Shown piece by piece: positions 1 through 64,000 of a DNA stretch of 64,000 nucleotides. Position numbers and translations under genes: made by a program. This DNA comes from Cellulophaga sp. HaHa_2_95. Lineage in GTDB: Bacteria; Bacteroidota; Bacteroidia; Flavobacteriales; Flavobacteriaceae. How positions within the stretch are numbered: position 1 is the stretch's first letter; each line of letters starts with the position of its first letter. The DNA lies in assembly GCF_019278565.1 (NCBI RefSeq), contig NZ_CP058988.1:558001-622000 (forward strand). Reading direction: 5' to 3'. The notes beneath the pieces were generated by a model that was not told the origin of the DNA, made no database searches, and saw only the letters and a list, made by a program, of their open reading frames with translations.

Positions 1-759
1 TGGTTATTGCCAGTACTCTTTTTGGGGTATATGGTCTGGAGGATTTGGATTAAGAAAAAAACCTTTGAATTGAAGGCACTTCCTGAGGCTTGGAAAAAAA
101 TACTGGATGAGAAAGTCTCGTTTTATGCCGAATTGAATGCAAAAGATAAGACCAAGTTTGAGGCAGACGTACTTTACTTTTTAAATACGGTAACCATCAC
201 TGGTGTTAAAATACAGATTGATGATGCAGACCGTTTACTCGTAGCGTCAAGTGCTGTAATTCCTCTTTTTGGGTTTCCAGAATTACGCTATCGTAATATT
301 AATGAAGTGCTATTGTACAAAGATTCATTTAATGAAGACCATCAAACCGAAGGAGAGAAACGCAATATTTTAGGCAAAGTTGGTTCTGGCGATATGAATA
401 GATTAATGATTCTTTCGCTTCCTGCATTGCGTGCAGGTTTTGCTATTAAAGACAGCAAGAATAACGTGGGAATCCATGAATTTGTCCACTTGATTGATAA
501 GGCAGATGGCGCAGTAGATGGCCTTCCAGAAAGCATAATGAACCAACAGTTTGTGCTCCCGTGGTTAAATCTAATGCATCAAGAAATAGAAAAAATTAAG
601 GAAAATGATTCTGATATCAACCCTTATGGCGCTACCAGTCAAATAGAATTTTTGAGTGTTGTAAGTGAGTATTTCTTTAATCAACCAGAAAAATTCAAAG
701 AAAAGCATCCTCAATTATATAGCTTGTTAGCCAAAATATACGCCCAAGATAGTGCTTAA
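1..759 (+). CDS. mtfA: MtfA-like zinc metallopeptidase (M90), 5' partial
   Basis: This is a zinc-dependent peptidase of the MtfA/M90 family. In Escherichia coli MtfA binds the repressor Mlc and has aminopeptidase activity. The reading frame is open from the first base of the window, so the N-terminus is probably cut off; the first in-window start would be a TTG at position 7. The visible start is hydrophobic and may be the end of a membrane segment. The zinc site is clear: HEFVH followed by DKADG and then DGLP, and downstream a conserved block with YGAT and SEYFF supplies the third ligand region. It ends just before the convergent esterase gene. The family call is confident; the biological target in this organism is unknown. 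Confidence 0.85.
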   Translation, partial: WLLPVLFLGYMVWRIWIKKKTFELKALPEAWKKILDEKVSFYAELNAKDKTKFEADVLYFLNTVTITGVKIQIDDADRLLVASSAVIPLFGFPELRYRNINEVLLYKDSFNEDHQTEGEKRNILGKVGSGDMNRLMILSLPALRAGFAIKDSKNNVGIHEFVHLIDKADGAVDGLPESIMNQQFVLPWLNLMHQEIEKIKENDSDINPYGATSQIEFLSVVSEYFFNQPEKFKEKHPQLYSLLAKIYAQDSA

Positions 760-761
760 AT

Positions 762-1676
762 TTACCTTTTTGAAGGAGGAGGAGTTATTGTTTCTATGTT
801 TTGAATTTTAACGCCGTGTAATACATTTTCATATAAAAAAGTGGTGATAATATCTTTATAAGCATATCCCCATTCTGCCCAATTATGTCCGCCTTCTAGG
901 TCCACATACAACGAATAGGATTCGTTAAGTTCTTTTAGTCTTTGAGTAATAATTTTAGGTCCGTCAAGAAGTACATACCCATCAGAACGCTCGTTGCAAT
1001 TATGATGTGCTGCAAGAGCATAAGGTACTTTAGGATCTAATTTACCGTGAAAGAATAGCATAGGAACTGCATTTTCTTTAGTTAAATAGTCATTATTTAA
1101 AGTGGCTCCAGAAAAACTAATGATGCCTTTTATTTTTGCATCGCTATAATAAATGGTTTTAAATAAATAATGATTCTTCATAATAACAGCATTCAGAACC
1201 ATTTCTGCGCCAGCGCTGCTGCCCACAAGAATTACATTATTAGGGTCTACATTAAAACTTTTATAGTAATTGGTGAGATACCAAATAGATTTGTTTAAGT
1301 CTGCAGCAGTTTCTAAATAGGTTCTCATTTTTTGCGAGGTTCGATAATCACACCCAAAAGATTGTTTTCTTTGGGATAAACGGTAATCAATAGAAGCTAC
1401 TGCATATCCTTTTTTAGCCAACGCCCTACCTAAACCTTTTTCGTCACCACCATTTCTTTGACCAGCTACAAAACCACCGCCGTGAACAATAATCACAAGC
1501 GGTTTTAGTTCTTCACGATCTTTTTTGACATCGTAGAAATCTAACTTTAACGTATCTGCATACACAAGTGTTCTTATTCTCACATCAGAAAAAATGTCGT
1601 CTTTATATCTGGTTTGACTATAACAGGTATTTAAACCGAATAAGAAAATAAGTAAAATTGAAATGTATGTTTTCAT
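762..1676 (-). CDS. Secreted alpha/beta-hydrolase (esterase/lipase)
   Basis: This is an exported alpha/beta-hydrolase of the BD-FAE/esterase type. Residues 1-20 form a signal peptide. The oxyanion-hole motif HGGG lies at residues 65-68 and the nucleophile elbow is G-S-S-A-G at 152-156, with Ser154 the likely nucleophile. An Asp in HGKLDP and a His in GGHNW near the C-terminus complete a plausible triad. The family hydrolyses short-chain or carbohydrate esters; the substrate here cannot be read. It is transcribed alone, convergent with the MtfA-like gene and divergent from the DUF1003 gene. Confidence 0.8.
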   Translation of the reverse strand: MKTYISILLIFLFGLNTCYSQTRYKDDIFSDVRIRTLVYADTLKLDFYDVKKDREELKPLVIIVHGGGFVAGQRNGGDEKGLGRALAKKGYAVASIDYRLSQRKQSFGCDYRTSQKMRTYLETAADLNKSIWYLTNYYKSFNVDPNNVILVGSSAGAEMVLNAVIMKNHYLFKTIYYSDAKIKGIISFSGATLNNDYLTKENAVPMLFFHGKLDPKVPYALAAHHNCNERSDGYVLLDGPKIITQRLKELNESYSLYVDLEGGHNWAEWGYAYKDIITTFLYENVLHGVKIQNIETITPPPSKR

Positions 1677-1766
1677 TTTTATAAAAGACGCAAAGATATG
1701 TAAACATTCATACCAAGCTTGGCATTAGACTTAAAAGAAAAGATTATTTTTAAGAACCATAAATAC

Positions 1767-2480
1767 ATGATAATGAAAACCTTTGTTAGTAGTATCTCTC
1801 AAAAAGAGTTTCCGATTAATGAAAAATTCATAGGAGGAGCAATAAGGAAATCAATCTTTGATAGCATACTAAAAGATCATGCCAACTTCACTAAAAAAAG
1901 TACCATAGCCTTATCTGAACTGAATTTTTATCGTCAAAAATATTTAGCAAACTACCTGCTTGAGGAGGTAGGAGCGTTAACGGGCTTAGAGAATGATGTA
2001 TTGGAAACTATTGCCAACAATGAGATGATTACGGCCAAAAGTATTACGACAGATGATGGTGCAGATTTTTCGTTAGGGCAACGTTTGGCAGATGCTGTTG
2101 CTAGTTTTGGGGGCAGTTGGAAATTCATTATTATCTTCGGGTTGTTCATTGCTATATGGATTATGTCCAACATTGTTTTCTTGATGAACAAAGGTTTTGA
2201 TCCTTATCCTTTTATTTTACTAAACTTAATACTCTCTTGTTTGGCAGCATTACAGGCGCCAGTAATAATGATGAGCCAGAACAGGCAAGAAGAGAAGGAT
2301 AGAGAAAGGGCGCAAAAAGATTACATGATTAATTTAAAGGCAGAGTTAGAGATACGTACCTTACATGAGAAATTAGATCATTTAATCTTACACCAACAAC
2401 AAGAGCTTCTAACTATTCAGCAGGTACAGGTAGAGATGTTGGATGATATTATGAAGCAGCTAAATCTAAAAAGAAAATGA
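1767..2480 (+). CDS. DUF1003 membrane protein
   Basis: The protein carries a DUF1003 core: a conserved FGGSWKFI entry to the first membrane helix, a second hydrophobic helix, then NRQEEKDRERAQKDY and a C-terminal amphipathic, probably coiled-coil helix rich in Glu, Leu and Gln. Function of the family is unknown; it is an integral inner-membrane protein. I place the start at the ATG at 1767 (another ATG lies at 1773); an in-frame TTG at 1719 would add 16 residues that do not look conserved. It overlaps the patatin gene by four bases (ATGA), so the two are probably translationally coupled. Confidence 0.75.
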   Translation: MIMKTFVSSISQKEFPINEKFIGGAIRKSIFDSILKDHANFTKKSTIALSELNFYRQKYLANYLLEEVGALTGLENDVLETIANNEMITAKSITTDDGADFSLGQRLADAVASFGGSWKFIIIFGLFIAIWIMSNIVFLMNKGFDPYPFILLNLILSCLAALQAPVIMMSQNRQEEKDRERAQKDYMINLKAELEIRTLHEKLDHLILHQQQELLTIQQVQVEMLDDIMKQLNLKRK

Positions 2481-3250
2481 TAGAGACTACTATTGGGATA
2501 GCACTTTCTGGAGGAGGAGCTAGAGCCGCAGCGCATATTGGAGTATTGCACGCCTTAAATGAAAACGGGATATATCCTACTCACGTATCGGGTACTAGTG
2601 GTGGTGCTGTTATTGGTGCCTTGTATTGTTCTGGATACGCACCCTTAGAAATCTTGGAATTGACCAAAACGGCCTCTTTTCTGCATATTTTTAAATTAGG
2701 TTTGGAGTTTAGATCTATTCGGGATATGTCTCGTTTAAATGAGTTTCTGTACTACCATATTAAGCATGATTTTAAGGAACTACAAATTCCACTCTTTTTA
2801 TCTGCTACAAATTTAGATTCCGGATTCAATGAAATTATGAGGGAAGGACGTTTATTACCTGCAATAATGGCTTCATGCGCTATTCCGCTAGTGTTTAAAC
2901 CTGTAGTTTTCAATGGCAATACGTATGTAGATGGCGGAATATTGAATAATTTACCAGTAGATGTGCTTAAAGAAAAATGCCAGTTTGTATTTGGTTCTAA
3001 TGTGAGTGGTTTAGAAAAAGGGAAGAAAGTAAATAGCCGCTTAGAAATTGCACACAGGTGCCTTCAATTAGCCATTAGTACCAATGTAGCTCCACGATTA
3101 AAAATGTGCGACCATGCCATAGAAATTCAAGACGCCTTTCATTTTGGTATTTTTGATATTGAAAAAGCCCAAGAGTTATTTGATATTGGGTATACCACTA
3201 CTATAAATGAAATGGATGCCATAAAATTAAAATTAGCGGCAAAACGTTGA
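2477..3250 (+). CDS. Patatin-like phospholipase
   Basis: This is a bacterial patatin-like phospholipase of the RssA/YchK type, expected to act as a serine lipid acyl hydrolase on membrane phospholipids. The oxyanion glycine loop GGGARA is at about residues 12-17, the nucleophile elbow G-T-S-G-G at 39-43 (Ser41), and the catalytic Asp is in DGG near residue 153. There is no signal peptide, so it should work in the cytoplasm or at the inner face of the inner membrane. The four-base overlap with the upstream DUF1003 gene points to a membrane protein/lipase pair. Confidence 0.87.
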   Translation: MIETTIGIALSGGGARAAAHIGVLHALNENGIYPTHVSGTSGGAVIGALYCSGYAPLEILELTKTASFLHIFKLGLEFRSIRDMSRLNEFLYYHIKHDFKELQIPLFLSATNLDSGFNEIMREGRLLPAIMASCAIPLVFKPVVFNGNTYVDGGILNNLPVDVLKEKCQFVFGSNVSGLEKGKKVNSRLEIAHRCLQLAISTNVAPRLKMCDHAIEIQDAFHFGIFDIEKAQELFDIGYTTTINEMDAIKLKLAAKR

Positions 3251-3277
3251 TTTTTGAATCTTTAGTTTATTTTTTAG

Positions 3278-4147
3278 CTAGTATTGAACTTCTATGATTT
3301 TTTCAGTCAGTTGATATCCTCCAAAAACACCAACTCCGTTTTCACCATCTATATTATCTGGTGCAATACTATATTCAATAAATGGGTTGCCGTCCGAGTC
3401 GTCATTTAAATAGGAGGCTCTGAAATTTTGATAAATTACTTCTTCAACGTTTGCTACCTGTAAGGTTAATTTAACAGAAGTTCCTTCTTCTAAAAACCCC
3501 GTATACGCAGATGTCTTATCATTTAAAATAACACCATCTCCGATAGCATCTGTAAGAAAGCCACCCGTTTCAAAATATAGTGAGCCTTGATACGTTTCTT
3601 CTTCAAATGTCTCTTCATATTTGGCTCCAACGATATAAAAATTGGCCGTACCCACTATATCTTCAAAGCTTATATCTACATCGGTATAGACACCGTAATC
3701 ATCCTGACCTCCAGCGAGATTCTCTAGAATAGTAGCTACTTTTTCAGGAATTCTACAACTTGAGGTATAGGTATTTTCTTGTGTAATTACTTCCAAAAAA
3801 TATTGAGATCCCTCTGTTATTTTAAGATTTTCTGCTTTGGTAGAATACATAGAATTTTCACTAGAATATAGAAGCTGTACAGAATTTCCTTCAACATCTG
3901 CGATGCTTACTATAGCGTCTTCAATAATAAAAGAGCTGTAGTTTTCCGTGTCATCAAAGCTTAATGCTGTTCCTATAGCGGGTAATGCTTTAGAAACGCT
4001 CACGGTTAAAAGAGTATCTGTAGGGGATATATAACTCAAAATATACACTTTTTCTTCTGCATCTAATAACTTGTCAGCATCTACAACTTTTTGACATCCC
4101 GAGAATACAATTAAAAGAAGAAACAGTATGGTGGTTAATGTTTTCAT
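3278..4147 (-). CDS. DUF4249 lipoprotein
   Basis: A lipoprotein signal peptide ends at a lipobox in VFSGC, followed by a beta-rich DUF4249 domain of about 265 residues. DUF4249 proteins in Bacteroidota are almost always encoded next to a TonB-dependent receptor with a CarboxypepD_reg plug extension, as here. By analogy they sit in the outer membrane facing the receptor, perhaps as a surface lid or ligand-binding partner. The receptor gene lies four bases upstream, so the two form one transcription unit. The substrate is not identifiable. Confidence 0.83.
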   Translation of the reverse strand: MKTLTTILFLLLIVFSGCQKVVDADKLLDAEEKVYILSYISPTDTLLTVSVSKALPAIGTALSFDDTENYSSFIIEDAIVSIADVEGNSVQLLYSSENSMYSTKAENLKITEGSQYFLEVITQENTYTSSCRIPEKVATILENLAGGQDDYGVYTDVDISFEDIVGTANFYIVGAKYEETFEEETYQGSLYFETGGFLTDAIGDGVILNDKTSAYTGFLEEGTSVKLTLQVANVEEVIYQNFRASYLNDDSDGNPFIEYSIAPDNIDGENGVGVFGGYQLTEKIIEVQY

Positions 4148-4151
4148 AAAC

Positions 4152-6572
4152 TTAGAATTTTAGATTGTAATTTATAGAAGGTATGAGCATAAGTACAGAG
4201 GTTCTAGTTAACTCTTTTTCTATTGTGGCATTTGGGTCATTGTAATCGTAATATTTATCATCGAGAGTGTATATGAACGGATTTTGTCTAGAGTAAGCAT
4301 TGTATAATGAGATTCCCCAAGTACGCACTTTGTTGTTCTTTTTCTTTTTATGAAATTGAATTCCTAAATCTAATCTGTGGGTAGTTTCTCCTCTAAAATT
4401 ATTTCTTCCTGAACTAAATTCTTCACTTCCATTATAATAGCTGTAATTCGTGTTGATTGGAAAATTCCCTAGGTTGTTCAAACGTTGTAAATTAGGAAGT
4501 GTATAGTTATTACCTGTAGATAATACCCAAGTTCCAGATACTGTTATTTTTTCGCTAGGCTTATAAATACCTACTAATGATATATCATGTCTGCGATCAT
4601 AGCGGTCAAAGAATTTCTTTCCTAAGTTTAGTTCATCAAATTGTCTTTCAGACCAAGAAAGTGTATACCCCAGCCAACCCGTTAATGGTCCTGATTGTTT
4701 TCTGAAGAGAAGCTCTGTGCCGTAGGCCCAACCTTGACCTGTGGTTATATTTTCTTCCCAATTTATATTTTTTCCACTTTCTAAATTGTCAAGGGCTAAA
4801 AATGAAGCTCCTTCCTTATAAGAAATTACATTATCTAATTTTTTATAGTAGGCTTCAGTAGAGAATGAATAGTCTTTTTCTTGAAAATCTTTTGCTATTC
4901 CAATAGCATATTGTTCTGAGCTTTGAGGCTTCACATTATCGGTAGAAGAAACCCATAAATCTGTTGGTAAACCGATGCCTGAACTTGATAACAAATGAAT
5001 GTATTGATTCATTTTAGAATAAGATGCTTTGAAGGCTAAATCGGGTCTTAAATTATACGACAAGGCAATGCGAGGTTCAAAATTTAAAGAATTCTCTGCT
5101 TTATAGTTAAAGTGACTGGCCCTGAAACCAGGAGAAAAATTAAGCTTATCAGTAACCTTCCAATCATCTTCTAGGTATACTGCACCTTCAAAAGAATTGA
5201 GTTCTTGTGTTTTGTTAATAGAACCACTGTAGGGATCTTTAATTACAACTCTTTGAGGAGTAAAATTATGTCTTGTTGCAATAGCTCCAAATTTTACGCT
5301 GTGTTTGTTATTTGGGTAGTAATCAAAATCTGTTTTTATAGAATAGTCATCAATACCAGAGCTTGTATTAAATAAGTAGTTGTCATCATACTCATCAATT
5401 TTTAAATCTTTATTGTCAATATCAATTTTGAATTCGTAGTTACTAAAAATAAGAGAAGTATTCGCAAATAGTTTATTGCTAAATTGATGATTCCAGCGTA
5501 GTGTTGAGGTAATATTCCCCCAAGCAAGGTTTGTTTTTTCTTTAGCTGTTGCATCAAGATATCTGCTGTAAAATTTATCTTTTCCGTAGTAATTACTCCA
5601 ATACAGTTTATCTTTTGAACTAAAGATGTGATGTATCTTAAAGTTTAAATCTGTAAAAAAATAACCGCCATTTTCATCTTTATCAAGAAAAGGTTGCACA
5701 ATTAAATCAGCATACGTACGTCTTCCGCTCATGATAAAGGAAGTCTTCCCTTTATTAATGGGTCCCTCAAGTACCACGGATGATGAAATTAATCCAATAT
5801 TTATATTTCCAGAGAGTTTTTCTTTGTTACCATCTTTCATGCCTATATTTATGACAGAAGATAATCTGCCGCCATAACGGGCGGGAAAACCACCCTTAAA
5901 AGCTTCAACAGACTTTACAGCATCTCCGTTAAAAACGGAAAAGAAACCAAATAGGTGATTGGAGTTATACACAACAGCATCATCAAGAATTATTAAGTTT
6001 TGGTCTGGTGTACCTCCGCGTACATGAAATCCGGAACTACCTTCTGACCCTCCTTGAATACCGGGTAAGAGTTGTAAGGTCTTTAAAACGTCTTTTTCAC
6101 CGAGTAATGCAGGAAGATCTTGCACATCCATAGGATTAAGACGAACAGCGCTCATTTGAGTTACTTTACTTTCTTTAACATGCTGGTCAGCTATAACCAC
6201 AACTTCAGATAAGGCTTCAGACGATGCTATTAAATTTACGAATACTTCCAAGTCAGCATTCAGATCAATTTCTTTCACCTGTGAGGTAAAGCCTATGTAA
6301 GAGAAGACTACACTATGTTTTCCTTTAGGGACCGTAAAAGAAAAGAAACCATATTCGTTGGTGATGGTACCCACTTTTAATTCTGGAATATAAACCGAGA
6401 CTCCAAATAAATTTTCACCACTACCCTGTTCTTTTATATAACCACTTACCGTATATTTTTCTGCCTGATTAGTAGTAGATTTTTTGTGATTGAAATTTCG
6501 TTTTTCTTTAGCGGTTACGTTGTTCGAAAAAATTAGAATAACGAATACGGAGTAGAGTAGTTTTGTTTTCAA
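4152..6572 (-). CDS. TonB-dependent outer-membrane receptor with carboxypeptidase-like N-terminal domain
   Basis: This is an 806-residue TonB-dependent receptor. After a signal peptide (about residues 1-21) comes a CarboxypepD_reg-like domain (about 40-120, with GYI, LFGVSVYIPEL and TNEYGFF), then the plug (with GGSEGSSGFHVRGG and NLIILD) and a 22-strand barrel that ends with an aromatic C-terminal residue (NLKF). It is a FecA/CirA-like family member without a SusC signature, and there is no SusD gene. It should import an unidentified siderophore, cofactor or oligomer together with the downstream DUF4249 lipoprotein. No metal- or sugar-utilisation genes lie nearby to reveal the substrate. Confidence 0.9.
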   Translation of the reverse strand: MKTKLLYSVFVILIFSNNVTAKEKRNFNHKKSTTNQAEKYTVSGYIKEQGSGENLFGVSVYIPELKVGTITNEYGFFSFTVPKGKHSVVFSYIGFTSQVKEIDLNADLEVFVNLIASSEALSEVVVIADQHVKESKVTQMSAVRLNPMDVQDLPALLGEKDVLKTLQLLPGIQGGSEGSSGFHVRGGTPDQNLIILDDAVVYNSNHLFGFFSVFNGDAVKSVEAFKGGFPARYGGRLSSVINIGMKDGNKEKLSGNINIGLISSSVVLEGPINKGKTSFIMSGRRTYADLIVQPFLDKDENGGYFFTDLNFKIHHIFSSKDKLYWSNYYGKDKFYSRYLDATAKEKTNLAWGNITSTLRWNHQFSNKLFANTSLIFSNYEFKIDIDNKDLKIDEYDDNYLFNTSSGIDDYSIKTDFDYYPNNKHSVKFGAIATRHNFTPQRVVIKDPYSGSINKTQELNSFEGAVYLEDDWKVTDKLNFSPGFRASHFNYKAENSLNFEPRIALSYNLRPDLAFKASYSKMNQYIHLLSSSGIGLPTDLWVSSTDNVKPQSSEQYAIGIAKDFQEKDYSFSTEAYYKKLDNVISYKEGASFLALDNLESGKNINWEENITTGQGWAYGTELLFRKQSGPLTGWLGYTLSWSERQFDELNLGKKFFDRYDRRHDISLVGIYKPSEKITVSGTWVLSTGNNYTLPNLQRLNNLGNFPINTNYSYYNGSEEFSSGRNNFRGETTHRLDLGIQFHKKKKNNKVRTWGISLYNAYSRQNPFIYTLDDKYYDYNDPNATIEKELTRTSVLMLIPSINYNLKF

Positions 6573-6829
6573 GTAGCGCTAGTTTTATCCAATTACTTGG
6601 ATGTGGTTAGTTTTACAAAACTTATCGTTTTTAATAAACGCTAAGGGCTATGCGTCAGCAATTAAGGTTTATTTTCTAAGTTTTCTTGTTAAACAAAACA
6701 CAAATACTCTTTTTTAGGCTATAATTTAACTTTGATTTAATGTTTAGCCTGTTTTTTGTAGAAATAAATTTATTCAGTATTATAATTTTCCAGGCATGGC
6801 TGATGGCTCAAAATAATAGCTACTGGCTT

Positions 6830-7192
6830 TTAAAGCTTAGGATTTGGGTAATGGTTAGCTTGATCTTCCAAGGTTTGATCCATACAAATAAAATCCTTTT
6901 CAATAAGTATACTGATGGCATCGCCTGCAGAGGTGGTGTGAATGTTTTCAAAGCCTACGGTTTCATTGGTAGCCCAATCTTTCGTGTCTGCTTTAGGAAA
7001 ATATAGGGTGATGGTATTATTGGTATAGTCTGCCTCTAGTTGTGAGATTCCTTCTTTTGCTATTAATTCATAAGAAAACGGTGTGGTTGCAAATGCTGTT
7101 TTCTCACTTAAAAAACCTGTGGAACAAAAGGTTTCTACATCACTTTTTGTAAGTCTATATCTTATAGTATTTCCTTTAATTCTTATTTTCAT
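6830..7192 (-). CDS. Conserved small protein of unknown function (DUF7009-like)
   Basis: A 120-residue soluble protein beginning MKIRIKGNTIRYRLTK. It has no signal peptide or membrane segment; a run of predicted short beta strands and a charged C-terminus are all that can be seen. I associate the N-terminus with the small Bacteroidota family now called DUF7009, but from memory only. It starts ten bases after the sensor kinase gene and is therefore the last gene of the leftward nirB operon, which is the only hint to a role (nitrogen assimilation or signalling). The opposite-strand frame over it is a shadow. Confidence 0.6.
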   Translation of the reverse strand: MKIRIKGNTIRYRLTKSDVETFCSTGFLSEKTAFATTPFSYELIAKEGISQLEADYTNNTITLYFPKADTKDWATNETVGFENIHTTSAGDAISILIEKDFICMDQTLEDQANHYPNPKL

Positions 7193-7202
7193 GGCTGTGA
7201 AT

Positions 7203-9053
7203 TTACGAGACTAAATGTACCTCTTTTTCTAATGCAGTAGTTTTATAATTAATAGTAACTCGCGTGCCTTCTCCTGGAATTGAATTAATAAATAAACGAC
7301 CATTGATATAGCTAATACGCTCCCTCATATAAAAAAGCCCCATACCACCCTCACTGTTGTTTTTAGGCATTTTATCTAGGATAGTTTCATCAAAGCCTTT
7401 GCCGTCATCATCTATAACAATACTTAGGATGTTATCTGTGTATTTTATACTTAACAAGATGTAATTGGCTTCTGCATATTTTATGGCATTATTTACAGCC
7501 TCTTGCGCTACCCGATAGATATTGGTTTCTGCGAGCGAATCAAAACGTATAAATTTTTCTGTTTTGTTTTCAAAAAGAATGTTCTTTCCGGTGAGTTTTG
7601 CTAATTCGGAAGTCATTTTATGTAAAGCAGGAAAAAGGCCATGGTCTTTTAACTCTGGTGGCGTTAAATTAAAAGTGGCGGTTCTAACCCCTTTTATTAA
7701 ATCTGAGCAGAGGGTTTTTAAATAGGCAATTTTTTCTGCAGTCTTATCTTTATTATCTAGGTTAATAGATTCTATATTAAATTTTAGGGCAGTTAACATT
7801 TGGCCAATTCCATCGTGGATGTCTTTAGCAATACGTTTTCGTTCTTCTTCTTGCCCCTCAACAATCTGACTCGCTTGTACCTTTTTTTGAAGTATTTTAT
7901 CTTCAAAATTTTGTTTGATGAGTTGCTCAACTTTTTCTTGGTTTTGTTTGCGCTCTGTAATATCAGAACAAAGAATAAGGACGTTTTGTTTTTTACTAGA
8001 TTGATGTAGTGGTATGATAGACATATCTAACCAGATACTTTCTCCCTTTCTAGTTTCTACATTAATTTCTTCAGATCTAATAGTCTTTCGGTTACTTTTC
8101 AAAACTTCTTTTAAGTACTGCTGTTGGCCTTCATTCGTGGTTAGAAGTTCTGATAATGGCTTAGATAAATCTTCATCACTACAGGCTAGAAGTTCTTGGA
8201 ATTTTTTACTGATAAATACAACGCTTCCATCATTTTTTGCACTGGCAAATAAGGCGGCATTGTCTATTACAAAATTAAGTTCTTGCAATTCTTTAAGCGA
8301 TTTCTCATTCTCTTCATACAGTTGTTGAATTTTATCAGTATTCGCATCAGATTCTAATTGATTGTTCATCAATCTAGAAATAGTGTTTTTAATTTGAAGT
8401 GATAGAGGTTTAAATATAAATAGGATCTCTAGAAATAATATGAGTAGTGAAAAGATAAGTAGAAGGTATTCTTTAAATTTTAAATTTTCTAGTTGTGTTT
8501 TACTCCGATTATCGTATTCATTAACAATAACATCCATCAATTTTAAAAAGGTACGTTCGTTATCAAGAAGTGTTTGAATGTTTTTTTGTGTAGCTAATGA
8601 GGAGCTTAGTCCTGATTTTTCTTCTTCAGCTATCACTTGTTTTGCAGCCGTAATCATCGCGGTATGGTGCGGCGTTATTTTTTTAAATAAAGCTAATATA
8701 TCTTCGTGGGTTTCTTTTTGGATCCCCATAGAATCATTCCCGAATTGTAAGGCCGCATGAGATATTTTCCAAGTAGTGATGGTCTTTTTTAATTCCGTAA
8801 GTATTTGCCTCTTATCAGAGCCTGACTGTTTTAATAGCAGTGCTTCTTTGACTAATTTTTGACTATAAGCACGTTGTCTTCCCGCTACGTTGATTACCCT
8901 AGAATCATCAAGTTGAGCGTTTAAATGCACTTGTATTAAAATTTGAGCTACAATAATAGTAAGCGCAATTGCGGCTAGAGCAAGTAAATACCATTTTCGA
9001 ATTCTCAAAAAGGTAGAAGAGTCTAGCGGTCGCTCAAATTTTGTTTTACTCAT
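7203..9053 (-). CDS. NarX/PilJ-like sensor histidine kinase with PAS domain
   Basis: A membrane sensor kinase of 616 residues. TM1 is at about 20-42; the periplasmic part starts with INVAGRQRAYSQK, which resembles the P-box of NarX and the PilJ-type domain that binds nitrate/nitrite in NarX/NarQ. TM2 is at about 195-215, followed by a coiled coil, a PAS domain (about 255-370) and a HisKA_3 dimerisation domain with the phospho-acceptor His in RIAKDIHDGIGQ. A HATPase domain with DDDGKGFD and GGMGL follows. HisKA_3 kinases pair with NarL/LuxR regulators; the obvious partner is at 23532-24203. The gene sits in the nirB-nirD-DUF4202 operon, supporting nitrate or nitrite as ligand. Confidence 0.86.
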   Translation of the reverse strand: MSKTKFERPLDSSTFLRIRKWYLLALAAIALTIIVAQILIQVHLNAQLDDSRVINVAGRQRAYSQKLVKEALLLKQSGSDKRQILTELKKTITTWKISHAALQFGNDSMGIQKETHEDILALFKKITPHHTAMITAAKQVIAEEEKSGLSSSLATQKNIQTLLDNERTFLKLMDVIVNEYDNRSKTQLENLKFKEYLLLIFSLLILFLEILFIFKPLSLQIKNTISRLMNNQLESDANTDKIQQLYEENEKSLKELQELNFVIDNAALFASAKNDGSVVFISKKFQELLACSDEDLSKPLSELLTTNEGQQQYLKEVLKSNRKTIRSEEINVETRKGESIWLDMSIIPLHQSSKKQNVLILCSDITERKQNQEKVEQLIKQNFEDKILQKKVQASQIVEGQEEERKRIAKDIHDGIGQMLTALKFNIESINLDNKDKTAEKIAYLKTLCSDLIKGVRTATFNLTPPELKDHGLFPALHKMTSELAKLTGKNILFENKTEKFIRFDSLAETNIYRVAQEAVNNAIKYAEANYILLSIKYTDNILSIVIDDDGKGFDETILDKMPKNNSEGGMGLFYMRERISYINGRLFINSIPGEGTRVTINYKTTALEKEVHLVS

Positions 9054-9089
9054 GCAATGGATACTTATAAAAGTACAAAATACTAAGAT

Positions 9090-9680
9090 TTAGCCTTGTA
9101 AAGCTTTCCCCACTAAGGTCAAAGAGTTTGCAGACAACGGAAGTTTTAATGCAGCTTCTTGACCTTCTTTAGACATCTTACGCCATGTTTTTTGTAAAAT
9201 ATCAATCAGTTTCTCTTCTGAATATTTCTGAGCAAAAGGTTCAAAGTAATATTCAAGAAATACCAAGCAGATGACATCTTCCAAGGTTTGGGTTTCTTTA
9301 TTCTTTTTAAGTTGCTTTTTTTCTAATAAAAAAGCAACATTATCAATGGTTTCCTGGTCATAACCAATGCTTTCCAGCAGTGCACTAGCTTTTTTAGCGT
9401 GATACTTCTTTAGATCTTGACGCCATGTAAGGTAGCCAGTTCTGTTCATATCATAAGAATCACGGGCAATCTCCCATCGGCAAATATGTTGACATCTGGC
9501 AGTAAGCTGTAATACTTCTGATGCATTAGGAGCAAAAGAATTTAACTTTTCAGTCATCCGGATAGCATATAGTACTTCTTTAGCATATTCTTTGCCTTCA
9601 AAAATTTCTTTATTTGGATCTTGCTCGTTTGCTTTATCAAAAAGTACAAAAGCCTTTTCTAATTTATCCGATGATGCCAT
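9090..9680 (-). CDS. DUF4202 protein
   Basis: A 196-residue cytoplasmic protein of the DUF4202 family. Recognisable blocks are TARCQHICRWEI (about residues 67-78), WRQDLKKYHAKKA and EDVICLVFLEYYF. The spaced His/Asp/Glu residues look like an all-helical HD-type metal site, but no activity is established. DUF4202 genes often accompany assimilatory nitrite reductase genes, as here, 24 bases downstream of nirD. A role in nitrite reductase maturation or cofactor/nitrogen-status housekeeping is inference only. Confidence 0.75.
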   Translation of the reverse strand: MASSDKLEKAFVLFDKANEQDPNKEIFEGKEYAKEVLYAIRMTEKLNSFAPNASEVLQLTARCQHICRWEIARDSYDMNRTGYLTWRQDLKKYHAKKASALLESIGYDQETIDNVAFLLEKKQLKKNKETQTLEDVICLVFLEYYFEPFAQKYSEEKLIDILQKTWRKMSKEGQEAALKLPLSANSLTLVGKALQG

Positions 9681-9704
9681 AGTGTTCTTAGGTTTGCTCC
9701 AAAG

Positions 9705-10085
9705 CTATTCAGAAAAACCAATATACACAAAACCATCTTCTATTTTTACAGGATAAGTTGAAATAGCAGATAATGTACCGTTTAAATTTTCTCCTGTTTC
9801 TAGAGAAAAAGTATTTTTATGCAGAGGACAAGCTACTTTTGGAGTGCCCATATCCTCACCAATCATTCCTCGAGAAAGCACCATTTCCATTTTATGTGGG
9901 CATAAGTTTTGGCACGCGTACCATTTTCCTTCTCGTGCAAAATTAAAGACGGCTATTTGTTTCTCATTGTACTTCACACAGGCACCGCCGTTTTTCGGAA
10001 ATTTTGTGACTGCAGCAGCTTTGAACCACACCGTTACATTCTCAATAGGGGTTGTATTGTATTCTTTTAAAATGGAATCTATCAT
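9705..10085 (-). CDS. nirD: Nitrite reductase small subunit NirD (Rieske type)
   Basis: NirD is the Rieske-like small subunit of NAD(P)H-dependent assimilatory nitrite reductase. The two halves of the [2Fe-2S]-type site are visible as CPHK and CPLHKNTF with a GGACVKY strand before them, so this copy keeps Cys/His ligands that many NirD proteins have lost. I choose the ATG at 10085 (MIDSILKEYN); a TTG at 10136 would extend it into the end of nirB. It follows nirB by about 40 bases and precedes DUF4202 in one operon. Confidence 0.9.
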   Translation of the reverse strand: MIDSILKEYNTTPIENVTVWFKAAAVTKFPKNGGACVKYNEKQIAVFNFAREGKWYACQNLCPHKMEMVLSRGMIGEDMGTPKVACPLHKNTFSLETGENLNGTLSAISTYPVKIEDGFVYIGFSE

Positions 10086-10126
10086 TTTATTAGCTTTTAG
10101 TTCAACATTAGGTGATGCATTATATT

Positions 10127-12640
10127 TTAAGCCCAAGGTGCTGGCATTTTTTGTTCTCTTAAAGACACAAATTCTATATTTTCGTCTGCTGCGGTAGAAT
10201 TCACAAAATGGGTATATTTTGCTCTAATTTCAGGATTCTCAACGGCCTCTTTCCACTCACATTTATAGGTATCTACTAAATGTTGCATTTCTTTATCTAG
10301 CTGATCTACAATTCCCAAACAATCATTAATCACAACATCCTTTACATAGTCAATACCTCCTTCTAGTTTATCTAACCATGCGGCCGTACGCATTAAGGGT
10401 TGTGCAGTTTGTATGTAATACATTAAAAAACGATCTACATATTTTATGGCGGTCTCTTTATCTACTTTCTCCGCCAATAACAATGCGTGTTTAGGAGTTG
10501 CACCACCGTTTCCGCCAATATAAATATTCCAGCCACCTTCTACAGCGATAAAACCAAAATCTTTACCACGTGCTTCCGCACATTCACGGATACAACCAGA
10601 AACACCGCCTTTAAATTTATGTGGAGACCGAATGCCTTTATACCTGTTTTCTATTTCTATAGCAAAACTTATGCTTTCATCCATGCCATACCTGCACCAA
10701 GTAGAGCCTACACAACTTTTTACGGTACGTAATGATTTTCCATAGGCTTGTCCCGTTTCAAAGCCTTCCGCGATAAGCTCTTCCCAAATTAATGGTAATT
10801 CATGTAGTTTGGCACCGAACATATCTATTCTTTGTCCGCCCGTAATTTTGGTGTACAAATCATATTTTTGAGCAATTCTACCCATAGCAATCATTTGCTT
10901 TGGAGAAATCTCACCACCCGCAACACGGGGTACTACAGAGTAAGTACCGTTACGTTGTATGTTTGCTAAATATCTATCATTGGTATCTTGTATAGTATCT
11001 TGCTTATTGGCTGTTTCATTAAATATACTTGCAAATAGCGAAGCCGCTAAAGGTTTGCAGGTTTCGCAACCATTTCCTTTTCCATGAGTATCTAATAATT
11101 CATCGTAATCTTGAATATTTTTCATTTTTACGATGTCATACAATTCTTGACGTGAATAATCAAAATGCTCACAGATACGTTCTTTTACAACCTTACCTAA
11201 AGATTTTAAAGTTTCATTTACAAGATCTGTTACCATGGGTTTGCAACCACCACAACCAGTAGTTGCTTTGGTAGCTTTAGCAATAGCTTTAACGGTTTCA
11301 TTACCATCATCTTTTACAGAGCAACAAACTTGCCCTTTAGTCACCGCTTCACAAGAACAAACAACAGCAGTATCTGGTAAGTCCATAGCGCTACCAAAAG
11401 ATGCAGCACCATCACCAGCAGGGAGTATTAATTGTGATGGATCTGAAGGAATAGGCATACTATTCAGGTAAATTTGATGTAGCATGCTGTAATCAGAAGC
11501 ATCCCCGACTAAAATACCTCCTAATAATCTTTGGCCATCAAGGCTCACATTTATTCTTTTGTATAAGTGCTGCGTTTTATTTTCAAAAATTATAGAATGC
11601 CCTTTAGCTGCGGGCATAAAAGGCTCGCCAAAACTAGCGACGTCAACTCCTATTAATTTTAGTTTGGTAGACATGTCAATCTCTGCAGCCATGATATTAT
11701 CAGTTTTGCCCGTAATTTGGTCTACAGCAACTGTTGCCATTTCATATCCAGGAGCTACTAAACCATATATCATTTGATTGTAAAGGGCAATTTCTCCAAT
11801 GGCATATATGCTTTGGTCAGAAGTTTGCATTTTATGATCTACCACAATGCCGCCACGAACTCCCATTTTTAAGCCACTAGATTTCCCAAGTTCATCCCTA
11901 GGACGAATACCAGCAGAAATTACAAGCATTTCTACATCCAAGACATCATCCTCGCCAAATTCCATTCCTACAATGGCATCATCTCCTAGTATTTGATTGG
12001 TTGCTTTACTCAAATGAATGTGTAAACCTATAGATTCTAACTTTAGTTGTAACACTTGACTACTTCTAGAATCTAACTGCCTTGGCATTAATTTGGGTGC
12101 AAATTCTACAATATGGGGCTCTAGACCCATATCCATTACCGCTTTCCCTGCTTCTAATCCTAAAAGTCCGCCTCCTAAGACGGCAGCTTTTGCATTAGGG
12201 TTTTTTGCTTTTAAGGCTGCTGCGTAAGAGAGCATGCCTTCTAAGTCTTCAATAGTACGATATACAAAGACTCCTTTTTTCTCTACTCCTTTAATAGGAG
12301 GTACAAAAGCTGAAGAACCTGTTGCTAAAACAAGGTAGTCATAAGAGAAATCTCGATTCTTAGCTGTGGTAATTGTTTTTTCTTCACGGTTAATGTCTGC
12401 AACACGTTCATTGACCATCAGTTCTATGCCATTTTCTGCATACCATGCTGCTGGAGCCATTTCTAGAGCTTTAGCATCTTGGTTTTCAAAAAATTCACTT
12501 AAATGAACACGGTCATAGGCAGGTCTTGGTTCATCACCAAAAACAATAAGCTTATAGTCTTCACTTGTTTCTTTGGCTACAAATTTTTCGCAAAATTTAT
12601 ACCCTACCATTCCATTTCCTACTACGATTACGGTTTTCAT
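10127..12640 (-). CDS. nirB: Nitrite reductase large subunit NirB
   Basis: This is the siroheme catalytic subunit that reduces nitrite to ammonium with NAD(P)H in the cytoplasm. The 837 residues contain an FAD/NAD(P) oxidoreductase module (VVGNGMVGYKF at the start, LGGGLLGLE near 155), one or two BFD-like [2Fe-2S] modules (CSCEAVTKG with CGGCKP, then CETCKP), a ferredoxin-like half domain, and the siroheme/[4Fe-4S] domain with C-x5-C (CVGSTWC) and C-x3-C (CIREC). All cofactor ligands are present. It starts the leftward operon nirB-nirD-DUF4202-kinase-DUF7009 and diverges from cobA across a 127-bp regulatory space. Confidence 0.96.
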   Translation of the reverse strand: MKTVIVVGNGMVGYKFCEKFVAKETSEDYKLIVFGDEPRPAYDRVHLSEFFENQDAKALEMAPAAWYAENGIELMVNERVADINREEKTITTAKNRDFSYDYLVLATGSSAFVPPIKGVEKKGVFVYRTIEDLEGMLSYAAALKAKNPNAKAAVLGGGLLGLEAGKAVMDMGLEPHIVEFAPKLMPRQLDSRSSQVLQLKLESIGLHIHLSKATNQILGDDAIVGMEFGEDDVLDVEMLVISAGIRPRDELGKSSGLKMGVRGGIVVDHKMQTSDQSIYAIGEIALYNQMIYGLVAPGYEMATVAVDQITGKTDNIMAAEIDMSTKLKLIGVDVASFGEPFMPAAKGHSIIFENKTQHLYKRINVSLDGQRLLGGILVGDASDYSMLHQIYLNSMPIPSDPSQLILPAGDGAASFGSAMDLPDTAVVCSCEAVTKGQVCCSVKDDGNETVKAIAKATKATTGCGGCKPMVTDLVNETLKSLGKVVKERICEHFDYSRQELYDIVKMKNIQDYDELLDTHGKGNGCETCKPLAASLFASIFNETANKQDTIQDTNDRYLANIQRNGTYSVVPRVAGGEISPKQMIAMGRIAQKYDLYTKITGGQRIDMFGAKLHELPLIWEELIAEGFETGQAYGKSLRTVKSCVGSTWCRYGMDESISFAIEIENRYKGIRSPHKFKGGVSGCIRECAEARGKDFGFIAVEGGWNIYIGGNGGATPKHALLLAEKVDKETAIKYVDRFLMYYIQTAQPLMRTAAWLDKLEGGIDYVKDVVINDCLGIVDQLDKEMQHLVDTYKCEWKEAVENPEIRAKYTHFVNSTAADENIEFVSLREQKMPAPWA

Positions 12641-12767
12641 ACGTACGTCTTTATCATGTTACGAAACAAAATTACGTATAATTACGTATATTTTAGGTAA
12701 TTTTATAAAAATAAATACGTAGTTTTGTTGTCATATTAATAATTCTACACCTTAAAAAATAGAAATT
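12641..12767. promoter_or_regulatory. Divergent nirB/cobA promoter region
   Basis: This 127-bp space drives nirB leftward and cobA rightward. It holds TACGTA at 12673-12678, 12683-12688 and 12716-12721, plus one at 12640-12645 touching the nirB start codon. A perfect minus-strand TAnnTTTG box (TAATTTTG) lies at 12674-12667 and overlaps the paired site. On the plus strand TAGTTTTG at 12720-12727 is perfect and TAATTTTA at 12698-12705 is a near match. Overlap of operator and -10 box suggests repression of nirB or a factor that competes with polymerase, but this is inference. Confidence 0.6.
12673..12688. promoter_or_regulatory. Candidate operator TACGTA-TAAT-TACGTA
   Basis: Two perfect TACGTA half sites separated by four bases form a 16-bp dyad typical in size of CRP/FNR-family operators. 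The same arrangement recurs at 13777, 16092 and 28223, all in nitrate-assimilation intergenic regions. Confidence 0.65.
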
Positions 12768-13541
12768 ATGATGTCAAGTAAGAATCCAAAGGTAAGTTTA
12801 GTAGGCGCAGGCCCTGGGAGTAGCGACCTTATTACACGAAGAGGTTTTAAGGTGTTGCAAGAGGCCTCTGTAATTTTATATGATGCTTTAATCAGTAAAG
12901 AATTGCTTGATGAGATTGATAATTCAATCCCTAAAATATACGTAGGCAAACGTTGTGGAGAACATTCTTTTACCCAAGATGATATCAATAGATTAATTGT
13001 GGAAAACGCTTACCAGTATGGTCACGTGGTCCGGTTAAAGGGAGGAGATCCTTTTGTATTTGGTAGAGCGAGCGAGGAAATAGAGTATGTAGAATCTTTC
13101 GGAATACCAGTGACCGTTATCCCGGGAGTAAGTAGTGCTATTTCTGTACCTGCAAGTCAAGGTATTCCTGTGACCCGAAGAGGTATTAGTAGTAGCTTTT
13201 GGGTAATGACCGCCACTAAAAAAGATGGTTCTTTTTCTCAAGATCTGAAATTGGCCGCGCAATCAGCAGCAACCTTAGTTATATTAATGGGGGTGCGAAA
13301 ATTTGACGAAATTGCAGAAGAAATTTCTAAGTATAGAAAGGGCATCACTCCTTTTGCTATTATCCAAAATGGTACTTTGGCCAAAGAGGTGTGTATCACG
13401 GGAACCTTATATGATAGAGCAAAACAATTGGGTCAAATAGATACTTCATTGCCAGGAATCATAGTTATTGGTGATGTAGTGGCAGAGCATCCTTCCTTTT
13501 TCGAAGAAGAGCTACAACGGGTTTTACATTCAACCATATAA
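12768..13541 (+). CDS. cobA: Uroporphyrinogen-III C-methyltransferase (SUMT)
   Basis: SUMT transfers two methyl groups from S-adenosylmethionine to uroporphyrinogen III, giving precorrin-2, the precursor of siroheme. The 257 residues show the family signatures VGAGPGSSDLIT near the N-terminus, RLKGGDPFVFGRASEE near residue 90 and a PGVSSAIS loop. It is the single-domain type without the CysG dehydrogenase/ferrochelatase part, so those steps must be encoded elsewhere. Its position divergent from nirB fits supply of siroheme to nitrite reductase. Start at 12768 (ATGATG; 12771 is equally possible). Confidence 0.95.
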   Translation: MMSSKNPKVSLVGAGPGSSDLITRRGFKVLQEASVILYDALISKELLDEIDNSIPKIYVGKRCGEHSFTQDDINRLIVENAYQYGHVVRLKGGDPFVFGRASEEIEYVESFGIPVTVIPGVSSAISVPASQGIPVTRRGISSSFWVMTATKKDGSFSQDLKLAAQSAATLVILMGVRKFDEIAEEISKYRKGITPFAIIQNGTLAKEVCITGTLYDRAKQLGQIDTSLPGIIVIGDVVAEHPSFFEEELQRVLHSTI

Positions 13542-13851
13542 TCAACCATTTTTTATAGCCGATAAGATCAGTATTTTTGGTTCTGCCTTGATCCAAGTAC
13601 TGGTCTATATATCGGTGAATATCTTCATTTTTAACCACTTGTATAATTTGCAAAGCGATTATTTATGGTGAATATGCTGTTACAGGTTACAATTTTTTTC
13701 TTTTTGATAGAATTTCTACACTAAAATTGACACATTAATAAAAATACGTACATCATTACATGTTTTCATGTATGGGTACGTATAAATACGTATTTATACT
13801 TATTTTTGAAATGTATGCAATATAAGGTTTAACCTTTTTAAAAATAGAGAC
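13542..13851 (+). promoter_or_regulatory. narK upstream region
   Basis: A 310-base space with no convincing gene. It holds a single TACGTA at 13745-13750, the paired operator at 13777-13792 and a perfect Bacteroidota -10 box TATTTTTG at 13801-13808. The -10 box starts 16.5 bases from the operator centre, the same spacing as in the nas promoter. A transcription start near 13814 would leave a leader of about 40 bases before narK. Confidence 0.6.
13777..13792. promoter_or_regulatory. Candidate operator TACGTA-TAAA-TACGTA
   Basis: Second copy of the 16-bp dyad, placed where the -33 promoter element would lie relative to the TATTTTTG box at 13801. Likely binding site of a CRP/FNR-family protein, most simply the one encoded at 15272-16030 in the same operon. 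Confidence 0.65.
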
Positions 13852-15258
13852 ATGAACAATACAACATCAAATAAAGCGACGAAATTAAATTTACGAGATT
13901 TTAAAAGTATCCAAATGAAAACGTTCTGGATCACTTCCTTAGCATTTTTTCTTTGTTTTTTCGCATGGTTTGGTATTGTTCCTTTTATGCCAGATGTAGT
14001 TAAAGATTTAGGCTTGAGTCCGTCTCAAAAATGGAATTCTATTATACTAGCGGTGTCAGGAACAGTGTTTGCCCGTTTAGCTATTGGTAAATTGTGTGAT
14101 AAATATGGGCCAAGATTGTGTTATACCTATTTATTAGTATTTGGTGCTATTCCGGTAATTTTATTAGGATTTGTACAAACACCCTTGCAGTTTTTGGTAT
14201 GTAGGTTATTTATTGGGTTTATTGGAGCATCATTTGTAATTACACAATTTCATACCTCTATTATGTTTGCGCCAAATATTGTGGGTACGGCAAATGCCAC
14301 CTCTGCAGGTTGGGGTAATCTTGGTGGTGGTGCCAATCGTTTAGGGATGCCTTTAATTGCTGCGGCAGTGGTGAGTTTTGGTATAGCAGATGAAATAGCT
14401 TGGCGTTATTCTATGGTTATTGCTGGAATATTGTGTTTGGCAATGGGCTTAGTGTATTACTTCTTTACAAAAGATACACCGGAAGGAAATTTTGCAGAGT
14501 TAAAAGAACGCGGCGAAATGCCAGTCTTCAAAAAAGATGAAGCTTCATTTGCTAGTGTATTAAAAGATTACAGAGTTTGGATTTTATTCTTCGTGTATGC
14601 GGCTAGTTTTGGTATTGAGCTAACGGTATATGGTACTATGGATGACTACCTTCAAAATAGATTTGGTTTGGATAGAACATTTGCAGGAAATCTAGTGTTG
14701 TCTTTTGCTTTAATGAATATTTTTGCACGTACACTTGGAGGGTATTTTGGAGATAAATTTGGGAACAGTAAAGGCTTACGAGGTCGTGTTATTTTCTTAG
14801 CTGTTATTCTAGCGGCAGAAGGGGTAATGTTATCGTTCTTTTCTATGACGACGAGTCTTGCTGTAGGAATGATTTTTCTAATAGCTTTTAGTTTAACAGT
14901 ACAAATGGCAGAAGGAGCTACCTTTTCTGTTGTGCCATTCATCAATAAAAAAGCGATTGGTTCTATATCTGGTATTGTAGGTGCAGGAGGTAATGTAGGA
15001 GCTTTTCTTGCCGCTTTATTATTAAAATCAAAATCTGCCGTAGCAGAGAGTGCAGCTATTTCTTCGAATAAAGGCTTAGGGGAAGAGGCTATTAAAACGG
15101 CACAAACCATCGCTTCCGCTTCTGCGGTATCAGCAGGATATTTTGTGATTGGTGGATGTATCTTAGTGGCAGCATTATTGTCTTTAGCCATTAAATTTGC
15201 CAGTTCGGAAGAGGCGGTTCCTTCCGAAGAATTAAATATACAATTAGCAGATAAATAA
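13852..15258 (+). CDS. narK: NarK/NasA-type nitrate/nitrite transporter (MFS, NNP family)
   Basis: A 12-helix major facilitator transporter of 468 residues. The NNP nitrate signature is seen as SAGWGNLGGGANR in helix 5, with FCDK-type loop residues KLCDKYGPR between helices 2 and 3 and a conserved Arg in each half. Such proteins import nitrate (proton symport) and may export nitrite. The first 20 residues are hydrophilic, and an internal Met at residue 22 (MKTFW) begins the membrane domain, but the ATG at 13852 is close to the regulatory sites and is kept. It is followed 13 bases later by the FNR-type regulator. Confidence 0.93.
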   Translation: MNNTTSNKATKLNLRDFKSIQMKTFWITSLAFFLCFFAWFGIVPFMPDVVKDLGLSPSQKWNSIILAVSGTVFARLAIGKLCDKYGPRLCYTYLLVFGAIPVILLGFVQTPLQFLVCRLFIGFIGASFVITQFHTSIMFAPNIVGTANATSAGWGNLGGGANRLGMPLIAAAVVSFGIADEIAWRYSMVIAGILCLAMGLVYYFFTKDTPEGNFAELKERGEMPVFKKDEASFASVLKDYRVWILFFVYAASFGIELTVYGTMDDYLQNRFGLDRTFAGNLVLSFALMNIFARTLGGYFGDKFGNSKGLRGRVIFLAVILAAEGVMLSFFSMTTSLAVGMIFLIAFSLTVQMAEGATFSVVPFINKKAIGSISGIVGAGGNVGAFLAALLLKSKSAVAESAAISSNKGLGEEAIKTAQTIASASAVSAGYFVIGGCILVAALLSLAIKFASSEEAVPSEELNIQLADK

Positions 15259-15271
15259 TAGGGTAAATATA

Positions 15272-16030
15272 TTGAATACGCTAACGGTACATACTAGGAA
15301 TGCAAGAACAAAAAGATTCAATGCTTTAAATACTGCTTGCGAAAGTTGTGTGAATGCTAATTGTCTAATAAATAGAAATGTGTCTTCAGAGCAGGTGGCG
15401 CTATTTTCTAATGAAAAAACAGAGATCACTTGCAAAAAAGGGCAGCAATTTATCATCGAAGGTGCACCTGTAAATGGACTCTTCTTTATATTGAAAGGAA
15501 AGGTTAAGGTTTACAGGACAGGAATACATGGCAAAGAACAAATTGTTCGTTTTGCTAAAGAAGGAGAAATTATTGGGCATCGTGGTTTTGGTACTGAGGA
15601 GTACTATTCTATTGGGGCTATAGCGCTAGAACATACCGAACTTTGTTATTTCTCTAAAGATACATTACAAAAAGCGCTAAAGAGTAATGCCAGTTTTGCT
15701 TATGATTTGATGCTTTTTTATGCCGATGAATTGAATAGAAGTGAAGCAAAAGTTAAATCTATATCTCAAATGACGGTAAGAGAACGCGTGGTAGATACCT
15801 TATTATATATCAACAGAAAATTTAAAGATAAAAATGGATTCTTGAATCTTGCCTTAAGTAGGAGAGAATATGCAGATTATGCAGGCACAACAGAAGAACA
15901 GGTCATTCGAATATTTTCAAGTTTAAAAAAGGAAAACCTTATCCATACAAAAGGAAAAAAAGTTGGCATTATAAACGTAGATCTACTCAAAAGAGAAATC
16001 TCGGAGCATAACTTTTATTTAGATTTATAA
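15272..16030 (+). CDS. CRP/FNR-family regulator with four FNR-like cysteines
   Basis: A 252-residue CRP/FNR protein. A cyclic-nucleotide-like beta barrel spans about 45-140, then the dimer helix, then a winged HTH (about 185-240) with recognition helix TTEEQVIRIFSSLK that keeps the E-x3-R contacts of CRP and FNR. Cysteines at 23, 26 and 31 and a fourth at 125 (ALEHTELCYF) match the positions of the four [4Fe-4S] ligands of E. coli FNR (three N-terminal, one near 122). It may therefore sense oxygen or NO. The start must be the TTG at 15272, because no in-frame ATG occurs before the core. Position after narK and near the TACGTA dyads makes it the likely cluster regulator. Confidence 0.88.
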   Translation: MNTLTVHTRNARTKRFNALNTACESCVNANCLINRNVSSEQVALFSNEKTEITCKKGQQFIIEGAPVNGLFFILKGKVKVYRTGIHGKEQIVRFAKEGEIIGHRGFGTEEYYSIGAIALEHTELCYFSKDTLQKALKSNASFAYDLMLFYADELNRSEAKVKSISQMTVRERVVDTLLYINRKFKDKNGFLNLALSRREYADYAGTTEEQVIRIFSSLKKENLIHTKGKKVGIINVDLLKREISEHNFYLDL

Positions 16031-16082
16031 CCACACATTCTATCTGGTTATTTTAGATCGGTTTAGGATAATAAAAGCACAG

Positions 16083-16124
16083 AACACCAATTACGTAAAG
16101 CTACGTAATTGGTGTTTTTGTTTT
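16083..16124 (+). terminator. Intrinsic terminator of the regulator gene, containing an operator
   Basis: A perfect 15-bp inverted repeat (left arm 16083-16097, loop AAGC, right arm 16102-16116) is followed by a T-rich tract at 16115-16124. It lies 52 bases after the regulator stop codon and should end narK-fnr transcripts. The inner part of the stem is itself the TACGTA-N4-TACGTA dyad. Confidence 0.75.
16092..16107. promoter_or_regulatory. Candidate operator TACGTA-AAGC-TACGTA inside terminator stem
   Basis: Third copy of the dyad, between the regulator gene and nrtA, about 140 bases upstream of the probable nrtA -10 box. It coincides with the loop-proximal part of the terminator hairpin. 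Confidence 0.55.
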
Positions 16125-16239
16125 AACAACCTCTATGTAAATGATTTATGGTTAAAATATGTTTTATCGCAGGTTTTGTTATGGGATAAAAAGAGGTTTG
16201 CACCTGTGCTATTTCATAAAATTTGAATTTAAGTACTTA

Positions 16240-16270
16240 TATATTTGTCATTATTAAGTATTAGTACGTA
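16240..16270 (+). promoter_or_regulatory. nrtA promoter with single TACGTA
   Basis: A perfect TAnnTTTG box (TATATTTG) is at 16240-16247, preceded by the palindrome AAGTACTT. A lone TACGTA follows at 16265-16270, at or just after the expected transcription start, 22 bases before the nrtA ATG. Confidence 0.55.
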
Positions 16271-16291
16271 GAAAACTATAAATAATCAACT

Positions 16292-17665
16292 ATGAAACAT
16301 GTAATCAAAAAAGTGGCTTTTTCTTTTATGGCAGCTATGCTTCTTTCGGCTTGCGGAAGTAAAGAGAAGAAGGCAAAAGAAACGGCTTCAGAAGAAGTAA
16401 AAGCAAACGTTTTAGAAATAGAAAAACCTCAATTGACCTTTGGTTTTATCAAATTAACAGATATGGCACCTTTAGCAATTGCTAAAGAGAAAGGATTTTT
16501 TGAAGAGGAAGGGCTTTATGTTTCGGTTGAAGCACAATCTAATTGGAAAAATGTTTTAGACCGTGTTATTGACGGGCAATTGGATGGCTCACATATGTTA
16601 GCAGGGCAACCTATTGCTGCAGGAGCTGGTTTCGGTAGGCAAGCAAAATTAGTCACTGCTTTTTCCATGGATTTAAACGGAAATGGAATTACAGTTTCTA
16701 ATGATGTTTGGTCTAAAATGAAACCAAATGTTCCCATTGATGAAAATGGAAAACCTGTTCATCCAATTAAAGCAGATGCATTAAAACCAGTAGTTACAGA
16801 ATATAAAAATAGCGGTAAACCTTTTAAAATGGGAATGGTATTTCCGGTATCTACACATAATTATGAAATACGATATTGGTTAGCAGCAGCAGGTATTCAC
16901 CCAGGAATGTATACCGCAGAAAATGTGCAAGGACAAATAGATGCCGAAGTTTTACTTTCTGTGACACCTCCGCCACAAATGCCGGCTACATTAGAATCAG
17001 GTACTATTTATGGGTATTGTGTAGGCGAGCCATGGAACCAGCAAGCAGTTTTTAAAGGAATTGGAGTGCCTGTTGTCACTAATTATGATATCTGGAAAAA
17101 CAATCCAGAAAAGGTATTTGTGATGACAGAAAAATTTATTGAAGATAATCCAAATACTGCAGTAGCAGTTACAAAAGCTCTTATTAGAGCAGGTAAATGG
17201 TTAGATGATCCTGCAAATAGACCAGAGGCTGTAAAAATATTATCTATGTCTCAATATGTCGGCGCACCAGAAGAGGTCTTGGCAAATTCAATGACAGGAA
17301 CTTTTGAATTTGAAAAAGGAGATAAGCGTTCTATGCCAGACTTTAATGTGTTTTATAAGTATAATGCCACGTATCCTTTTTATTCTGATGGAATTTGGTT
17401 TTTAACGCAAATGCGTAGATGGGGGCAAATTCCTGAGGCAAAACCTGCCGCTTGGTATGAAGAGACTATTAAAGATATCTATAGACCAGATGTATGGAAA
17501 AAAGCTGCCGACTTATTAGTAGCGGAAGGTAAAATACCAGCAACAGATGTGCCAACAACTGATGGGTATAAGCCGGCAACAGCAGATTTTATTGATGGTA
17601 CAACCTATGATGCCAAAGATCCTATAGGATACATTAACAGTTTTGCCATCGGTAACAAAGATTAA
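16292..17665 (+). CDS. nrtA: Nitrate ABC transporter substrate-binding lipoprotein NrtA
   Basis: A periplasm-facing lipoprotein (lipobox in MLLSACGS) of 457 residues in the NrtA/CmpA/SsuA-like binding-protein family. The N-terminal lobe has [21 protein letters not shown] and [13 protein letters not shown], and the second half has [11 protein letters not shown], all typical of nitrate-binding NrtA. It delivers nitrate (possibly nitrite) to NrtBCD encoded immediately downstream. First gene of the nrtABCD-porin operon. Confidence 0.93.
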
Positions 17666-17696
17666 GTAGTGCAATAACCAAGGAAAAGAACAAAAG

Positions 17697-18797
17697 ATGA
17701 AACAAGAAATCACATTGGAAAAAGAAAGCCAAGGCCTCACATTTTTAAAGCCCCTAGCTACACTGTTCAAGGCGAAATTTGAAAAAGATGTTGTATTAAA
17801 GTCTTTCAAGAAAACAGGAATTACACTGGTGTCTATTCTTTTGTTCTTAGGCTTATGGCACCTTGGTTCAAAGGCATTATACAACAAGGAAGCTACTTAT
17901 AAAATAGAGAAAGCTTTGTCAGAACAAGGTCAAGAAGCAGCAGATGCGGAAAAGGCTTGTATAGCATCTGGCGATAGTAGTTGCCAGCCCAATACCTTGC
18001 CTTCTCCAACGCAAGTATGGGCTTCTTTTCAATCCTTAATAGCAGATCATCAACTTATAAAAGGGAAGAAAGAGGCTTTTGCTATGAAAATGGCAGCTAC
18101 CAATGAAAAATTGGTAGCACAAGGTAAAGATGCTATTATTTACACGGGGCGTGCGTCCTTTGTAGATACGGTTCTAACGAGTATTAAAACGGTGTTCGCA
18201 GGCTTTCTGCTAGCGCTAATTATTGCTGTACCTATTGGGATCGTAATTGGTTTGAGTCCGTCATTACGGAGTGCATTCAATTGGTTTATTCAAATATTTA
18301 AGCCGGTATCACCAGTAGTATGGTATTTGCTTGTTTTTATGATTGTAAAAACCTTATATATAGGTGCAAGCTCTGATAATGCCTTTGTAATCTCGTTTAT
18401 TAGTGTTGGTCTTTGTGCCATGTGGGCAACGTTAGTTAACACAGCAATGGGGGTTGCATCAGTAGATAAAGATTATATCAATGTGGCAAAAGTGCTAAAG
18501 CTAGGTACTTTTCAAAAAGTATTCAAAGTAATACTACCCTCATCTCTTCCCTTAATTTTTACAGGATTACGTATTACACTCTCTGTAGCATGGATGGTTT
18601 TAATTGCGATTGAATTATTGGCACAAAGTCCAGGATTAGGATTATTTGTTTGGGAAGAGTTTCAAAATGGCGCCAATGATTCCAACGCCAAAATTATCGT
18701 TGCCATGTTTGTCATCGGGATTATAGGATTTCTTTTAGATAGGTTGATGCTTATGGTACAGCAAATGGTATCATTTAATAAAAACGAAGGAATATAA
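17697..18797 (+). CDS. nrtB: Nitrate ABC transporter permease NrtB
   Basis: Integral membrane permease of the NrtB/SsuC type, 366 residues. One helix lies at about 40-60; then an unusually long polar stretch of about 90 residues with two Cys (about 85 and 93) precedes the binding-protein-dependent transport domain (about 155-355). That domain carries the EAA-like loop around [26 protein letters not shown]. The polar stretch is probably periplasmic and may contact NrtA. It pairs with the two ATPases that follow 20 bases downstream. Confidence 0.92.
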
Positions 18798-18816
18798 CTT
18801 TTCGAATACGAGTCTT

Positions 18817-19662
18817 ATGGCATATTTAGAATTAAAAAATGTTTGCAAAACATACGGTCACGGAAAGGATAGTACTGAGGTGCTTTCTAATATCAATTTA
18901 AAGATTGAAGAGGGAGAATTTGTAGCTATTGTGGGCTTTACTGGAAGTGGAAAGACAACTTTGGTGAACCTAATAAATGGACTCATAAAACCTACCAGTG
19001 GTGAAGTGTTATTTAAAGGAGAGCCAGTAGTAGGTACAAGTCATGATCGTGGGGTGATTTTTCAAAATTACTCATTGCTTCCTTGGTTAACGGTTGCGCA
19101 GAATGTATCCATGGCGGTGAAAGAAGCTTTTCCTAAAGAAAGTAAAAAAGAAATAAAAGATAGGGTTGCTAACTATGTAGAAATGGTGGGTTTATCACAT
19201 GCGATAAATAAAAGACCAAAAGAATTATCTGGAGGTATGCGCCAACGAGTAGCAGTAGCAAGAGCCTTAGCAATGAAACCAGAAATGATTATTATGGATG
19301 AACCCTTGGGCGCCCTTGATGCACTGACTAGAGGAAATTTACAAGATGAAATCCTGAATATTTGGAATCAAGATAAGCGTACGGCACTCTTAATCACGAA
19401 CGACGTTGATGAAGGTATTTATATGGCAGACCGTATCATTCCTTTGAAGCCAGGTCCTAAGGCAACCTTAGGTCCAGAGTTTAAAATAGAAATAGACCGC
19501 CCAAGAGATAAGACAGAGCTTAATGATAATCCTAATTTCATGAAAACGAGAAATGAAATTATCGCCTATTTAATGGCTATAGGAGAAGACCGTAAGTCGG
19601 TTTCAGAAATAGAATACCTACTCCCAGATATAGCTCCAAAAAATTTTGTAGATCAATTTTAA
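18817..19662 (+). CDS. nrtC: Nitrate ABC transporter ATPase (NrtC-like), H-loop His replaced by Asn
   Basis: A 281-residue ABC ATPase: Walker [11 protein letters not shown]-loop FQNYSLLPW, signature [14 protein letters not shown], Walker [13 protein letters not shown]. The switch region reads LITNDVDEG, with Asn where the H-loop His normally sits (codon AAC confirmed). Cyanobacterial NrtC has an extra C-terminal NrtA-like regulatory domain; this one does not. It probably forms a heterodimer with the next ATPase on two NrtB subunits. The lost His suggests one degenerate ATP site. Confidence 0.9.
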
Positions 19663-19672
19663 TAGTAGAACC

Positions 19673-20500
19673 ATGAATTCAGCAACTATAGATACTAAAG
19701 ACGCTTATTTAGAAAATGGGATTTACTACCCTTCAAAAGTAATGTTAGATCTTAAAGACCTAAAAAAGGTGTATCCTACGCCCAAGGGAGATTATGTAGT
19801 TCTTGAAGATTTGAATTTACAAATCATGAAAGAGGAATTTGTGACCATTATTGGGCACTCTGGTTGTGGTAAAACAACCATGCTTTCTATGATTGCCGGT
19901 CTCAACCCTATATCTGGTGGAAATATTTCTGTATTAGGAAATCCTGTAAAAGGTCCTGGTCCAGATCGTGGTGTTATTTTTCAATCACCAAGCTTAATGC
20001 CTTGGATGACAGCGTTACAAAATGTGCTTTTAGGAGTTAATCAAGTGTTTCCACACGCCACAAAAAAACAACGTACAGATATTGCTAAATACTATTTACA
20101 CAAAGTAGGATTAGATGGGGCTTTTAATAAAAAGGCAACAGAACTATCTCAAGGAATGCAACAGCGTGTGGGTATTGCAAGAGCCTTTGCTATTAAGCCT
20201 AAGGTATTGCTGTTAGATGAGCCTTTCGGAATGTTAGATTCTTTAACAAGGGGTGAGCTTCAAGATATTTTGATAGAAATATGGAATAAAGAAAAAATTA
20301 CCGCAGTAATGATTACCCATGATGTAGATGAAGCCATTTTTCTTGCAGATCGTGTTGTGATGATGACCAGTGGTCCCAAAGCCAAGATTGGCGATGTGCT
20401 CAACATCGATTTTGAAAGACCAAGAACTAGAAAATCTGTTTTGGAACATCAAGATTACTACAAATATAGAAAGCATTTAATAGATTTTTTAGAACATTAG
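19673..20500 (+). CDS. nrtD: Nitrate ABC transporter ATPase (NrtD-like)
   Basis: Second ABC ATPase, 275 residues. Walker A is GHSGCGKTT, Q-loop FQSPSLMPW, Walker B LLLDEPFGMLD, and the H-loop His is present in MITHDVDEA. The signature reads LSQGMQQRVGIARA, so the canonical LSGG is altered. The first 28 residues before the nucleotide domain are poorly structured. It lies ten bases after the NrtC-like gene. Its intact Walker/H-loop should pair with the canonical LSGGM signature of the partner, giving one competent site. Confidence 0.92.
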   Translation: MNSATIDTKDAYLENGIYYPSKVMLDLKDLKKVYPTPKGDYVVLEDLNLQIMKEEFVTIIGHSGCGKTTMLSMIAGLNPISGGNISVLGNPVKGPGPDRGVIFQSPSLMPWMTALQNVLLGVNQVFPHATKKQRTDIAKYYLHKVGLDGAFNKKATELSQGMQQRVGIARAFAIKPKVLLLDEPFGMLDSLTRGELQDILIEIWNKEKITAVMITHDVDEAIFLADRVVMMTSGPKAKIGDVLNIDFERPRTRKSVLEHQDYYKYRKHLIDFLEH

Positions 20501-20542
20501 AACAAGTTGAAAATTTAAAATAACACAATCAAATTTCAAATT

Positions 20543-21829
20543 ATGAAAAAGGAACAATATGTACTTTTAGGGCTCTTCTTATTGGCCACACAATTTATAG
20601 CCGCACAATTTACTATAGATGGCGAGTTTAGACCACGAACAGAATACCGTCACGGATTTGGTAGTCCAATAGCGGAAGATGCCGATGCTGGATTTGGAAT
20701 TTCTACTAGAGCACGTGTAAATTTTGGGTATGCAGATGAATCATACAAAGTGTATTTAAGCTTACAGGATGTAATGACATGGGGAGAAAATAGACAGTTA
20801 TTACCTGCCGATGCAAACAATTCTTTTGCCATATTTGAAGCGTGGGGAGAACTAACTTTAGGAGAAGGTTTTTCAACCAAAATAGGGAGACAAACCTTAG
20901 ATTATGATGATCAAAGAATATTGGGTTCTGTAGGTTGGACACAACAAGCACGTAACCACGATGCTGCACTTTTAAAATATAAGAAAGATAAATTTTTATT
21001 GGATGTAGGTTTAGCGTTTAATCAAGATAAAGCAGATTTATCTGGTTTTTCATCAGTAGGTACAGCATATAGCACAACAGGATTCTTTTCTTATAAAACA
21101 ATGCAATATGCGTATTTAAAACAAAGCTGGAATGCATTTTCGGGAAGCTTATTGGTGTTAAATAATGGTTTTCAAGAATATGAAGATGATGCAACTACAC
21201 CAGATGGTACCAGTAGTTTATTAACAATTGGAACCCATTTAGCGTACAAAAAAGGGAAGTTGGGACTAGAGAGCAATATCTTTTTGCAAACAGGAGAAAG
21301 ACAAGGTGAGGTAGATGTAAAGGGGGCTTACTTAGCCAGTCTAGATGCAAGTATAAAGGCTTCTGATAAAATTACCTTAGGTGCTGGAGTAGAAATCATT
21401 AGTGGTAATGATGGTGATGCAGGAGAAACAGGTGCTTTCTTTCCGCTGTACGGAACCAATCATAAGTTTAATGGGTTTATGGATTATTTCTATGTAGGCA
21501 ATCATGCAAACTCAATAGGTTTATTAGATGTGCATGTGAGTGCAAAATTCCAATTAAATGAAACTTCTAGTCTAATGGTAAAAGCGCTCAATTTTAGTGG
21601 CGAACAAGAGCTAGCTAGTGGAGAGAAATCTTTAGGAACGGAAATAGATCTTGTATTTGCAAAGAAATTTAAAGGGTACGGGCTAGCTATTGGTTACTCT
21701 CAAATGTTTGCTAGTGATGGCATGTATGAACTAAAAGGTATTACAGAAGATGCTGCTGCAGGCGGTCAAAACTGGGCGTGGGTAATGTTGACCATTAAAC
21801 CAAAGTTCTTAAATACAGCAACCAAATAA
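20543..21829 (+). CDS. Outer-membrane beta-barrel, alginate-export/porin family
   Basis: A 428-residue protein with a signal peptide ending near AAQ and a beta-barrel of the Alginate_exp type (EFRPRTEYRHG, GIGRQ-like TKIGRQTLDYDDQRILG, C-terminal MLTIKPKF). Members are often annotated as alginate export proteins, but here it follows nrtD by 42 bases and ends the nrt operon. A job as the outer-membrane channel for nitrate is therefore more likely; that is inference from context. It ends before a good intrinsic terminator. Confidence 0.82.
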   Translation: MKKEQYVLLGLFLLATQFIAAQFTIDGEFRPRTEYRHGFGSPIAEDADAGFGISTRARVNFGYADESYKVYLSLQDVMTWGENRQLLPADANNSFAIFEAWGELTLGEGFSTKIGRQTLDYDDQRILGSVGWTQQARNHDAALLKYKKDKFLLDVGLAFNQDKADLSGFSSVGTAYSTTGFFSYKTMQYAYLKQSWNAFSGSLLVLNNGFQEYEDDATTPDGTSSLLTIGTHLAYKKGKLGLESNIFLQTGERQGEVDVKGAYLASLDASIKASDKITLGAGVEIISGNDGDAGETGAFFPLYGTNHKFNGFMDYFYVGNHANSIGLLDVHVSAKFQLNETSSLMVKALNFSGEQELASGEKSLGTEIDLVFAKKFKGYGLAIGYSQMFASDGMYELKGITEDAAAGGQNWAWVMLTIKPKFLNTATK

Positions 21830-21855
21830 AGATAAAGTCACTCTTTCTATACACT

Positions 21856-21897
21856 AACTACTATGATGAAGAATATTTCATTGTGGTAGTTTTTTTA
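21856..21897 (+). terminator. Terminator of the nrtABCD-porin operon
   Basis: Imperfect inverted repeat (AACTAC at 21856 pairing with GTAGTT ending 21891, partly extended inward) followed by seven or more T residues. It marks the end of the nrt operon. Confidence 0.65.
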
Positions 21898-21969
21898 TTT
21901 CAAATTATAAGTAAGAATAATCTTACATAGTTGTACATTTGATTTTTAAACCATTAAATACGCAAGTAT

Positions 21970-23394
21970 ATGAAAACTTATCTCATGCATCGGGTATCGC
22001 TTTTAGTAGTTTCAGTATTCATTTTTAGTAGCTGCACGAATGAAGATGCAGTTAAGTACTATGAAGAAATTGAGTCATCTTCCGAACTTCTTATTTCGGG
22101 CTCCAAAAATGTACCCACTTATTTTTTTGATAATGAAGGTTATTTTAAGCACCATCACACCGCAAAAGGAATAGATGGTTTTATCGAAGGTTTTGAGGAG
22201 GCTTCAAAATCTAGTTATGCTGCCAATGATGTTATCATAGAAAGTTCTGGGAGTTGGAATTTTTCTGATGCATTGATTGGTTCCTTGACAAATGATAGAA
22301 AATATGGTTCTAAATCGGTTAGAATAAGAAATTCAGGACACTTGATTATGAATTTTGATATGACTAGCGGGGTAGAATCTTTGAGTATTCGGCATGCCGC
22401 ATATGGGGCTGACGGCAGCTCTACTTGGCAACTAGTGCTATCTTATGATAGTGGTGTATCATGGTTAACGGTAGGGGATGTGGTGACCACCAATTCCACA
22501 ATTTTAAACACAGTTGTTTATGAATTAAATGAATTAGGGAGTGCGCGCTATGGTATTTTAAAATTATCAGGAGGGTCTAATCGGGTAAATATTGATAATA
22601 TTGAAATGAGCATACCAGACGTTACTGTAGACGCTAGTACTGCTTCAAAAGACAGTAATATTACCTTCGGAAACCCTTCTGATGCCGGACTATTGTCAGA
22701 TAATTACTATTTAGATAACACAGATTACGTCTTGTCTTATAATAACGCAAAAGGAACAGCAAATTGGGTGAGTTGGCACTTAAGTTCTGCTTGGACAGGA
22801 ACTACAGAAAGATGTAATTGTTTTAAGCAAGATACGGCACTGCCCTCTAGTTTTTTTAGAGCTACCACATCAAACTATACCAATACAGGGTTTAATAGAG
22901 GGCATTTATGTCCATCTGCAGATAGAAATGGTGATGAAGATTCGAATGAGAACACTTATTATATGACCAATATAGCGCCCCAATCTCCTAATAATAACCA
23001 AGGAATTTGGGCTAATTTTGAAGACTATTTAAGAGATGTAGCAGCCGATGGTAATGAAATTTATGTAATTGCAGGCGTTGCTGGTGTGGGCGGAACAGGG
23101 GCTAACGGAGCTGCAGATTATATTTATAATAACACTATTACGGTACCCGATACTTTTTGGAAAGTGGTGTTGATATTACCTAATGGCTCAGACGACATTG
23201 CCAGAGTAAGCTCTTCTACGAGAATGATTGCCATTAATGTTCCTAATGATCAAGGAATTAGTAGTGATTGGACGCAGTTTACGACATCTGTAGATGCTAT
23301 AGAAGTTCTTACAGGCTATGATTTATTTGAAAATATACCTAACACTATTGAGGCAGTTATAGAAGCAGTAGTAGATAGTGGTCCTGCGATTTAA
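21970..23394 (+). CDS. Secreted DNA/RNA non-specific endonuclease lipoprotein
   Basis: A 474-residue lipoprotein (lipobox in FIFSSC). Residues about 60-220 form a beta-sandwich-like N-terminal domain, and about 225-460 are a NUC-type betabetaalpha-Me nuclease. The active-site block is FNRGHLCPSADRNG, with the catalytic His present but the usual leading Asp of DRGH replaced by Asn; the metal-binding Asn is likely in NIAPQSPNNNQG. It would degrade extracellular nucleic acid for phosphate and nitrogen. It stands between nitrate operons with its own terminator. Confidence 0.85.
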   Translation: MKTYLMHRVSLLVVSVFIFSSCTNEDAVKYYEEIESSSELLISGSKNVPTYFFDNEGYFKHHHTAKGIDGFIEGFEEASKSSYAANDVIIESSGSWNFSDALIGSLTNDRKYGSKSVRIRNSGHLIMNFDMTSGVESLSIRHAAYGADGSSTWQLVLSYDSGVSWLTVGDVVTTNSTILNTVVYELNELGSARYGILKLSGGSNRVNIDNIEMSIPDVTVDASTASKDSNITFGNPSDAGLLSDNYYLDNTDYVLSYNNAKGTANWVSWHLSSAWTGTTERCNCFKQDTALPSSFFRATTSNYTNTGFNRGHLCPSADRNGDEDSNENTYYMTNIAPQSPNNNQGIWANFEDYLRDVAADGNEIYVIAGVAGVGGTGANGAADYIYNNTITVPDTFWKVVLILPNGSDDIARVSSSTRMIAINVPNDQGISSDWTQFTTSVDAIEVLTGYDLFENIPNTIEAVIEAVVDSGPAI

Positions 23395-23411
23395 TGACAA
23401 AATAGGCAATC

Positions 23412-23451
23412 AAAAACCCTATAGGCATTTTTCAAGAGTATAGGGTTTTTT
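23412..23451 (+). terminator. Terminator after the nuclease gene
   Basis: Twelve-base inverted repeat (23412-23423 and 23439-23450) with A-rich left and T-rich right flank. It separates the nuclease from the response-regulator gene. Confidence 0.75.
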
Positions 23452-23489
23452 GTGTGCTAGCGGGGTTCAAATTTTTCTAAGTATTCAAC

Positions 23490-23512
23490 TACGTATTTTT
23501 AATTTATATTTG
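23490..23512 (+). promoter_or_regulatory. Response-regulator promoter with a TACGTA half site
   Basis: One TACGTA at 23490-23495 precedes a perfect TATATTTG -10 box at 23505-23512, 20 bases before the ATG. Only a weak second half site is visible, so control by the cluster operator is uncertain. Confidence 0.5.
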
Positions 23513-23531
23513 TAAAAATATCATTTAAAAT

Positions 23532-24203
23532 ATGAGCCAGACGATACGAATAGTTTTAGCAGATGACCACTCTTTAGTAAGAGATGGAATTCGTGCTTTG
23601 CTTGAAGAAGAAGAAGATTTAGTGGTTGTTGCGGAGGTTTCAAACGGTAAAGAAGCCATTGATATGGTCAATGAGAAAAAGCCAGATCTTTTAATTATTG
23701 ATATTCGAATGCCTGAAATGAATGGTATAGATGCGGTTGAAATTTTAAATAAGCAAGGTGCTACGACAAAAACAATTATTTTGTCCATGCATGATTCAGA
23801 AGAGTATATTTTAAAATCTGTTAGTGCAGGAGCTAATGGGTATTTACTAAAAGATACAGGAAAGACAGAATTTATTAAAGCAATACGTACAGTGCAACAC
23901 GGAGGTAAGTATTTTAGTGGTGATATTTCTAATGTTTTGGTTAACAACCTTTTGAGTGGGAGTAAGCCTGTTTCTGAGAAACCAAAACACATTAAATCAA
24001 ACGATAATCCATTTGATTTGACAAGTAAAGAACTTCAAATTTTAGAATTGATATTGTCAGGTTTAACGAACAAGCAAATCTCGGAAAAATTGGAGAATAG
24101 TAAACGTACGGTAGAGACACACCGGTTTAATTTAATGCGCAAGATGGATGTTAAAAACCTTATCGACCTATCTAAAAAAGCACAAGAATTTAACCTAGTC
24201 TAA
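23532..24203 (+). CDS. NarL/LuxR-family response regulator
   Basis: A 223-residue regulator: receiver domain (about 4-125) with acidic pocket DDH, phospho-acceptor Asp in LLIIDIRMPEM, conserved Ser/Thr and Lys (YLLKDTG), then a LuxR-type HTH (about 155-218, SKELQILELILSG, TNKQISEKL, KRTVETH). NarL-family regulators pair with HisKA_3 kinases, and the only HisKA_3 kinase in the window is the NarX-like sensor at 7203-9053. It probably regulates nitrate-responsive genes. Encoded alone; convergent with the DUF5995 gene three bases away. Confidence 0.9.
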   Translation: MSQTIRIVLADDHSLVRDGIRALLEEEEDLVVVAEVSNGKEAIDMVNEKKPDLLIIDIRMPEMNGIDAVEILNKQGATTKTIILSMHDSEEYILKSVSAGANGYLLKDTGKTEFIKAIRTVQHGGKYFSGDISNVLVNNLLSGSKPVSEKPKHIKSNDNPFDLTSKELQILELILSGLTNKQISEKLENSKRTVETHRFNLMRKMDVKNLIDLSKKAQEFNLV

Positions 24204-24206
24204 CGA

Positions 24207-24962
24207 CTAATTGCGTTGTAGTTTGGTAATAATTTGACCGACATTTTTTTCTTCAAAAGATCTAATTCCTTTTAATACGTAGCCAATGATTTTGGACTTT
24301 GGGTCTTTTATAAATTTTGCTAATTCTAAAACCAATACATCTATTTTAGTGATAGCCGCAGGTTTTTGGCTTTCGTCAAGGGCCCATAAAAGATTTGTAC
24401 TGTTCCATGATTGTTGTCTGGCCTTCCGCATGCTAAAATCTATCACTTTTTCATCTGTATTTTTTCCTAATAGATCTAACAAAAAGAGCAATGGGGAAAC
24501 ACGACTTAAACGGTCTTGCATTTCACTGGTGATATTAAAAAGGATATCATTTACCCTATTAAAGTCTTTTTCAATAAGCGTTAGCTCTTTTCCTTTCATA
24601 GTAGCTGCCGTTGCAATGCCCAAATCTAGATTTATGTGTGCGTTGATTCCCAACATAATATGTTGCAAAATGGTTAGTTCTTCTGTTGCATTTTCAAAAG
24701 AAAATAACCAAGAAGCACTTACGCTATTTCCTTTAGTATACTCTTGGTAAGCGTCTATATACAAATTGGCAAAAGCAACATCCATCTGTTCTAATTGTGC
24801 ATTGTCTTCAAAACTGCCACGTTCTACTTCTTTTAAAATTTCGGCAGTAGTTCTTCGGTATAAATAAGCAAATAAGCCCAATCGGCTATTTTTAGCAATA
24901 CATTCTTCTATGATGGTATCCAGTACAACTAGTACTCTTTTGATGGTTTTAGGTCGGTTCAT
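24207..24962 (-). CDS. DUF5995 family protein
   Basis: A 251-residue all-helical cytoplasmic protein. The strongest block is QHIMLGINAHINLDLG near residue 105, with two His that may bind a metal, and an earlier FANLYIDAYQEY segment. This matches the DUF5995 family, whose function is unknown. It is the only gene on this strand between 13 and 38 kb and is convergent with the response regulator. Confidence 0.75.
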   Translation of the reverse strand: MNRPKTIKRVLVVLDTIIEECIAKNSRLGLFAYLYRRTTAEILKEVERGSFEDNAQLEQMDVAFANLYIDAYQEYTKGNSVSASWLFSFENATEELTILQHIMLGINAHINLDLGIATAATMKGKELTLIEKDFNRVNDILFNITSEMQDRLSRVSPLLFLLDLLGKNTDEKVIDFSMRKARQQSWNSTNLLWALDESQKPAAITKIDVLVLELAKFIKDPKSKIIGYVLKGIRSFEEKNVGQIITKLQRN

Positions 24963-25079
24963 TAGAGAAATAAAAAAGTTTTACTTCCTAAAAGTACCAT
25001 TTTCTCTCTAGTACCTACCATGTTAGGTGCCATATGCTGCATAATTTTGTCATTAAGTTTTAACATAAAAAATAAACAA

Positions 25080-25829
25080 ATGAAAAAAACGGCATTAATT
25101 GTAGGAGGAAGTAGTGGAATAGGAAAAGCTACAGCCCAAAGATTATTGAAAGAAGGAATAGAAGTGCATATTGTTGGTACCAATGACACGAAACTCAATG
25201 CTTTTAAAAGTGAGGTTTCGGAGAATTTACATTGTCATAAGGTTGATATTACAAATCTTAGTGCGGTAAGTGAGCTAAATAGTATGGTTGATGGATGGGA
25301 AAATTTGGACTATCTCGTAAATGCTTCTGGGATTTTTGGACCTAAACCATTCTTGGATCATACGGTAGAAGATTATGATTCTTATCAAGATTTAAATCGT
25401 GGTTTCTTTTTTATTACACAAAATGCGGCCAAAAAAATGGCAGCTACAGGTGGTGGAGCCATTGTAAATGTAGGTTCTATGTGGGCGAAACAAGCCGTAA
25501 AAGCAACACCTTCTTCGGCGTATTCTATGCAAAAAGCAGGATTGCATTCTCTTACACAACATTTAGCTATGGAGCTTGCGGATCATAAAATTCGTGTCAA
25601 TGCAGTTTCTCCTGCTCTTGTAGAAACACCAGTGTATGATAGTGTTTTTGGTGATGCAGAAAAAGCACACGAAGCTTTAAAGGGGTTTAATGCTTTTCAT
25701 CCAATTGGAAGAATAGGGCAGCCGGAAGATGTGGCGGAAACCATACATTTTTTATTGTCAGATAAAGCCTCATGGGTAACAGGCGCCATTTGGGATACTG
25801 ACGGTGGTGTAATGTCTGGGAGAAATTAA
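25080..25829 (+). CDS. Short-chain dehydrogenase/reductase (SDR)
   Basis: A classical SDR of about 249 residues. The Rossmann glycine motif is GGSSGIGKA, the catalytic Ser is in NVGSMW, and the Y-x3-K is in SAYSMQKAG. It oxidises or reduces an unknown alcohol/ketone with NAD(P)(H). The ATG at 25080 fits the family; an upstream ATG at 25020 would add a hydrophobic 20-residue leader not expected in SDRs. An intrinsic terminator follows, so the next genes may have their own promoter. Confidence 0.87.
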
Positions 25830-25847
25830 ACTCAGTTTTTAATAAAG

Positions 25848-25878
25848 GATAAGAGGGGTGTCTTATCTTATTTTTTTT
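25848..25878 (+). terminator. Terminator after the SDR gene
   Basis: Seven-base stem GATAAGA/TCTTATC (25848-25854 and 25861-25867) with loop GGGGTG and an eight-T tail. Confidence 0.6.
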
Positions 25879-25901
25879 AATCTTTATAAAATATAAGTAA
25901 T

Positions 25902-26207
25902 ATGTATACAATGGATAATTTAAAGCACTTAGGTGCTTTGGAAAAAAATGCGAGTCCGGCTATGAAAGCATTTCAAGCTTTTGACAAAGAAGCCCTGAGT
26001 GATGGCGTAATTCCTAAAAAATACAAAGAATTAATTGCGATTGCGGTAGCATTAACAACGCAATGCCCTTATTGTTTAGAAATACATAAAGAGCAAGCTG
26101 TTAAAGCGGGTGTTACGCAAGAAGAATTAGCAGAAGTAACCTTCATCGCAGCAGCCTTAAGGGCAGGAGCGGCCGTGGTTTATGGAACTCATTTAATGAA
26201 TAAGTAA
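25902..26207 (+). CDS. Carboxymuconolactone decarboxylase/AhpD-like protein
   Basis: A 101-residue small helical protein of the CMD/AhpD family. The redox-active CxxC lies in CPYCLEIHKEQA, with the His/Glu proton relay visible, which suggests peroxidase-type or disulfide chemistry rather than lactone decarboxylation. Its stop codon overlaps the start of the flavin oxidase gene by one base, so the two are translationally coupled. Confidence 0.85.
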   Translation: MYTMDNLKHLGALEKNASPAMKAFQAFDKEALSDGVIPKKYKELIAIAVALTTQCPYCLEIHKEQAVKAGVTQEELAEVTFIAAALRAGAAVVYGTHLMNK

Positions 26208-27250
26208 TGATACAAACTACCTCTAAATATTTAATAATAGGCGCAGGCCTTTCAGGATTAACAACAGCATATGAGTTGTACAAAGCGGGCGAAACAGATG
26301 TTATTGTTTTAGAGGCTAGAGCAACCATTGGAGGTAGGATTTTGACCACTAATCAGATCGATTTTGGAGCTACTTGGTTTCAAAATCACCACACACATGT
26401 GGCTGGTTTATTGAGGGAATTGAAGATTGAAAAATTCCCTCAATATTCTAAAGGGCAGAGTGTTTTGGTGTATAGTACTATGGCTCCTGAGCATTATTTT
26501 CAGAATGATCCAAATGCGCCATCTGCACATAGAATTGAAGGAGGGTCCTCTGCTGTAATTAAAAAATTAGCAGCTCCTTTCTCGAATCAAATACATACAG
26601 ATACCACAGTGCTCTCGATAGAAGATCTCGGAGACTGTATAAAAGTAGTGACCAATAAGGAGACGTATAGCGCACAAAAAGTAGTGAGTACCATTCCACC
26701 ACGAATTACAACACGGATAGATTTTTCACCAGCATTGCCCAACAATGTTACTGAGGTGATGAAAAAAACACATACCTGGATGAGTAATGCTATAAAGGTT
26801 GGTTTAAAGTTCAAACAGCCTTTTTGGAAAGCTAGAAATTTATCAGGAACTGTTATAGGGCAAGTGGGTGCTGTGACTGAATTGTATGATCATACCAATC
26901 ATGATGAAACTGAATTTGGTTTAATGGGCTTTGTAAATGAAGCACTAAGAGATTTGACTCCTGAGGAACGCCAAGCAAAAATTCTTGCGTATCTTACTAA
27001 ATATTTAGGCGAAGAAATTATGGAGTACACCTCCTATATTGAAAAGGATTGGTCTCAAGATAAAAACACTTCCTGTAATACCATTAAATCTATTTATATG
27101 AGTCCGGCGTATGGAAACCCTATTTTTGCCGACTTCTATATGAATGGGAAGCTGTTGTTTTCTGGGGCAGAAACATCGCCCCTGCACGGAGGTTATATGG
27201 ATGGGGCTATCTATAGTGGAAAATTAGCGGCCGAAAAATTAAAGCATTAG
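26207..27250 (+). CDS. FAD-dependent amine oxidase family protein
   Basis: A 347-residue flavin monoamine-oxidase-like protein. The N-terminal dinucleotide motif is IIGAGLSGLTTAYEL, with IVLEARATIGGRI after it, and the C-terminal FAD contact is FSGAETSPLHGGYMDGA. It is shorter than typical amine oxidases (about 450 residues). The substrate is unknown. It overlaps both neighbours by one base, so AhpD, oxidase and AraC regulator form a tightly coupled unit. Confidence 0.85.
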   Translation: MIQTTSKYLIIGAGLSGLTTAYELYKAGETDVIVLEARATIGGRILTTNQIDFGATWFQNHHTHVAGLLRELKIEKFPQYSKGQSVLVYSTMAPEHYFQNDPNAPSAHRIEGGSSAVIKKLAAPFSNQIHTDTTVLSIEDLGDCIKVVTNKETYSAQKVVSTIPPRITTRIDFSPALPNNVTEVMKKTHTWMSNAIKVGLKFKQPFWKARNLSGTVIGQVGAVTELYDHTNHDETEFGLMGFVNEALRDLTPEERQAKILAYLTKYLGEEIMEYTSYIEKDWSQDKNTSCNTIKSIYMSPAYGNPIFADFYMNGKLLFSGAETSPLHGGYMDGAIYSGKLAAEKLKH

Positions 27251-28125
27251 TGAAAGATTCTCAAAAAATAGCGCAATATCACCTACATAAAGCGCACCCT
27301 AATAAGTTGCAGTTTCAATTGCATGACCTAAAAAGTTACCGGAAAAAAAATCCAAAAAAAGCAGCCGTACCACATTCACATAGTTATTATCAATTATTGT
27401 GGTTTTTTAATACAGGAGGTATACATACAGTAGATTTCAATTCGTATGAAATTAAAGAAAACATGGTGCTTTTTACGAATAAAGATCAGATTCATTTTTT
27501 TGATGAGAACCTAGAAGTAGAAGGATGGTTAATTCATTTTAACGAGAGTTTTTTTATGCATTCAGATGTTGATATGTTCTTGAAATATAACATTTTCAAT
27601 ATCGAGCAAAACCCTTGCTATTTATTGGATCGTAATACGGTAAAAATTGCAACGCATCATATAGAATTAATAGCAAAAGAATTGCCCAATAAACTAAGTT
27701 TTGGTCATGAAGATATGATTCGTTTTTTACTTAAATCGCTCTTAATAACCATGGAGCGTATTCATTATTCAGATAGTAGTAGAAAGCTGCAAATAAATAA
27801 CCATTATGAGCGCCAGTTTTTTGCATTCAAAGACCTTTTAGAACTTCATTATAGAGAGGGGCTCGCGATAAAAGATTATGCTAATTTGCTAAATACTTCA
27901 GCTAAAACATTAACCACCATTACTAAAAGTGTGGTAGGTAAAGCACCATCAGAGTTGGTCAAAGAACGAATAGTCTTGGAGGCTAAACGCTTATTAAAAT
28001 TTACAAGCCTACCTATAAATGAAGTAGCATTTCGTTTAGGTTTTGAAGACGACTCTTATTTTATTAAATATTTTAAAAGAACGATAGGCATGCCTCCAAA
28101 GGCCTATCGTAGCACTTTGTTATAG
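27250..28125 (+). CDS. AraC-family transcriptional regulator
   Basis: A 291-residue AraC/XylS regulator: an N-terminal cupin-like sensor part (HSHSYYQLLWFFNTGG) and a C-terminal double HTH (about 200-290) with NEVAFRLGFEDDSYFIKYFKR and GMPPKAYR. It starts at a GTG that overlaps the oxidase stop codon by one base. Likely local regulator of the SDR/AhpD/oxidase genes rather than of nitrate genes; that is inference. Confidence 0.88.
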   Translation: MKDSQKIAQYHLHKAHPNKLQFQLHDLKSYRKKNPKKAAVPHSHSYYQLLWFFNTGGIHTVDFNSYEIKENMVLFTNKDQIHFFDENLEVEGWLIHFNESFFMHSDVDMFLKYNIFNIEQNPCYLLDRNTVKIATHHIELIAKELPNKLSFGHEDMIRFLLKSLLITMERIHYSDSSRKLQINNHYERQFFAFKDLLELHYREGLAIKDYANLLNTSAKTLTTITKSVVGKAPSELVKERIVLEAKRLLKFTSLPINEVAFRLGFEDDSYFIKYFKRTIGMPPKAYRSTLL

Positions 28126-28222
28126 CCTCATTACTTACTTTTCTGAGCGTAAATCTGTCTTTTTTATAGTTGTTAATTATTGATATATCAAAACCTTAGG
28201 CTGATTATTATTAAATCAATAC

Positions 28223-28238
28223 TACGTATTTATACGTA
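28223..28238. promoter_or_regulatory. Candidate operator TACGTA-TTTA-TACGTA (nas promoter)
   Basis: Fourth copy of the dyad. A TAnnTTTG-like box (TACCTTTC) begins at 28247, 16.5 bases from the dyad centre, matching the narK arrangement. An alternative box TAATTATG is at 28260. Both favour a start codon downstream of about 28270. Confidence 0.65.
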
Positions 28239-28293
28239 TTTTTTGTACCTTTCGATGGCTAATTATGATGCGGTTGCATCTAGATTTAAAATC

Positions 28294-31200
28294 ATGCAAA
28301 AGAATACAACACACAAAACGATATGTTCCTACTGCGGAGTAGGCTGCGGAATCGTAGTAGAGAAAGATTCAAAAGGTGTTTTGAGTGTAGAAGGAGATGA
28401 AAATTACCCTGTGAATTCAGGGATGTTATGCTCTAAAGGTAAAAACCTAAACTACGTAGCGCAAGATACTTCAGACCGAATTCTGTATCCAGAAATGCGT
28501 TGGAGTAGAAACCACCCTTTACAACGGGTTTCTTGGGACACTGCGTTTGATCGGGCGGCAGCAGTTTTTAAAAGTATTATAGCAAAGCATGGTCCAGATA
28601 GTGTCGGTTTTTATGTATCTGGACAATGTTTAACAGAAGAATATTACTTAGCAAACAAAATTATTAAAGGGTTTATTGGGAGTAACAATATAGATACCAA
28701 CTCTCGTTTGTGCATGAGTTCTGCGGTTGTAGGCTATAAAAAAACAGTCGGAGATGATGCTGTACCTATTGCATATGCTGATATAGAATTAGCAGATTGT
28801 TTTCTAATTGCTGGAGCAAACCCTGCTTGGTGTCACCCCATATTATTTAGACGTTTAGAAAAGCATAAAGAGGAAAATCCAAATGTAAAAATTATCGTAG
28901 TAGATCCTAGAAAGACACAAACTTGTGCTTCTGCAGATTTGCATTTACAAATCCTTCCGGGAACAGATGTTATCTTGTTTAATGCTATTGCTAGGCTATT
29001 GATAGAAAAGAAAAAGATAGATAAAAACTTTATAAAAAAACATACAGAAAATTTTGAGGCGTGTAAAGCAAGTGCTTTTGAGTTAAGCATTCGTCAGGCG
29101 GCAGATAAATGCGGGATTCCGGCAGATGAAATTAAAAAAGCGGCCCAGTATATCGGTAATGCAAAAGGCTTTATTAGTATGTGGACCATGGGCCTCAATC
29201 AGAGTGCTATTGGTGTTTCTAAAAATGTTTCCCTACTTAATTTATCGCTGTTAACAGGCCAAATAGGAAAACCAGGATCAGGGCCTTTTTCACTTACAGG
29301 GCAACCAAATGCTATGGGAGGTCGTGAGGTTGGCGGAATGGCAAACTTATTAGCGGCACACAAAGATTTGAGTAATCCTGAACATAGAAAAGAAGTGGCA
29401 GATTTTTGGGGAGGAAAACCTATTCAGGAAAAGCCAGGATATACTGCAACAGAAATGTTTGATGCGCTTGATGAAGGAAAGCTCAAAGCTATATGGATTA
29501 TTTGTACCAACCCTGTGGTGAGTATGCCTAATTCCAATAAGATAGAACGGGCCTTAAAGAAAGCTAGCTTTGTTGTGGTGCAAGAAATCTCTCATCATTC
29601 TGAAACCACAAAATTTGCAGATCTTGTTTTACCGGCAGCAGGTTGGTTAGAAAAAGAAGGTACGATGACTAATTCAGAACGTAGAATTAGTTATTTACCA
29701 AAAGTAATTGATGCTCCCGGAGAGGCTTTGCCAGATGCAGAAATCTTATGGCGTTTTGCACAGGCAATGGATTTTGAAGGGTTTAATTATACCAATGCGA
29801 GTGAAGTGTATGATGAGCATTGCTTGTTAACAAAAGGTACCGATATAGATATATCAGGTCTGTCTTATTCTAGACTTAAAAATGAAGGTAGTTTTCAGTG
29901 GCCAGTACCACACAATACCCATCCAGGAACGCCAAGGTTATTTACAGATCTAGTTTTTAGTACACCAGATAAAAAGGCACATTTCAATGCACCGGCAGAA
30001 GTTTATAATACATCAGAAGAGACAAATATAGAATACCCACTAATCTTAAATACAGGAAGAGTTCGTGATCAATGGCATACCCGTACAAAAACAGGTAAAG
30101 TAAATAGATTACTCACCCATATTCCGCATCCTTATTTAGAAATGAATAAGGTGGATGCTTTTTTAAGGCGATTAAAAGAAGGTGATATCGCAGTTATTAA
30201 AAGTAGGCGTGGAGAAGTTCAGGTAAAAGTTACTATTAATTATGACATTCGAGAACAAGTGGTTTTTATGCCTATGCATTGGGGTAAAGTTTTAAATAAT
30301 GACTTTGGACGTGCCAATAATCTAACCAATGATCTTGTGGATCCTGTATCTAAAGAGCCAGATTTTAAATACTGTGCTGTTCAAGTAGCAAAATACGTAA
30401 AACCAAAGCAGAGGGTTGTTATTATAGGTGCTGGTGCTGCAGCGTATCGTTTTATTCAATCGTATAGAGAAAAGAATGATGTTGATGAGTTACATGTTTT
30501 TTCAAAAGAACAAGATCCATTCTACAATCGGGTATTATTGCCAGAATATGTAAGTGATGAACTTTCTTGGGCAGCTTTAGAAAAACTTAAAAAAGGAGAA
30601 CTCAAAAAGTTAGATGTCGTGTTGCATCCTGGAGTCGGAATTTCTCAAATAGAGGAGAAAGAAAAATTCGTGGTAGATGCTAATGGTATTAAGCATACGT
30701 TTGATTTATTGGTCATGGCAACAGGGAGTAGGGCATTTGTGCCTAGTGATGTGCAAATCAAACTTCCGGGCAGATTTACCATGCGTGAACGTGGTGATGC
30801 AGATCGATTAAAAACCTATTTGAGAGAAACAGGCTTGCAAAATGAGGAGCAACATGTGGTTATCGTAGGGGGAGGTTTATTAGGGCTAGAACTTGCGGCT
30901 GCACTAAAGAAAATACAGGTAAATATTAGTATTATTCAGCGAGCACCTAGATTAATGGAGCGTCAGTTAGATGATGTTGCTAGTAAATTATTAGCACAGG
31001 ATGTAGTAGAGCGTGGTATTAATCTTTATTTTGATAATGAAGTAAGTACTGTTTTCAAAGAGAAATCTAGTGACCATACCTTGTTGGTAAATTTGAAAAC
31101 AGGAAAAACTATTAAATGTAATGCTATTGTTTATGCTATTGGTACCCGACCAAATATAGAACTGGCAAAACAAACCAAATTAAAAACAAGAAGAGGTGTG

Positions 31201-31824
31201 GTGGTTAATTCCTATTTGCAAACCAGCAATCCTTCTATTTATGCTTTAGGAGAAATAGCAGAGTTTAATAATCAATTGTTCGGAATTACGTCTGCAGCAG
31301 AACAGCAAGCAGATATTGCTGCGAACTATATTTTAGGAGATTTTAGTAGCATTTATAATGGCTCTGTTTTAATGAATATTCTAAAATTTGAGAATTTAGA
31401 CCTGTGCAGTATAGGAATGGTAAATTCTCCTGCAGGCGACAGTAGTTTTGAAGAAATTATTCTGATGGATGTAAACAAGCGTTTTTACAAAAAATGTATC
31501 GTTAAAGATGACACACTAAAAGGGGCCATCCTTATGGGTGATAAGAACGAGTTTGCAGAATTTAAACGTTTGATAGAAGAAGAGATTGAACTCTCAGAAA
31601 AACGAAATGAATTGCTTCGTGGAGCTTCAAATACGGCTCCGATGAAAGGAAAACTGGTGTGCTCTTGTAGTCAGGTGGGAGAAGGTAATGTTATAGAAGC
31701 TATTCAGGCTGGATGTTCAGATTTTACAAAATTATGCTCAGAAACAGGAGCAGGTCTGGGATGCGGAAGTTGTAAACCAGAAATAAAAGAACTATTAAAG
31801 AATCAGCTTCAATTAAGCCATTAA
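28294..31824 (+). CDS. nasA: Assimilatory nitrate reductase fused to FAD/NAD(P) and BFD [2Fe-2S] modules
   Basis: This enzyme reduces nitrate to nitrite in the cytoplasm. With the ATG at 28294 it has 1176 residues; the ATG at 28255 or a longer form from 28180 would run through the operator. The N-terminal [4Fe-4S] motif is CSYCGVGCG with a fourth Cys in MLCSKGKN. The molybdenum ligand is the Cys in SRLCMSSAVVG, followed by the bis-MGD domains to about residue 700. Then comes a flavin reductase module (VVIIGAGAAAYRF, VVIVGGGLLGLELA) like that of NirB, and a C-terminal BFD [2Fe-2S] module with CSCSQVGEG and CGSCKPE. It therefore carries its own electron-input chain. The rubredoxin-tailed gene follows by 11 bases. 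Confidence 0.92.
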   Translation: MQKNTTHKTICSYCGVGCGIVVEKDSKGVLSVEGDENYPVNSGMLCSKGKNLNYVAQDTSDRILYPEMRWSRNHPLQRVSWDTAFDRAAAVFKSIIAKHGPDSVGFYVSGQCLTEEYYLANKIIKGFIGSNNIDTNSRLCMSSAVVGYKKTVGDDAVPIAYADIELADCFLIAGANPAWCHPILFRRLEKHKEENPNVKIIVVDPRKTQTCASADLHLQILPGTDVILFNAIARLLIEKKKIDKNFIKKHTENFEACKASAFELSIRQAADKCGIPADEIKKAAQYIGNAKGFISMWTMGLNQSAIGVSKNVSLLNLSLLTGQIGKPGSGPFSLTGQPNAMGGREVGGMANLLAAHKDLSNPEHRKEVADFWGGKPIQEKPGYTATEMFDALDEGKLKAIWIICTNPVVSMPNSNKIERALKKASFVVVQEISHHSETTKFADLVLPAAGWLEKEGTMTNSERRISYLPKVIDAPGEALPDAEILWRFAQAMDFEGFNYTNASEVYDEHCLLTKGTDIDISGLSYSRLKNEGSFQWPVPHNTHPGTPRLFTDLVFSTPDKKAHFNAPAEVYNTSEETNIEYPLILNTGRVRDQWHTRTKTGKVNRLLTHIPHPYLEMNKVDAFLRRLKEGDIAVIKSRRGEVQVKVTINYDIREQVVFMPMHWGKVLNNDFGRANNLTNDLVDPVSKEPDFKYCAVQVAKYVKPKQRVVIIGAGAAAYRFIQSYREKNDVDELHVFSKEQDPFYNRVLLPEYVSDELSWAALEKLKKGELKKLDVVLHPGVGISQIEEKEKFVVDANGIKHTFDLLVMATGSRAFVPSDVQIKLPGRFTMRERGDADRLKTYLRETGLQNEEQHVVIVGGGLLGLELAAALKKIQVNISIIQRAPRLMERQLDDVASKLLAQDVVERGINLYFDNEVSTVFKEKSSDHTLLVNLKTGKTIKCNAIVYAIGTRPNIELAKQTKLKTRRGVVVNSYLQTSNPSIYALGEIAEFNNQLFGITSAAEQQADIAANYILGDFSSIYNGSVLMNILKFENLDLCSIGMVNSPAGDSSFEEIILMDVNKRFYKKCIVKDDTLKGAILMGDKNEFAEFKRLIEEEIELSEKRNELLRGASNTAPMKGKLVCSCSQVGEGNVIEAIQAGCSDFTKLCSETGAGLGCGSCKPEIKELLKNQLQLSH

Positions 31825-31835
31825 AGCATACAATT

Positions 31836-33275
31836 ATGAATGATGATTTACATAGAATATTGCTAAAAGGAGGAGTTACCTCTCCAGGAGAATTAAAAGA
31901 TGTAATTACCATGTTGGAAGCAGCAGGGCTTAAAGAAGTCTATTTTGGTTCTAGGCAAGATTTACTTTTTCCGTTAAATAATGCAGATGAAGAACAGCTA
32001 GAACGTATTTCTAAATACAATACAACAATTATTGGCGAGCGTTCCTATCAAAATATAGTATCATCTTATGTCTGTGCAGATATTTTTGATATGACCTATT
32101 GGTTAAAAGGGTCTACCTATTTGTATATTCTTGAGGGGTTTGATTATTCGCCCAAACTTAAAATAAATATTACAGATGCTAAGCAGCGTCTTGTTCCTAT
32201 TTTTAGTGGGAATTTAAATTTTATAGCCTCAGAAAGTGAAGACTACTGGTATCTGAATGTAAAATTACCACACTGGGATGCAGGTGCATTTTATCCTGTT
32301 CTCGTATATAGTTGGGATATTAATACGATCTCAAAAGCAATAGAAACTATTTTTGATGATATTCAAGATGTAGATGAATTGTTTTTTGTGCTGAATAAAA
32401 ATCTAGAAACTAATAATAAAACCATAGAAAAAGAGCTAGAAGTGCCTTACCTAACGTTTCCTTATTATGAAGGGATGAATAGGATGGGGCTAGATCAATA
32501 TTGGCTTGGTTTATATTGGAGGAATAATAGATACGATTTAAATTTCTTAAAAGAGTTTTGTGGTTTTTGTTTGGATAATAGCGTGGGTAAAATATGCATT
32601 ACCCCTTGGAAATCTTTTATTGTAAAAGGAATCAAAAGGCAGAGTAGACCAGATTTAGAAAAGTTTTTAGGACAGTGGGGAATTAATATCCGCCACTCAC
32701 AATTAGAGATGAACTGGCATTTGCCTGTTGATGATATTGAAGCATTAGAATTAAAGAAATTTTTGGTGCTGAGCTTTGATCAAAATGATATTAGTACATA
32801 TGGGTTAACCTTCGGACTAAGTAATGAATCAGGAAAACGCACCCATTTTTCATCGGTGGTGATTGAAAAAAATACGGCGCCAACTATAGTAAAAGACTTT
32901 GCAATACGGCCTACGTATAATGTACTGCATTTTAAGAATTTTGATCCAAATACCCAAATCTATGAGGTATACGCTCAAGATGTAGATAAAATAGAATTGC
33001 CAGGCTTATTAATGGAACTGAGTAAAAATTACTTTAAACAATTAGGGCAGGAAAAAGTTATTAAAGAAGAAACTAAAAAGGCATCAGAGCAATTGTTTAG
33101 AGAAGTTTACCAATGTTCATCGTGCTTTACGGTTTATGATAAAGAATATGGAGATGTGTCATTAGGGGTTCCTGCAGGAACTTTATTTGAAGATTTACCA
33201 GAAGATTATTGTTGTCAAGTCTGTGATGCTAAAAAATCAAATTTTGAAAAAATTGAACTTCAATTAAATTCTTAA
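31836..33275 (+). CDS. Siroheme-reductase-like scaffold without cluster ligands, fused to C-terminal rubredoxin
   Basis: A 479-residue soluble protein. About residues 1-420 resemble a nitrite/sulfite reductase: LKGGVTSPGEL near the start, GLKEVYFGSRQDLLFP and later VGKICITPWKSFIVKGI look like the two ferredoxin-like half repeats. The C-x5-C and C-x3-C siroheme/[4Fe-4S] ligands are absent. About 425-475 are a rubredoxin with CSSC and CQVC pairs and GTLFEDLPEDY. It is co-operonic with the nitrate reductase. Possible roles are electron donor to NasA, or a docking protein; siroheme catalysis is unlikely. The half-repeat reading is by eye. Confidence 0.75.
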   Translation: MNDDLHRILLKGGVTSPGELKDVITMLEAAGLKEVYFGSRQDLLFPLNNADEEQLERISKYNTTIIGERSYQNIVSSYVCADIFDMTYWLKGSTYLYILEGFDYSPKLKINITDAKQRLVPIFSGNLNFIASESEDYWYLNVKLPHWDAGAFYPVLVYSWDINTISKAIETIFDDIQDVDELFFVLNKNLETNNKTIEKELEVPYLTFPYYEGMNRMGLDQYWLGLYWRNNRYDLNFLKEFCGFCLDNSVGKICITPWKSFIVKGIKRQSRPDLEKFLGQWGINIRHSQLEMNWHLPVDDIEALELKKFLVLSFDQNDISTYGLTFGLSNESGKRTHFSSVVIEKNTAPTIVKDFAIRPTYNVLHFKNFDPNTQIYEVYAQDVDKIELPGLLMELSKNYFKQLGQEKVIKEETKKASEQLFREVYQCSSCFTVYDKEYGDVSLGVPAGTLFEDLPEDYCCQVCDAKKSNFEKIELQLNS

Positions 33276-33466
33276 TCATTTTAAGAACATATTCATATAA
33301 TTTAGAATAGGTGTAAATACGTGCTTTCCTTGCGGTCTCGGCTAAATTTAGTAATTTTACCTACTTATTTATTTGTGATCGAAGCCATTTTGTATGTTTA
33401 AAATGGTTAACTTATAGATAAAAAATCGGGAACATAACAAAACAATTTCAACCAATTCCTCTTCAT

Positions 33467-33826
33467 ATGTCAACAAATAGTAAGCCGGTAATAGATTTAA
33501 ACAATAAAGAAACGCAAGCAGGTTCAAAAATCGATTTAATTAAGAATCTTATTTTTGGCGATGATATTCAGGCGTATGACTCTGAATTTGAGGCGCTTAA
33601 AAAAGACATTCTTGAGAAGAAGAGAATTTTAGAGGAGCTTGTTGAAGACGTAAGAACAGAACTTAATACAGCTCTAGATTCTGTAGCTACAGACGTTAAT
33701 ATTAGAGTAACGGAGTTAGAAGAAAAATTAGAAGACAAGATTGAAACTCTAGATGCTGAAAAGCTTGATGGGAAGACTTTGGGTAGTATTTTAATCGAAT
33801 TAGGTGAAAAAGTAAGCAAAAAGTAA
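33467..33826 (+). CDS. Small coiled-coil protein of the GTPase cassette
   Basis: A 119-residue acidic helical protein with no known domain. Residues about 20-45 carry a segment (KIDLIKNLIFGDD) that resembles the N-terminus of the next protein, and about 45-100 is a heptad-rich coiled coil dominated by Glu, Leu and Lys. No signal peptide. It starts the four-gene unit that contains a Ras-like GTPase and a hybrid kinase, 20 bases before the next gene. A scaffold or adaptor role is inference. Confidence 0.65.
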   Translation: MSTNSKPVIDLNNKETQAGSKIDLIKNLIFGDDIQAYDSEFEALKKDILEKKRILEELVEDVRTELNTALDSVATDVNIRVTELEEKLEDKIETLDAEKLDGKTLGSILIELGEKVSKK

Positions 33827-33845
33827 TTTTTTAAATAAAATTATT

Positions 33846-34691
33846 ATGGTCGAGAAAGACAAAGTAGAGCTTCTTAGAGACATTTTGTTTACAGATGACC
33901 GTGTTTTTGCCGAAAAAATCGCCGATCGTATTAAGATTATAGAAAAAACGGTTAATGAAAAAGATCAGCTTTCAGAAAAAGTAAACCCTATCATTACACA
34001 CAGGCTTAATGAGTTTGTAGCTGACATTCCTAAGACACTAGGTCCTACAATTACCCTCACGTTAAAAGAAGAAATAAGGAAAAACAAGGATGATATTGTG
34101 GATGCATTATATCCTATTTTGGGTAAAATGATCAAAAAATATATCTCGCAAGAGATGAAAATCTTATCCGAAAAAATCAACCAAAAACTATCTGCATCGC
34201 GTTGGAAAATAAAGTTCAAATCTTGGTTTACAGGGGTTAAAGAAGAAGAGATTATTCTTAGTGAATTAGGATCTGCAAATATAGAGCAGGTCTTGTTAAT
34301 AGAAAGAGGCTCTGGAATTTTGGCGGCGAGTTATACCAAATCTGAAACTATAGATGAGGATATGATTTCTGGAATGTTAACGGCAATAAAGGGCTTTGTA
34401 GAAGATGCCTTTGGTCAGAAAAATCAAAATTTAGAATTAATAGAATACGAGTTATATAATATTCACTTACAGAGTTTTGTGTCTTATTATGTAGCTGTAG
34501 TTATATCAGGTAATTATTCTATCAGCGCAAAAGATAAAGTCCAAGACCTTATTTTTGATTTTTATGATGATGTTATGGGAAAAAATTTAGATTCACTTTT
34601 CGCCTCAGAAAAGGAATCAGATAAAAAAATAATGGACAGAGAAACACTTGAAAAAGAGCTACTCGTAAAATTTGAAAATGCAACTATCTAA
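33846..34691 (+). CDS. Conserved protein with helical N-terminus and possible longin/roadblock-like domain
   Basis: A 281-residue cytoplasmic protein. The N-terminal part (about 1-120) is helical and begins with a KVELLRDILFTDD motif shared with the preceding protein. From about 135 to 245 there is an alpha/beta region (EQVLLIERGSGILAAS, DMISGMLTAIKGFVEDAF) that looks like longin/roadblock-type domains that serve as GTPase partners, as MglB does for MglA. No membrane segment is seen, and I do not assign a name. It overlaps the small GTPase gene, which strengthens the partner idea. Confidence 0.65.
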   Translation: MVEKDKVELLRDILFTDDRVFAEKIADRIKIIEKTVNEKDQLSEKVNPIITHRLNEFVADIPKTLGPTITLTLKEEIRKNKDDIVDALYPILGKMIKKYISQEMKILSEKINQKLSASRWKIKFKSWFTGVKEEEIILSELGSANIEQVLLIERGSGILAASYTKSETIDEDMISGMLTAIKGFVEDAFGQKNQNLELIEYELYNIHLQSFVSYYVAVVISGNYSISAKDKVQDLIFDFYDDVMGKNLDSLFASEKESDKKIMDRETLEKELLVKFENATI

Positions 34692-35166
34692 AAAAATTGT
34701 AGTCTTAGGACATTTTGGGGTTGGTAAAACCTCATTAATTAGGCGTTTTGTAGAAGATAGTTTTTCAGACAACTATAAGGTATCTATTGGCGTTCATATC
34801 ACAAAAAAAGTGGTAGAGGTTTCTCCTGAGGAAGAAGTGTCTCTAATTCTTTGGGATTTAGAAGGGACAGATGATCTAACAACTATAAGAGATGCGTATC
34901 TATTAGGAACGCATGGTGTTGTATTTGTTTTTGATGTAACAAGACCCTCTACATTCCAAGCTTTAAATGCTGATTTAGATATTGTAAGATCTAAAATATC
35001 AAAAACTCCGCTATTGGTAGTGGGTAACAAGGTAGATTTGGTCTTGAAAGAAGATTTAGAAACGCTATTTACGAAAAATAATATAGAAACAAATTTTTTA
35101 ACGAGTGCCAAAACGGGTAATGCGGTAAATGATTTATTTCTACATTTAGCCAAATTATTACATTAG
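34678..35166 (+). CDS. Ras-like small GTPase
   Basis: A 162-residue single-domain GTPase of the Ras/Rab-like bacterial type. G1 is GHFGVGKTS, G3 is WDLEGTDD, G4 is GNKVDL and G5 is TSAKTG; the switch I region includes SIGVHIT. The position of the catalytic Gln after DxxG is Thr, so intrinsic hydrolysis may be slow and need a partner. There is no lipidation Cys at the C-terminus. I start at the ATG at 34678, which overlaps the upstream gene by 14 bases; a TTG at 34672 is possible. The hybrid kinase begins two bases after its stop codon. Confidence 0.88.
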   Translation: MQLSKKIVVLGHFGVGKTSLIRRFVEDSFSDNYKVSIGVHITKKVVEVSPEEEVSLILWDLEGTDDLTTIRDAYLLGTHGVVFVFDVTRPSTFQALNADLDIVRSKISKTPLLVVGNKVDLVLKEDLETLFTKNNIETNFLTSAKTGNAVNDLFLHLAKLLH

Positions 35167-35167
35167 A

Positions 35168-36706
35168 ATGCTAGATCAGTATCAAAAAGAATATGCTACC
35201 CAAAACGTTCAATTTATTTTAATCGATGAAAAGGGCGCTATTCTAGAAACAGATCAAGCCTTTTTAAAATTAGAAATAAATAGCTCAATCTTTGATGTAC
35301 ATGCGTTCTTTTATACCTTTGAATCTATAAAAGATACCTTAGAGAACGAGTTGCTGTTCAGTTGCGTTCATATACACTTTAAGGAAGAAGATTATGTTAC
35401 AGACATAAGATTTGTTAAAAAAAAAGAAGGGTATTTACTAATTATTACAGACTATACCAGTCATTATACAGAGTACCAGGCCATTGCTCAAACACGTAAT
35501 GAGTCTATTATTAATGGAGAGCTTGTTGCCATAAAAAACGCAGAATTAGAGGAGAGAGAAAATTTTAAAAATTCTTTTATTCGTAATTTCAGTCATGAAT
35601 TACGGAACCCACTTACCAGTATTATCTCTATTACCAAAATACTTTCAGATACCGTATTGACCAATCAACAGCAAGATATGGTTACTTTTCTGCAACAGTC
35701 AAATGCGAATCTAAAACAGCTCTTAGATGACATTTTGAGTATCAGTATGATTTCTTCGGGAAGGTTAAAGCTTCGTGAAAATATTTTTAGTTTATCACAG
35801 CTATTTGATTTGCTCCGTTTTACCTATAAGACTAGGGCGCTAGATAATAATATTGAATTCGCCGTTAATGTAGATAAGAAGATTGCAGATCTTGTAGAAG
35901 GCGATAGATTGCGATTGTTTCAGGTGCTTACCAATTTACTTGATAACGCTTTTAAATATACACAAGCCGGTAGCATACGTTTAGACATTCATTTAAATCA
36001 GAAAAGAGCTAATAGGTTAAACCTTCGTTTTGAGATCATAGATACAGGAGTAGGTATATCGGTAGAAAACCAAGCAGCAATTTTTGAGAGCTTTTCGCAA
36101 TTGAGTGGAGAACAAAATTCGGATATACCAAAAGGTACAGGTTTAGGCTTATCAATTGTGAAGGGGTTATTGAACTTAATGGACTCAGAAATTAAAGTAA
36201 TTTCAAATGTTGATGAAGGATCTTCTTTCTATTTTGATTTAACGCTAAAACAACCTTTAGCAACTACGTCTAAGACGAGCATTATAACACCTCGTAAAAA
36301 GAAAGACAAAAAAGCAAAGTTCAAAACAGATAAGAAATTTAGAATATTATTGGCTGAAGATGATATTAACGTGCAAACGGTGCTGTTCAAATCTTTGTTA
36401 GATACCAATTATTTCTATATAGATCTCGTGAGTGACGGGGCGCTAGTAATGGAGAAACTTATTAATGAAGAGTATGATCTGTTATTAATTGATATTAACT
36501 TGCCGAATGTAACAGGAGATCAAGTGGCTCGGTTAATCAGAGATTTTCCTTTTAAGAACATTAAGAGTATACCGATTATAGGCATCACTGCATATTCCTA
36601 TGAAGATGATTTTAAAGCTTTTAAGAAATCAGGGATGAACGCAGTTCTTTCTAAACCTTTTGAACATGATGAGCTTTTAGATACGATGGCGAAATACCTG
36701 AAATAG
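35168..36706 (+). CDS. Hybrid histidine kinase/response regulator
   Basis: A 512-residue cytoplasmic kinase without membrane helices. The first 105 residues are PAS-like, then a coiled segment, HisKA with the acceptor His in SHELRNPLTS (about 140), HATPase with NLLDNAFKY, DTGVGIS and GTGLGLS, a basic linker, and a receiver domain (about 390-510) with acidic LAEDD, acceptor Asp in LLLIDINLP and a Lys in LSKPF. No DNA-binding output domain. Being the last gene of the GTPase unit, it may receive or give signals through the GTPase. It ends before an intrinsic terminator. Confidence 0.9.
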   Translation: MLDQYQKEYATQNVQFILIDEKGAILETDQAFLKLEINSSIFDVHAFFYTFESIKDTLENELLFSCVHIHFKEEDYVTDIRFVKKKEGYLLIITDYTSHYTEYQAIAQTRNESIINGELVAIKNAELEERENFKNSFIRNFSHELRNPLTSIISITKILSDTVLTNQQQDMVTFLQQSNANLKQLLDDILSISMISSGRLKLRENIFSLSQLFDLLRFTYKTRALDNNIEFAVNVDKKIADLVEGDRLRLFQVLTNLLDNAFKYTQAGSIRLDIHLNQKRANRLNLRFEIIDTGVGISVENQAAIFESFSQLSGEQNSDIPKGTGLGLSIVKGLLNLMDSEIKVISNVDEGSSFYFDLTLKQPLATTSKTSIITPRKKKDKKAKFKTDKKFRILLAEDDINVQTVLFKSLLDTNYFYIDLVSDGALVMEKLINEEYDLLLIDINLPNVTGDQVARLIRDFPFKNIKSIPIIGITAYSYEDDFKAFKKSGMNAVLSKPFEHDELLDTMAKYLK

Positions 36707-36748
36707 ACAAAGTTATACTCCATGGAGGACTACAAATCTATAGTATAT

Positions 36749-36785
36749 AGCATTCTTTCAATTTGCGAAATGAATGCTTTTTTTT
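36749..36785 (+). terminator. Terminator of the GTPase/kinase cassette
   Basis: Stem of AGCATTC (36749-36755) with GAATGCT (36772-36778), extended by TTTC/GAAA, followed by eight T residues. Confidence 0.75.
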
Positions 36786-36985
36786 GTTTCAATAGTAAGA
36801 AAAAACTTACAAATATGTTTTTTGTCGTCAATTAATCGCACTTTATCGAAGAATTAATTTTGCTCTTGTAGGATTCTTAAATAAGGAAATAGTACTATAT
36901 TTTTACAAAAGATTTGAGGAACTAACTAACCTTAAGTTCACGAAAACACATGACCAACTTAATGAATACAATAAATTTTTAATAT

Positions 36986-37210
36986 ATGAATACTTCATAT
37001 TTAGTGATTTTTTTGTTTGTATCGAGTACGATATGTTTTCTGTATTCACTCTTTTTGGTGCTGAACATTTTCTCTGTAAAAAAAAGATTGAATAGTTATT
37101 TAAAAAAAAAAGACAGTCCGATAGATGAAACAATTAACAATATCAGTAGTAATGGGTCTATTATGTGTAACCACATGGATATTAGCGGCACCAGTATTAA
37201 CAACAAGTAA
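36986..37210 (+). CDS. Possible small membrane protein
   Basis: A 74-residue frame whose first 30 residues are a strong hydrophobic helix (MNTSYLVIFLFVSS, then LYSLFLVLNIF) followed by basic VKKRLNSYLKKK. The last third overlaps another small frame beginning at 37125 and looks less natural. Either or both may be genuine. A near -10 box TATATTTT lies at 36896. No family recognised. Confidence 0.35.
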   Translation: MNTSYLVIFLFVSSTICFLYSLFLVLNIFSVKKRLNSYLKKKDSPIDETINNISSNGSIMCNHMDISGTSINNK

Positions 37211-37289
37211 AGTAGACGTTGAAAAAGAAAAATCAACTACAGAAAATAATAATTTAGCGAGTAGAGCACAAACACTAACCATGTTATAA
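37125..37289 (+). CDS. Possible small exported peptide
   Basis: A 54-residue frame, too short for usual gene callers. It starts MKQLTISVVMGLLCVT, a good signal-peptide or membrane segment, then LAAPVLTTSK and a short charged tail ending LTML. It overlaps the preceding small frame in another register. A structured region and an intrinsic terminator follow within 70 bases, which argues the locus is transcribed. No homology recognised. Confidence 0.4.
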   Translation: MKQLTISVVMGLLCVTTWILAAPVLTTSKVDVEKEKSTTENNNLASRAQTLTML

Positions 37290-37302
37290 GAGTGCAAAAA
37301 CG

Positions 37303-37347
37303 ATAACAAACCCATTTACAATGGTTGAATAGTAAAGTGTTTGTTAT
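37303..37347 (+). repeat. Nested inverted repeats (possible structured RNA)
   Basis: Outer nine-base arms ATAACAAAC (37303-37311) and GTTTGTTAT (37339-37347) enclose a small hairpin CCATT-TAC-AATGG (37312-37324). It is followed by the terminator at 37357. Could be a 3' UTR element or part of a small RNA. Confidence 0.4.
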
Positions 37348-37356
37348 GTTCCCCTA

Positions 37357-37395
37357 AAAGGGCATTTTGGAAGCAATTTCAAATGCCCTTTTTTC
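37357..37395 (+). terminator. Strong intrinsic terminator after the small locus
   Basis: Perfect 11-base arms AAAGGGCATTT (37357-37367) and AAATGCCCTTT (37381-37391) with a T tail. It ends whatever transcript covers 36.9-37.3 kb. Confidence 0.8.
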
Positions 37396-37487
37396 ATGTT
37401 TAATAATGCCGAGTCAAATTAATTTATAACTAGCATTAAAGAATAGAGTTTTTTGCCCTAAATTGTTTGGCAGATTATCTCAGCCAA

Positions 37488-38939
37488 ATGAAAATCACCA
37501 GAAAAACATTGGCCCTACTATTGGGTCCCTTATTATACTTATTTTTTTATAATTCAAGTCCGCCTTCAGGCATGTCTAATGATGCCTATGTAATGGTGGG
37601 AATTACACTTTGGATTGCCGTTTGGTGGATTACTGAGGCAGTGCCTATTGCGGTAACTTCTTTATTGCCTATAATATTATTTCCTCTTTCAGGAATCCTA
37701 GACGTGGGTGCTACTACTTCTGCTTACGGTGATAAATATGTATTTCTGTATTTAGGAGGATTTATTCTTGCGATTGCTATAGAAAAGTGGAACCTTCATA
37801 GGCGTATTGCTATTAATATTATCAATTTAATAGGAACCAATATTTATAGAATTATTCTAGGGTTTATGGTGGCCACGGCATTTCTTTCTATGTGGATCTC
37901 AAATACGGCAACTGCTGTAATGATGCTACCTATGGGGATGTCTATCGTATCAGAATTAAAAGACAATCCAAATACGGAAGCCAACGAAAACAGTATTTTC
38001 GGTAAAACCTTAATGTTAAGTATCGCTTATGCGGCATCTATTGGGGGGATTGCTACACTTATAGGAACTCCGCCTAATTTAGTTTTTGCGGGCTTTGTAG
38101 AAAAAACATATGGGATAGAAATTTCTTTTTGGCAATGGATGAAGTTTGGTTTGCCTATTTCTGTTCTATTGCTCGGAATCGCATGGTTCTATTTAACGCG
38201 TGTAGCATATACTTTTAAGCAAATAGAATTTCCTGGAGGTAAAAAAGAAATACAAAGGCTTAAGAAGGAATTGGGTCCTATGAAAAAAGAAGAAAAGGCT
38301 GTTCTTTTTGTTTTTATTCTTACTGCATTATGCTGGATTTTTAGAGCCTATTTACTTCAGAAATTTATTCCTAAAATAGATGATACTGCGATTGCTATTG
38401 CCGCTGCAATACTTTTATTTATTATTCCATCGAGCAAAAAAGAAGCGTTAATCATTTGGGAAGATGCGGTTAAAATACCATGGGGAATCATTTTATTATT
38501 TGGTGGTGGTATGGCACTTGCTTCTGGATTTCAAATTACAGGTTTGGCGGCATGGCTCGGGGCTCAAATGGGGTTGTTGCAAGGGCTATCATTATTCTTA
38601 TTAGTTCTTTTTATTATTGCGGCTGTTAATTTTTTAACCGAGGTAACTTCAAATTTGGCAACAGCGGCTATGCTTATGCCAATTTTGGCGCCCATGGCTA
38701 TGCAATTAGCTGTTAATCCGTTTATTTTAATGGTAGCAACAACACTTGCGGCGTCTTGTGCTTTTATGCTGCCTGTAGCTACACCGCCAAATGCCGTGGT
38801 ATTTGGTTCTGGCTACCTTAAAATTTCAGATATGATAAAATCTGGATTTTGGTTAAATATCATTTCAGTATTGCTGCTTACCCTTATGGTATATTATGTA
38901 CTACCACTACTTTGGGATTTAGATAGTTTAATGCCTTAG
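37488..38939 (+). CDS. SLC13/DASS-family anion:sodium symporter
   Basis: A membrane transporter of about 483 residues with 11 or more helices. The two DASS substrate/sodium motifs are visible: SNTATAVMMLP in the first half and the TEVTSNLATAA region with ATPPNAVVFGSG in the second. Such proteins import sulfate, phosphate or di/tricarboxylates with sodium; specificity cannot be set from sequence by eye. The ATG at 37488 is preferred over an in-frame TTG at 37467. Convergent with the TauE-type gene, two bases apart. Confidence 0.88.
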   Translation: MKITRKTLALLLGPLLYLFFYNSSPPSGMSNDAYVMVGITLWIAVWWITEAVPIAVTSLLPIILFPLSGILDVGATTSAYGDKYVFLYLGGFILAIAIEKWNLHRRIAINIINLIGTNIYRIILGFMVATAFLSMWISNTATAVMMLPMGMSIVSELKDNPNTEANENSIFGKTLMLSIAYAASIGGIATLIGTPPNLVFAGFVEKTYGIEISFWQWMKFGLPISVLLLGIAWFYLTRVAYTFKQIEFPGGKKEIQRLKKELGPMKKEEKAVLFVFILTALCWIFRAYLLQKFIPKIDDTAIAIAAAILLFIIPSSKKEALIIWEDAVKIPWGIILLFGGGMALASGFQITGLAAWLGAQMGLLQGLSLFLLVLFIIAAVNFLTEVTSNLATAAMLMPILAPMAMQLAVNPFILMVATTLAASCAFMLPVATPPNAVVFGSGYLKISDMIKSGFWLNIISVLLLTLMVYYVLPLLWDLDSLMP

Positions 38940-38941
38940 TT

Positions 38942-39697
38942 TTATTTAAAGAGAATCAGCAAAGCGCCTAATGCGGTTAGTATTAGAATCATTTTTCGGT
39001 AAAAATCATCTTTAATTATTTTAACCAAGCGCACTCCAACAAATAAGCCGATAATAATTCCAGGAACTAATTTTAAATTGATGAGGAGCGTATCTGTTGT
39101 AATTGTTTTCCAAACGAAGATGTGAAACGGTAACTTAAATACATTGACAATAAAAAATAACCAAGCGGCAGTGCCTATAAATTCATTTTTAGGCAAGCGC
39201 ATCGCTAAGAAAAATATATTAGAAAATGCACCAGCCAAATTTCCAATCATAGTGGTGATACCTGCCATGACACCTGTAAATCCAGCAAAGGCCCAGTGAG
39301 TAGGTACGGATTTACTCTTTCTCCTGTCCCACCAGTACATCATTAGTACACTACCCAGAATTATAAAAGCCATTCCAAATTTAAAAGCTTCCTCATCCAA
39401 GTCTTTCCCGATAACCACGCCCATAAGTACTCCAGAAATCATCCAAGGTAAAAACCGGATAATATACTTCCATTGCGCATGTCTGTTGTAATAAATAACG
39501 GCAAAAATATCACCAATAATAAGTAAAGGAACAATGAGGCCTGTAGATTCTCTTGCGCCAAAAGCAATAGCCATTAATGTTACAATGATGATTGCAATTC
39601 CTTTAATGCCCGATTTTGAAATTCCTAAAATAATAGCAGCTAAAAAGGCTAAAATCCAAGAAGATTGAGGAATTGTTGTAGAAAGGGTTAAATACAT
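38942..39697 (-). CDS. TauE/SafE-family membrane protein
   Basis: A 251-residue protein with about eight hydrophobic helices in two repeats, typical of TauE/SafE (DUF81) exporters. The repeat signatures GISKSGIKG and GNLAGAFSN are seen. Family members export sulfite, sulfoacetate or other small organic anions. The neighbouring DASS symporter could point to sulfur anions, but no sulfur genes are nearby. Confidence 0.86.
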   Translation of the reverse strand: MYLTLSTTIPQSSWILAFLAAIILGISKSGIKGIAIIIVTLMAIAFGARESTGLIVPLLIIGDIFAVIYYNRHAQWKYIIRFLPWMISGVLMGVVIGKDLDEEAFKFGMAFIILGSVLMMYWWDRRKSKSVPTHWAFAGFTGVMAGITTMIGNLAGAFSNIFFLAMRLPKNEFIGTAAWLFFIVNVFKLPFHIFVWKTITTDTLLINLKLVPGIIIGLFVGVRLVKIIKDDFYRKMILILTALGALLILFK

Positions 39698-39775
39698 GAA
39701 AACTGTTGCTCTGTGGTTTACAAAAGTATTGTAAAATAATTAACTTTAAAGGCAGACATACTAATTCCTAATCCC

Positions 39776-40867
39776 ATGAAAGAGAGAATTGCAGCGGTAG
39801 ATATATTTAGAGGAATGACAATTGTATTAATGATATTGGTGAATAATCCAGGTACCTGGGCTAGTGTGTATACACCGTTTTTACATGCAGATTGGCATGG
39901 ATATACCCCAACTGATATGGTGTTTCCATTCTTTATATTTATTGTAGGAACATCAATTTTCTTTGCGTACAGTACTAAAAAGAGTAGTGTAGCGACTTAC
40001 AAGAAAATAACAATTCGCAGTCTTAAATTAATAGGCTTAGGTTTGTTTTTGGGTGCTTTTACTTTGACCTTCCCATTTGTCAAGGATTTTTCTGAGATTC
40101 GTTTTCCTGGTGTATTGCAGAGAATTGGTGTCGTATTTTTTATTACTTCAATCCTATTTTTGAATTTTAATTGGAAACAATTAATGGCCGTTACAGCGCT
40201 AATTCTTGTAGGATATTGGGTGGTAATGGGCTTCATTCCTGTAAACGGAATAGCATCAACTTTTAATAGAGCTCCTAATAATTTAGCTAATTATGTAGAT
40301 TTAAAGCTTTTGGGAACCCATATGTGGAAAGATGATTATGATCCTGAAGGAGTGTTAAGTACAATTCCAACGGTAGCAAGCTGCCTTTTAGGAGTATTCA
40401 CGGGGCAGATCTTACGTACAAAGCGGCAAAATAAAACAACTATATTAATGGTGCTCGGGAGTGCTTTGTTACTTCTTGGCCATGTGTGGGATTTCGTTTT
40501 TCCGATAAATAAAGCGTTATGGTCTAGTAGTTTTGTATTGGTAAGTGCTGGTTGGGCTAACCTAATTTTAGCACTAATTTATTATATTACAACTATTAGA
40601 AAAGTGCAATTTGGGACGATGTTTAACTATGTAGGAGCCAATGCAATAACGGTATTTTTCTTATCCAGTTTTGTAGGTAAGTTATTTGGTTTGATACATG
40701 TTGGTACGGCTAACATTACTCTAAAATCATGGCTCTTTACGACGTTTTACGTTCGTGATTTTTTGCCTGCAGAACTCTCTTCTTTTTTATATGCCTTCAC
40801 GATTATGAGCTTTTATTGCCTGATCGCTTTTATGCTTTACAAAAGACAAATTTTTATTAAAGTGTAG
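39776..40867 (+). CDS. HGSNAT/DUF5009-like membrane acyltransferase
   Basis: A 363-residue membrane protein with about ten helices. It starts with the typical AAVDIFRGMTIVLMILVNNPG and a conserved FLHADWHGYTPTDMVFPFF, matching heparan-alpha-glucosaminide N-acetyltransferase-like/DUF5009 proteins. The His in LHADWHG is the family's likely acetyl carrier. It may acetylate amino sugars across the inner membrane; substrate unknown. Its end abuts the DUF2007 gene. Confidence 0.82.
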   Translation: MKERIAAVDIFRGMTIVLMILVNNPGTWASVYTPFLHADWHGYTPTDMVFPFFIFIVGTSIFFAYSTKKSSVATYKKITIRSLKLIGLGLFLGAFTLTFPFVKDFSEIRFPGVLQRIGVVFFITSILFLNFNWKQLMAVTALILVGYWVVMGFIPVNGIASTFNRAPNNLANYVDLKLLGTHMWKDDYDPEGVLSTIPTVASCLLGVFTGQILRTKRQNKTTILMVLGSALLLLGHVWDFVFPINKALWSSSFVLVSAGWANLILALIYYITTIRKVQFGTMFNYVGANAITVFFLSSFVGKLFGLIHVGTANITLKSWLFTTFYVRDFLPAELSSFLYAFTIMSFYCLIAFMLYKRQIFIKV

Positions 40868-40908
40868 TGGCTATTCAATTAGAATGTGTAGTTTTATTTG
40901 AAACAAGA

Positions 40909-41157
40909 ATGATTATGATAGATAGCGAAAAATATACAAAGATATACAGTGGTACCCAGGTAGGAGTGATTCTCTTAAAAGGATTATTTGAAGAGGCAGG
41001 TATTCCATACATTGAAAAAAACGAACAAAATTCGGGAGTGATTGCTGGTTTTGTAGGAGGCACCCCTTCAACAATATCCTTAGCGGTACTGGAGAAAGAT
41101 AAAGAAAAGGCACAAGTTATTATTGCGGGTTATGAAAGCGGAGTAGCTAAAAACTAA
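40909..41157 (+). CDS. DUF2007 (putative signal-transducing) small protein
   Basis: An 82-residue protein of the DUF2007 type: IYSGTQVGVILLKGLFEEAGIPYI is the typical alpha/beta start, followed by a Gly-rich middle and a final helix. I choose the ATG at 40909; a GTG at 40867 touching the previous stop codon would add 14 residues outside the family. Its stop overlaps the end of the convergent ribE by four bases. Function unknown. Confidence 0.75.
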   Translation: MIMIDSEKYTKIYSGTQVGVILLKGLFEEAGIPYIEKNEQNSGVIAGFVGGTPSTISLAVLEKDKEKAQVIIAGYESGVAKN

Positions 41158-41744
41158 GACCTATTGGCCATTAGTTTTGCCACATATTTCCCTATAACAT
41201 CAAACTCAAGATTTACGATAGTTCCTTTTTTATAGGTATTAAAACGGGTGTGCTCATAGGTGTAAGGGATTATAGCGACACTAAAAGTATTTGCGCCAGA
41301 ATTAATCACTGTTAGGCTGGTTCCGTCAATAGTGATAGATCCTTTTTCTATTGTAGGGTTGTTCAGTGCAGCATCATATTCAAAAGTAAATACCCAGCTA
41401 CCTTCTTTTTCTTCTATAAGGATACAAGACCCAATTTGATCAACGTGTCCTTGAACAATATGGCCGTCTAGTCGAGAACCTAAAATCATGGCGCGTTCTA
41501 AATTTACTTTGTCACCCACCTTTAATTCATCGAGGTTGGTTTTCTGTAAAGTTTCATCAATAGCGGTTACGGTATAAGAATCGTCTTTTACGGCCACAAC
41601 AGTCAAGCAAACACCATTATGAGATACACTTTGGTCTATTTTAAGATCAGGAGTAAGAGAAGACTTCACAGTAATGTGTAAATTTGTGTCTTCTTTCTTT
41701 AATGTCTTTACTTCTCCTAAAGTTTCAATTATTCCTGTAAACAT
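41154..41744 (-). CDS. ribE: Riboflavin synthase alpha subunit
   Basis: Riboflavin synthase dismutates two 6,7-dimethyl-8-ribityllumazine molecules to riboflavin. The 196 residues begin MFTGIIETLG, the diagnostic N-terminus, and contain two lumazine-binding repeats (GVCLTVV in the first, SLTVINSG in the second, with GHIVQGHVDQ between). It is transcribed alone, diverging from pdxA across 58 bases. No FMN riboswitch is visible upstream. Confidence 0.96.
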   Translation of the reverse strand: MFTGIIETLGEVKTLKKEDTNLHITVKSSLTPDLKIDQSVSHNGVCLTVVAVKDDSYTVTAIDETLQKTNLDELKVGDKVNLERAMILGSRLDGHIVQGHVDQIGSCILIEEKEGSWVFTFEYDAALNNPTIEKGSITIDGTSLTVINSGANTFSVAIIPYTYEHTRFNTYKKGTIVNLEFDVIGKYVAKLMANRS

Positions 41745-41802
41745 GTGTCGTTTTAATTAACTAGTTTTGTGCTGTAAAATTACTATAAACCCATAAGATA
41801 TC

Positions 41803-42858
41803 ATGGAGGAAAGACAAAAAATAAAAGTAGGGGTTTCTATTGGCGATTTAAATGGAATAGGTTGTGAGGTAGTATTGAAGACTTTTGAAGACAATCGAAT
41901 GTTAGATTTCTGTACTCCTGTGATTTTTGCATCTAATAAAACAATATCATACCAAAAGACAGAGCTTAAGTTAGATATTAATTATCATGGGGTTCAAGAA
42001 GCTTCAAAAGCTTTGGATGGTAAGATTAATGTGGTTAATGTATGGCGTGAAATTCCGAATATTAAGTTTGGAGAAGCTACTGCAGAAGCAGGTGATTTTG
42101 CTATCAAATCTTTAAAAGCAGCGGTTCAAGCTCTAAAAGAAGGAGCGATAGATGTTTTAGTTACCGCGCCTATAAATAAGAACAACATACAAGCTGAGGA
42201 TTTTAAATTCCCAGGGCATACAGATTTTCTTGCTCAAGAATTAGAAGGAGAGAGTCTGATGTTTATGATCACGGACGACTTGAAAGTAGGTTTACTCACA
42301 GATCATATTGCCGTTAAAGATGTTGCCGCAGCAATAACACCAGAATTAATAAAAAGCAAAGTAGCGACCATAGAGCAGTCTTTAAAAGTAGATTTTGGAA
42401 TCTCTAAACCTAAAATAGCGATATTAGGTATCAATCCACATAGTGGTGATAATGGTATTATTGGTAAAGAGGATGATGATACTTTAAAACCAGCTATTAA
42501 AGAACTTTCAGATAGCGGGAGCCTAGTTTTTGGCCCTTATTCAGCAGATAGCTTTTTTGGATCTGATGGATATAAGAGTTTTGATGCTATTTTGGCGGCA
42601 TATCACGATCAAGGGTTAATTCCGTTTAAAACCTTATCATTTGGTAGAGGTGTAAATTACACGGCAGGATTAAATAAAGTACGCACGTCTCCAGATCATG
42701 GTACTGCCTATGAAATAGCAGGAAAAGGAAAAGCAGATCATAGCTCATTTGAAGAAGCTGTTTTTAAGGCGATAGAGATCTTTAGAAATAGAAAAGAATA
42801 CAGCGAGCTAACGGCAAATCCTCTTAAAAAGTCAAGATTAAAAAGAGAATTTAGATAA
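41803..42858 (+). CDS. pdxA: 4-hydroxythreonine-4-phosphate dehydrogenase PdxA
   Basis: PdxA oxidises 4-phosphohydroxy-threonine in the DXP-dependent route to pyridoxal phosphate. The 351-residue protein has the metal-binding His sites PGHTDFLA and AYHDQGLIPFK, the conserved VTAPINK and the C-terminal TSPDHGTAYEIAGK. Start ATG at 41803. pdxA followed by DUF177 and rpmF is a usual Flavobacteriaceae order. Confidence 0.96.
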   Translation: MEERQKIKVGVSIGDLNGIGCEVVLKTFEDNRMLDFCTPVIFASNKTISYQKTELKLDINYHGVQEASKALDGKINVVNVWREIPNIKFGEATAEAGDFAIKSLKAAVQALKEGAIDVLVTAPINKNNIQAEDFKFPGHTDFLAQELEGESLMFMITDDLKVGLLTDHIAVKDVAAAITPELIKSKVATIEQSLKVDFGISKPKIAILGINPHSGDNGIIGKEDDDTLKPAIKELSDSGSLVFGPYSADSFFGSDGYKSFDAILAAYHDQGLIPFKTLSFGRGVNYTAGLNKVRTSPDHGTAYEIAGKGKADHSSFEEAVFKAIEIFRNRKEYSELTANPLKKSRLKREFR

Positions 42859-42941
42859 ATAAGTCGAGCGAGAAATAATTTTTAGCTAATTTTATTAGTA
42901 AATACAGCCCTTGAACGCTATTTTACAAAAAAAGCTAAAAA

Positions 42942-42972
42942 GTTGGGTTTTAGTAAAATAATAGTATCTTTG
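42942..42972 (+). promoter_or_regulatory. Promoter of the DUF177-rpmF unit
   Basis: TTG at 42942-42944 and a perfect TATCTTTG box at 42965-42972 with a 20-base spacer, the Bacteroidota -33/-7 arrangement. The following TGCACCCGCC is typical of strongly expressed flavobacterial genes. Confidence 0.65.
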
Positions 42973-43014
42973 CACCCGCCTTTACGTGGCAGGAGCACTA
43001 AATAAGTGTCAAAC

Positions 43015-43551
43015 ATGAAGAAGCATAAAGAGTTCGTGATTCCTTTTTCAGGATTGAAGCAAGGAAGGCATGAATTTAATTTTGAAATAGACAATACGTT
43101 CTTTGAATCTTTTGAATACGATGAGTTTAATAGCGCTGCCATTAATTTAGCAGTGGTATTAAATAGATCTAGTACCATGTTAGAGTTAGAGATAGCTGCG
43201 AAGGGTACTGTAAATGTTTATTGTGATGTTACGAATGAACCTTATGACCAACCTATAATGGCAGATTTAGAACTGCTAGTTAAATTTGGTGATGAGTTTA
43301 ATGATGACAATGATGAAATTCTGATACTTCCTCACGGAGATTTTCAGGTAGATATTTCGCAATATGTTTATGAAATGATCGTTTTAGCAGTGCCGCTAAA
43401 AAAAGTTCACCCTGGAATAGAGGACGGAACTTTAAAGTCAGCAGCATTGGATAAACTAGAAAAGTTGCATCCAAAAGAAGTAAAAGAAAATAAAAATAAA
43501 GAAACGGATCCTCGTTGGGATTCATTAAAAAAGTTATTAACGGATAAATAA
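43015..43551 (+). CDS. DUF177 (YceD-like) protein
   Basis: A 178-residue acidic protein of the DUF177/YceD family. It shows NVYCDVTNEPYDQP, in which only one of the four classical zinc-type Cys remains, and the DISQYVYEMIVLAVPL block followed by the basic/charged tail with DPRWDSLKKL. DUF177 genes precede rpmF in most bacteria and are thought to act in ribosome or 23S rRNA processing. Start taken at ATG 43015; a GTG at 43006 would add three residues. Confidence 0.88.
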   Translation: MKKHKEFVIPFSGLKQGRHEFNFEIDNTFFESFEYDEFNSAAINLAVVLNRSSTMLELEIAAKGTVNVYCDVTNEPYDQPIMADLELLVKFGDEFNDDNDEILILPHGDFQVDISQYVYEMIVLAVPLKKVHPGIEDGTLKSAALDKLEKLHPKEVKENKNKETDPRWDSLKKLLTDK

Positions 43552-43560
43552 GTTTTAAAA

Positions 43561-43758
43561 ATGGCGCATCCAAAACGGAAGATTTCCAGAACAAGAAGAG
43601 ATAAAAGAAGAACACATTATAAGGCTGTTGCCCCTACTCTTGCAAAAGATCCAACAACTGGTGAAATGCATTTGTACCACAGAGCACACTGGCATGAAGG
43701 TAAATTATACTACAGAGGCCAAGTTTTAATTGATAATACAGAAGAAGCAGTTGCTTAA
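43561..43758 (+). CDS. rpmF: 50S ribosomal protein L32
   Basis: A 65-residue basic protein with [19 protein letters not shown], the L32 signature. The zinc-binding Cys pairs of zinc-type L32 are absent (it is the C-minus form), as in most Bacteroidota. It lies ten bases after DUF177 and ends before a terminator. Confidence 0.97.
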
Positions 43759-43782
43759 TTAACTTCTGATATAAGTATATGG

Positions 43783-43813
43783 ACTCCCACTTGCAAAAGT
43801 TGGGAGTTTTTTT
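43783..43813 (+). terminator. Terminator after rpmF
   Basis: Seven-base stem ACTCCCA/TGGGAGT (43783-43789 and 43801-43807) followed by seven T residues. Confidence 0.8.
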
Positions 43814-43932
43814 ATGACAGCAATCCAAAATCTCAAAAACAAGTCTTTTTAAGATAAAAAGTCGCAAAAAATCACTAATTTTCACCAAATTTGTGGCTTT
43901 TTTAAAGATTTTAAGCACAAAAACGTTTCTAA

Positions 43933-44931
43933 ATGGGTAAACTATCAGCGGCCATCACGGCGGTAGGGGCTTATGTTCCAGAGTTTGTAATGACTAACAA
44001 AATGTTAGAAGATCTAGTGGATACTAATGATGAGTGGATCACTACTAGAACAGGCATAAAAGAAAGAAGAATACTAAAAGAAGAAGGAGCTGGTACGTCT
44101 TATATGGCGATTAAAGCTGCGGAAGATTTAATAAAGAAAAGGGGTATAGACCCTAAAGAAATAGATTTAGTGCTCGTAGGTACGGCTACTCCAGATACTT
44201 TGGTAGCTTCTACAGCAGCATTTGTAGCCTCAGAAATAGGAGCGACCAATGCTTTTGCTTTTGATTTGTTGGCGGCATGTTCAAGCTTCTTATTTGGAAT
44301 GTCTACAGCAGCAGGTTTTATAGAATCTGGAAAGTATAAAAAAGTGCTTTTAATAGGGGCAGATAAAATGTCATCTATTATTGATTATAAAGATAGAACT
44401 ACCTGTATTATTTTTGGAGATGGCGCAGGAGCTGCACTTTTTGAACCTAATGAAGAAGGTTTAGGGATGCAGGATGAATATTTACGTTCTGATGGAAACG
44501 GGAGAGCTTATTTAAGCATGAATGGTGGAGGATCTATCATGCCTGCTACGGAAGAGTCGGTTAAAAACAAACAACACTATATTTTTCAGGACGGTAAAAC
44601 CGTATTTAAGTTTGCTGTATCTAATATGGCAGATGCTGCAGCAGAAATCATGGAACGCAATTCATTAACACATGATGATATTGCCTGGTTGGTACCACAC
44701 CAAGCCAATAAGCGTATCATAGATGCTACAGCGAACAGAATGGGCTTAGATCATGATAGTGTGATGATGAATATCCAACGGTATGGAAATACGACATCAG
44801 CTACTTTACCGTTATTATTAAACGATTACGAGAAGCAGTTGAAAAAAGGGGACAACTTAGTTTTTGCAGCTTTCGGAGGTGGATTCACGTGGGGATCTAT
44901 CTATTTAAAATGGGCATATAACTCAAAATAA
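43933..44931 (+). CDS. fabH: Beta-ketoacyl-ACP synthase III
   Basis: FabH condenses acetyl-CoA (or branched acyl-CoA) with malonyl-ACP to start fatty-acid synthesis. The 332 residues contain the Cys-His-Asn triad: Cys in LLAACSSFLFG (about 113), His in VPHQANKRI and Asn in YGNTTSATLP. The start ATG at 43933 gives the family length. It leads the fabH-accB-accC run. Confidence 0.96.
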   Translation: MGKLSAAITAVGAYVPEFVMTNKMLEDLVDTNDEWITTRTGIKERRILKEEGAGTSYMAIKAAEDLIKKRGIDPKEIDLVLVGTATPDTLVASTAAFVASEIGATNAFAFDLLAACSSFLFGMSTAAGFIESGKYKKVLLIGADKMSSIIDYKDRTTCIIFGDGAGAALFEPNEEGLGMQDEYLRSDGNGRAYLSMNGGGSIMPATEESVKNKQHYIFQDGKTVFKFAVSNMADAAAEIMERNSLTHDDIAWLVPHQANKRIIDATANRMGLDHDSVMMNIQRYGNTTSATLPLLLNDYEKQLKKGDNLVFAAFGGGFTWGSIYLKWAYNSK

Positions 44932-44962
44932 CAATATCAACTATATATTAAACTAGAATTCG

Positions 44963-45451
44963 ATGGATATTAAAGAAATTCAAAGCTTGATTAAATTTGT
45001 AGCCAAATCTGGTGCTAGCGAAGTTAAATTAGAGATGGAAGACATCAAAATAACGATTCGCACAGGAGCAGTTGGTCCTGAACCAGCTACTTATGTTCAA
45101 CAGATACCAATGGCACACAACCCAATGGTACCTGCAGCGCCTGCACCTGCACAAGAAGGAACTCCTTCAGTAGAAATTGCAGCAAAAGCAGAAGTTAATG
45201 ATGATGATAAATACATCACTATTAAATCTCCAATTATTGGTACATTTTACAGAAAAGCATCTCCAGAAAAACCAGTTTTTGTTGAGGTAGGTAGTGTCAT
45301 AAATAAAGGTGATGTGCTTTGTGTTATTGAAGCGATGAAGTTATTTAACGATATTGAATCTGAAGTTTCAGGTAAGATTGTTAAAGTTTTAGTAGACGAT
45401 TCTTCACCAGTAGAATTTGATCAACCATTATTCTTGGTAGATCCATCATAA
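44963..45451 (+). CDS. accB: Acetyl-CoA carboxylase biotin carboxyl carrier protein
   Basis: AccB carries biotin between carboxylase and carboxyltransferase. The 162 residues have an N-terminal helical part, a Pro/Ala-rich linker and a biotinyl domain with EAMKLFNDIE, the biotin-accepting Lys being in EAMK. It is 31 bases downstream of fabH and 89 bases upstream of accC. Confidence 0.96.
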   Translation: MDIKEIQSLIKFVAKSGASEVKLEMEDIKITIRTGAVGPEPATYVQQIPMAHNPMVPAAPAPAQEGTPSVEIAAKAEVNDDDKYITIKSPIIGTFYRKASPEKPVFVEVGSVINKGDVLCVIEAMKLFNDIESEVSGKIVKVLVDDSSPVEFDQPLFLVDPS

Positions 45452-45540
45452 GAAGTTTTAGATACTTAAATTTTAAGTGGTTGTCGTCAACCATTTAAAA
45501 TCATTTAAAATTTAGGATTCAACTAACAAAATTTCAAAAG

Positions 45541-46890
45541 ATGTTTAAAAAGATATTAATTGCAAATAGAGGAGAGATTGCACTGCGTATTATCAGAACT
45601 TGCCGCGAAATGGGAATTAAAACTGTTGCAGTTTATTCTAAGGCAGATGAAGAAAGTTTGCATGTACGCTTTGCAGATGAAGCAGTATGTATTGGCCCAG
45701 CTCCTAGTAGCGAGTCTTATTTAAAAATACCTAATATTATAGCAGCTGCAGAAATTACAAACGCCGATGCTATTCACCCAGGATATGGGTTTTTATCTGA
45801 AAATTCTAAATTTTCAAGAATTTGTGCAGAACACGATATTAAATTTATTGGTGCCTCTGGGGATCAAATAGATAAAATGGGTGATAAAGCTACTGCAAAG
45901 GAAACAATGAAAGAAGCGGGTGTACCATGTGTACCTGGTTCTGAAGGTTTACTTAAAGATATTGCCGATGCGAAGAAGGTTGCTAAAAAAATGGGATATC
46001 CTGTTATGATTAAAGCAACTGCCGGTGGTGGTGGTAAAGGAATGCGTGCAGTTTGGAGTGAAGATAAGATAGAAGATCTTTTCAACAGCGCTGTTCAAGA
46101 AGCTAAAGCTGCCTTTGGGAATGGTGGTATGTACATGGAAAAACTTATTGAAGAGCCAAGACATATCGAGATTCAAATTGTGGGTGATCAATACGGAAAA
46201 GCATGTCACTTGTCAGAAAGAGATTGTTCTGTGCAAAGACGTCACCAAAAGCTTACGGAAGAAACACCTTCTCCTTTCATGACCGATAAGTTAAGAGAAG
46301 AAATGGGTGCCGCAGCAGTAAAAGCTGCTGAGTTTATAAAATATGAAGGTGCGGGTACTATAGAATTTTTGGTAGATAAACACCGAAATTTCTATTTTAT
46401 GGAAATGAATACACGTATTCAGGTAGAGCATCCAATTACAGAACAAGTGATAGATTACGATCTAATTCGTGAGCAAATTCTTGTTGCTGCCGGTGTGCCA
46501 ATTTCTGGTAAGAATTACTTGCCAAAATTACATTCTATTGAATGTAGAATTAATGCAGAAGATCCGTATCATGATTTTCGCCCTTCACCAGGAAAAATTA
46601 CAACATTACATACTCCAGGAGGTCATGGTATTCGTTTAGATACGCACGTTTATAGTGGGTATACCATACCACCAAACTATGACTCTATGATCGCAAAATT
46701 AATTACCACTGCTCAAACTAGAGAAGAGGCAATTAATAAAATGAAGCGTGCATTAGATGAGTTTGTTATTGAAGGAATTAAAACAACAATCCCTTTTCAC
46801 AGACAATTAATGGATCATCCAGATTATTTGGCAGGAAACTACACCACCAAATTCATGGAAGATTTTAAAATGGATCCTCCTAAGGAATAA
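45541..46890 (+). CDS. accC: Acetyl-CoA carboxylase, biotin carboxylase subunit
   Basis: AccC carboxylates biotin on AccB with ATP and bicarbonate. The 449-residue ATP-grasp enzyme shows [16 protein letters not shown], the Gly-rich loop [11 protein letters not shown], and [11 protein letters not shown] with catalytic residues. Normal length. Ends before a strong terminator. Confidence 0.97.
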
Positions 46891-46898
46891 ATAAAATG

Positions 46899-46931
46899 AA
46901 AAACTCCGGCGCTATGCCGGAGTTTTTGTTT
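46899..46931 (+). terminator. Strong terminator after accC
   Basis: Twelve-base arms AAAAACTCCGGC (46899-46910) and GCCGGAGTTTTT (46916-46927), loop GCTAT, with further T residues. Confidence 0.88.
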
Positions 46932-46963
46932 TGTAAGTATTTTAAAAAAATCAAGCGATAACT

Positions 46964-47788
46964 TTATTCTTTATTTCTACAGATTCTAAAGCCTTGATCC
47001 ATGGCTTTTCTTTTAGCGTCATTATAGCCTCTGTGAGCTACCTTAGCATATGTATCTATGTTGATCCATCCGCCACCTCTTTGTGTTCGGTATGTTCCTT
47101 TAGAAATATGTTCTGTTACATGCCACTCTTCACACCATTCCATCACATTGCCAGTCATATCATAAAAGCCTAGTTCATTAGGTTTTTTTAAACCCACAGG
47201 TTTTGTGGCGCAGTGATTGCGTTGCATGCTTCTGTAGTTCCAGTTACCAGAAAGAAGGCTATCGCCTGTATTCTTCCAAGTCCAAGCAACACTGTCAATT
47301 ACATTACTGCCGCTATACGTAAAACTTTTGCTTAGCTGCCCACCTCCAGCAGCATATTCCCATTCTACCTCTGTTGGTAATCTGTAACCGTTTGCTTTTT
47401 TATTTATAGGAATATCTCCATCTAAAGAATCTTTAGTAGTATCAATATTATAATAAGGAAGCAAGCCTTCTTTGCTGCTTCGTTTATTACAATAGGTGAT
47501 GCAATCATACCAAGTAACCATTTCAACAGGTAAACTGTCGCCTATATGATTAGAAGGGTTTACAGGCATAATTTCGTTCCATTCTTTTTGGGTGACTTCA
47601 AATTTACCCATATAAAAGTCAAGAACTTTGCCTTTAATTCCATACAATTGAGAATTCTTGTTTTTCATTATTCCTCCTTCAACAAAAATAAAATTGGCAG
47701 AGATAACAGGAGCTGTCTTCCTTTCTGCGCAGTAGCTATTTAAGAGAAGTATGAATGTGAATAAGAAGTATCCTATAGTTCTTTTCAT
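46964..47788 (-). CDS. SUMF1/FGE-like exported protein without catalytic cysteines
   Basis: A 274-residue protein with an N-terminal signal peptide and a formylglycine-generating-enzyme-like fold: FYMGKFEVTQKEWNEIM, YRLPTEVEWEYAA, FYDMTGNVMEWCEEW and GFRICRN. True FGE has two active Cys after the RGGSW block; here the block is RGGGWINIDTYAK with no Cys. It is therefore probably not a sulfatase activator and is nearer to structural members such as the gliding proteins GldJ/GldK. Function unknown. Confidence 0.85.
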   Translation of the reverse strand: MKRTIGYFLFTFILLLNSYCAERKTAPVISANFIFVEGGIMKNKNSQLYGIKGKVLDFYMGKFEVTQKEWNEIMPVNPSNHIGDSLPVEMVTWYDCITYCNKRSSKEGLLPYYNIDTTKDSLDGDIPINKKANGYRLPTEVEWEYAAGGGQLSKSFTYSGSNVIDSVAWTWKNTGDSLLSGNWNYRSMQRNHCATKPVGLKKPNELGFYDMTGNVMEWCEEWHVTEHISKGTYRTQRGGGWINIDTYAKVAHRGYNDAKRKAMDQGFRICRNKE

Positions 47789-47850
47789 AAAATAAGCAAG
47801 ATTAAGTGTGTGTTTAGTAAAATTATTGTAGACACTTTTATAAATTTATT

Positions 47851-48633
47851 TTACCAGATTGTGGCATTTATTTTACCCCAGTTGCCATTGCCGTCATTTT
47901 GACTTGGTGTGTAGTTAAAGCTTTCAATACCAAAAACTTGGTACCATCCCCAGTTATTTAAACTACCTTCATTACCGTAAGTGCCCCAATGTTCTGCATG
48001 TTTTTGAAAGCTAATTCGCTGATTTACATTTAATGCAATACTATTTGGGTTCTTGTTTTCAGAGATAAACTGCTTGAACTTTTTATCACCTTCAACAGAG
48101 GGTCCTTCTCTATCTTGAATTAAAAATCTGTAATTTTTATTGTTTACCGTAAAGTCTTGATTTTTATTCACGCCAGGAATGCCATCTCCTTTTTTCTTCT
48201 CTACGATATAATATTCAATTAGTTCGCCAGAGGTAGCTTTCGCCCAGCCATATGCTCCAACAAATTTATAAGAACCTTCAAGGGTACCAATGTTGTAATT
48301 AATGACTCTGTTCCATTGGCCATATTCCCAACCTTTACCGCCAACAATATCTTGGTTGTTCTTGTATTCTATTTCAAAATTTCCAGGATAAGTTTGTGCG
48401 CCAGAAAAATTTAATTTTCCCCAACCACCTTCTTTGTAGATGGTCCACCAATATCCACCATTTAATATTGTAGCATCTGTACGATCATCGCCAACAAAAA
48501 AGGCTTGTGTTGCAGAAAATTTTAATACATCTAATTCTTCAAGACTAGTGCTAGTGTCAGCATCTTCCGTTGAACAATTTACAAGAAGCATTCCTCCTAG
48601 TAAAAAAGTAAACATTTTTAGTTTTTTCATCAT
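47851..48633 (-). CDS. GH11-like endo-beta-1,4-xylanase lipoprotein
   Basis: A 260-residue lipoprotein (lipobox in LLVNCS). From about residue 55 the sequence follows a GH11 jelly roll: GGYWWTIYKEGG, IVGGKGWEYG, RVINYN, GAYGWAKA, then ELIEYYIVE with the likely nucleophile Glu in IEYY. The region PSVEGDKKFKQF matches the thumb-side block, and FGIESFNYTPS provides a Glu at the acid/base place. The family cleaves xylan. The usual thumb sequence is divergent, so substrate choice may differ. No other polysaccharide genes adjoin it. Confidence 0.8.
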   Translation of the reverse strand: MMKKLKMFTFLLGGMLLVNCSTEDADTSTSLEELDVLKFSATQAFFVGDDRTDATILNGGYWWTIYKEGGWGKLNFSGAQTYPGNFEIEYKNNQDIVGGKGWEYGQWNRVINYNIGTLEGSYKFVGAYGWAKATSGELIEYYIVEKKKGDGIPGVNKNQDFTVNNKNYRFLIQDREGPSVEGDKKFKQFISENKNPNSIALNVNQRISFQKHAEHWGTYGNEGSLNNWGWYQVFGIESFNYTPSQNDGNGNWGKINATIW

Positions 48634-49097
48634 GTAATAATTTAGGTTTATTGCTATTTTAAATCAATTACCTAAAACTCTAGGCGTTGATTTTCAAATA
48701 ATTGTAGTCAAACTTACGGCTTGGTTTAGCGCAGCTCTATAAGTTTTGAGTCATTATCTGCAAATCTTGAAGCATTAAATATAGCTTGAGAAAATATGCA
48801 ACATACGATAGTATGGGTGGTTATTTATTTTGTAGGAGATGCTGGTCAGTGCTCTTGATTATAGTAGATTACAACTGTTTTTGAGATTAAAATTCTCAAA
48901 AACTATTTTGTAAAGATTGCTGTTTTTGGCTATTTAGAAATTAAAAATGAGCTTTTTATAGGTTTTGAGATTCACGGTATTCAGGGTATTTTCAACAGGT
49001 TTTATGTTATTTCTTTGTATAGTAATCTAAAAATTAAAAAATAGTTCATACAATTTGTAACATAATTAGAAGTTTACATACTTAAATAGTACTACAT
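48634..49097. other. 464-base intergenic space with one inverted repeat
   Basis: No convincing gene or RNA gene is visible in this divergent space between the xylanase-like gene and the next lipoprotein. It contains a perfect ten-base inverted repeat GTTTTTGAGA/TCTCAAAAAC (48877-48886 and 48894-48903) without a T tail, which could be an operator or 5' leader element. Confidence 0.4.
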
Positions 49098-49790
49098 ATG
49101 CTTATGATTAGAAAAACTACATTATATATTATTCTATTTTTTTCAATGACACTTTTTACGAGTTGCTTTGAAGTTTTGGAAGAGATAAATCTAAATTCTG
49201 ATGGTAGTGGTACTATGTTAGTTACTTTTAATTTGAGTAGAAGTAAAAGTAAAATAGCCTCAGTGATGTTACTAGACAGTGTCAACGGCTATAAGGTGCC
49301 ATCTAAAGATGATATTAATTTGGCATTAAAGGATGCAGAAAATCATTTAAAAACCATTAAAGGCATTAGCAATATTAAAAAGACAGCAGATTACGAAAAT
49401 TATATTTTCACGCTTTCTTGTAATTTTGATAAGGTAGCAAATTTAGACGCTGTGTTTCAGGATTTAATTCGTCAGCAAAACAAAAAAGAAAAAACAAATT
49501 TCAATACGACCAATTTTGCCTACAATAGTGCTACAAATAATTTTGAAAGGTACTTTTCGTATGATACCAAAATCAAAAAAATCTTTTACAAGTTAAAAGG
49601 AGAAGATAGAAAAGTTTTTAATGATGCTACGTATACTAGTATCTATCGTTTTAAAGATGCGGTAAAAAGTATTTCTAATACCCATGCAAAAGTAGCTCCC
49701 AACAAAAAGGCAGTATTTTTAAAGATAGATGCGATGTCTCTTATTTTGGGAGAAAAAAGTGTCGCAAATACTATACAATTATCAAAATAA
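49098..49790 (+). CDS. Conserved flavobacterial lipoprotein of unknown function
   Basis: A 230-residue lipoprotein (lipobox in LFTSC) that starts FEVLEEINLNSDGSGTM, a pattern seen in uncharacterised Bacteroidota lipoproteins with a beta-sheet core. The rest is alpha/beta without known motif. It is the first of four closely spaced genes (49.1-54.6 kb) that look like one envelope operon; the next gene starts 26 bases downstream. Confidence 0.65.
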   Translation: MLMIRKTTLYIILFFSMTLFTSCFEVLEEINLNSDGSGTMLVTFNLSRSKSKIASVMLLDSVNGYKVPSKDDINLALKDAENHLKTIKGISNIKKTADYENYIFTLSCNFDKVANLDAVFQDLIRQQNKKEKTNFNTTNFAYNSATNNFERYFSYDTKIKKIFYKLKGEDRKVFNDATYTSIYRFKDAVKSISNTHAKVAPNKKAVFLKIDAMSLILGEKSVANTIQLSK

Positions 49791-49816
49791 TTCAACCACA
49801 ACAAATACAATTTCCA

Positions 49817-52063
49817 ATGAAAAAAGTATTACTTTTTACATCGCTTTGCTTTGCTACCTTAGTAGCTTCGGCGCAAGATTTAATCACTAAAGTGCCTAAA
49901 AATGCGAGTGTTGTAATAGCCCTTAAAGGAAAAAATATTACCAATTTAGTTTCTATTTCAGAATTTGAAAATTCTAAAATAGGGAAAATGTTTATAAAAC
50001 AACTTTCTAGAAAAACAGATGGTGCTGTCGTAGATTTAGAGACCTTAGGAATAAATTTGTCTGAGAACTTCTACTATTTTATGGAGACCCAAGAGGGTAT
50101 GTTTACCCATAATTTTTTAGTTCCTTTGAATGATAAAAGAGGTTTTTTTAGCCTTTTATCAGAACATCAAAAAGAAGGTGTCCAGTATGATGGCGATTTT
50201 GCCTATATCGTAGATGACTATGATAATATGGTAACCATGTGGAATGACAACACCTTATTATTCACAGTTTCTCAAGAAGAGACTGATTATGATGATGTGT
50301 ACGGATACGATGATTACGATTATGACTATGCAGAAGATGCCGCTGTAGCTGTAGAAGAAGCAGTAGACGCTGCAGAAGCTACCTATCCTATATTGAGTTT
50401 CGATCAAACTACCTATAATTTCGGAACCATTAAAGAGGGTGATATTGTAGAGCACACGTTTAATTTTGTAAATACAGGATCTTCTTCTTTGGTTATTTCA
50501 GATGCTAAAGCTAGTTGTGGTTGTACGGTTCCTAGTTTTTCTTCAGAAGAAATTGAGCCAGGGGCGTCAGGAACTATTTCTGTAAAGTTTGACAGTTCTA
50601 ATAAGAGTGGTAGCCAAAGTAAAACAGTGACGATTACAGCCAATACGGAGAATGAAGTGGAAAGATTATACATCAAAGGTATGATCACGGAAGACGGCGT
50701 TGCCGAAGTTGAAGAGGTAATAGAAATTGTAGAAGATATTTATGAAACGGAAATAGAAGAAACGGTAATAGAATCTACGGAATATGATGATTCTAGTTAC
50801 TACAATGACGATTATTATGCGGAGCAAGATAGAAAGCGTGAGATAAGAGAAGCTAAGAGAGCTGAAAAAAGAAAAGAAGCTATGGCTTCTGTTATAGAAA
50901 AAGCAAAAGCAACGCTTAAAGGTAATTATGCAGAAGGAAGTATTTTAAAAAATACTTCTTATCTAAAAAGTGTAGGTACAGGAAAAGATGAAGCAACGCT
51001 ATGGGTTAATGATTTTACAGCCATTTATAATGATGCTATTCCTTCTTATTTTGGAAGTGGCTATTATGGTAGTAACCCTTATGAAATGTTCAATTTAGAA
51101 AGGTTGTACGGCGGAATGTCATTGACTTCAAAATTAAATTTTGATGATACCAATGCATCGATCAAAACATCGTATACGATGAATGATGAAATGGCGCAGT
51201 ACCATAAAGACATGTATAATGGAAAAATGAATAGCAATTTCTATAAGTATTTTAATGAAGATACGATGCAAGGCTATTTTTCAGTCAACACAAGCACAGA
51301 AGGTACTTTAAAGGCATATCCTAAATTGGTAGATGCGATGTTTGAAGGTGTAGAAAAAGAACATTTAGAAGATTTTGTTCCTATTGCAACACGTTTGGTA
51401 TCTATTTTATTAGACGAAGAAGCTATTGCTAAAGTAGTTCGTGGAGATATGTTATTGGTGATGAATGGTATAGAAAATGTTGAAGTGACCTATACTACAT
51501 ATGATTATGATGAAAATTATGAAAGTGTAGAGGTGACCAAAACAAAGACAGAGCCTATTCCCAAATTTATTTTGATGGTTACTTCAGAAGAGAAAGAAAT
51601 CTTTAACCGTATCATGCGAATTGGGATAAAAGAAGGGGCAGTAACTGCAGAAAATGGGTTCTACCAAGTTGAAATTCCTGACGCACCATTTAAAGTAAAC
51701 ATGCTTTTTAAGGATAATACCTTATTAATTAGTAACTCTAAGGCAGATATTACAGCAATGAGTAATGGTACTTATAATGCCAAGGTTTCAGGAAGACATA
51801 AAAAACTTATTTCTAAAAATTCTGGAAGTATTTATGTAAATGGTAAAACTATTACGAGAGATATTCCAGGAGACATGATTCCTAATGCGTATAAAGAAAA
51901 ATTAAATTACATTTCAGATAATGTAGAAGATGCTACATTTAAAGTAAGTAAGATGAAGGGTAATGTTCTTGAAGGTGAAATGATTTTAAATACACCAGAA
52001 GGAAAAGGGCATAAGAATAGCTTGGCTTATTTCTTAAATATGATTGATGCTTTAATAGATTAA
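49817..52063 (+). CDS. Exported DUF4836-like protein with inserted DUF1573 domain
   Basis: A 748-residue protein with a signal peptide ending in ASAQ. The first 150 residues (LITKVPKNASVVIALKGKN) and the part after about 380 look like DUF4836-type bacterial proteins. Between them is an acidic Asp/Tyr-rich linker (about 155-190), a complete DUF1573 immunoglobulin-like domain (about 191-293, FGTIKEGD, the conserved KASCGCTVP, and EPGASGTISVKFDS), and a long charged helix. The layout suggests a domain inserted at a flexible linker. Function unknown; periplasmic or surface location likely. Confidence 0.7.
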   Translation: MKKVLLFTSLCFATLVASAQDLITKVPKNASVVIALKGKNITNLVSISEFENSKIGKMFIKQLSRKTDGAVVDLETLGINLSENFYYFMETQEGMFTHNFLVPLNDKRGFFSLLSEHQKEGVQYDGDFAYIVDDYDNMVTMWNDNTLLFTVSQEETDYDDVYGYDDYDYDYAEDAAVAVEEAVDAAEATYPILSFDQTTYNFGTIKEGDIVEHTFNFVNTGSSSLVISDAKASCGCTVPSFSSEEIEPGASGTISVKFDSSNKSGSQSKTVTITANTENEVERLYIKGMITEDGVAEVEEVIEIVEDIYETEIEETVIESTEYDDSSYYNDDYYAEQDRKREIREAKRAEKRKEAMASVIEKAKATLKGNYAEGSILKNTSYLKSVGTGKDEATLWVNDFTAIYNDAIPSYFGSGYYGSNPYEMFNLERLYGGMSLTSKLNFDDTNASIKTSYTMNDEMAQYHKDMYNGKMNSNFYKYFNEDTMQGYFSVNTSTEGTLKAYPKLVDAMFEGVEKEHLEDFVPIATRLVSILLDEEAIAKVVRGDMLLVMNGIENVEVTYTTYDYDENYESVEVTKTKTEPIPKFILMVTSEEKEIFNRIMRIGIKEGAVTAENGFYQVEIPDAPFKVNMLFKDNTLLISNSKADITAMSNGTYNAKVSGRHKKLISKNSGSIYVNGKTITRDIPGDMIPNAYKEKLNYISDNVEDATFKVSKMKGNVLEGEMILNTPEGKGHKNSLAYFLNMIDALID

Positions 52064-52079
52064 ATTAATACAGCAATTC

Positions 52080-53477
52080 ATGAAAAAGTTTTTAAAAATC
52101 ACCTTATCATTGCTAGGAATAGCAGTGATAGGGTATTTTATTTATGTGCAGTATCAGAAATCGGCCTCGTTAAAAAATCGCATTCATGAAAATGCAGAGA
52201 GTGTGCTAAAAGTTGGCTTGCATGATTTTCAAAAAACTATTTTGGTAGATGCTTTGTCTTCTCCTATGTTTTATTGGGATAATGTTGATTTTTCAAGTAG
52301 CTCAAAAGACAATGAGGATAAAAAAGAAGATAAGAAAGGGATAAACCTCAAACCTTATTCCCTCGTTTTCTATACCATGAAAGAGGTGAAAAATACCTTG
52401 TTTACCACCCTGCCAATCAAAGATTCAGAAGCTTTTAATGCTTATGCTTTAGCCTATTTAACAGCTAAGAAAATTACAGTTATTGAGGGTGATTATACCT
52501 ATGCCTTAGATGAAAAAACAAAAATCATATATGCGTGGAATAATGAGAATCTTGCAATAGCCTATGCTCCCAAAAAATCATTTGAATTATGCAAACCTGT
52601 TTTTGACGATGTTCTTTTAAGTAAAAAGCTTATCTCAGATACAGACCATCCTTATTTAAAACACTTAATAGCAGCAGATGATCATGTTACATATGTGAAA
52701 GATAGCAGTGTTGTTCATTTAAATTTTAATGATGGGAACGCTTATTTATCTGGCGTTTTGTATACGGCACAGCCTAATGAGTTTAATGAGTCTATGAAAT
52801 ACGTAGCTACTCCGGAAGCATCCTTACTGTTGTATCTAGATGCCAATTTTTCTAATACGGCTCGCAAAGAAAGTGTAACCGATTTGTTAAAAGATTTTTC
52901 GTTTTTCGAGAAAAATAATATAGAAGTAGACTCCTTGGTAGCTAAATCTACAGGTGTCGTAAGTTTGGCGGTAAAAGGTACTACTCTGCAAACAGACAGT
53001 ATTGTTACCTATGAGTATGATGATAATTTTGATAAGGTAGCCACTGTTGCGCTACAAAAGAAAGAGGCGCCGTCTATTTTTCTAAACATAGCTTCAGATA
53101 CTACCCTGAAATTATACTTAAAAGAGCAAGGGGCTATAGAGAATGGTATTTTAAAAGCCTTACCGATGTATTCCTTTTATGAAAAAGACACGACCCCAGA
53201 AGTATCTTTTTCTACTCAAAAAGAAACCCTTAGCCATCCTTTAAAAACAGGTAGTTACTTTTTTAGTCTCTCAGCTAATTTTAAGAGCCTGCAAGAAGAT
53301 TTAAAAATTCCGAAAGCAGATAAGCTTGCGGTATTATTAAAAACAATTAGAATTAACGCCCAACAATTAGAAGGGAATAAAATAGTCCTTGAAGGAAGTC
53401 TGACAGCAGAAAATAATGAGATTAATATTATTTCACAGTTGTATTTTGGACTTCAAAAATCAGATTCTATTCCTTAA
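52080..53477 (+). CDS. Membrane-anchored envelope protein of unknown function
   Basis: A 465-residue protein with one N-terminal membrane helix (about 5-23) and a large extracytoplasmic part. It has a Lys/Asp/Glu-rich linker near 75-90. Some parts (strands around LVFYTMKEVKN, YTYALDEKTKIIYAWNNENLAIAY) recall the preceding DUF4836-like protein, so the two may be distant paralogues. It is 16 bases after that gene and 12 before the FAD oxidoreductase. Confidence 0.6.
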   Translation: MKKFLKITLSLLGIAVIGYFIYVQYQKSASLKNRIHENAESVLKVGLHDFQKTILVDALSSPMFYWDNVDFSSSSKDNEDKKEDKKGINLKPYSLVFYTMKEVKNTLFTTLPIKDSEAFNAYALAYLTAKKITVIEGDYTYALDEKTKIIYAWNNENLAIAYAPKKSFELCKPVFDDVLLSKKLISDTDHPYLKHLIAADDHVTYVKDSSVVHLNFNDGNAYLSGVLYTAQPNEFNESMKYVATPEASLLLYLDANFSNTARKESVTDLLKDFSFFEKNNIEVDSLVAKSTGVVSLAVKGTTLQTDSIVTYEYDDNFDKVATVALQKKEAPSIFLNIASDTTLKLYLKEQGAIENGILKALPMYSFYEKDTTPEVSFSTQKETLSHPLKTGSYFFSLSANFKSLQEDLKIPKADKLAVLLKTIRINAQQLEGNKIVLEGSLTAENNEINIISQLYFGLQKSDSIP

Positions 53478-53489
53478 CTTAGGCTACTT

Positions 53490-54602
53490 ATGAAGTTAAG
53501 TTATTGGGAATATAAAACGTGGTTGTCTCATATAGATTTTACAATTGTCGGGAGTGGAATTGTTGGTTTAAATTGTGCCCTACAATTACGAGCTAAATAC
53601 CCTGAGGCTAAGATTTTAGTTTTAGAAAAAGGTATTTTGCCACAAGGAGCAAGTACTAAGAATGCCGGATTTGCCTGTTTTGGAAGTATATCTGAGATCT
53701 TATCAGATTTAAAAACACATACAGAAGAAGAGGTGTATGAGTTAGTAGAAAAACGTTGGAAAGGAATTCATCTCTTACGGGAAAATTTAGGAGATAAAGA
53801 AATAGGGTTTAGAAACTGGGGAGGGCATGAAGTATTTACCGAACAGCAAGCAGCGCTTTTTGCAGAATGTTTGGATCAGATCGCGGCAACAAATTCATTC
53901 CTAAATCCAATTTTTAAAGGCGATGCGTTTAAACTGCATTCCAATACATTTAATTTCAAAGAGGTACAGGAGGAATATGTTACGAATGTATTTGAATCTC
54001 AGATTGATACCGGTAAAATGATGTCTCAGCTCTTACTCCGTGTTCAATCAAGTGGCGTCATCCTATTAAATTCAATAGAAGTAGAGTGTTTTGAGGATTT
54101 AGAAGATCATGTGGTGGTGAAAACCAATGAATTTGAGTTTAGGACTAAAAAATTGATCATTGCAACCAATGGTTTTGGGGCTGCACTTTTAGAAGAAGAA
54201 GTAAAACCAGCACGGGCTCAAGTATTAATTACGAAACCCATTAAGGATTTAAAAATTAAAGGGACTTTTCATTTAGATGAAGGGTATTACTATTTTAGAA
54301 ATATTGATAAGCGAGTTCTGTTTGGCGGGGGTCGAAATTTAGATTTTAAAGCAGAAGAAACGAGTACTTTTGGAGAGACCCCGTTAGTTCAAAATAAATT
54401 AGAACAATTATTGAGGGAGCTGATACTCCCGGATTACGATTTTGAAATTGCGTATAGTTGGAGTGGTATTATGGGCGTAGGTCCGCAAAAAAGGCCCATA
54501 ATTAAGCAAGTTTCTAACCAGGTGTATTGCGGAATACGAATGGGTGGAATGGGAATTGCAATTGGTAGTATTATTGGTAAAGAATTGGCGGATTTAGTCT
54601 AG
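53490..54602 (+). CDS. FAD-dependent oxidoreductase (DAO family)
   Basis: A 370-residue D-amino-acid-oxidase/glycine-oxidase-like flavoenzyme. The FAD motif is FTIVGSGIVGLNCALQL with VLEKGILPQGASTKNAGFACFG, and the C-terminal FAD contact is GIRMGGMGIAIGS. Substrate unknown. It is the last gene of the envelope run, but is itself cytoplasmic and may be there by chance. Confidence 0.82.
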   Translation: MKLSYWEYKTWLSHIDFTIVGSGIVGLNCALQLRAKYPEAKILVLEKGILPQGASTKNAGFACFGSISEILSDLKTHTEEEVYELVEKRWKGIHLLRENLGDKEIGFRNWGGHEVFTEQQAALFAECLDQIAATNSFLNPIFKGDAFKLHSNTFNFKEVQEEYVTNVFESQIDTGKMMSQLLLRVQSSGVILLNSIEVECFEDLEDHVVVKTNEFEFRTKKLIIATNGFGAALLEEEVKPARAQVLITKPIKDLKIKGTFHLDEGYYYFRNIDKRVLFGGGRNLDFKAEETSTFGETPLVQNKLEQLLRELILPDYDFEIAYSWSGIMGVGPQKRPIIKQVSNQVYCGIRMGGMGIAIGSIIGKELADLV

Positions 54603-54659
54603 ATTTGCGCGCGCAAAAATTAGATCTAACAACTACTTCTTGCTTTAATTTAAATCGGT

Positions 54660-55121
54660 ATGGTGATGGAACAAAATTTAAAAAAACAGCTATATGACTT
54701 CTGTAAGAATTTTGCAGACAATAGAATATCTCGTATTCGGTTGAATATTGCAGATTTGAAAGAATCATTAGATAGTGAAACAAAGAGTAGTGCTGGTGAT
54801 AAGCATGAAACGGGTAGAGCTATGCTTCAGTTAGAATTAGAAAAATCTGGAGTACAACTAGCAGAAGCAGAGAAAATGGCTAAGGTTTTAGATATGGTAA
54901 ATATTAAAACTAAAACAAATTTTGTAGGCTTAGGTAATTTGGTCAAAACAAACAAAGCAAACTATTTTCTAGGCATCTCAGCAGGAGAATATAAGGCAGA
55001 TGGTATTTCGGTTTATTGCATTTCTTCAGAAACACCAATGGGAAAGGTGCTTTTTGGTAAAGAAAAAGGAGCTATAGTTACCTTTAATACTAATGAAATT
55101 ACAATTAATGAAATTCTCTAA
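54660..55121 (+). CDS. GreA/Rnk-like small protein
   Basis: A 153-residue protein: an N-terminal helical hairpin (LNIADLKESLDSETKSSAGDK, then a second helix with AMLQLELEKSG) and a C-terminal FKBP-like domain with SSETPMGKVLFGKEKG, which resembles the GreA/Rnk C-terminal motif. It may bind RNA polymerase. Similar proteins are sometimes wrongly labelled 3-oxoacyl-ACP synthase. An ATG at 54666 is an equally good start. Confidence 0.7.
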   Translation: MVMEQNLKKQLYDFCKNFADNRISRIRLNIADLKESLDSETKSSAGDKHETGRAMLQLELEKSGVQLAEAEKMAKVLDMVNIKTKTNFVGLGNLVKTNKANYFLGISAGEYKADGISVYCISSETPMGKVLFGKEKGAIVTFNTNEITINEIL

Positions 55122-55154
55122 ACAAGCTTTAGAGAATTTCATTTCTCATTACTT

Positions 55155-55610
55155 TTAGTTTTCTACTTTCAGTAAATTAATATCAAAAATTAGCACAGAT
55201 CCACCTGGTATTGGACCGTATGTGTTAGAGCCATAGCCCAAATGTGCAGGAACAAATAATTGACCAGAACCACCTTCATTAAAATAGGCAATACCTTCTG
55301 TCCATCCTTTAATGACACCATTAATATTAAATGTAATACCGTTAGCATCACTCTCGTCAAAAACTTTACCATCTAAGTAGTAGCCTTTGTAAGCAACGGT
55401 AACATCAGAATTACTTAAAGGTTGTTCCCCTTCGCCTTGTGTTTCAATACGGTAATATAAGCCAGATTCACTTCTAGTGGCGTCTATATTATTTTTGGCG
55501 ATATATGATGCGATATCAGCTTCGTTTTTTGCAACGTAATCAATATTTTCTTTCTCTTCATTACATCCTAGAAATAGGATAAGGCATAAAAAAAGGATAC
55601 TATTTTTCAT
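55155..55610 (-). CDS. FKBP-type peptidyl-prolyl isomerase lipoprotein
   Basis: A 151-residue lipoprotein (lipobox in LFLGC) with a single FKBP domain: ESGLYYRIETQGEGEQP, VAYKGYYLDGKVFDES, VIKGWTEGI, FVPAHLGYG and VLIFDINLLKV. It should aid folding in the periplasm or at the outer membrane. Convergent with the GreA-like gene. Confidence 0.92.
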   Translation of the reverse strand: MKNSILFLCLILFLGCNEEKENIDYVAKNEADIASYIAKNNIDATRSESGLYYRIETQGEGEQPLSNSDVTVAYKGYYLDGKVFDESDANGITFNINGVIKGWTEGIAYFNEGGSGQLFVPAHLGYGSNTYGPIPGGSVLIFDINLLKVEN

Positions 55611-55649
55611 TTGGATTTTTTTATCAAATATATGTAGGCTATTTTAATT

Positions 55650-56159
55650 CTAGTCTATTTTTTTTCCCTGAGTGGTAAAAGACAAACCTTGTGAGCCAGA
55701 TGTAGAAATCATAACACCTTCAAAAATAGGTTCTGAAGTATTTGGTTTTATTTGCCAATCAAAAATAAAATTGGCTCCCGCGCCACCTTGCTTGTCTTTT
55801 TCGGCAATAACAATAGCTAAAGTCTCTAGCGGGTTTAAGTAGATAGTTTTGTCTATGTAGGTGTTAAGAAGCTTCCCCTGTGAGTCAAAATATTCTCCTT
55901 TGGTAATATACAACGTATCTTTTTTACTGGTGTTTCTGATGCTTACCGTGGCTGTTAAATCATGGGTCACGTGCTCTGTGACGCTGTAAATCTGCGAATA
56001 AACAGATAAATAGCTACTCCCATTTTCAAGTGAGTCTGGTAAGGTTGTCGTGTGCATTCTTTCTTCCCAGTTCAAATTACTATCTACTGATTTTGGTTGG
56101 GGGTCCTCACAAGATGCAAGGAAACATAATAGACTGCAAAGACATAATAGGGTTTTCAT
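55650..56159 (-). CDS. DUF3124 lipoprotein
   Basis: A 169-residue lipoprotein (lipobox in FLASC) with a beta-rich domain containing GSSYLSVYSQIYS, HDLTATVSIRNTS and IAEKDKQGGAGANF, the DUF3124 signature. Role unknown. It follows its own short leader, with a single TACGTA near 56185, which is not paired. Confidence 0.75.
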   Translation of the reverse strand: MKTLLCLCSLLCFLASCEDPQPKSVDSNLNWEERMHTTTLPDSLENGSSYLSVYSQIYSVTEHVTHDLTATVSIRNTSKKDTLYITKGEYFDSQGKLLNTYIDKTIYLNPLETLAIVIAEKDKQGGAGANFIFDWQIKPNTSEPIFEGVMISTSGSQGLSFTTQGKKID

Positions 56160-56228
56160 CTGCTTAACTTTAGAGCTATAAAAATACGTAAAGTTTAGTA
56201 GTTATTACGGCCTTAAATTTAGGAGTAC

Positions 56229-56633
56229 TTACCAATTGATTTTATTCCGATTTGCTTTTTTCTCCGCAGCTTTCTTTTTACTGTGTAAACGTTTTTCAAT
56301 AGAAGATCTACTTGGTTTTGTTCGTTTGCGTTTTTTAGGTTCTTTTAGCGCATTTTCTATAATAACAAGGAACCTTTTAATAACGAGTGCTTTATTTTTA
56401 TGTTGGCTTCTGCTCTCATCACATTGCAGTTGTAAGACCTTTTCTTTATTTATTTTATTCCTTAACTTTAAATAAATTCGTTCTTTATCAAGGGTATTTA
56501 TACTGTTGGAGTTGGCCACATCAAAGAACAACTCAATTTTAGTAGCAACTTTGTTTACATGCTGACCACCAGCACCGCTACTTCTAACTGCTTTAAAATG
56601 TAATTCTTGGATAATCTGTTCTTTATGTAGCAT
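56229..56633 (-). CDS. arfB: Alternative ribosome-rescue factor ArfB
   Basis: ArfB (YaeJ) hydrolyses peptidyl-tRNA on ribosomes stalled at the end of truncated messages. The 134 residues have the GGQ catalytic motif in SSGAGGQHVNKV and the basic C-terminal tail (KKRKRTKPSRSS and further Lys/Arg) that enters the mRNA channel. It lacks the codon-recognition domain of release factors. It overlaps the upstream ABC ATPase gene (TGATG). Confidence 0.94.
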   Translation of the reverse strand: MLHKEQIIQELHFKAVRSSGAGGQHVNKVATKIELFFDVANSNSINTLDKERIYLKLRNKINKEKVLQLQCDESRSQHKNKALVIKRFLVIIENALKEPKKRKRTKPSRSSIEKRLHSKKKAAEKKANRNKINW

Positions 56634-57610
56634 CAGTCTTTTATTCTTGCATTGATGGTTTCAAGCGCTACATTTAAGAATACTTCTTTTTCTGCCTCAT
56701 AGGCATGAGGAGCGTTGAATAGAATAGGAGCCGTCTCATTAAGTTGGGCTTCAATTAAGTAATGAGAGCCTTTAAAATACGAATTTTTAACCCAAACTTT
56801 TAAACCACTATTTTCAGAAATAATTAGTTCTGATGGATATACTAGAATAGATTTTTCAAGGGTAGCATAAGGTTTTAATAAAGAAATAGGAATAAGGTTT
56901 ACATCTCCAAATAAGGAAGCGGTATAACTATTTTTGGGATGCATGTAGAGTGTTTCAGGGTGTTCTTTTGCTAAAATTTTACCTTCTTTTAATACCATAA
57001 CCTCATCTGCAAAAGATAAAATATCATGGGTGTCATGTGAGGCTACGATGCAGGTGATCTGTTCTGTTTTTAAGTAATTGAAAAGATTTCTTCGCAAACT
57101 ATTTTTCCTAGAATTATCAATATGACTGAAAGGCTCGTCTAATAAAAGAATTTCAGGTTTTTGGGCAAGTACTCTTGCCAGTGCTACTCTTTGCTGTTGG
57201 CCGCCACTTAAGAGTTTTACTTTTCTCTTAGCAAAAGCTGTCATCTCAATCATTTCTAAAAGCGCTGCAGTACGCTCTTTAAGTTCTTGAGGGTAGAATA
57301 CAGATAAATATTGACTCACATTTTCTTCTACCGATACATAGGGCATCAAGTCAAAATCTTGTGAAAGATATTTCATGAAGGTCTCTCCTGGAACCAATTT
57401 AAAGTCGGGACCCAAAATAGGATTATCGCCCCAAGAAATATTTCCATGAGTAGGTTGTAAAATACCATATAAAAGTTTTAATAAGGTACTCTTTCCGCAC
57501 CCGCTTTCACCAATAATAGAAATGTGGGCTCCTTTATCAGCAGTAAAACTAATGTTAGAGATAATCTGATGTGAGGAATAAGAAAAAGTTAAGTCTTTTA
57601 CGTGTAACAT
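56633..57610 (-). CDS. ABC transporter ATP-binding protein (PotA/CysA-like)
   Basis: A 325-residue ATPase: Walker A GESGCGKSTLL, signature LSGGQQQRVALARV, Walker B ILLLDEPFSHID and H-loop ASHDTHDIL. The extra C-terminal 90 residues look like a TOBE-type regulatory part of importer ATPases (PotA/CysA). No permease or binding protein is adjacent, so partners must be elsewhere. I start at ATG 57610; a TTG at 57631 is less likely. Translationally coupled to arfB by a one-base overlap. Confidence 0.86.
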   Translation of the reverse strand: MLHVKDLTFSYSSHQIISNISFTADKGAHISIIGESGCGKSTLLKLLYGILQPTHGNISWGDNPILGPDFKLVPGETFMKYLSQDFDLMPYVSVEENVSQYLSVFYPQELKERTAALLEMIEMTAFAKRKVKLLSGGQQQRVALARVLAQKPEILLLDEPFSHIDNSRKNSLRRNLFNYLKTEQITCIVASHDTHDILSFADEVMVLKEGKILAKEHPETLYMHPKNSYTASLFGDVNLIPISLLKPYATLEKSILVYPSELIISENSGLKVWVKNSYFKGSHYLIEAQLNETAPILFNAPHAYEAEKEVFLNVALETINARIKD

Positions 57611-57643
57611 AGTATATTCTATAACGGACAAAATTAGAAATAA

Positions 57644-57672
57644 AAAATCCGTTTCAGTTAGAAACGGATTTT
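57644..57672 (-). terminator. Terminator of the prolyl oligopeptidase gene
   Basis: Twelve-base arms (57644-57655 and 57661-57672) with loop AGTTA; on the minus strand a T tract follows. Confidence 0.8.
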
Positions 57673-57694
57673 AATCTTAAATATTGAAAATGTA

Positions 57695-59854
57695 TTACTC
57701 TTTAAATTCTTTTAAAACGGCTTGGTTTGGTAGCGTTTCAAACCCCATGTTAAACAAAGTGAAAGCTTGCAAGTCTACTTGCTCATTTATGATAGCCTCG
57801 GTAGATTTTCCAGCACCATGGCCTGCATTTACATCAATACGAATTAAGGTAGGATTGTCTCCTGCTTGTGCTTCTTGTAGCGATGCGGCAAATTTAAAAC
57901 TATGTGCAGGTACTACACGGTCATCATGATCACCAGTAGTAACTATGGTTGCTGGGTAGGCTGTTCCAGCTTTTACATTGTGTACTGGAGAATATCCTTT
58001 TATATATTCGAACATTTCTTTAGAATCTTCAGAAGTCCCATAATCATATGCCCAGCCAGCGCCAGAAGTAAATGTATGATAGCGTAACATATCTAAAACA
58101 CCAACAGCAGGCATTGCTACCTTCATCAAATCTGGTCTTTGGGTCATAACAGCACCAACTAATAAACCACCATTAGAGCCACCTTTAATAGCTAAATATT
58201 CTTTAGAAGTATATTTTTTCTTTGTTAGATATTCTGCGGCAGCAATGAAATCATCAAACACATTTTGCTTCTGTAATTTTGTGCCGGCATCATGCCATTT
58301 CTTACCATATTCTCCACCACCTCTTAGGTTAGGGACTGCATATACACCGCCTTGCTCCATCCAAACCGCGTTAGAAATACTAAAGGATGGGGTAAGGCTC
58401 ACATTGAATCCTCCATATCCGTATAGTATGGTTGGATTTTTGCCATTAAGTTCTAAGCCTTTCTTATGGGTGATGATCATAGGAATTTTAGTGCCATCTT
58501 TTGACGTGTAGAACACTTGTTTTGATTCGTAATCTGATGGATTAAAGTCAATATTAGGTTTCCAGTACTGCGTATAGGCTCCTGTGTCTACATTGTATTT
58601 GTATAAAGAACCAGGTGTATTATAGTTGGTGAAAGAAAAATAGAACTCTTTATCTTCTTTTTTTCCGCCAAACCCTCCGGCAGAACCAACACCAGGTAGT
58701 TTAACTTCTCTAATTAGTTTACCGTCATAATCATATTGAAATACTTTAGAGATCGCATCCACCATATATTCTGCAAAAAAGTATCCGCCGCCCGTATTAG
58801 GAGATAATACGTTTTCTGTTTCTGGAATAAAATCTACCCAATTTTCTGCACTAGGATTTGCAGCATCTACAGTAACTATTTTTTGATTAGGGGCATCCAT
58901 ATTAGTCATTATATACAGTTTGGAACCCTTGTTTTCTATAATATAACTATCGGTGTCTGTATGGTCTAGAATAGTCACAAATTCAGCATCTACCTTGCTT
59001 AAGTCTTTCATTAAGAGTTTGTTTCCTGAAGTAGATGTACTAGGATATACAAATAGGTATTGGCCGTCTTCAGTAACGCTACCACTTATGTAACGGTGTT
59101 TTTGATCAGGAGTACCACCATAAATTAAAATATCTTCTTTTTGAGGGGTTCCTAATTTGTGATAGTATAATTTGTGCTGATCTGTTTTGGCAGATAATTC
59201 ACTTCCTTTTGGCTTATCATAGCTAGAATAGTAGAATCCTTCATTTTCTTTCCAAGAAATGCCACTGAATTTAATATCAACTAAAGTGTCTTCAATAATT
59301 TCATTTTTAGCTGCGTCTAAGATAATTACTTTGCGCCAATCACTACCGCCTTCTGAAATAGAGTAAGCAGCTTTGCTTCCATCTTTAGAAAAGGCTAGTC
59401 CTGCTAGAGAAGTAGTGCCATCCTTGGAAAAGGTATTTGGATCTAGAAATACTTCAGCGTCTGTATCTTCTCCTTTTTTTCTATAGACCACATATTGGTT
59501 TTGTAGTCCATCATTTTTATAGAAATAAGTATATTCTCCTTCTTTGAATGGGGATCCTAATTTCTCATAATTCCAAAGCTTCTCTAAGCGCTTCTTTAAA
59601 TCTGAACGAAAAGGTATGTGTTCTAAATAGCCGTACGTAACGTTATTCTGAGCTTTTACCCAGCTTTCTGTTTCGGGACTTTTGTCATCTTCCAACCATC
59701 TGTATGGATCGTTTATTGCTACACCAAAGTAGGTGTCTACGCTATCTACTTTAGCTGTTGTAGGGTATTTCACAGTAATTTTTTCTTTTTTAGGTGTTGT
59801 TTCGCAACTGACTAGTAGTAAGGTAGTCGCTGCTAAGCTTGCTAGTTTTTTCAT
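57695..59854 (-). CDS. Prolyl oligopeptidase family serine peptidase lipoprotein
   Basis: A 719-residue S9A-type peptidase. A lipoprotein signal (lipobox in LLVSC) is followed by a seven-bladed propeller (about 70-430) and an alpha/beta-hydrolase domain with [11 protein letters not shown], the catalytic Ser in KGGSNGGLL, Asp in TTGDHDDRV and His in NAGHGAGK. It cleaves after proline in oligopeptides in the periplasm. Monocistronic. Confidence 0.95.
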
Positions 59855-59883
59855 AGATTGTTTAATTAGTCACTCTAAAAATA

Positions 59884-59924
59884 GCATAAAAAAACCTTTG
59901 TAACGAGCTTGTTACAAAGGTTTT
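59884..59924 (-). terminator. Terminator of asd
   Basis: Fourteen-base perfect stem (59891-59904 and 59911-59924), loop GAGCTT; the minus-strand T tract lies at 59884-59894. Confidence 0.85.
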
Positions 59925-59946
59925 AACATTCTTTAAAGTTAAACGC

Positions 59947-60936
59947 TTAAACTAAATTGTGCGCAACTAAATATTCTCCAATTTGTACGGCATTTGTCGC
60001 AGCACCTTTTCTAAGGTTATCAGCAACAATCCACATATTTAATGTATTTCGTTGAGTTTCATCTCTACGAATACGTCCTACAAAGACATCATCCTTATCA
60101 TGTGCATAGATAGGCATTGGGTAGGTGTTGGTATCTGGATTATCTTGTACGATAACACCAGAGGTTTCACTTAATAATTTACGCACTTCTGTTAAATCAA
60201 AATCGTTTTCAAATTGAACGTTTACCGATTCTGAATGACCACCAGCTGTTGGGATACGTACCGCAGTAGCGGTAATCGAAAAAGTACGGTCATCAAATAT
60301 TTTTTGAGGTTCACGTGCTAACTTCATTTCTTCCTTAGTATATCCGTTTTCTAAAAAAACATCACAATGTGGTAACGCATTTCTTCCTATAGGATAAGGG
60401 TAAGCCATTTCTCCTTGAATGCCTGCTATTTCATTTTCTAATTGTTGAACCGCTTTTACGCCCGTTCCAGAAACAGATTGGTAGGTTGAAATTACCACAC
60501 GTTTCATTTTATATTTTTTATGCAGTGGAGCTAAAACCATTACCAATTGTATGGTAGAGCAATTTGGATTTGCTATGATTTTATCTTCCTTGGTTAATTG
60601 GTCTGCGTTAATTTCAGGTACTACTAATTTTTTAGTAGGATCCATTCTCCAGGCAGATGAGTTATCAATAACGGTAGTTCCTACTGCTGCAAACTTAGGA
60701 GCCCATTCTGTTGAGGTATCTCCACCAGCAGAAAATATTGCAATCTCTGGCTTTGCTGCTACAGCATCTGCTAAACCTATAACGGTATATTCTTTATTTT
60801 TATAGGTCATTTTCTTTCCTACGGAACGTTCAGAAGCTACTAATAATAATTCTGTAATAGGAAAATTACGTTCTGCTAATACTTTTAGCATTACTTCACC
60901 TACCATGCCTGTTGCACCTACAACTGCTACTTTCAT
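59947..60936 (-). CDS. asd: Aspartate-semialdehyde dehydrogenase
   Basis: Asd reduces aspartyl phosphate to the semialdehyde for lysine, threonine, methionine and diaminopimelate synthesis. The 329 residues start MKVAVVGATGMVGEV and contain the active Cys in ANPNCSTIQ and the His in AGGHSESV. I use ATG 60936; a TTG at 60957 is not needed. Confidence 0.96.
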   Translation of the reverse strand: MKVAVVGATGMVGEVMLKVLAERNFPITELLLVASERSVGKKMTYKNKEYTVIGLADAVAAKPEIAIFSAGGDTSTEWAPKFAAVGTTVIDNSSAWRMDPTKKLVVPEINADQLTKEDKIIANPNCSTIQLVMVLAPLHKKYKMKRVVISTYQSVSGTGVKAVQQLENEIAGIQGEMAYPYPIGRNALPHCDVFLENGYTKEEMKLAREPQKIFDDRTFSITATAVRIPTAGGHSESVNVQFENDFDLTEVRKLLSETSGVIVQDNPDTNTYPMPIYAHDKDDVFVGRIRRDETQRNTLNMWIVADNLRKGAATNAVQIGEYLVAHNLV

Positions 60937-61023
60937 TGTTATAAATTTAGATGGCAAATGTAATTCAATACAATGTATCGGACAAAGAAATTAAAGATGA
61001 ATAATTATAATTTAACAAAAAGT

Positions 61024-61031
61024 TATATTTG
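61024..61031 (+). promoter_or_regulatory. -10 box of the receiver gene
   Basis: Perfect TATATTTG, 27 bases upstream of the first possible ATG (61059). Confidence 0.5.
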
Positions 61032-61118
61032 TAACAATTTTACATTATCTTTCAGCATATGGAAGCTAGGCCAGCTAAAAACCATAAATTTACGAAAACA
61101 AGCTCTTTAGTAGAATAT

Positions 61119-61505
61119 ATGAAGGTATGGATTATTGATGATGACCTAGTGTCACGATTTGCAACACAATATGGGGTACAACAAGCTTCGGCATTATGCA
61201 GTATTGCTATTTTTGAAAGCGCTGGGGAAGTTCTAGATTTAATTAGAAAAGACTCATTCACCGGAGACGATTTACCAGACATCTTATTATTGGATTTGGT
61301 AATGCCGGAAATAAACGGGTGGCAATTTTTAGAAGAATTAGAAGTAACGGGTAAGACTAAAGATACCTTGCGTATTTATGTGTTGTCTGCTTTTACAAAT
61401 TATAAGGATAGAATTTTGGCAAAGGATCATCCTTTAGTATACGGTTATTTTGATAAGCCTTTATCGCGAGTAAGTGCAGATGCTATTTTTAAAGCACTAG
61501 AATAA
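61119..61505 (+). CDS. Single-domain response regulator (receiver only)
   Basis: A 128-residue receiver: VWIIDDD acidic pocket, acceptor Asp in LLLDLVMPEI, Ser in VLSAF and Lys in FDKPLS. It has no output domain, like CheY or Spo0F. An ATG at 61059 would add 20 basic residues; I prefer 61119, where the receiver fold starts, but the longer form cannot be excluded. No kinase is adjacent. Confidence 0.85.
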   Translation: MKVWIIDDDLVSRFATQYGVQQASALCSIAIFESAGEVLDLIRKDSFTGDDLPDILLLDLVMPEINGWQFLEELEVTGKTKDTLRIYVLSAFTNYKDRILAKDHPLVYGYFDKPLSRVSADAIFKALE

Positions 61506-61540
61506 CCTTTCTTTTCCATCAACTTAATTTATTGGAACAA

Positions 61541-61580
61541 AGAAAAACCGTCAAATACATTAGCGTAATGTACTTGACGG
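61541..61580 (-). terminator. Terminator of mscL
   Basis: Fifteen-base arms with one mismatch (61548-61562 and 61566-61580), loop GCG; the A run at 61543-61547 gives a T tail on the minus strand. Confidence 0.75.
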
Positions 61581-61638
61581 CTTAAGATTACTACTGCAGT
61601 GCAGCGGTATTACCCAATAATTGGATAATGAATATCAT

Positions 61639-62043
61639 TTATTTTTTCAATAAATCTCTAATTTCAGCAAGAAGATCTTCTTGAGATGGTCCAGCAGGAG
61701 CTGCAGGAGCAGGAGGAGTTTTTGTTTTGTTGTAAGCTTTTACAATCAAGAACATAACGAAACCAACAATGATTAAATTAACGATAGTGTTAATCCAAGA
61801 ACCGTAAGCAATAACAGCACCACCAGCTTCTCTTGCAGCTGCTAAGGTTGCGTAATCATTTCCGTCCATTGCAATGTGCATGTCCTCAAAATTCATTCCG
61901 CCAGCAAAATATCCAATAAATGGCATAGCGATATCTTTAACAAATCCATTAATTACGGCTCCTAATGCGCCAGCCATAATTACTGCAACTGCAAATTCAA
62001 TGACGTTACCCGTCATAATGAAATTCTTAAATTCTTTTAACAT
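61639..62043 (-). CDS. mscL: Large-conductance mechanosensitive channel
   Basis: MscL opens under membrane tension to release solutes in osmotic downshock. The 134 residues show the N-terminal helix, TM1 with VIEFAVAVIMAGALGAVINGFVKD-like Gly/Ala pattern in shortened form, a periplasmic loop, TM2 (NLIIVGFVMFLIV) and a C-terminal helix with an Ala/Pro-rich linker. Confidence 0.96.
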   Translation of the reverse strand: MLKEFKNFIMTGNVIEFAVAVIMAGALGAVINGFVKDIAMPFIGYFAGGMNFEDMHIAMDGNDYATLAAAREAGGAVIAYGSWINTIVNLIIVGFVMFLIVKAYNKTKTPPAPAAPAGPSQEDLLAEIRDLLKK

Positions 62044-62134
62044 GATTTAGTGTTTTTAATTATTAGTTAATTTGTTTAATGTAGCGCAAGATACTAAAAA
62101 TTTAAATCTTAAATAAATGTTAATGAATATTTTG

Positions 62135-63241
62135 TTATTCAATGATAACACGCTTTACCCTTTGAGAAATACCGGTAAGTACTTCATATGAAATAGTATT
62201 GGCTCCTTCGGCAAATTCTGTTGCGGTTGGTTTCTCACCAAAAACTATAACTTCATCTCCTTCATGGCAGTCAATAGCTGTAACATCTACCATAATCATA
62301 TCCATACAGGTATTGCCAATAATAGGAGCATAGTTCCCATGAATACACACCACACCTTTGCCGTTACCATACTCTCTTCCAATACCATCTGCATGGCCTA
62401 GCGGTAGCGTGGCTGTCTTTATTGGGGAATTAGAAGTAAAAGCGCGGTTGTAGCCCACACTTTCATTAGCTTTTAGGTAATGTATTTGAGAGATGTTTGT
62501 TTTAAGGGTAACTATAGGAATAAAGTTTTTATCTTCTATAGGGTCATTGCCAAAACCATAGAGACCAATGCCACTGCGTACCATATCAAAATGGGCTTCC
62601 GGGTAATTTATAATTCCAGAAGTATTGGCTAAATGTTTAAAAGGAATATAAGGTAAAGCAGCATCTATTTGCGTACAAATTTCATGGAAACTTTTAATCT
62701 GACTCAAGGTAAACTCCTTCTCGTTTACATCTTCTGAAGCAGCTAAATGTGAAAAAATAGACAACACTTTTATAGAAGAAGTTTCCGCTAGTTTACGGGT
62801 AATCTTAGGAATATCATGGGGATTAAATCCTAATCTATTTAATCCAGTATTAAATTTTAAATGTACAGGATAGTTTTTTTGTTGGTGGCGTTCAGCAGCA
62901 GTTACAAAGGCGGTTAATATTCTTTCAGAATAGATATTAGGTTCTAAGCACCGTTCAATAATAGTATCAAAACTCACAATTTGTGGGTGTAAAACTAAAA
63001 TGGGAATTTTAATTCCTGCATTTCGGAGTGCTACCCCTTCATCTGTATAAGCAACAGCAAGATAATCGGCACCTACTGATACTAATTTTTGAGCAATAGC
63101 AACCGCGTCACTGCCATATGCATAGGCTTTAACGACTCCTAAAAATTTAGTCTTTGAACTGATTTTACTTTTTAAGTACCTGTAATTGTGTTCTAGTGCG
63201 TTTAAATTAATTTCTAGAACAGTTTCTTGAGCCTTAGCCAT
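62135..63241 (-). CDS. alr: Alanine racemase
   Basis: Alr makes D-alanine for peptidoglycan. The 368 residues have the PLP-Lys in [10 protein letters not shown], the SGIGLYGF block and the catalytic Tyr in VGYNRAF. Overlaps the end of tdk by eight bases, so tdk and alr are one operon. Confidence 0.96.
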
Positions 63242-63875
63242 TAGAATTGGTATTATCTTTTACTTGCTCCACATCTATATCAATATCTTTTACTTTTTCA
63301 CGGAGCATAGCCTTGTAATATGCGCCACGACTCAAGGGCTCATAAGCTTCTATTTCTCCTAGTAGTACCAAATTATCATTGGTAGATTTTCTAAAGCTAT
63401 AGTTGGCTAGGTTACCTGTACGCGTACATATAGCATGAACCTTGGTAACATATTCTGCCGTAGCCATTAATGCGGGCATTGGGCCAAAGGGGTTTCCTTT
63501 AAAATCCATATCAAGACCTGCGACTAAAACACGAATACCTTTGTTGGCTAAATCATTACATACAGCAACAATTTCATCATCGAAAAACTGCGCTTCATCA
63601 ATTCCAACAACATCACAGCCGTCTGCTAGCAAACGAATATTAGCCGCTGCCGGTACGGGAGTAGAGCGTATTTCATTAGCATCGTGAGATACGACCATTT
63701 CCTCATGATAGCGTGTATCTACTTGAGGTTTAAAAATTTCAACTTTTTGCTTTGCAAATTGGGCTCTCTTTAGCCTTCGGATGAGTTCCTCTGTCTTACC
63801 AGAAAACATAGAACCGCAGATAACTTCGATCCAGCCAAATTGTTCTTTAGGGTTTACAGTATTTTCGAGAAACAT
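63234..63875 (-). CDS. tdk: Thymidine kinase (type II) without zinc cysteines
   Basis: Tdk phosphorylates thymidine with ATP. The 213 residues contain the P-loop [12 protein letters not shown] and the catalytic DEAQFF. The lasso region normally binds zinc with two Cys pairs; here they read ICTRTGN and LSRGAY, so the zinc site is lost. The rest is normal, and this seems a lineage form rather than decay. Confidence 0.95.
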
Positions 63876-64000
63876 TTTGTAATTTTAGACGAAAGTTATA
63901 CGTTATTCGTTTTATTAAAACGAAGCCATAAAATTACTAAACAAACACGGTCTTTTATAATAGATTAGAATAAAAAGTTTTGACAGATGAAAAAACAGCT

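Follow-up and report, generated by a model that had tools for sequence, protein, structure and literature searches.

The window, a 64,000-nucleotide stretch of the Cellulophaga sp. HaHa_2_95 genome, carries nirB, cobA-type, narK-like, nrtABCD-like and nas genes together with genes for a histidine kinase, a response regulator and a CRP/FNR-family protein (Table 1). The response regulator is of the NarL/FixJ type by its domains (PF00072 and PF00196, both above cut-off), and its best solved-structure match is NarL; for the DNA-binding domain alone, EsrB and SsrB match better, FixJ is third best among solved domains, and the recognition helix resembles that of FixJ. Pfam returned no HAMP match in the kinase, whose P-box contains the G-x-x-R motif of nitrate sensors (as described in the P-box passages of PMC8199190). 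A cNMP-binding-like domain and a Crp-type HTH (PF00027 and PF13545), with which PDB matches agree, place the third protein in the CRP/FNR family. The ORF listed for nas begins at a TTG at 28180, upstream of its ATG start.

Table 1. Genes, operators and predicted promoter elements in the window
Feature	Position	Strand	Sequence	Remark
Histidine kinase, likely nitrate sensor	7203..9053	-	INVAGRQRAYSQ (P-box)	PilJ-type sensor with P-box, PAS, HisKA_3
nirB, nitrite reductase large subunit	10127..12640	-		
Predicted nirB -7 box	12667..12674	-	TAATTTTG	TAnnTTTG consensus; overlaps operator
Operator, nirB (-) / cobA (+) intergenic	12673..12688		TACGTATAATTACGTA	On - strand starts 14 bases before nirB -7 box
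Single half-site	12716..12727	+	TACGTAGTTTTG	Overlaps predicted cobA -7 box (12720-12727)
cobA-type uroporphyrinogen-III C-methyltransferase	12768..13541	+		
Upstream narK operator	13777..13792		TACGTATAAATACGTA	
Second narK operator	13787..13802		TACGTATTTATACTTA	Overlaps the 13777 copy
Predicted narK -7 box	begins 13801		TATTTTTG	14 bases past start of 13787-13802 operator
narK-like MFS transporter	13852..15258	+		298.8 bits, under NCBIfam NarK cut-off of 311.7
CRP/FNR-family regulator (reg)	15272..16030	+		Likely second regulator rather than dyad reader
Intrinsic-terminator-like hairpin	16081..16118	+		Behind CRP/FNR gene; encloses exact dyad 16092-16107
Second nrtA promoter element	16188..16217	+	AAAAAGAGGTTT	Plus CTG-N8-CAT (16204-16217); candidate CRP/FNR-protein site
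Predicted nrtA -7 box	16240..16247	+	TATATTTG	Exactly 52 bases past second-element start
Likely nrtA operator	16255..16270		TAAGTATTAGTACGTA	About +4 to +19
nrtABCD-like ABC transporter genes	16292..20500	+		Four ORFs
Response regulator, NarL/FixJ type	23532..24203	+		Receiver + GerE; proposed operator reader
nas operator	28223..28238		TACGTATTTATACGTA	
nas, assimilatory nitrate reductase fused to NirB-like reductase domain	28294..31824	+		ATG start

A sequence-only reading of this DNA had reported four perfect copies of TACGTA-N4-TACGTA and no fifth in the window; all four are where it placed them, and the count is right. Dinucleotide shuffles give an expectation of 0.01 copies, and none of 100 shuffles reached four. 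The 4.54-Mb genome holds five exact dyads in total (backward control, zero), the fifth of which falls within a 1031-aa ORF. Two sites that had been missed, at 13787-13802 (narK) and 16255-16270 (nrtA), are each one base off this form. From the sites compared across genomes, the family-wide consensus is the broader TAMGTA-N4-TACKTA, which occurs six times in the window (0.02 expected) and eight times genome-wide (control, three); the nitrate cluster holds six of the eight, and the two sites outside it both overlap ORFs.

The -7 boxes were predicted with TAnnTTTG, the F. psychrophilum promoter consensus at -12 to -5 (PMC9723704). The operator overlaps this box at the nirB, narK and reg promoters, and at nrtA and related promoters it lies behind the predicted start. 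The cobA -7 box has the dyad 47 bases upstream; within 50 bases of the nas operator there is no exact TAnnTTTG in the window. The constant spacing from the -7 box had raised the idea of an alternative sigma factor element, which was set aside because at nrtA the -7 box precedes the motif and no TTTG follows the latter.

Operator conservation across genomes

Orthologs were called in 149 sampled genomes at cut-offs of 1e-60 (reg and nrtA), 1e-52 (response regulator) and 1e-150 (nirB). In addition, 80 named loci were used, the top-ranking ones among 161 confirmed relatives by similarity to the CRP/FNR protein, so that all carry that protein. Where upstream regions were collected by protein match, they were retained if the match had at least 55% identity and began no more than 60 residues from the start.

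TAMGTA-N4-TACKTA was found upstream of nirB in all 40 nirB-positive genomes (shuffles, 0.015 of 40), in each case with an A/T spacer. In 32 of these promoters the operator start precedes the -7 box by 14 bases; the other eight lack this exact offset. Alignment of the promoters showed no conserved TTG at -33, and no nrtA operator was found within 600 upstream bases in two genomes (G002 and G111). The sequence-only reading had proposed a single nitrate regulon whose operator matches neither the FNR nor the CRP site, and had named frequent occurrence elsewhere in the genome or absence before orthologous operons as grounds for giving it up. Neither was observed, and no window site has the form TTGAT-N4-ATCAA that it gave for FNR, so the proposal is supported.

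The nirB-positive genomes are exactly those with an ortholog of the response regulator (40 each among the 149). Motif hits per genome averaged 8.1 in genomes with reg, 4.8 in those with the response regulator only and 2.7 in those with neither (controls 3.0, 3.3 and 2.0); we give these raw counts little weight because several regulator-less genomes are rich in another palindrome, TACGTAGTTCTACGTA and the like. One genome without either gene (G133) has 12 motif hits, several with A/T spacers, which are unexplained. Residue 196 of the response regulator is T where TACGTA half-sites dominate (18 of 19 long loci, the rest ties) and V where TAAGTA half-sites dominate (12 of 15, the rest ties), a covariation that we play down because the T/V exchange happened just once on the tree; a Fisher test of it assumes independent loci, and its value is disregarded.

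The nrtA promoter and its second element

The exact dyad at 16092-16107 is enclosed by a 17-pair stem followed by a T tract (fold z = -7.8), the form of an intrinsic terminator, and the hairpin is probably the terminator of the CRP/FNR gene. We rejected this copy as the main nrtA operator since it sits in a terminator-like stem. The earlier placement of perfect copies before four nitrate promoters thus holds for three, nrtA likely having an imperfect operator of its own at 16255-16270. A double use of the 16092 copy, as terminator and as distal nrtA operator, could be reflected in the nine of 80 loci with an exact dyad no more than 170 bases behind the CRP/FNR gene. However, other loci show a terminator-like hairpin at the same place without TACGTA, the window copy is part of the stem that precedes the T tract, and its loop is AAGC, as against the A/T spacers of the nirB operators; we consider the double use unlikely.

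A second element, (A/C)TG-N8-CAT, has its dyad centre at about -41.5 relative to nrtA. Scored as present when the -7 box lies at offset 52, it was found in 29 of 30 genomes with a CRP/FNR ortholog and in none of three without; some sampled genomes are contigs of named loci (for example L040, L062 and L082), so that the former count is not independent of the matrix training set, and the latter is independent. The weakest score (10.4, in G097) is below the best shuffle (12.8). This distribution makes it reasonably probable that the CRP/FNR protein reads the second element. FNR proper, an iron-sulphur sensor, has four cluster cysteines. Five cysteines of the CRP/FNR protein (C23, C26, C31, C54 and C125), some of which may correspond to those of E. 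coli FNR, are invariant in 80 of 80 orthologs, some of these loci having been found with a pattern that includes two of the cysteines. The structure model has a mean pLDDT of 71 and is weak around these residues.

The reader of the operator and its mode of action

Because the nirB-positive and regulator-positive sets coincide, and because the half-site is the core of a FixJ SELEX consensus, we regard the response regulator as very likely to bind the operator. The sequence-only reading had assigned the dyad to the CRP/FNR protein, which in genomes lacking it would leave the site to a distant paralog. Its gene does adjoin the nitrate genes, the G-N8-C spacing of the dyad would be compatible with the geometry of a CRP/FNR dimer, and the operator precedes nirB in 31 of the 31 genomes with the ortholog. 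Against this, all nine nirB-positive genomes without the ortholog at the 1e-60 cut-off keep the operator, at nirB and also near further cluster genes, and on these grounds the dyad was rejected as this protein's site. In four of the nine (G021, G124, G139 and G145), absence was checked down to 1e-8 and just 27-32% identical relatives were found; in the other five it was called from the 1e-60 search genome-wide and from 18-19 kb around the response regulator gene without a match. Ortholog presence changes at least eight times on the response-regulator tree, the recognition-helix residues are invariant in 80 of 80 orthologs though operators vary between clades, and (A/C)TG-N8-CAT is a better candidate for the site of this protein. 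The assignment is probably wrong, and we hold it improbable also with a paralog standing in. We hold it equally improbable that a regulator encoded outside the cluster reads the dyad: this would be compatible with the co-occurrence, the survey having covered cluster proteins, GerE proteins in seven genomes and relatives of the CRP/FNR protein, but the complete coincidence of regulator-positive and nirB-positive genomes and the agreement of the half-site with a published FixJ site speak for the response regulator.

The same regulator at the same operator might instead be an activator that, phosphorylated in nitrate, recruits or reshapes polymerase beside the -7 box or from upstream tandem half-sites. 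NarL classically activates too, the narK half-sites are in tandem, the cobA dyad lies 47 bases upstream of the -7 box, and the aligned promoters have no conserved -33 TTG. However, at nirB, narK and reg the operator shares bases with the -7 box, and at nrtA and related promoters it follows the predicted start; both are repressor-type positions, which suggest repression relieved by nitrate and make activation a possible but distinctly weaker candidate. We therefore lean towards repression by the response regulator, which departs from the usual picture of NarL as an activator.

Related systems and the proposed mechanism

NarL operators consist of heptamers TACYNMT in a 7-2-7 arrangement, from which the present sites deviate: by the pattern used, all have G at position 4, and in many A replaces the outer C. 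The CRP/FNR protein has the fold and domains of FNR, CRP and NtcA, whose consensus sites are TTGAT-N4-ATCAA, TGTGA-N6-TCACA and GTA-N8-TAC, but both the dyad and the second element differ from these; the XTG-N8-CAX spacing and the -41.5 position of the latter we take to be typical of the sites of that family. The half-site TAMGTA does lie within GTAMGTAG, one FixJ SELEX consensus (PMC4999443), and the FixJ-bound fixK promoter of R. palustris contains GTACGTAG (from the fixK passage of PMC13327599). Unlike FixJ, an alpha-proteobacterial oxygen response regulator, the Cellulophaga protein would have a different partner kinase, signal and targets, and its proposed operator is a strict palindrome with a 4-base spacer, whereas the FixJ sites given in PMC4999443 vary.

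The kinase and response regulator resemble E. coli NarX/NarL in the PilJ/P-box sensor region and in the receiver and GerE domains with NarL as best solved match, but their proposed targets in the window are assimilatory genes, the operators sit on the -7 box, and the kinase carries a PAS domain. It resembles the Bacteroidetes nitrate-sensing kinases, described in passages of PMC8199190 as having a P-box and PAS and lacking HAMP and GAF; the sensor, P-box, PAS and want of a Pfam HAMP match are shared, and those passages give sequence classes, with no operator or regulon. The kinase and regulator genes are neighbours in many relatives; in the window some 14 kb lies between them. The two proteins are likely partners, and we infer both their pairing in this genome and nitrate as the signal.

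A mechanism is proposed, which we favour with some confidence as a whole, where TAMGTA-N4-TACKTA is the operator of this cluster-encoded two-component system. Sequence comparison directly shows the motif, where it lies, how far it is conserved and with which genes it co-occurs; the rest of the mechanism is inferred. The kinase would sense nitrate and act with the response regulator, a dimer of which would grip two TAMGTA half-sites ten bases apart. Promoters would be kept shut by occupation of the -7 box at nirB and narK (at cobA, by one half-site) and of the region just behind the predicted start at nrtA, and nitrate, via the kinase, would relieve this repression. A precedent is the repression of R. 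palustris nif promoters by unphosphorylated FixJ (PMC13327599). The CRP/FNR protein would be a second, dispensable regulator that activates nrtA from (A/C)TG-N8-CAT and, in relatives, also a globin and a porin. Tentatively, and a little short of an even chance, marine flavobacteria may control nitrate assimilation through a NarX/NarL-like system that works from a FixJ-type site as a nitrate-relieved repressor placed over the -7 box. To this a detachable, cysteine-rich CRP/FNR activator would add nrt, a globin and a porin through a composite promoter of fixed register, its gene having been gained or lost at least eight times with the core operator undisturbed.

We found no earlier paper on such regulation in Flavobacteriaceae in the open-access literature searched. 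Among the open questions named in the review PMC8199190 are the role of nitrate-sensing kinases in various hosts and signalling by the Bacteroidetes class. The present comparison suggests that a short palindromic switch before marine-flavobacterial nitrate genes is read by a cluster-encoded nitrate-sensing two-component system. A kinase of the Bacteroidetes class would thereby gain a candidate DNA site, a set of targets and a further regulator that has a site to itself, and each of these can be tested in marine flavobacteria that grow in culture.

Operator and its genomic distribution

All four TACGTA-N4-TACGTA dyads that the sequence-only reading had described were found in the window, against 0.01 expected, and the 4.54-Mb genome contains five, with none for a backward control. 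A scan of 80 related loci (the best 80 of 161 confirmed relatives by similarity to the CRP/FNR-family protein Reg, so that all carry reg) revealed 64 exact dyads at spacing 4, spread over 34 loci, compared with no more than 10 at any other spacing of the TACGTA pair between 0 and 24; for three control hexamers the counts were 0 to 3. The regions preceding orthologs in these loci refined the motif to TAMGTA-N4-TACKTA. Its counts before each gene are listed in the table; the shuffle expectation for nirB, narK, nrtA, nas and reg is 0 to 0.14. The earlier proposal of a single nitrate regulon whose operator is unusual stands. Seven of the nine nas genes without an upstream operator lie directly 3' of narK, and many reg genes without one follow narK or another nitrate gene. 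The refined pattern has eight matches in the window's genome (control, 3), six in the nitrate cluster and two overlapping ORFs, and adds two sites to the window.

Features of the window, with the refined operator upstream of orthologs in the 80 named loci
Feature	Window position (strand)	Operator upstream	Remark
Exact dyad, nirB/cobA	12673-12688		
Exact dyad, narK	13777-13792		
Exact dyad 3' of reg	16092-16107		
Exact dyad, nas	28223-28238		
Added refined site	13787-13802		
Added refined site, nrtA	16255-16270		
Hairpin	16081-16118		T tract after it
Second element, nrtA promoter	16188-16217		Candidate Reg site
nirB		24/24	
cobA		22/22	Intergenic region shared with nirB
narK		28/29	Exception L078
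nrtA		74/74	
nas		14/23	
reg	15272-16030 (+)	47/80	
Response regulator	23532-24203 (+)		NarL/FixJ type
Kinase	7203-9053 (-)		
DUF4202 protein (PF13875)	9090-9680 (-)		Between nirD-like gene and kinase
Nitrate reductase	28294-31824 (+)		NirB-like reductase domain at the C terminus (residues 746-1210, listed ORF)
Gene directly 3' of nas	31836-33275 (+)		C-terminal rubredoxin domain, weak nitrite/sulfite reductase half-domain match
Ras-like GTPase region	33467-36706 (+)		33846-34691 (no Pfam match), Ras-like small GTPase 34672-35166, hybrid histidine kinase 35168-36706

Three of the four exact dyads stand as promoter sites. The copy 3' of reg is probably not one: it is enclosed by a hairpin that begins 51 bases past the end of reg, with a T tract after it, and nrtA has a closer refined site. 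Because exact dyads recur 3' of reg in nine of the 80 loci, a double role for this copy can be entertained, but it is unlikely. In nine loci from several genera, TACGTA pairs occur in hairpins or short palindromes just 3' of reg.

Genome G133 (L121, L125, L129, L133), which lacks orthologs of both Reg and the response regulator, has 12 refined-pattern matches, several with A/T spacers. A different palindrome, TACGTAGTTCTACGTA or TACGTAGAACTACGTA, perhaps a repeat family, is abundant in some Flavobacteriaceae without the regulator (G114, G142, G144; loci L120 onward).

Candidate readers of the operator

Reg, which is 96% identical to its counterpart in C. baltica DSM 24729, had been suggested as the operator's protein. 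We first adopted this assignment and dropped it after surveying 149 genomes from 149 genera of Flavobacteriaceae. Orthologs, assigned by cut-off, were present as follows: nrtA in 33 genomes (1e-60), Reg in 31 (1e-60), and nirB (1e-150) and the response regulator (1e-52) in 40 each. Exactly the same 40 genomes have nirB and the regulator, and this set includes all nrtA and all Reg genomes. Reg falls below the cut-off in nine of the 40, all of which retain the operator before nirB and near further cluster genes; in one of them, G124, all five genomic matches lie within its nitrate cluster. Reg comes or goes at least eight times along a regulator tree of 65 rows, of which the nine Reg-less genomes supply 15. 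The presence of the operator therefore does not depend on Reg, and the original assignment is probably wrong.

The response regulator fits the role of candidate operator reader, judging from sequence comparison. It contains receiver and GerE domains, and its best solved match is NarL; for the DNA-binding domain alone EsrB and SsrB rank best and FixJ third, all with a similar recognition helix. FixJ SELEX, as quoted in an excerpt of PMC4999443, yielded GTAGTTTCCC and GTAMGTAG; the core of the latter, TAMGTA, is the half-site found here. Residue 196 is T with TACGTA-rich operators in 18 of 19 long loci (one tie) and V with TAAGTA-rich operators in 12 of 15 (three ties), but this difference corresponds to one switch on the regulator tree. 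A reader other than this regulator would be compatible with the co-occurrence pattern, and we consider it improbable.

The kinase has a PilJ-type sensor, a P-box and a PAS domain, as do the Bacteroidetes nitrate-sensing kinases described in the excerpt of PMC8199190. Its gene adjoins the regulator gene in many relatives and is apart from it in the window. Relatives keep the DUF4202 gene in the same place, including all six Reg-less, nrtA-less genomes inspected.

Promoter architecture

Positions are given on the scale of Flavobacterium psychrophilum, where an excerpt of PMC9723704 places the -7 box TAnnTTTG at -12 to -5. The nirB operator spans about -26 to -11, starting 14 bases before the -7 box in 32 of 40 genomes and 25 before it in four, with no exact box nearby in the other four. 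The same placement recurs in the named loci for narK (19 cases) and reg (35). For nas, an exact box at offset 14 was found in five named-locus cases and not in the window. The nrtA operator begins 13 to 18 bases past the start of the box, at about +2 to +7 and mostly +4; it is missing in two of the 33 nrtA genomes (G002 and G111).

The nrtA promoters of the named loci feature AAAAAGAGGTTT with ATG-N8-CAT (some CTG) upstream. This second element, with a -7 box at offset 52, is found in 29 of 30 nrtA genomes with Reg (exception G111), a group that overlaps the training loci in some of its contigs, and in none of three without. In the 80 loci, the element start and the box are exactly 52 bases apart in 99 matches; 89 of these have an operator no more than 110 bases away, and 52 is the sole offset among matches scoring at least 15. 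The dyad centre is at about -41.5, a frequent seat of CRP-type activators. Ten regions from the nine Reg-less genomes gave four matches, all lacking an in-register -7 box. Besides nrtA, matches scoring at least 12 precede six porins and 12 small globin-like ORFs, of which the L035 copy was identified by Pfam and the others resemble it. In twelve loci such a globin-like gene with an nrtA-type promoter lies 3' of reg.

Going by position alone, blocking is probably a better reading than activation. The regulator, bound on the -7 box or just past the start, would block polymerase; nitrate sensing by the kinase would alter the regulator and open nirB, cobA, narK and nas. Expression of nrtABCD would additionally require Reg. 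Given a blocking regulator and this requirement, the nrtA promoter may act as a gate, in which one activator and one repressor are held in fixed register.
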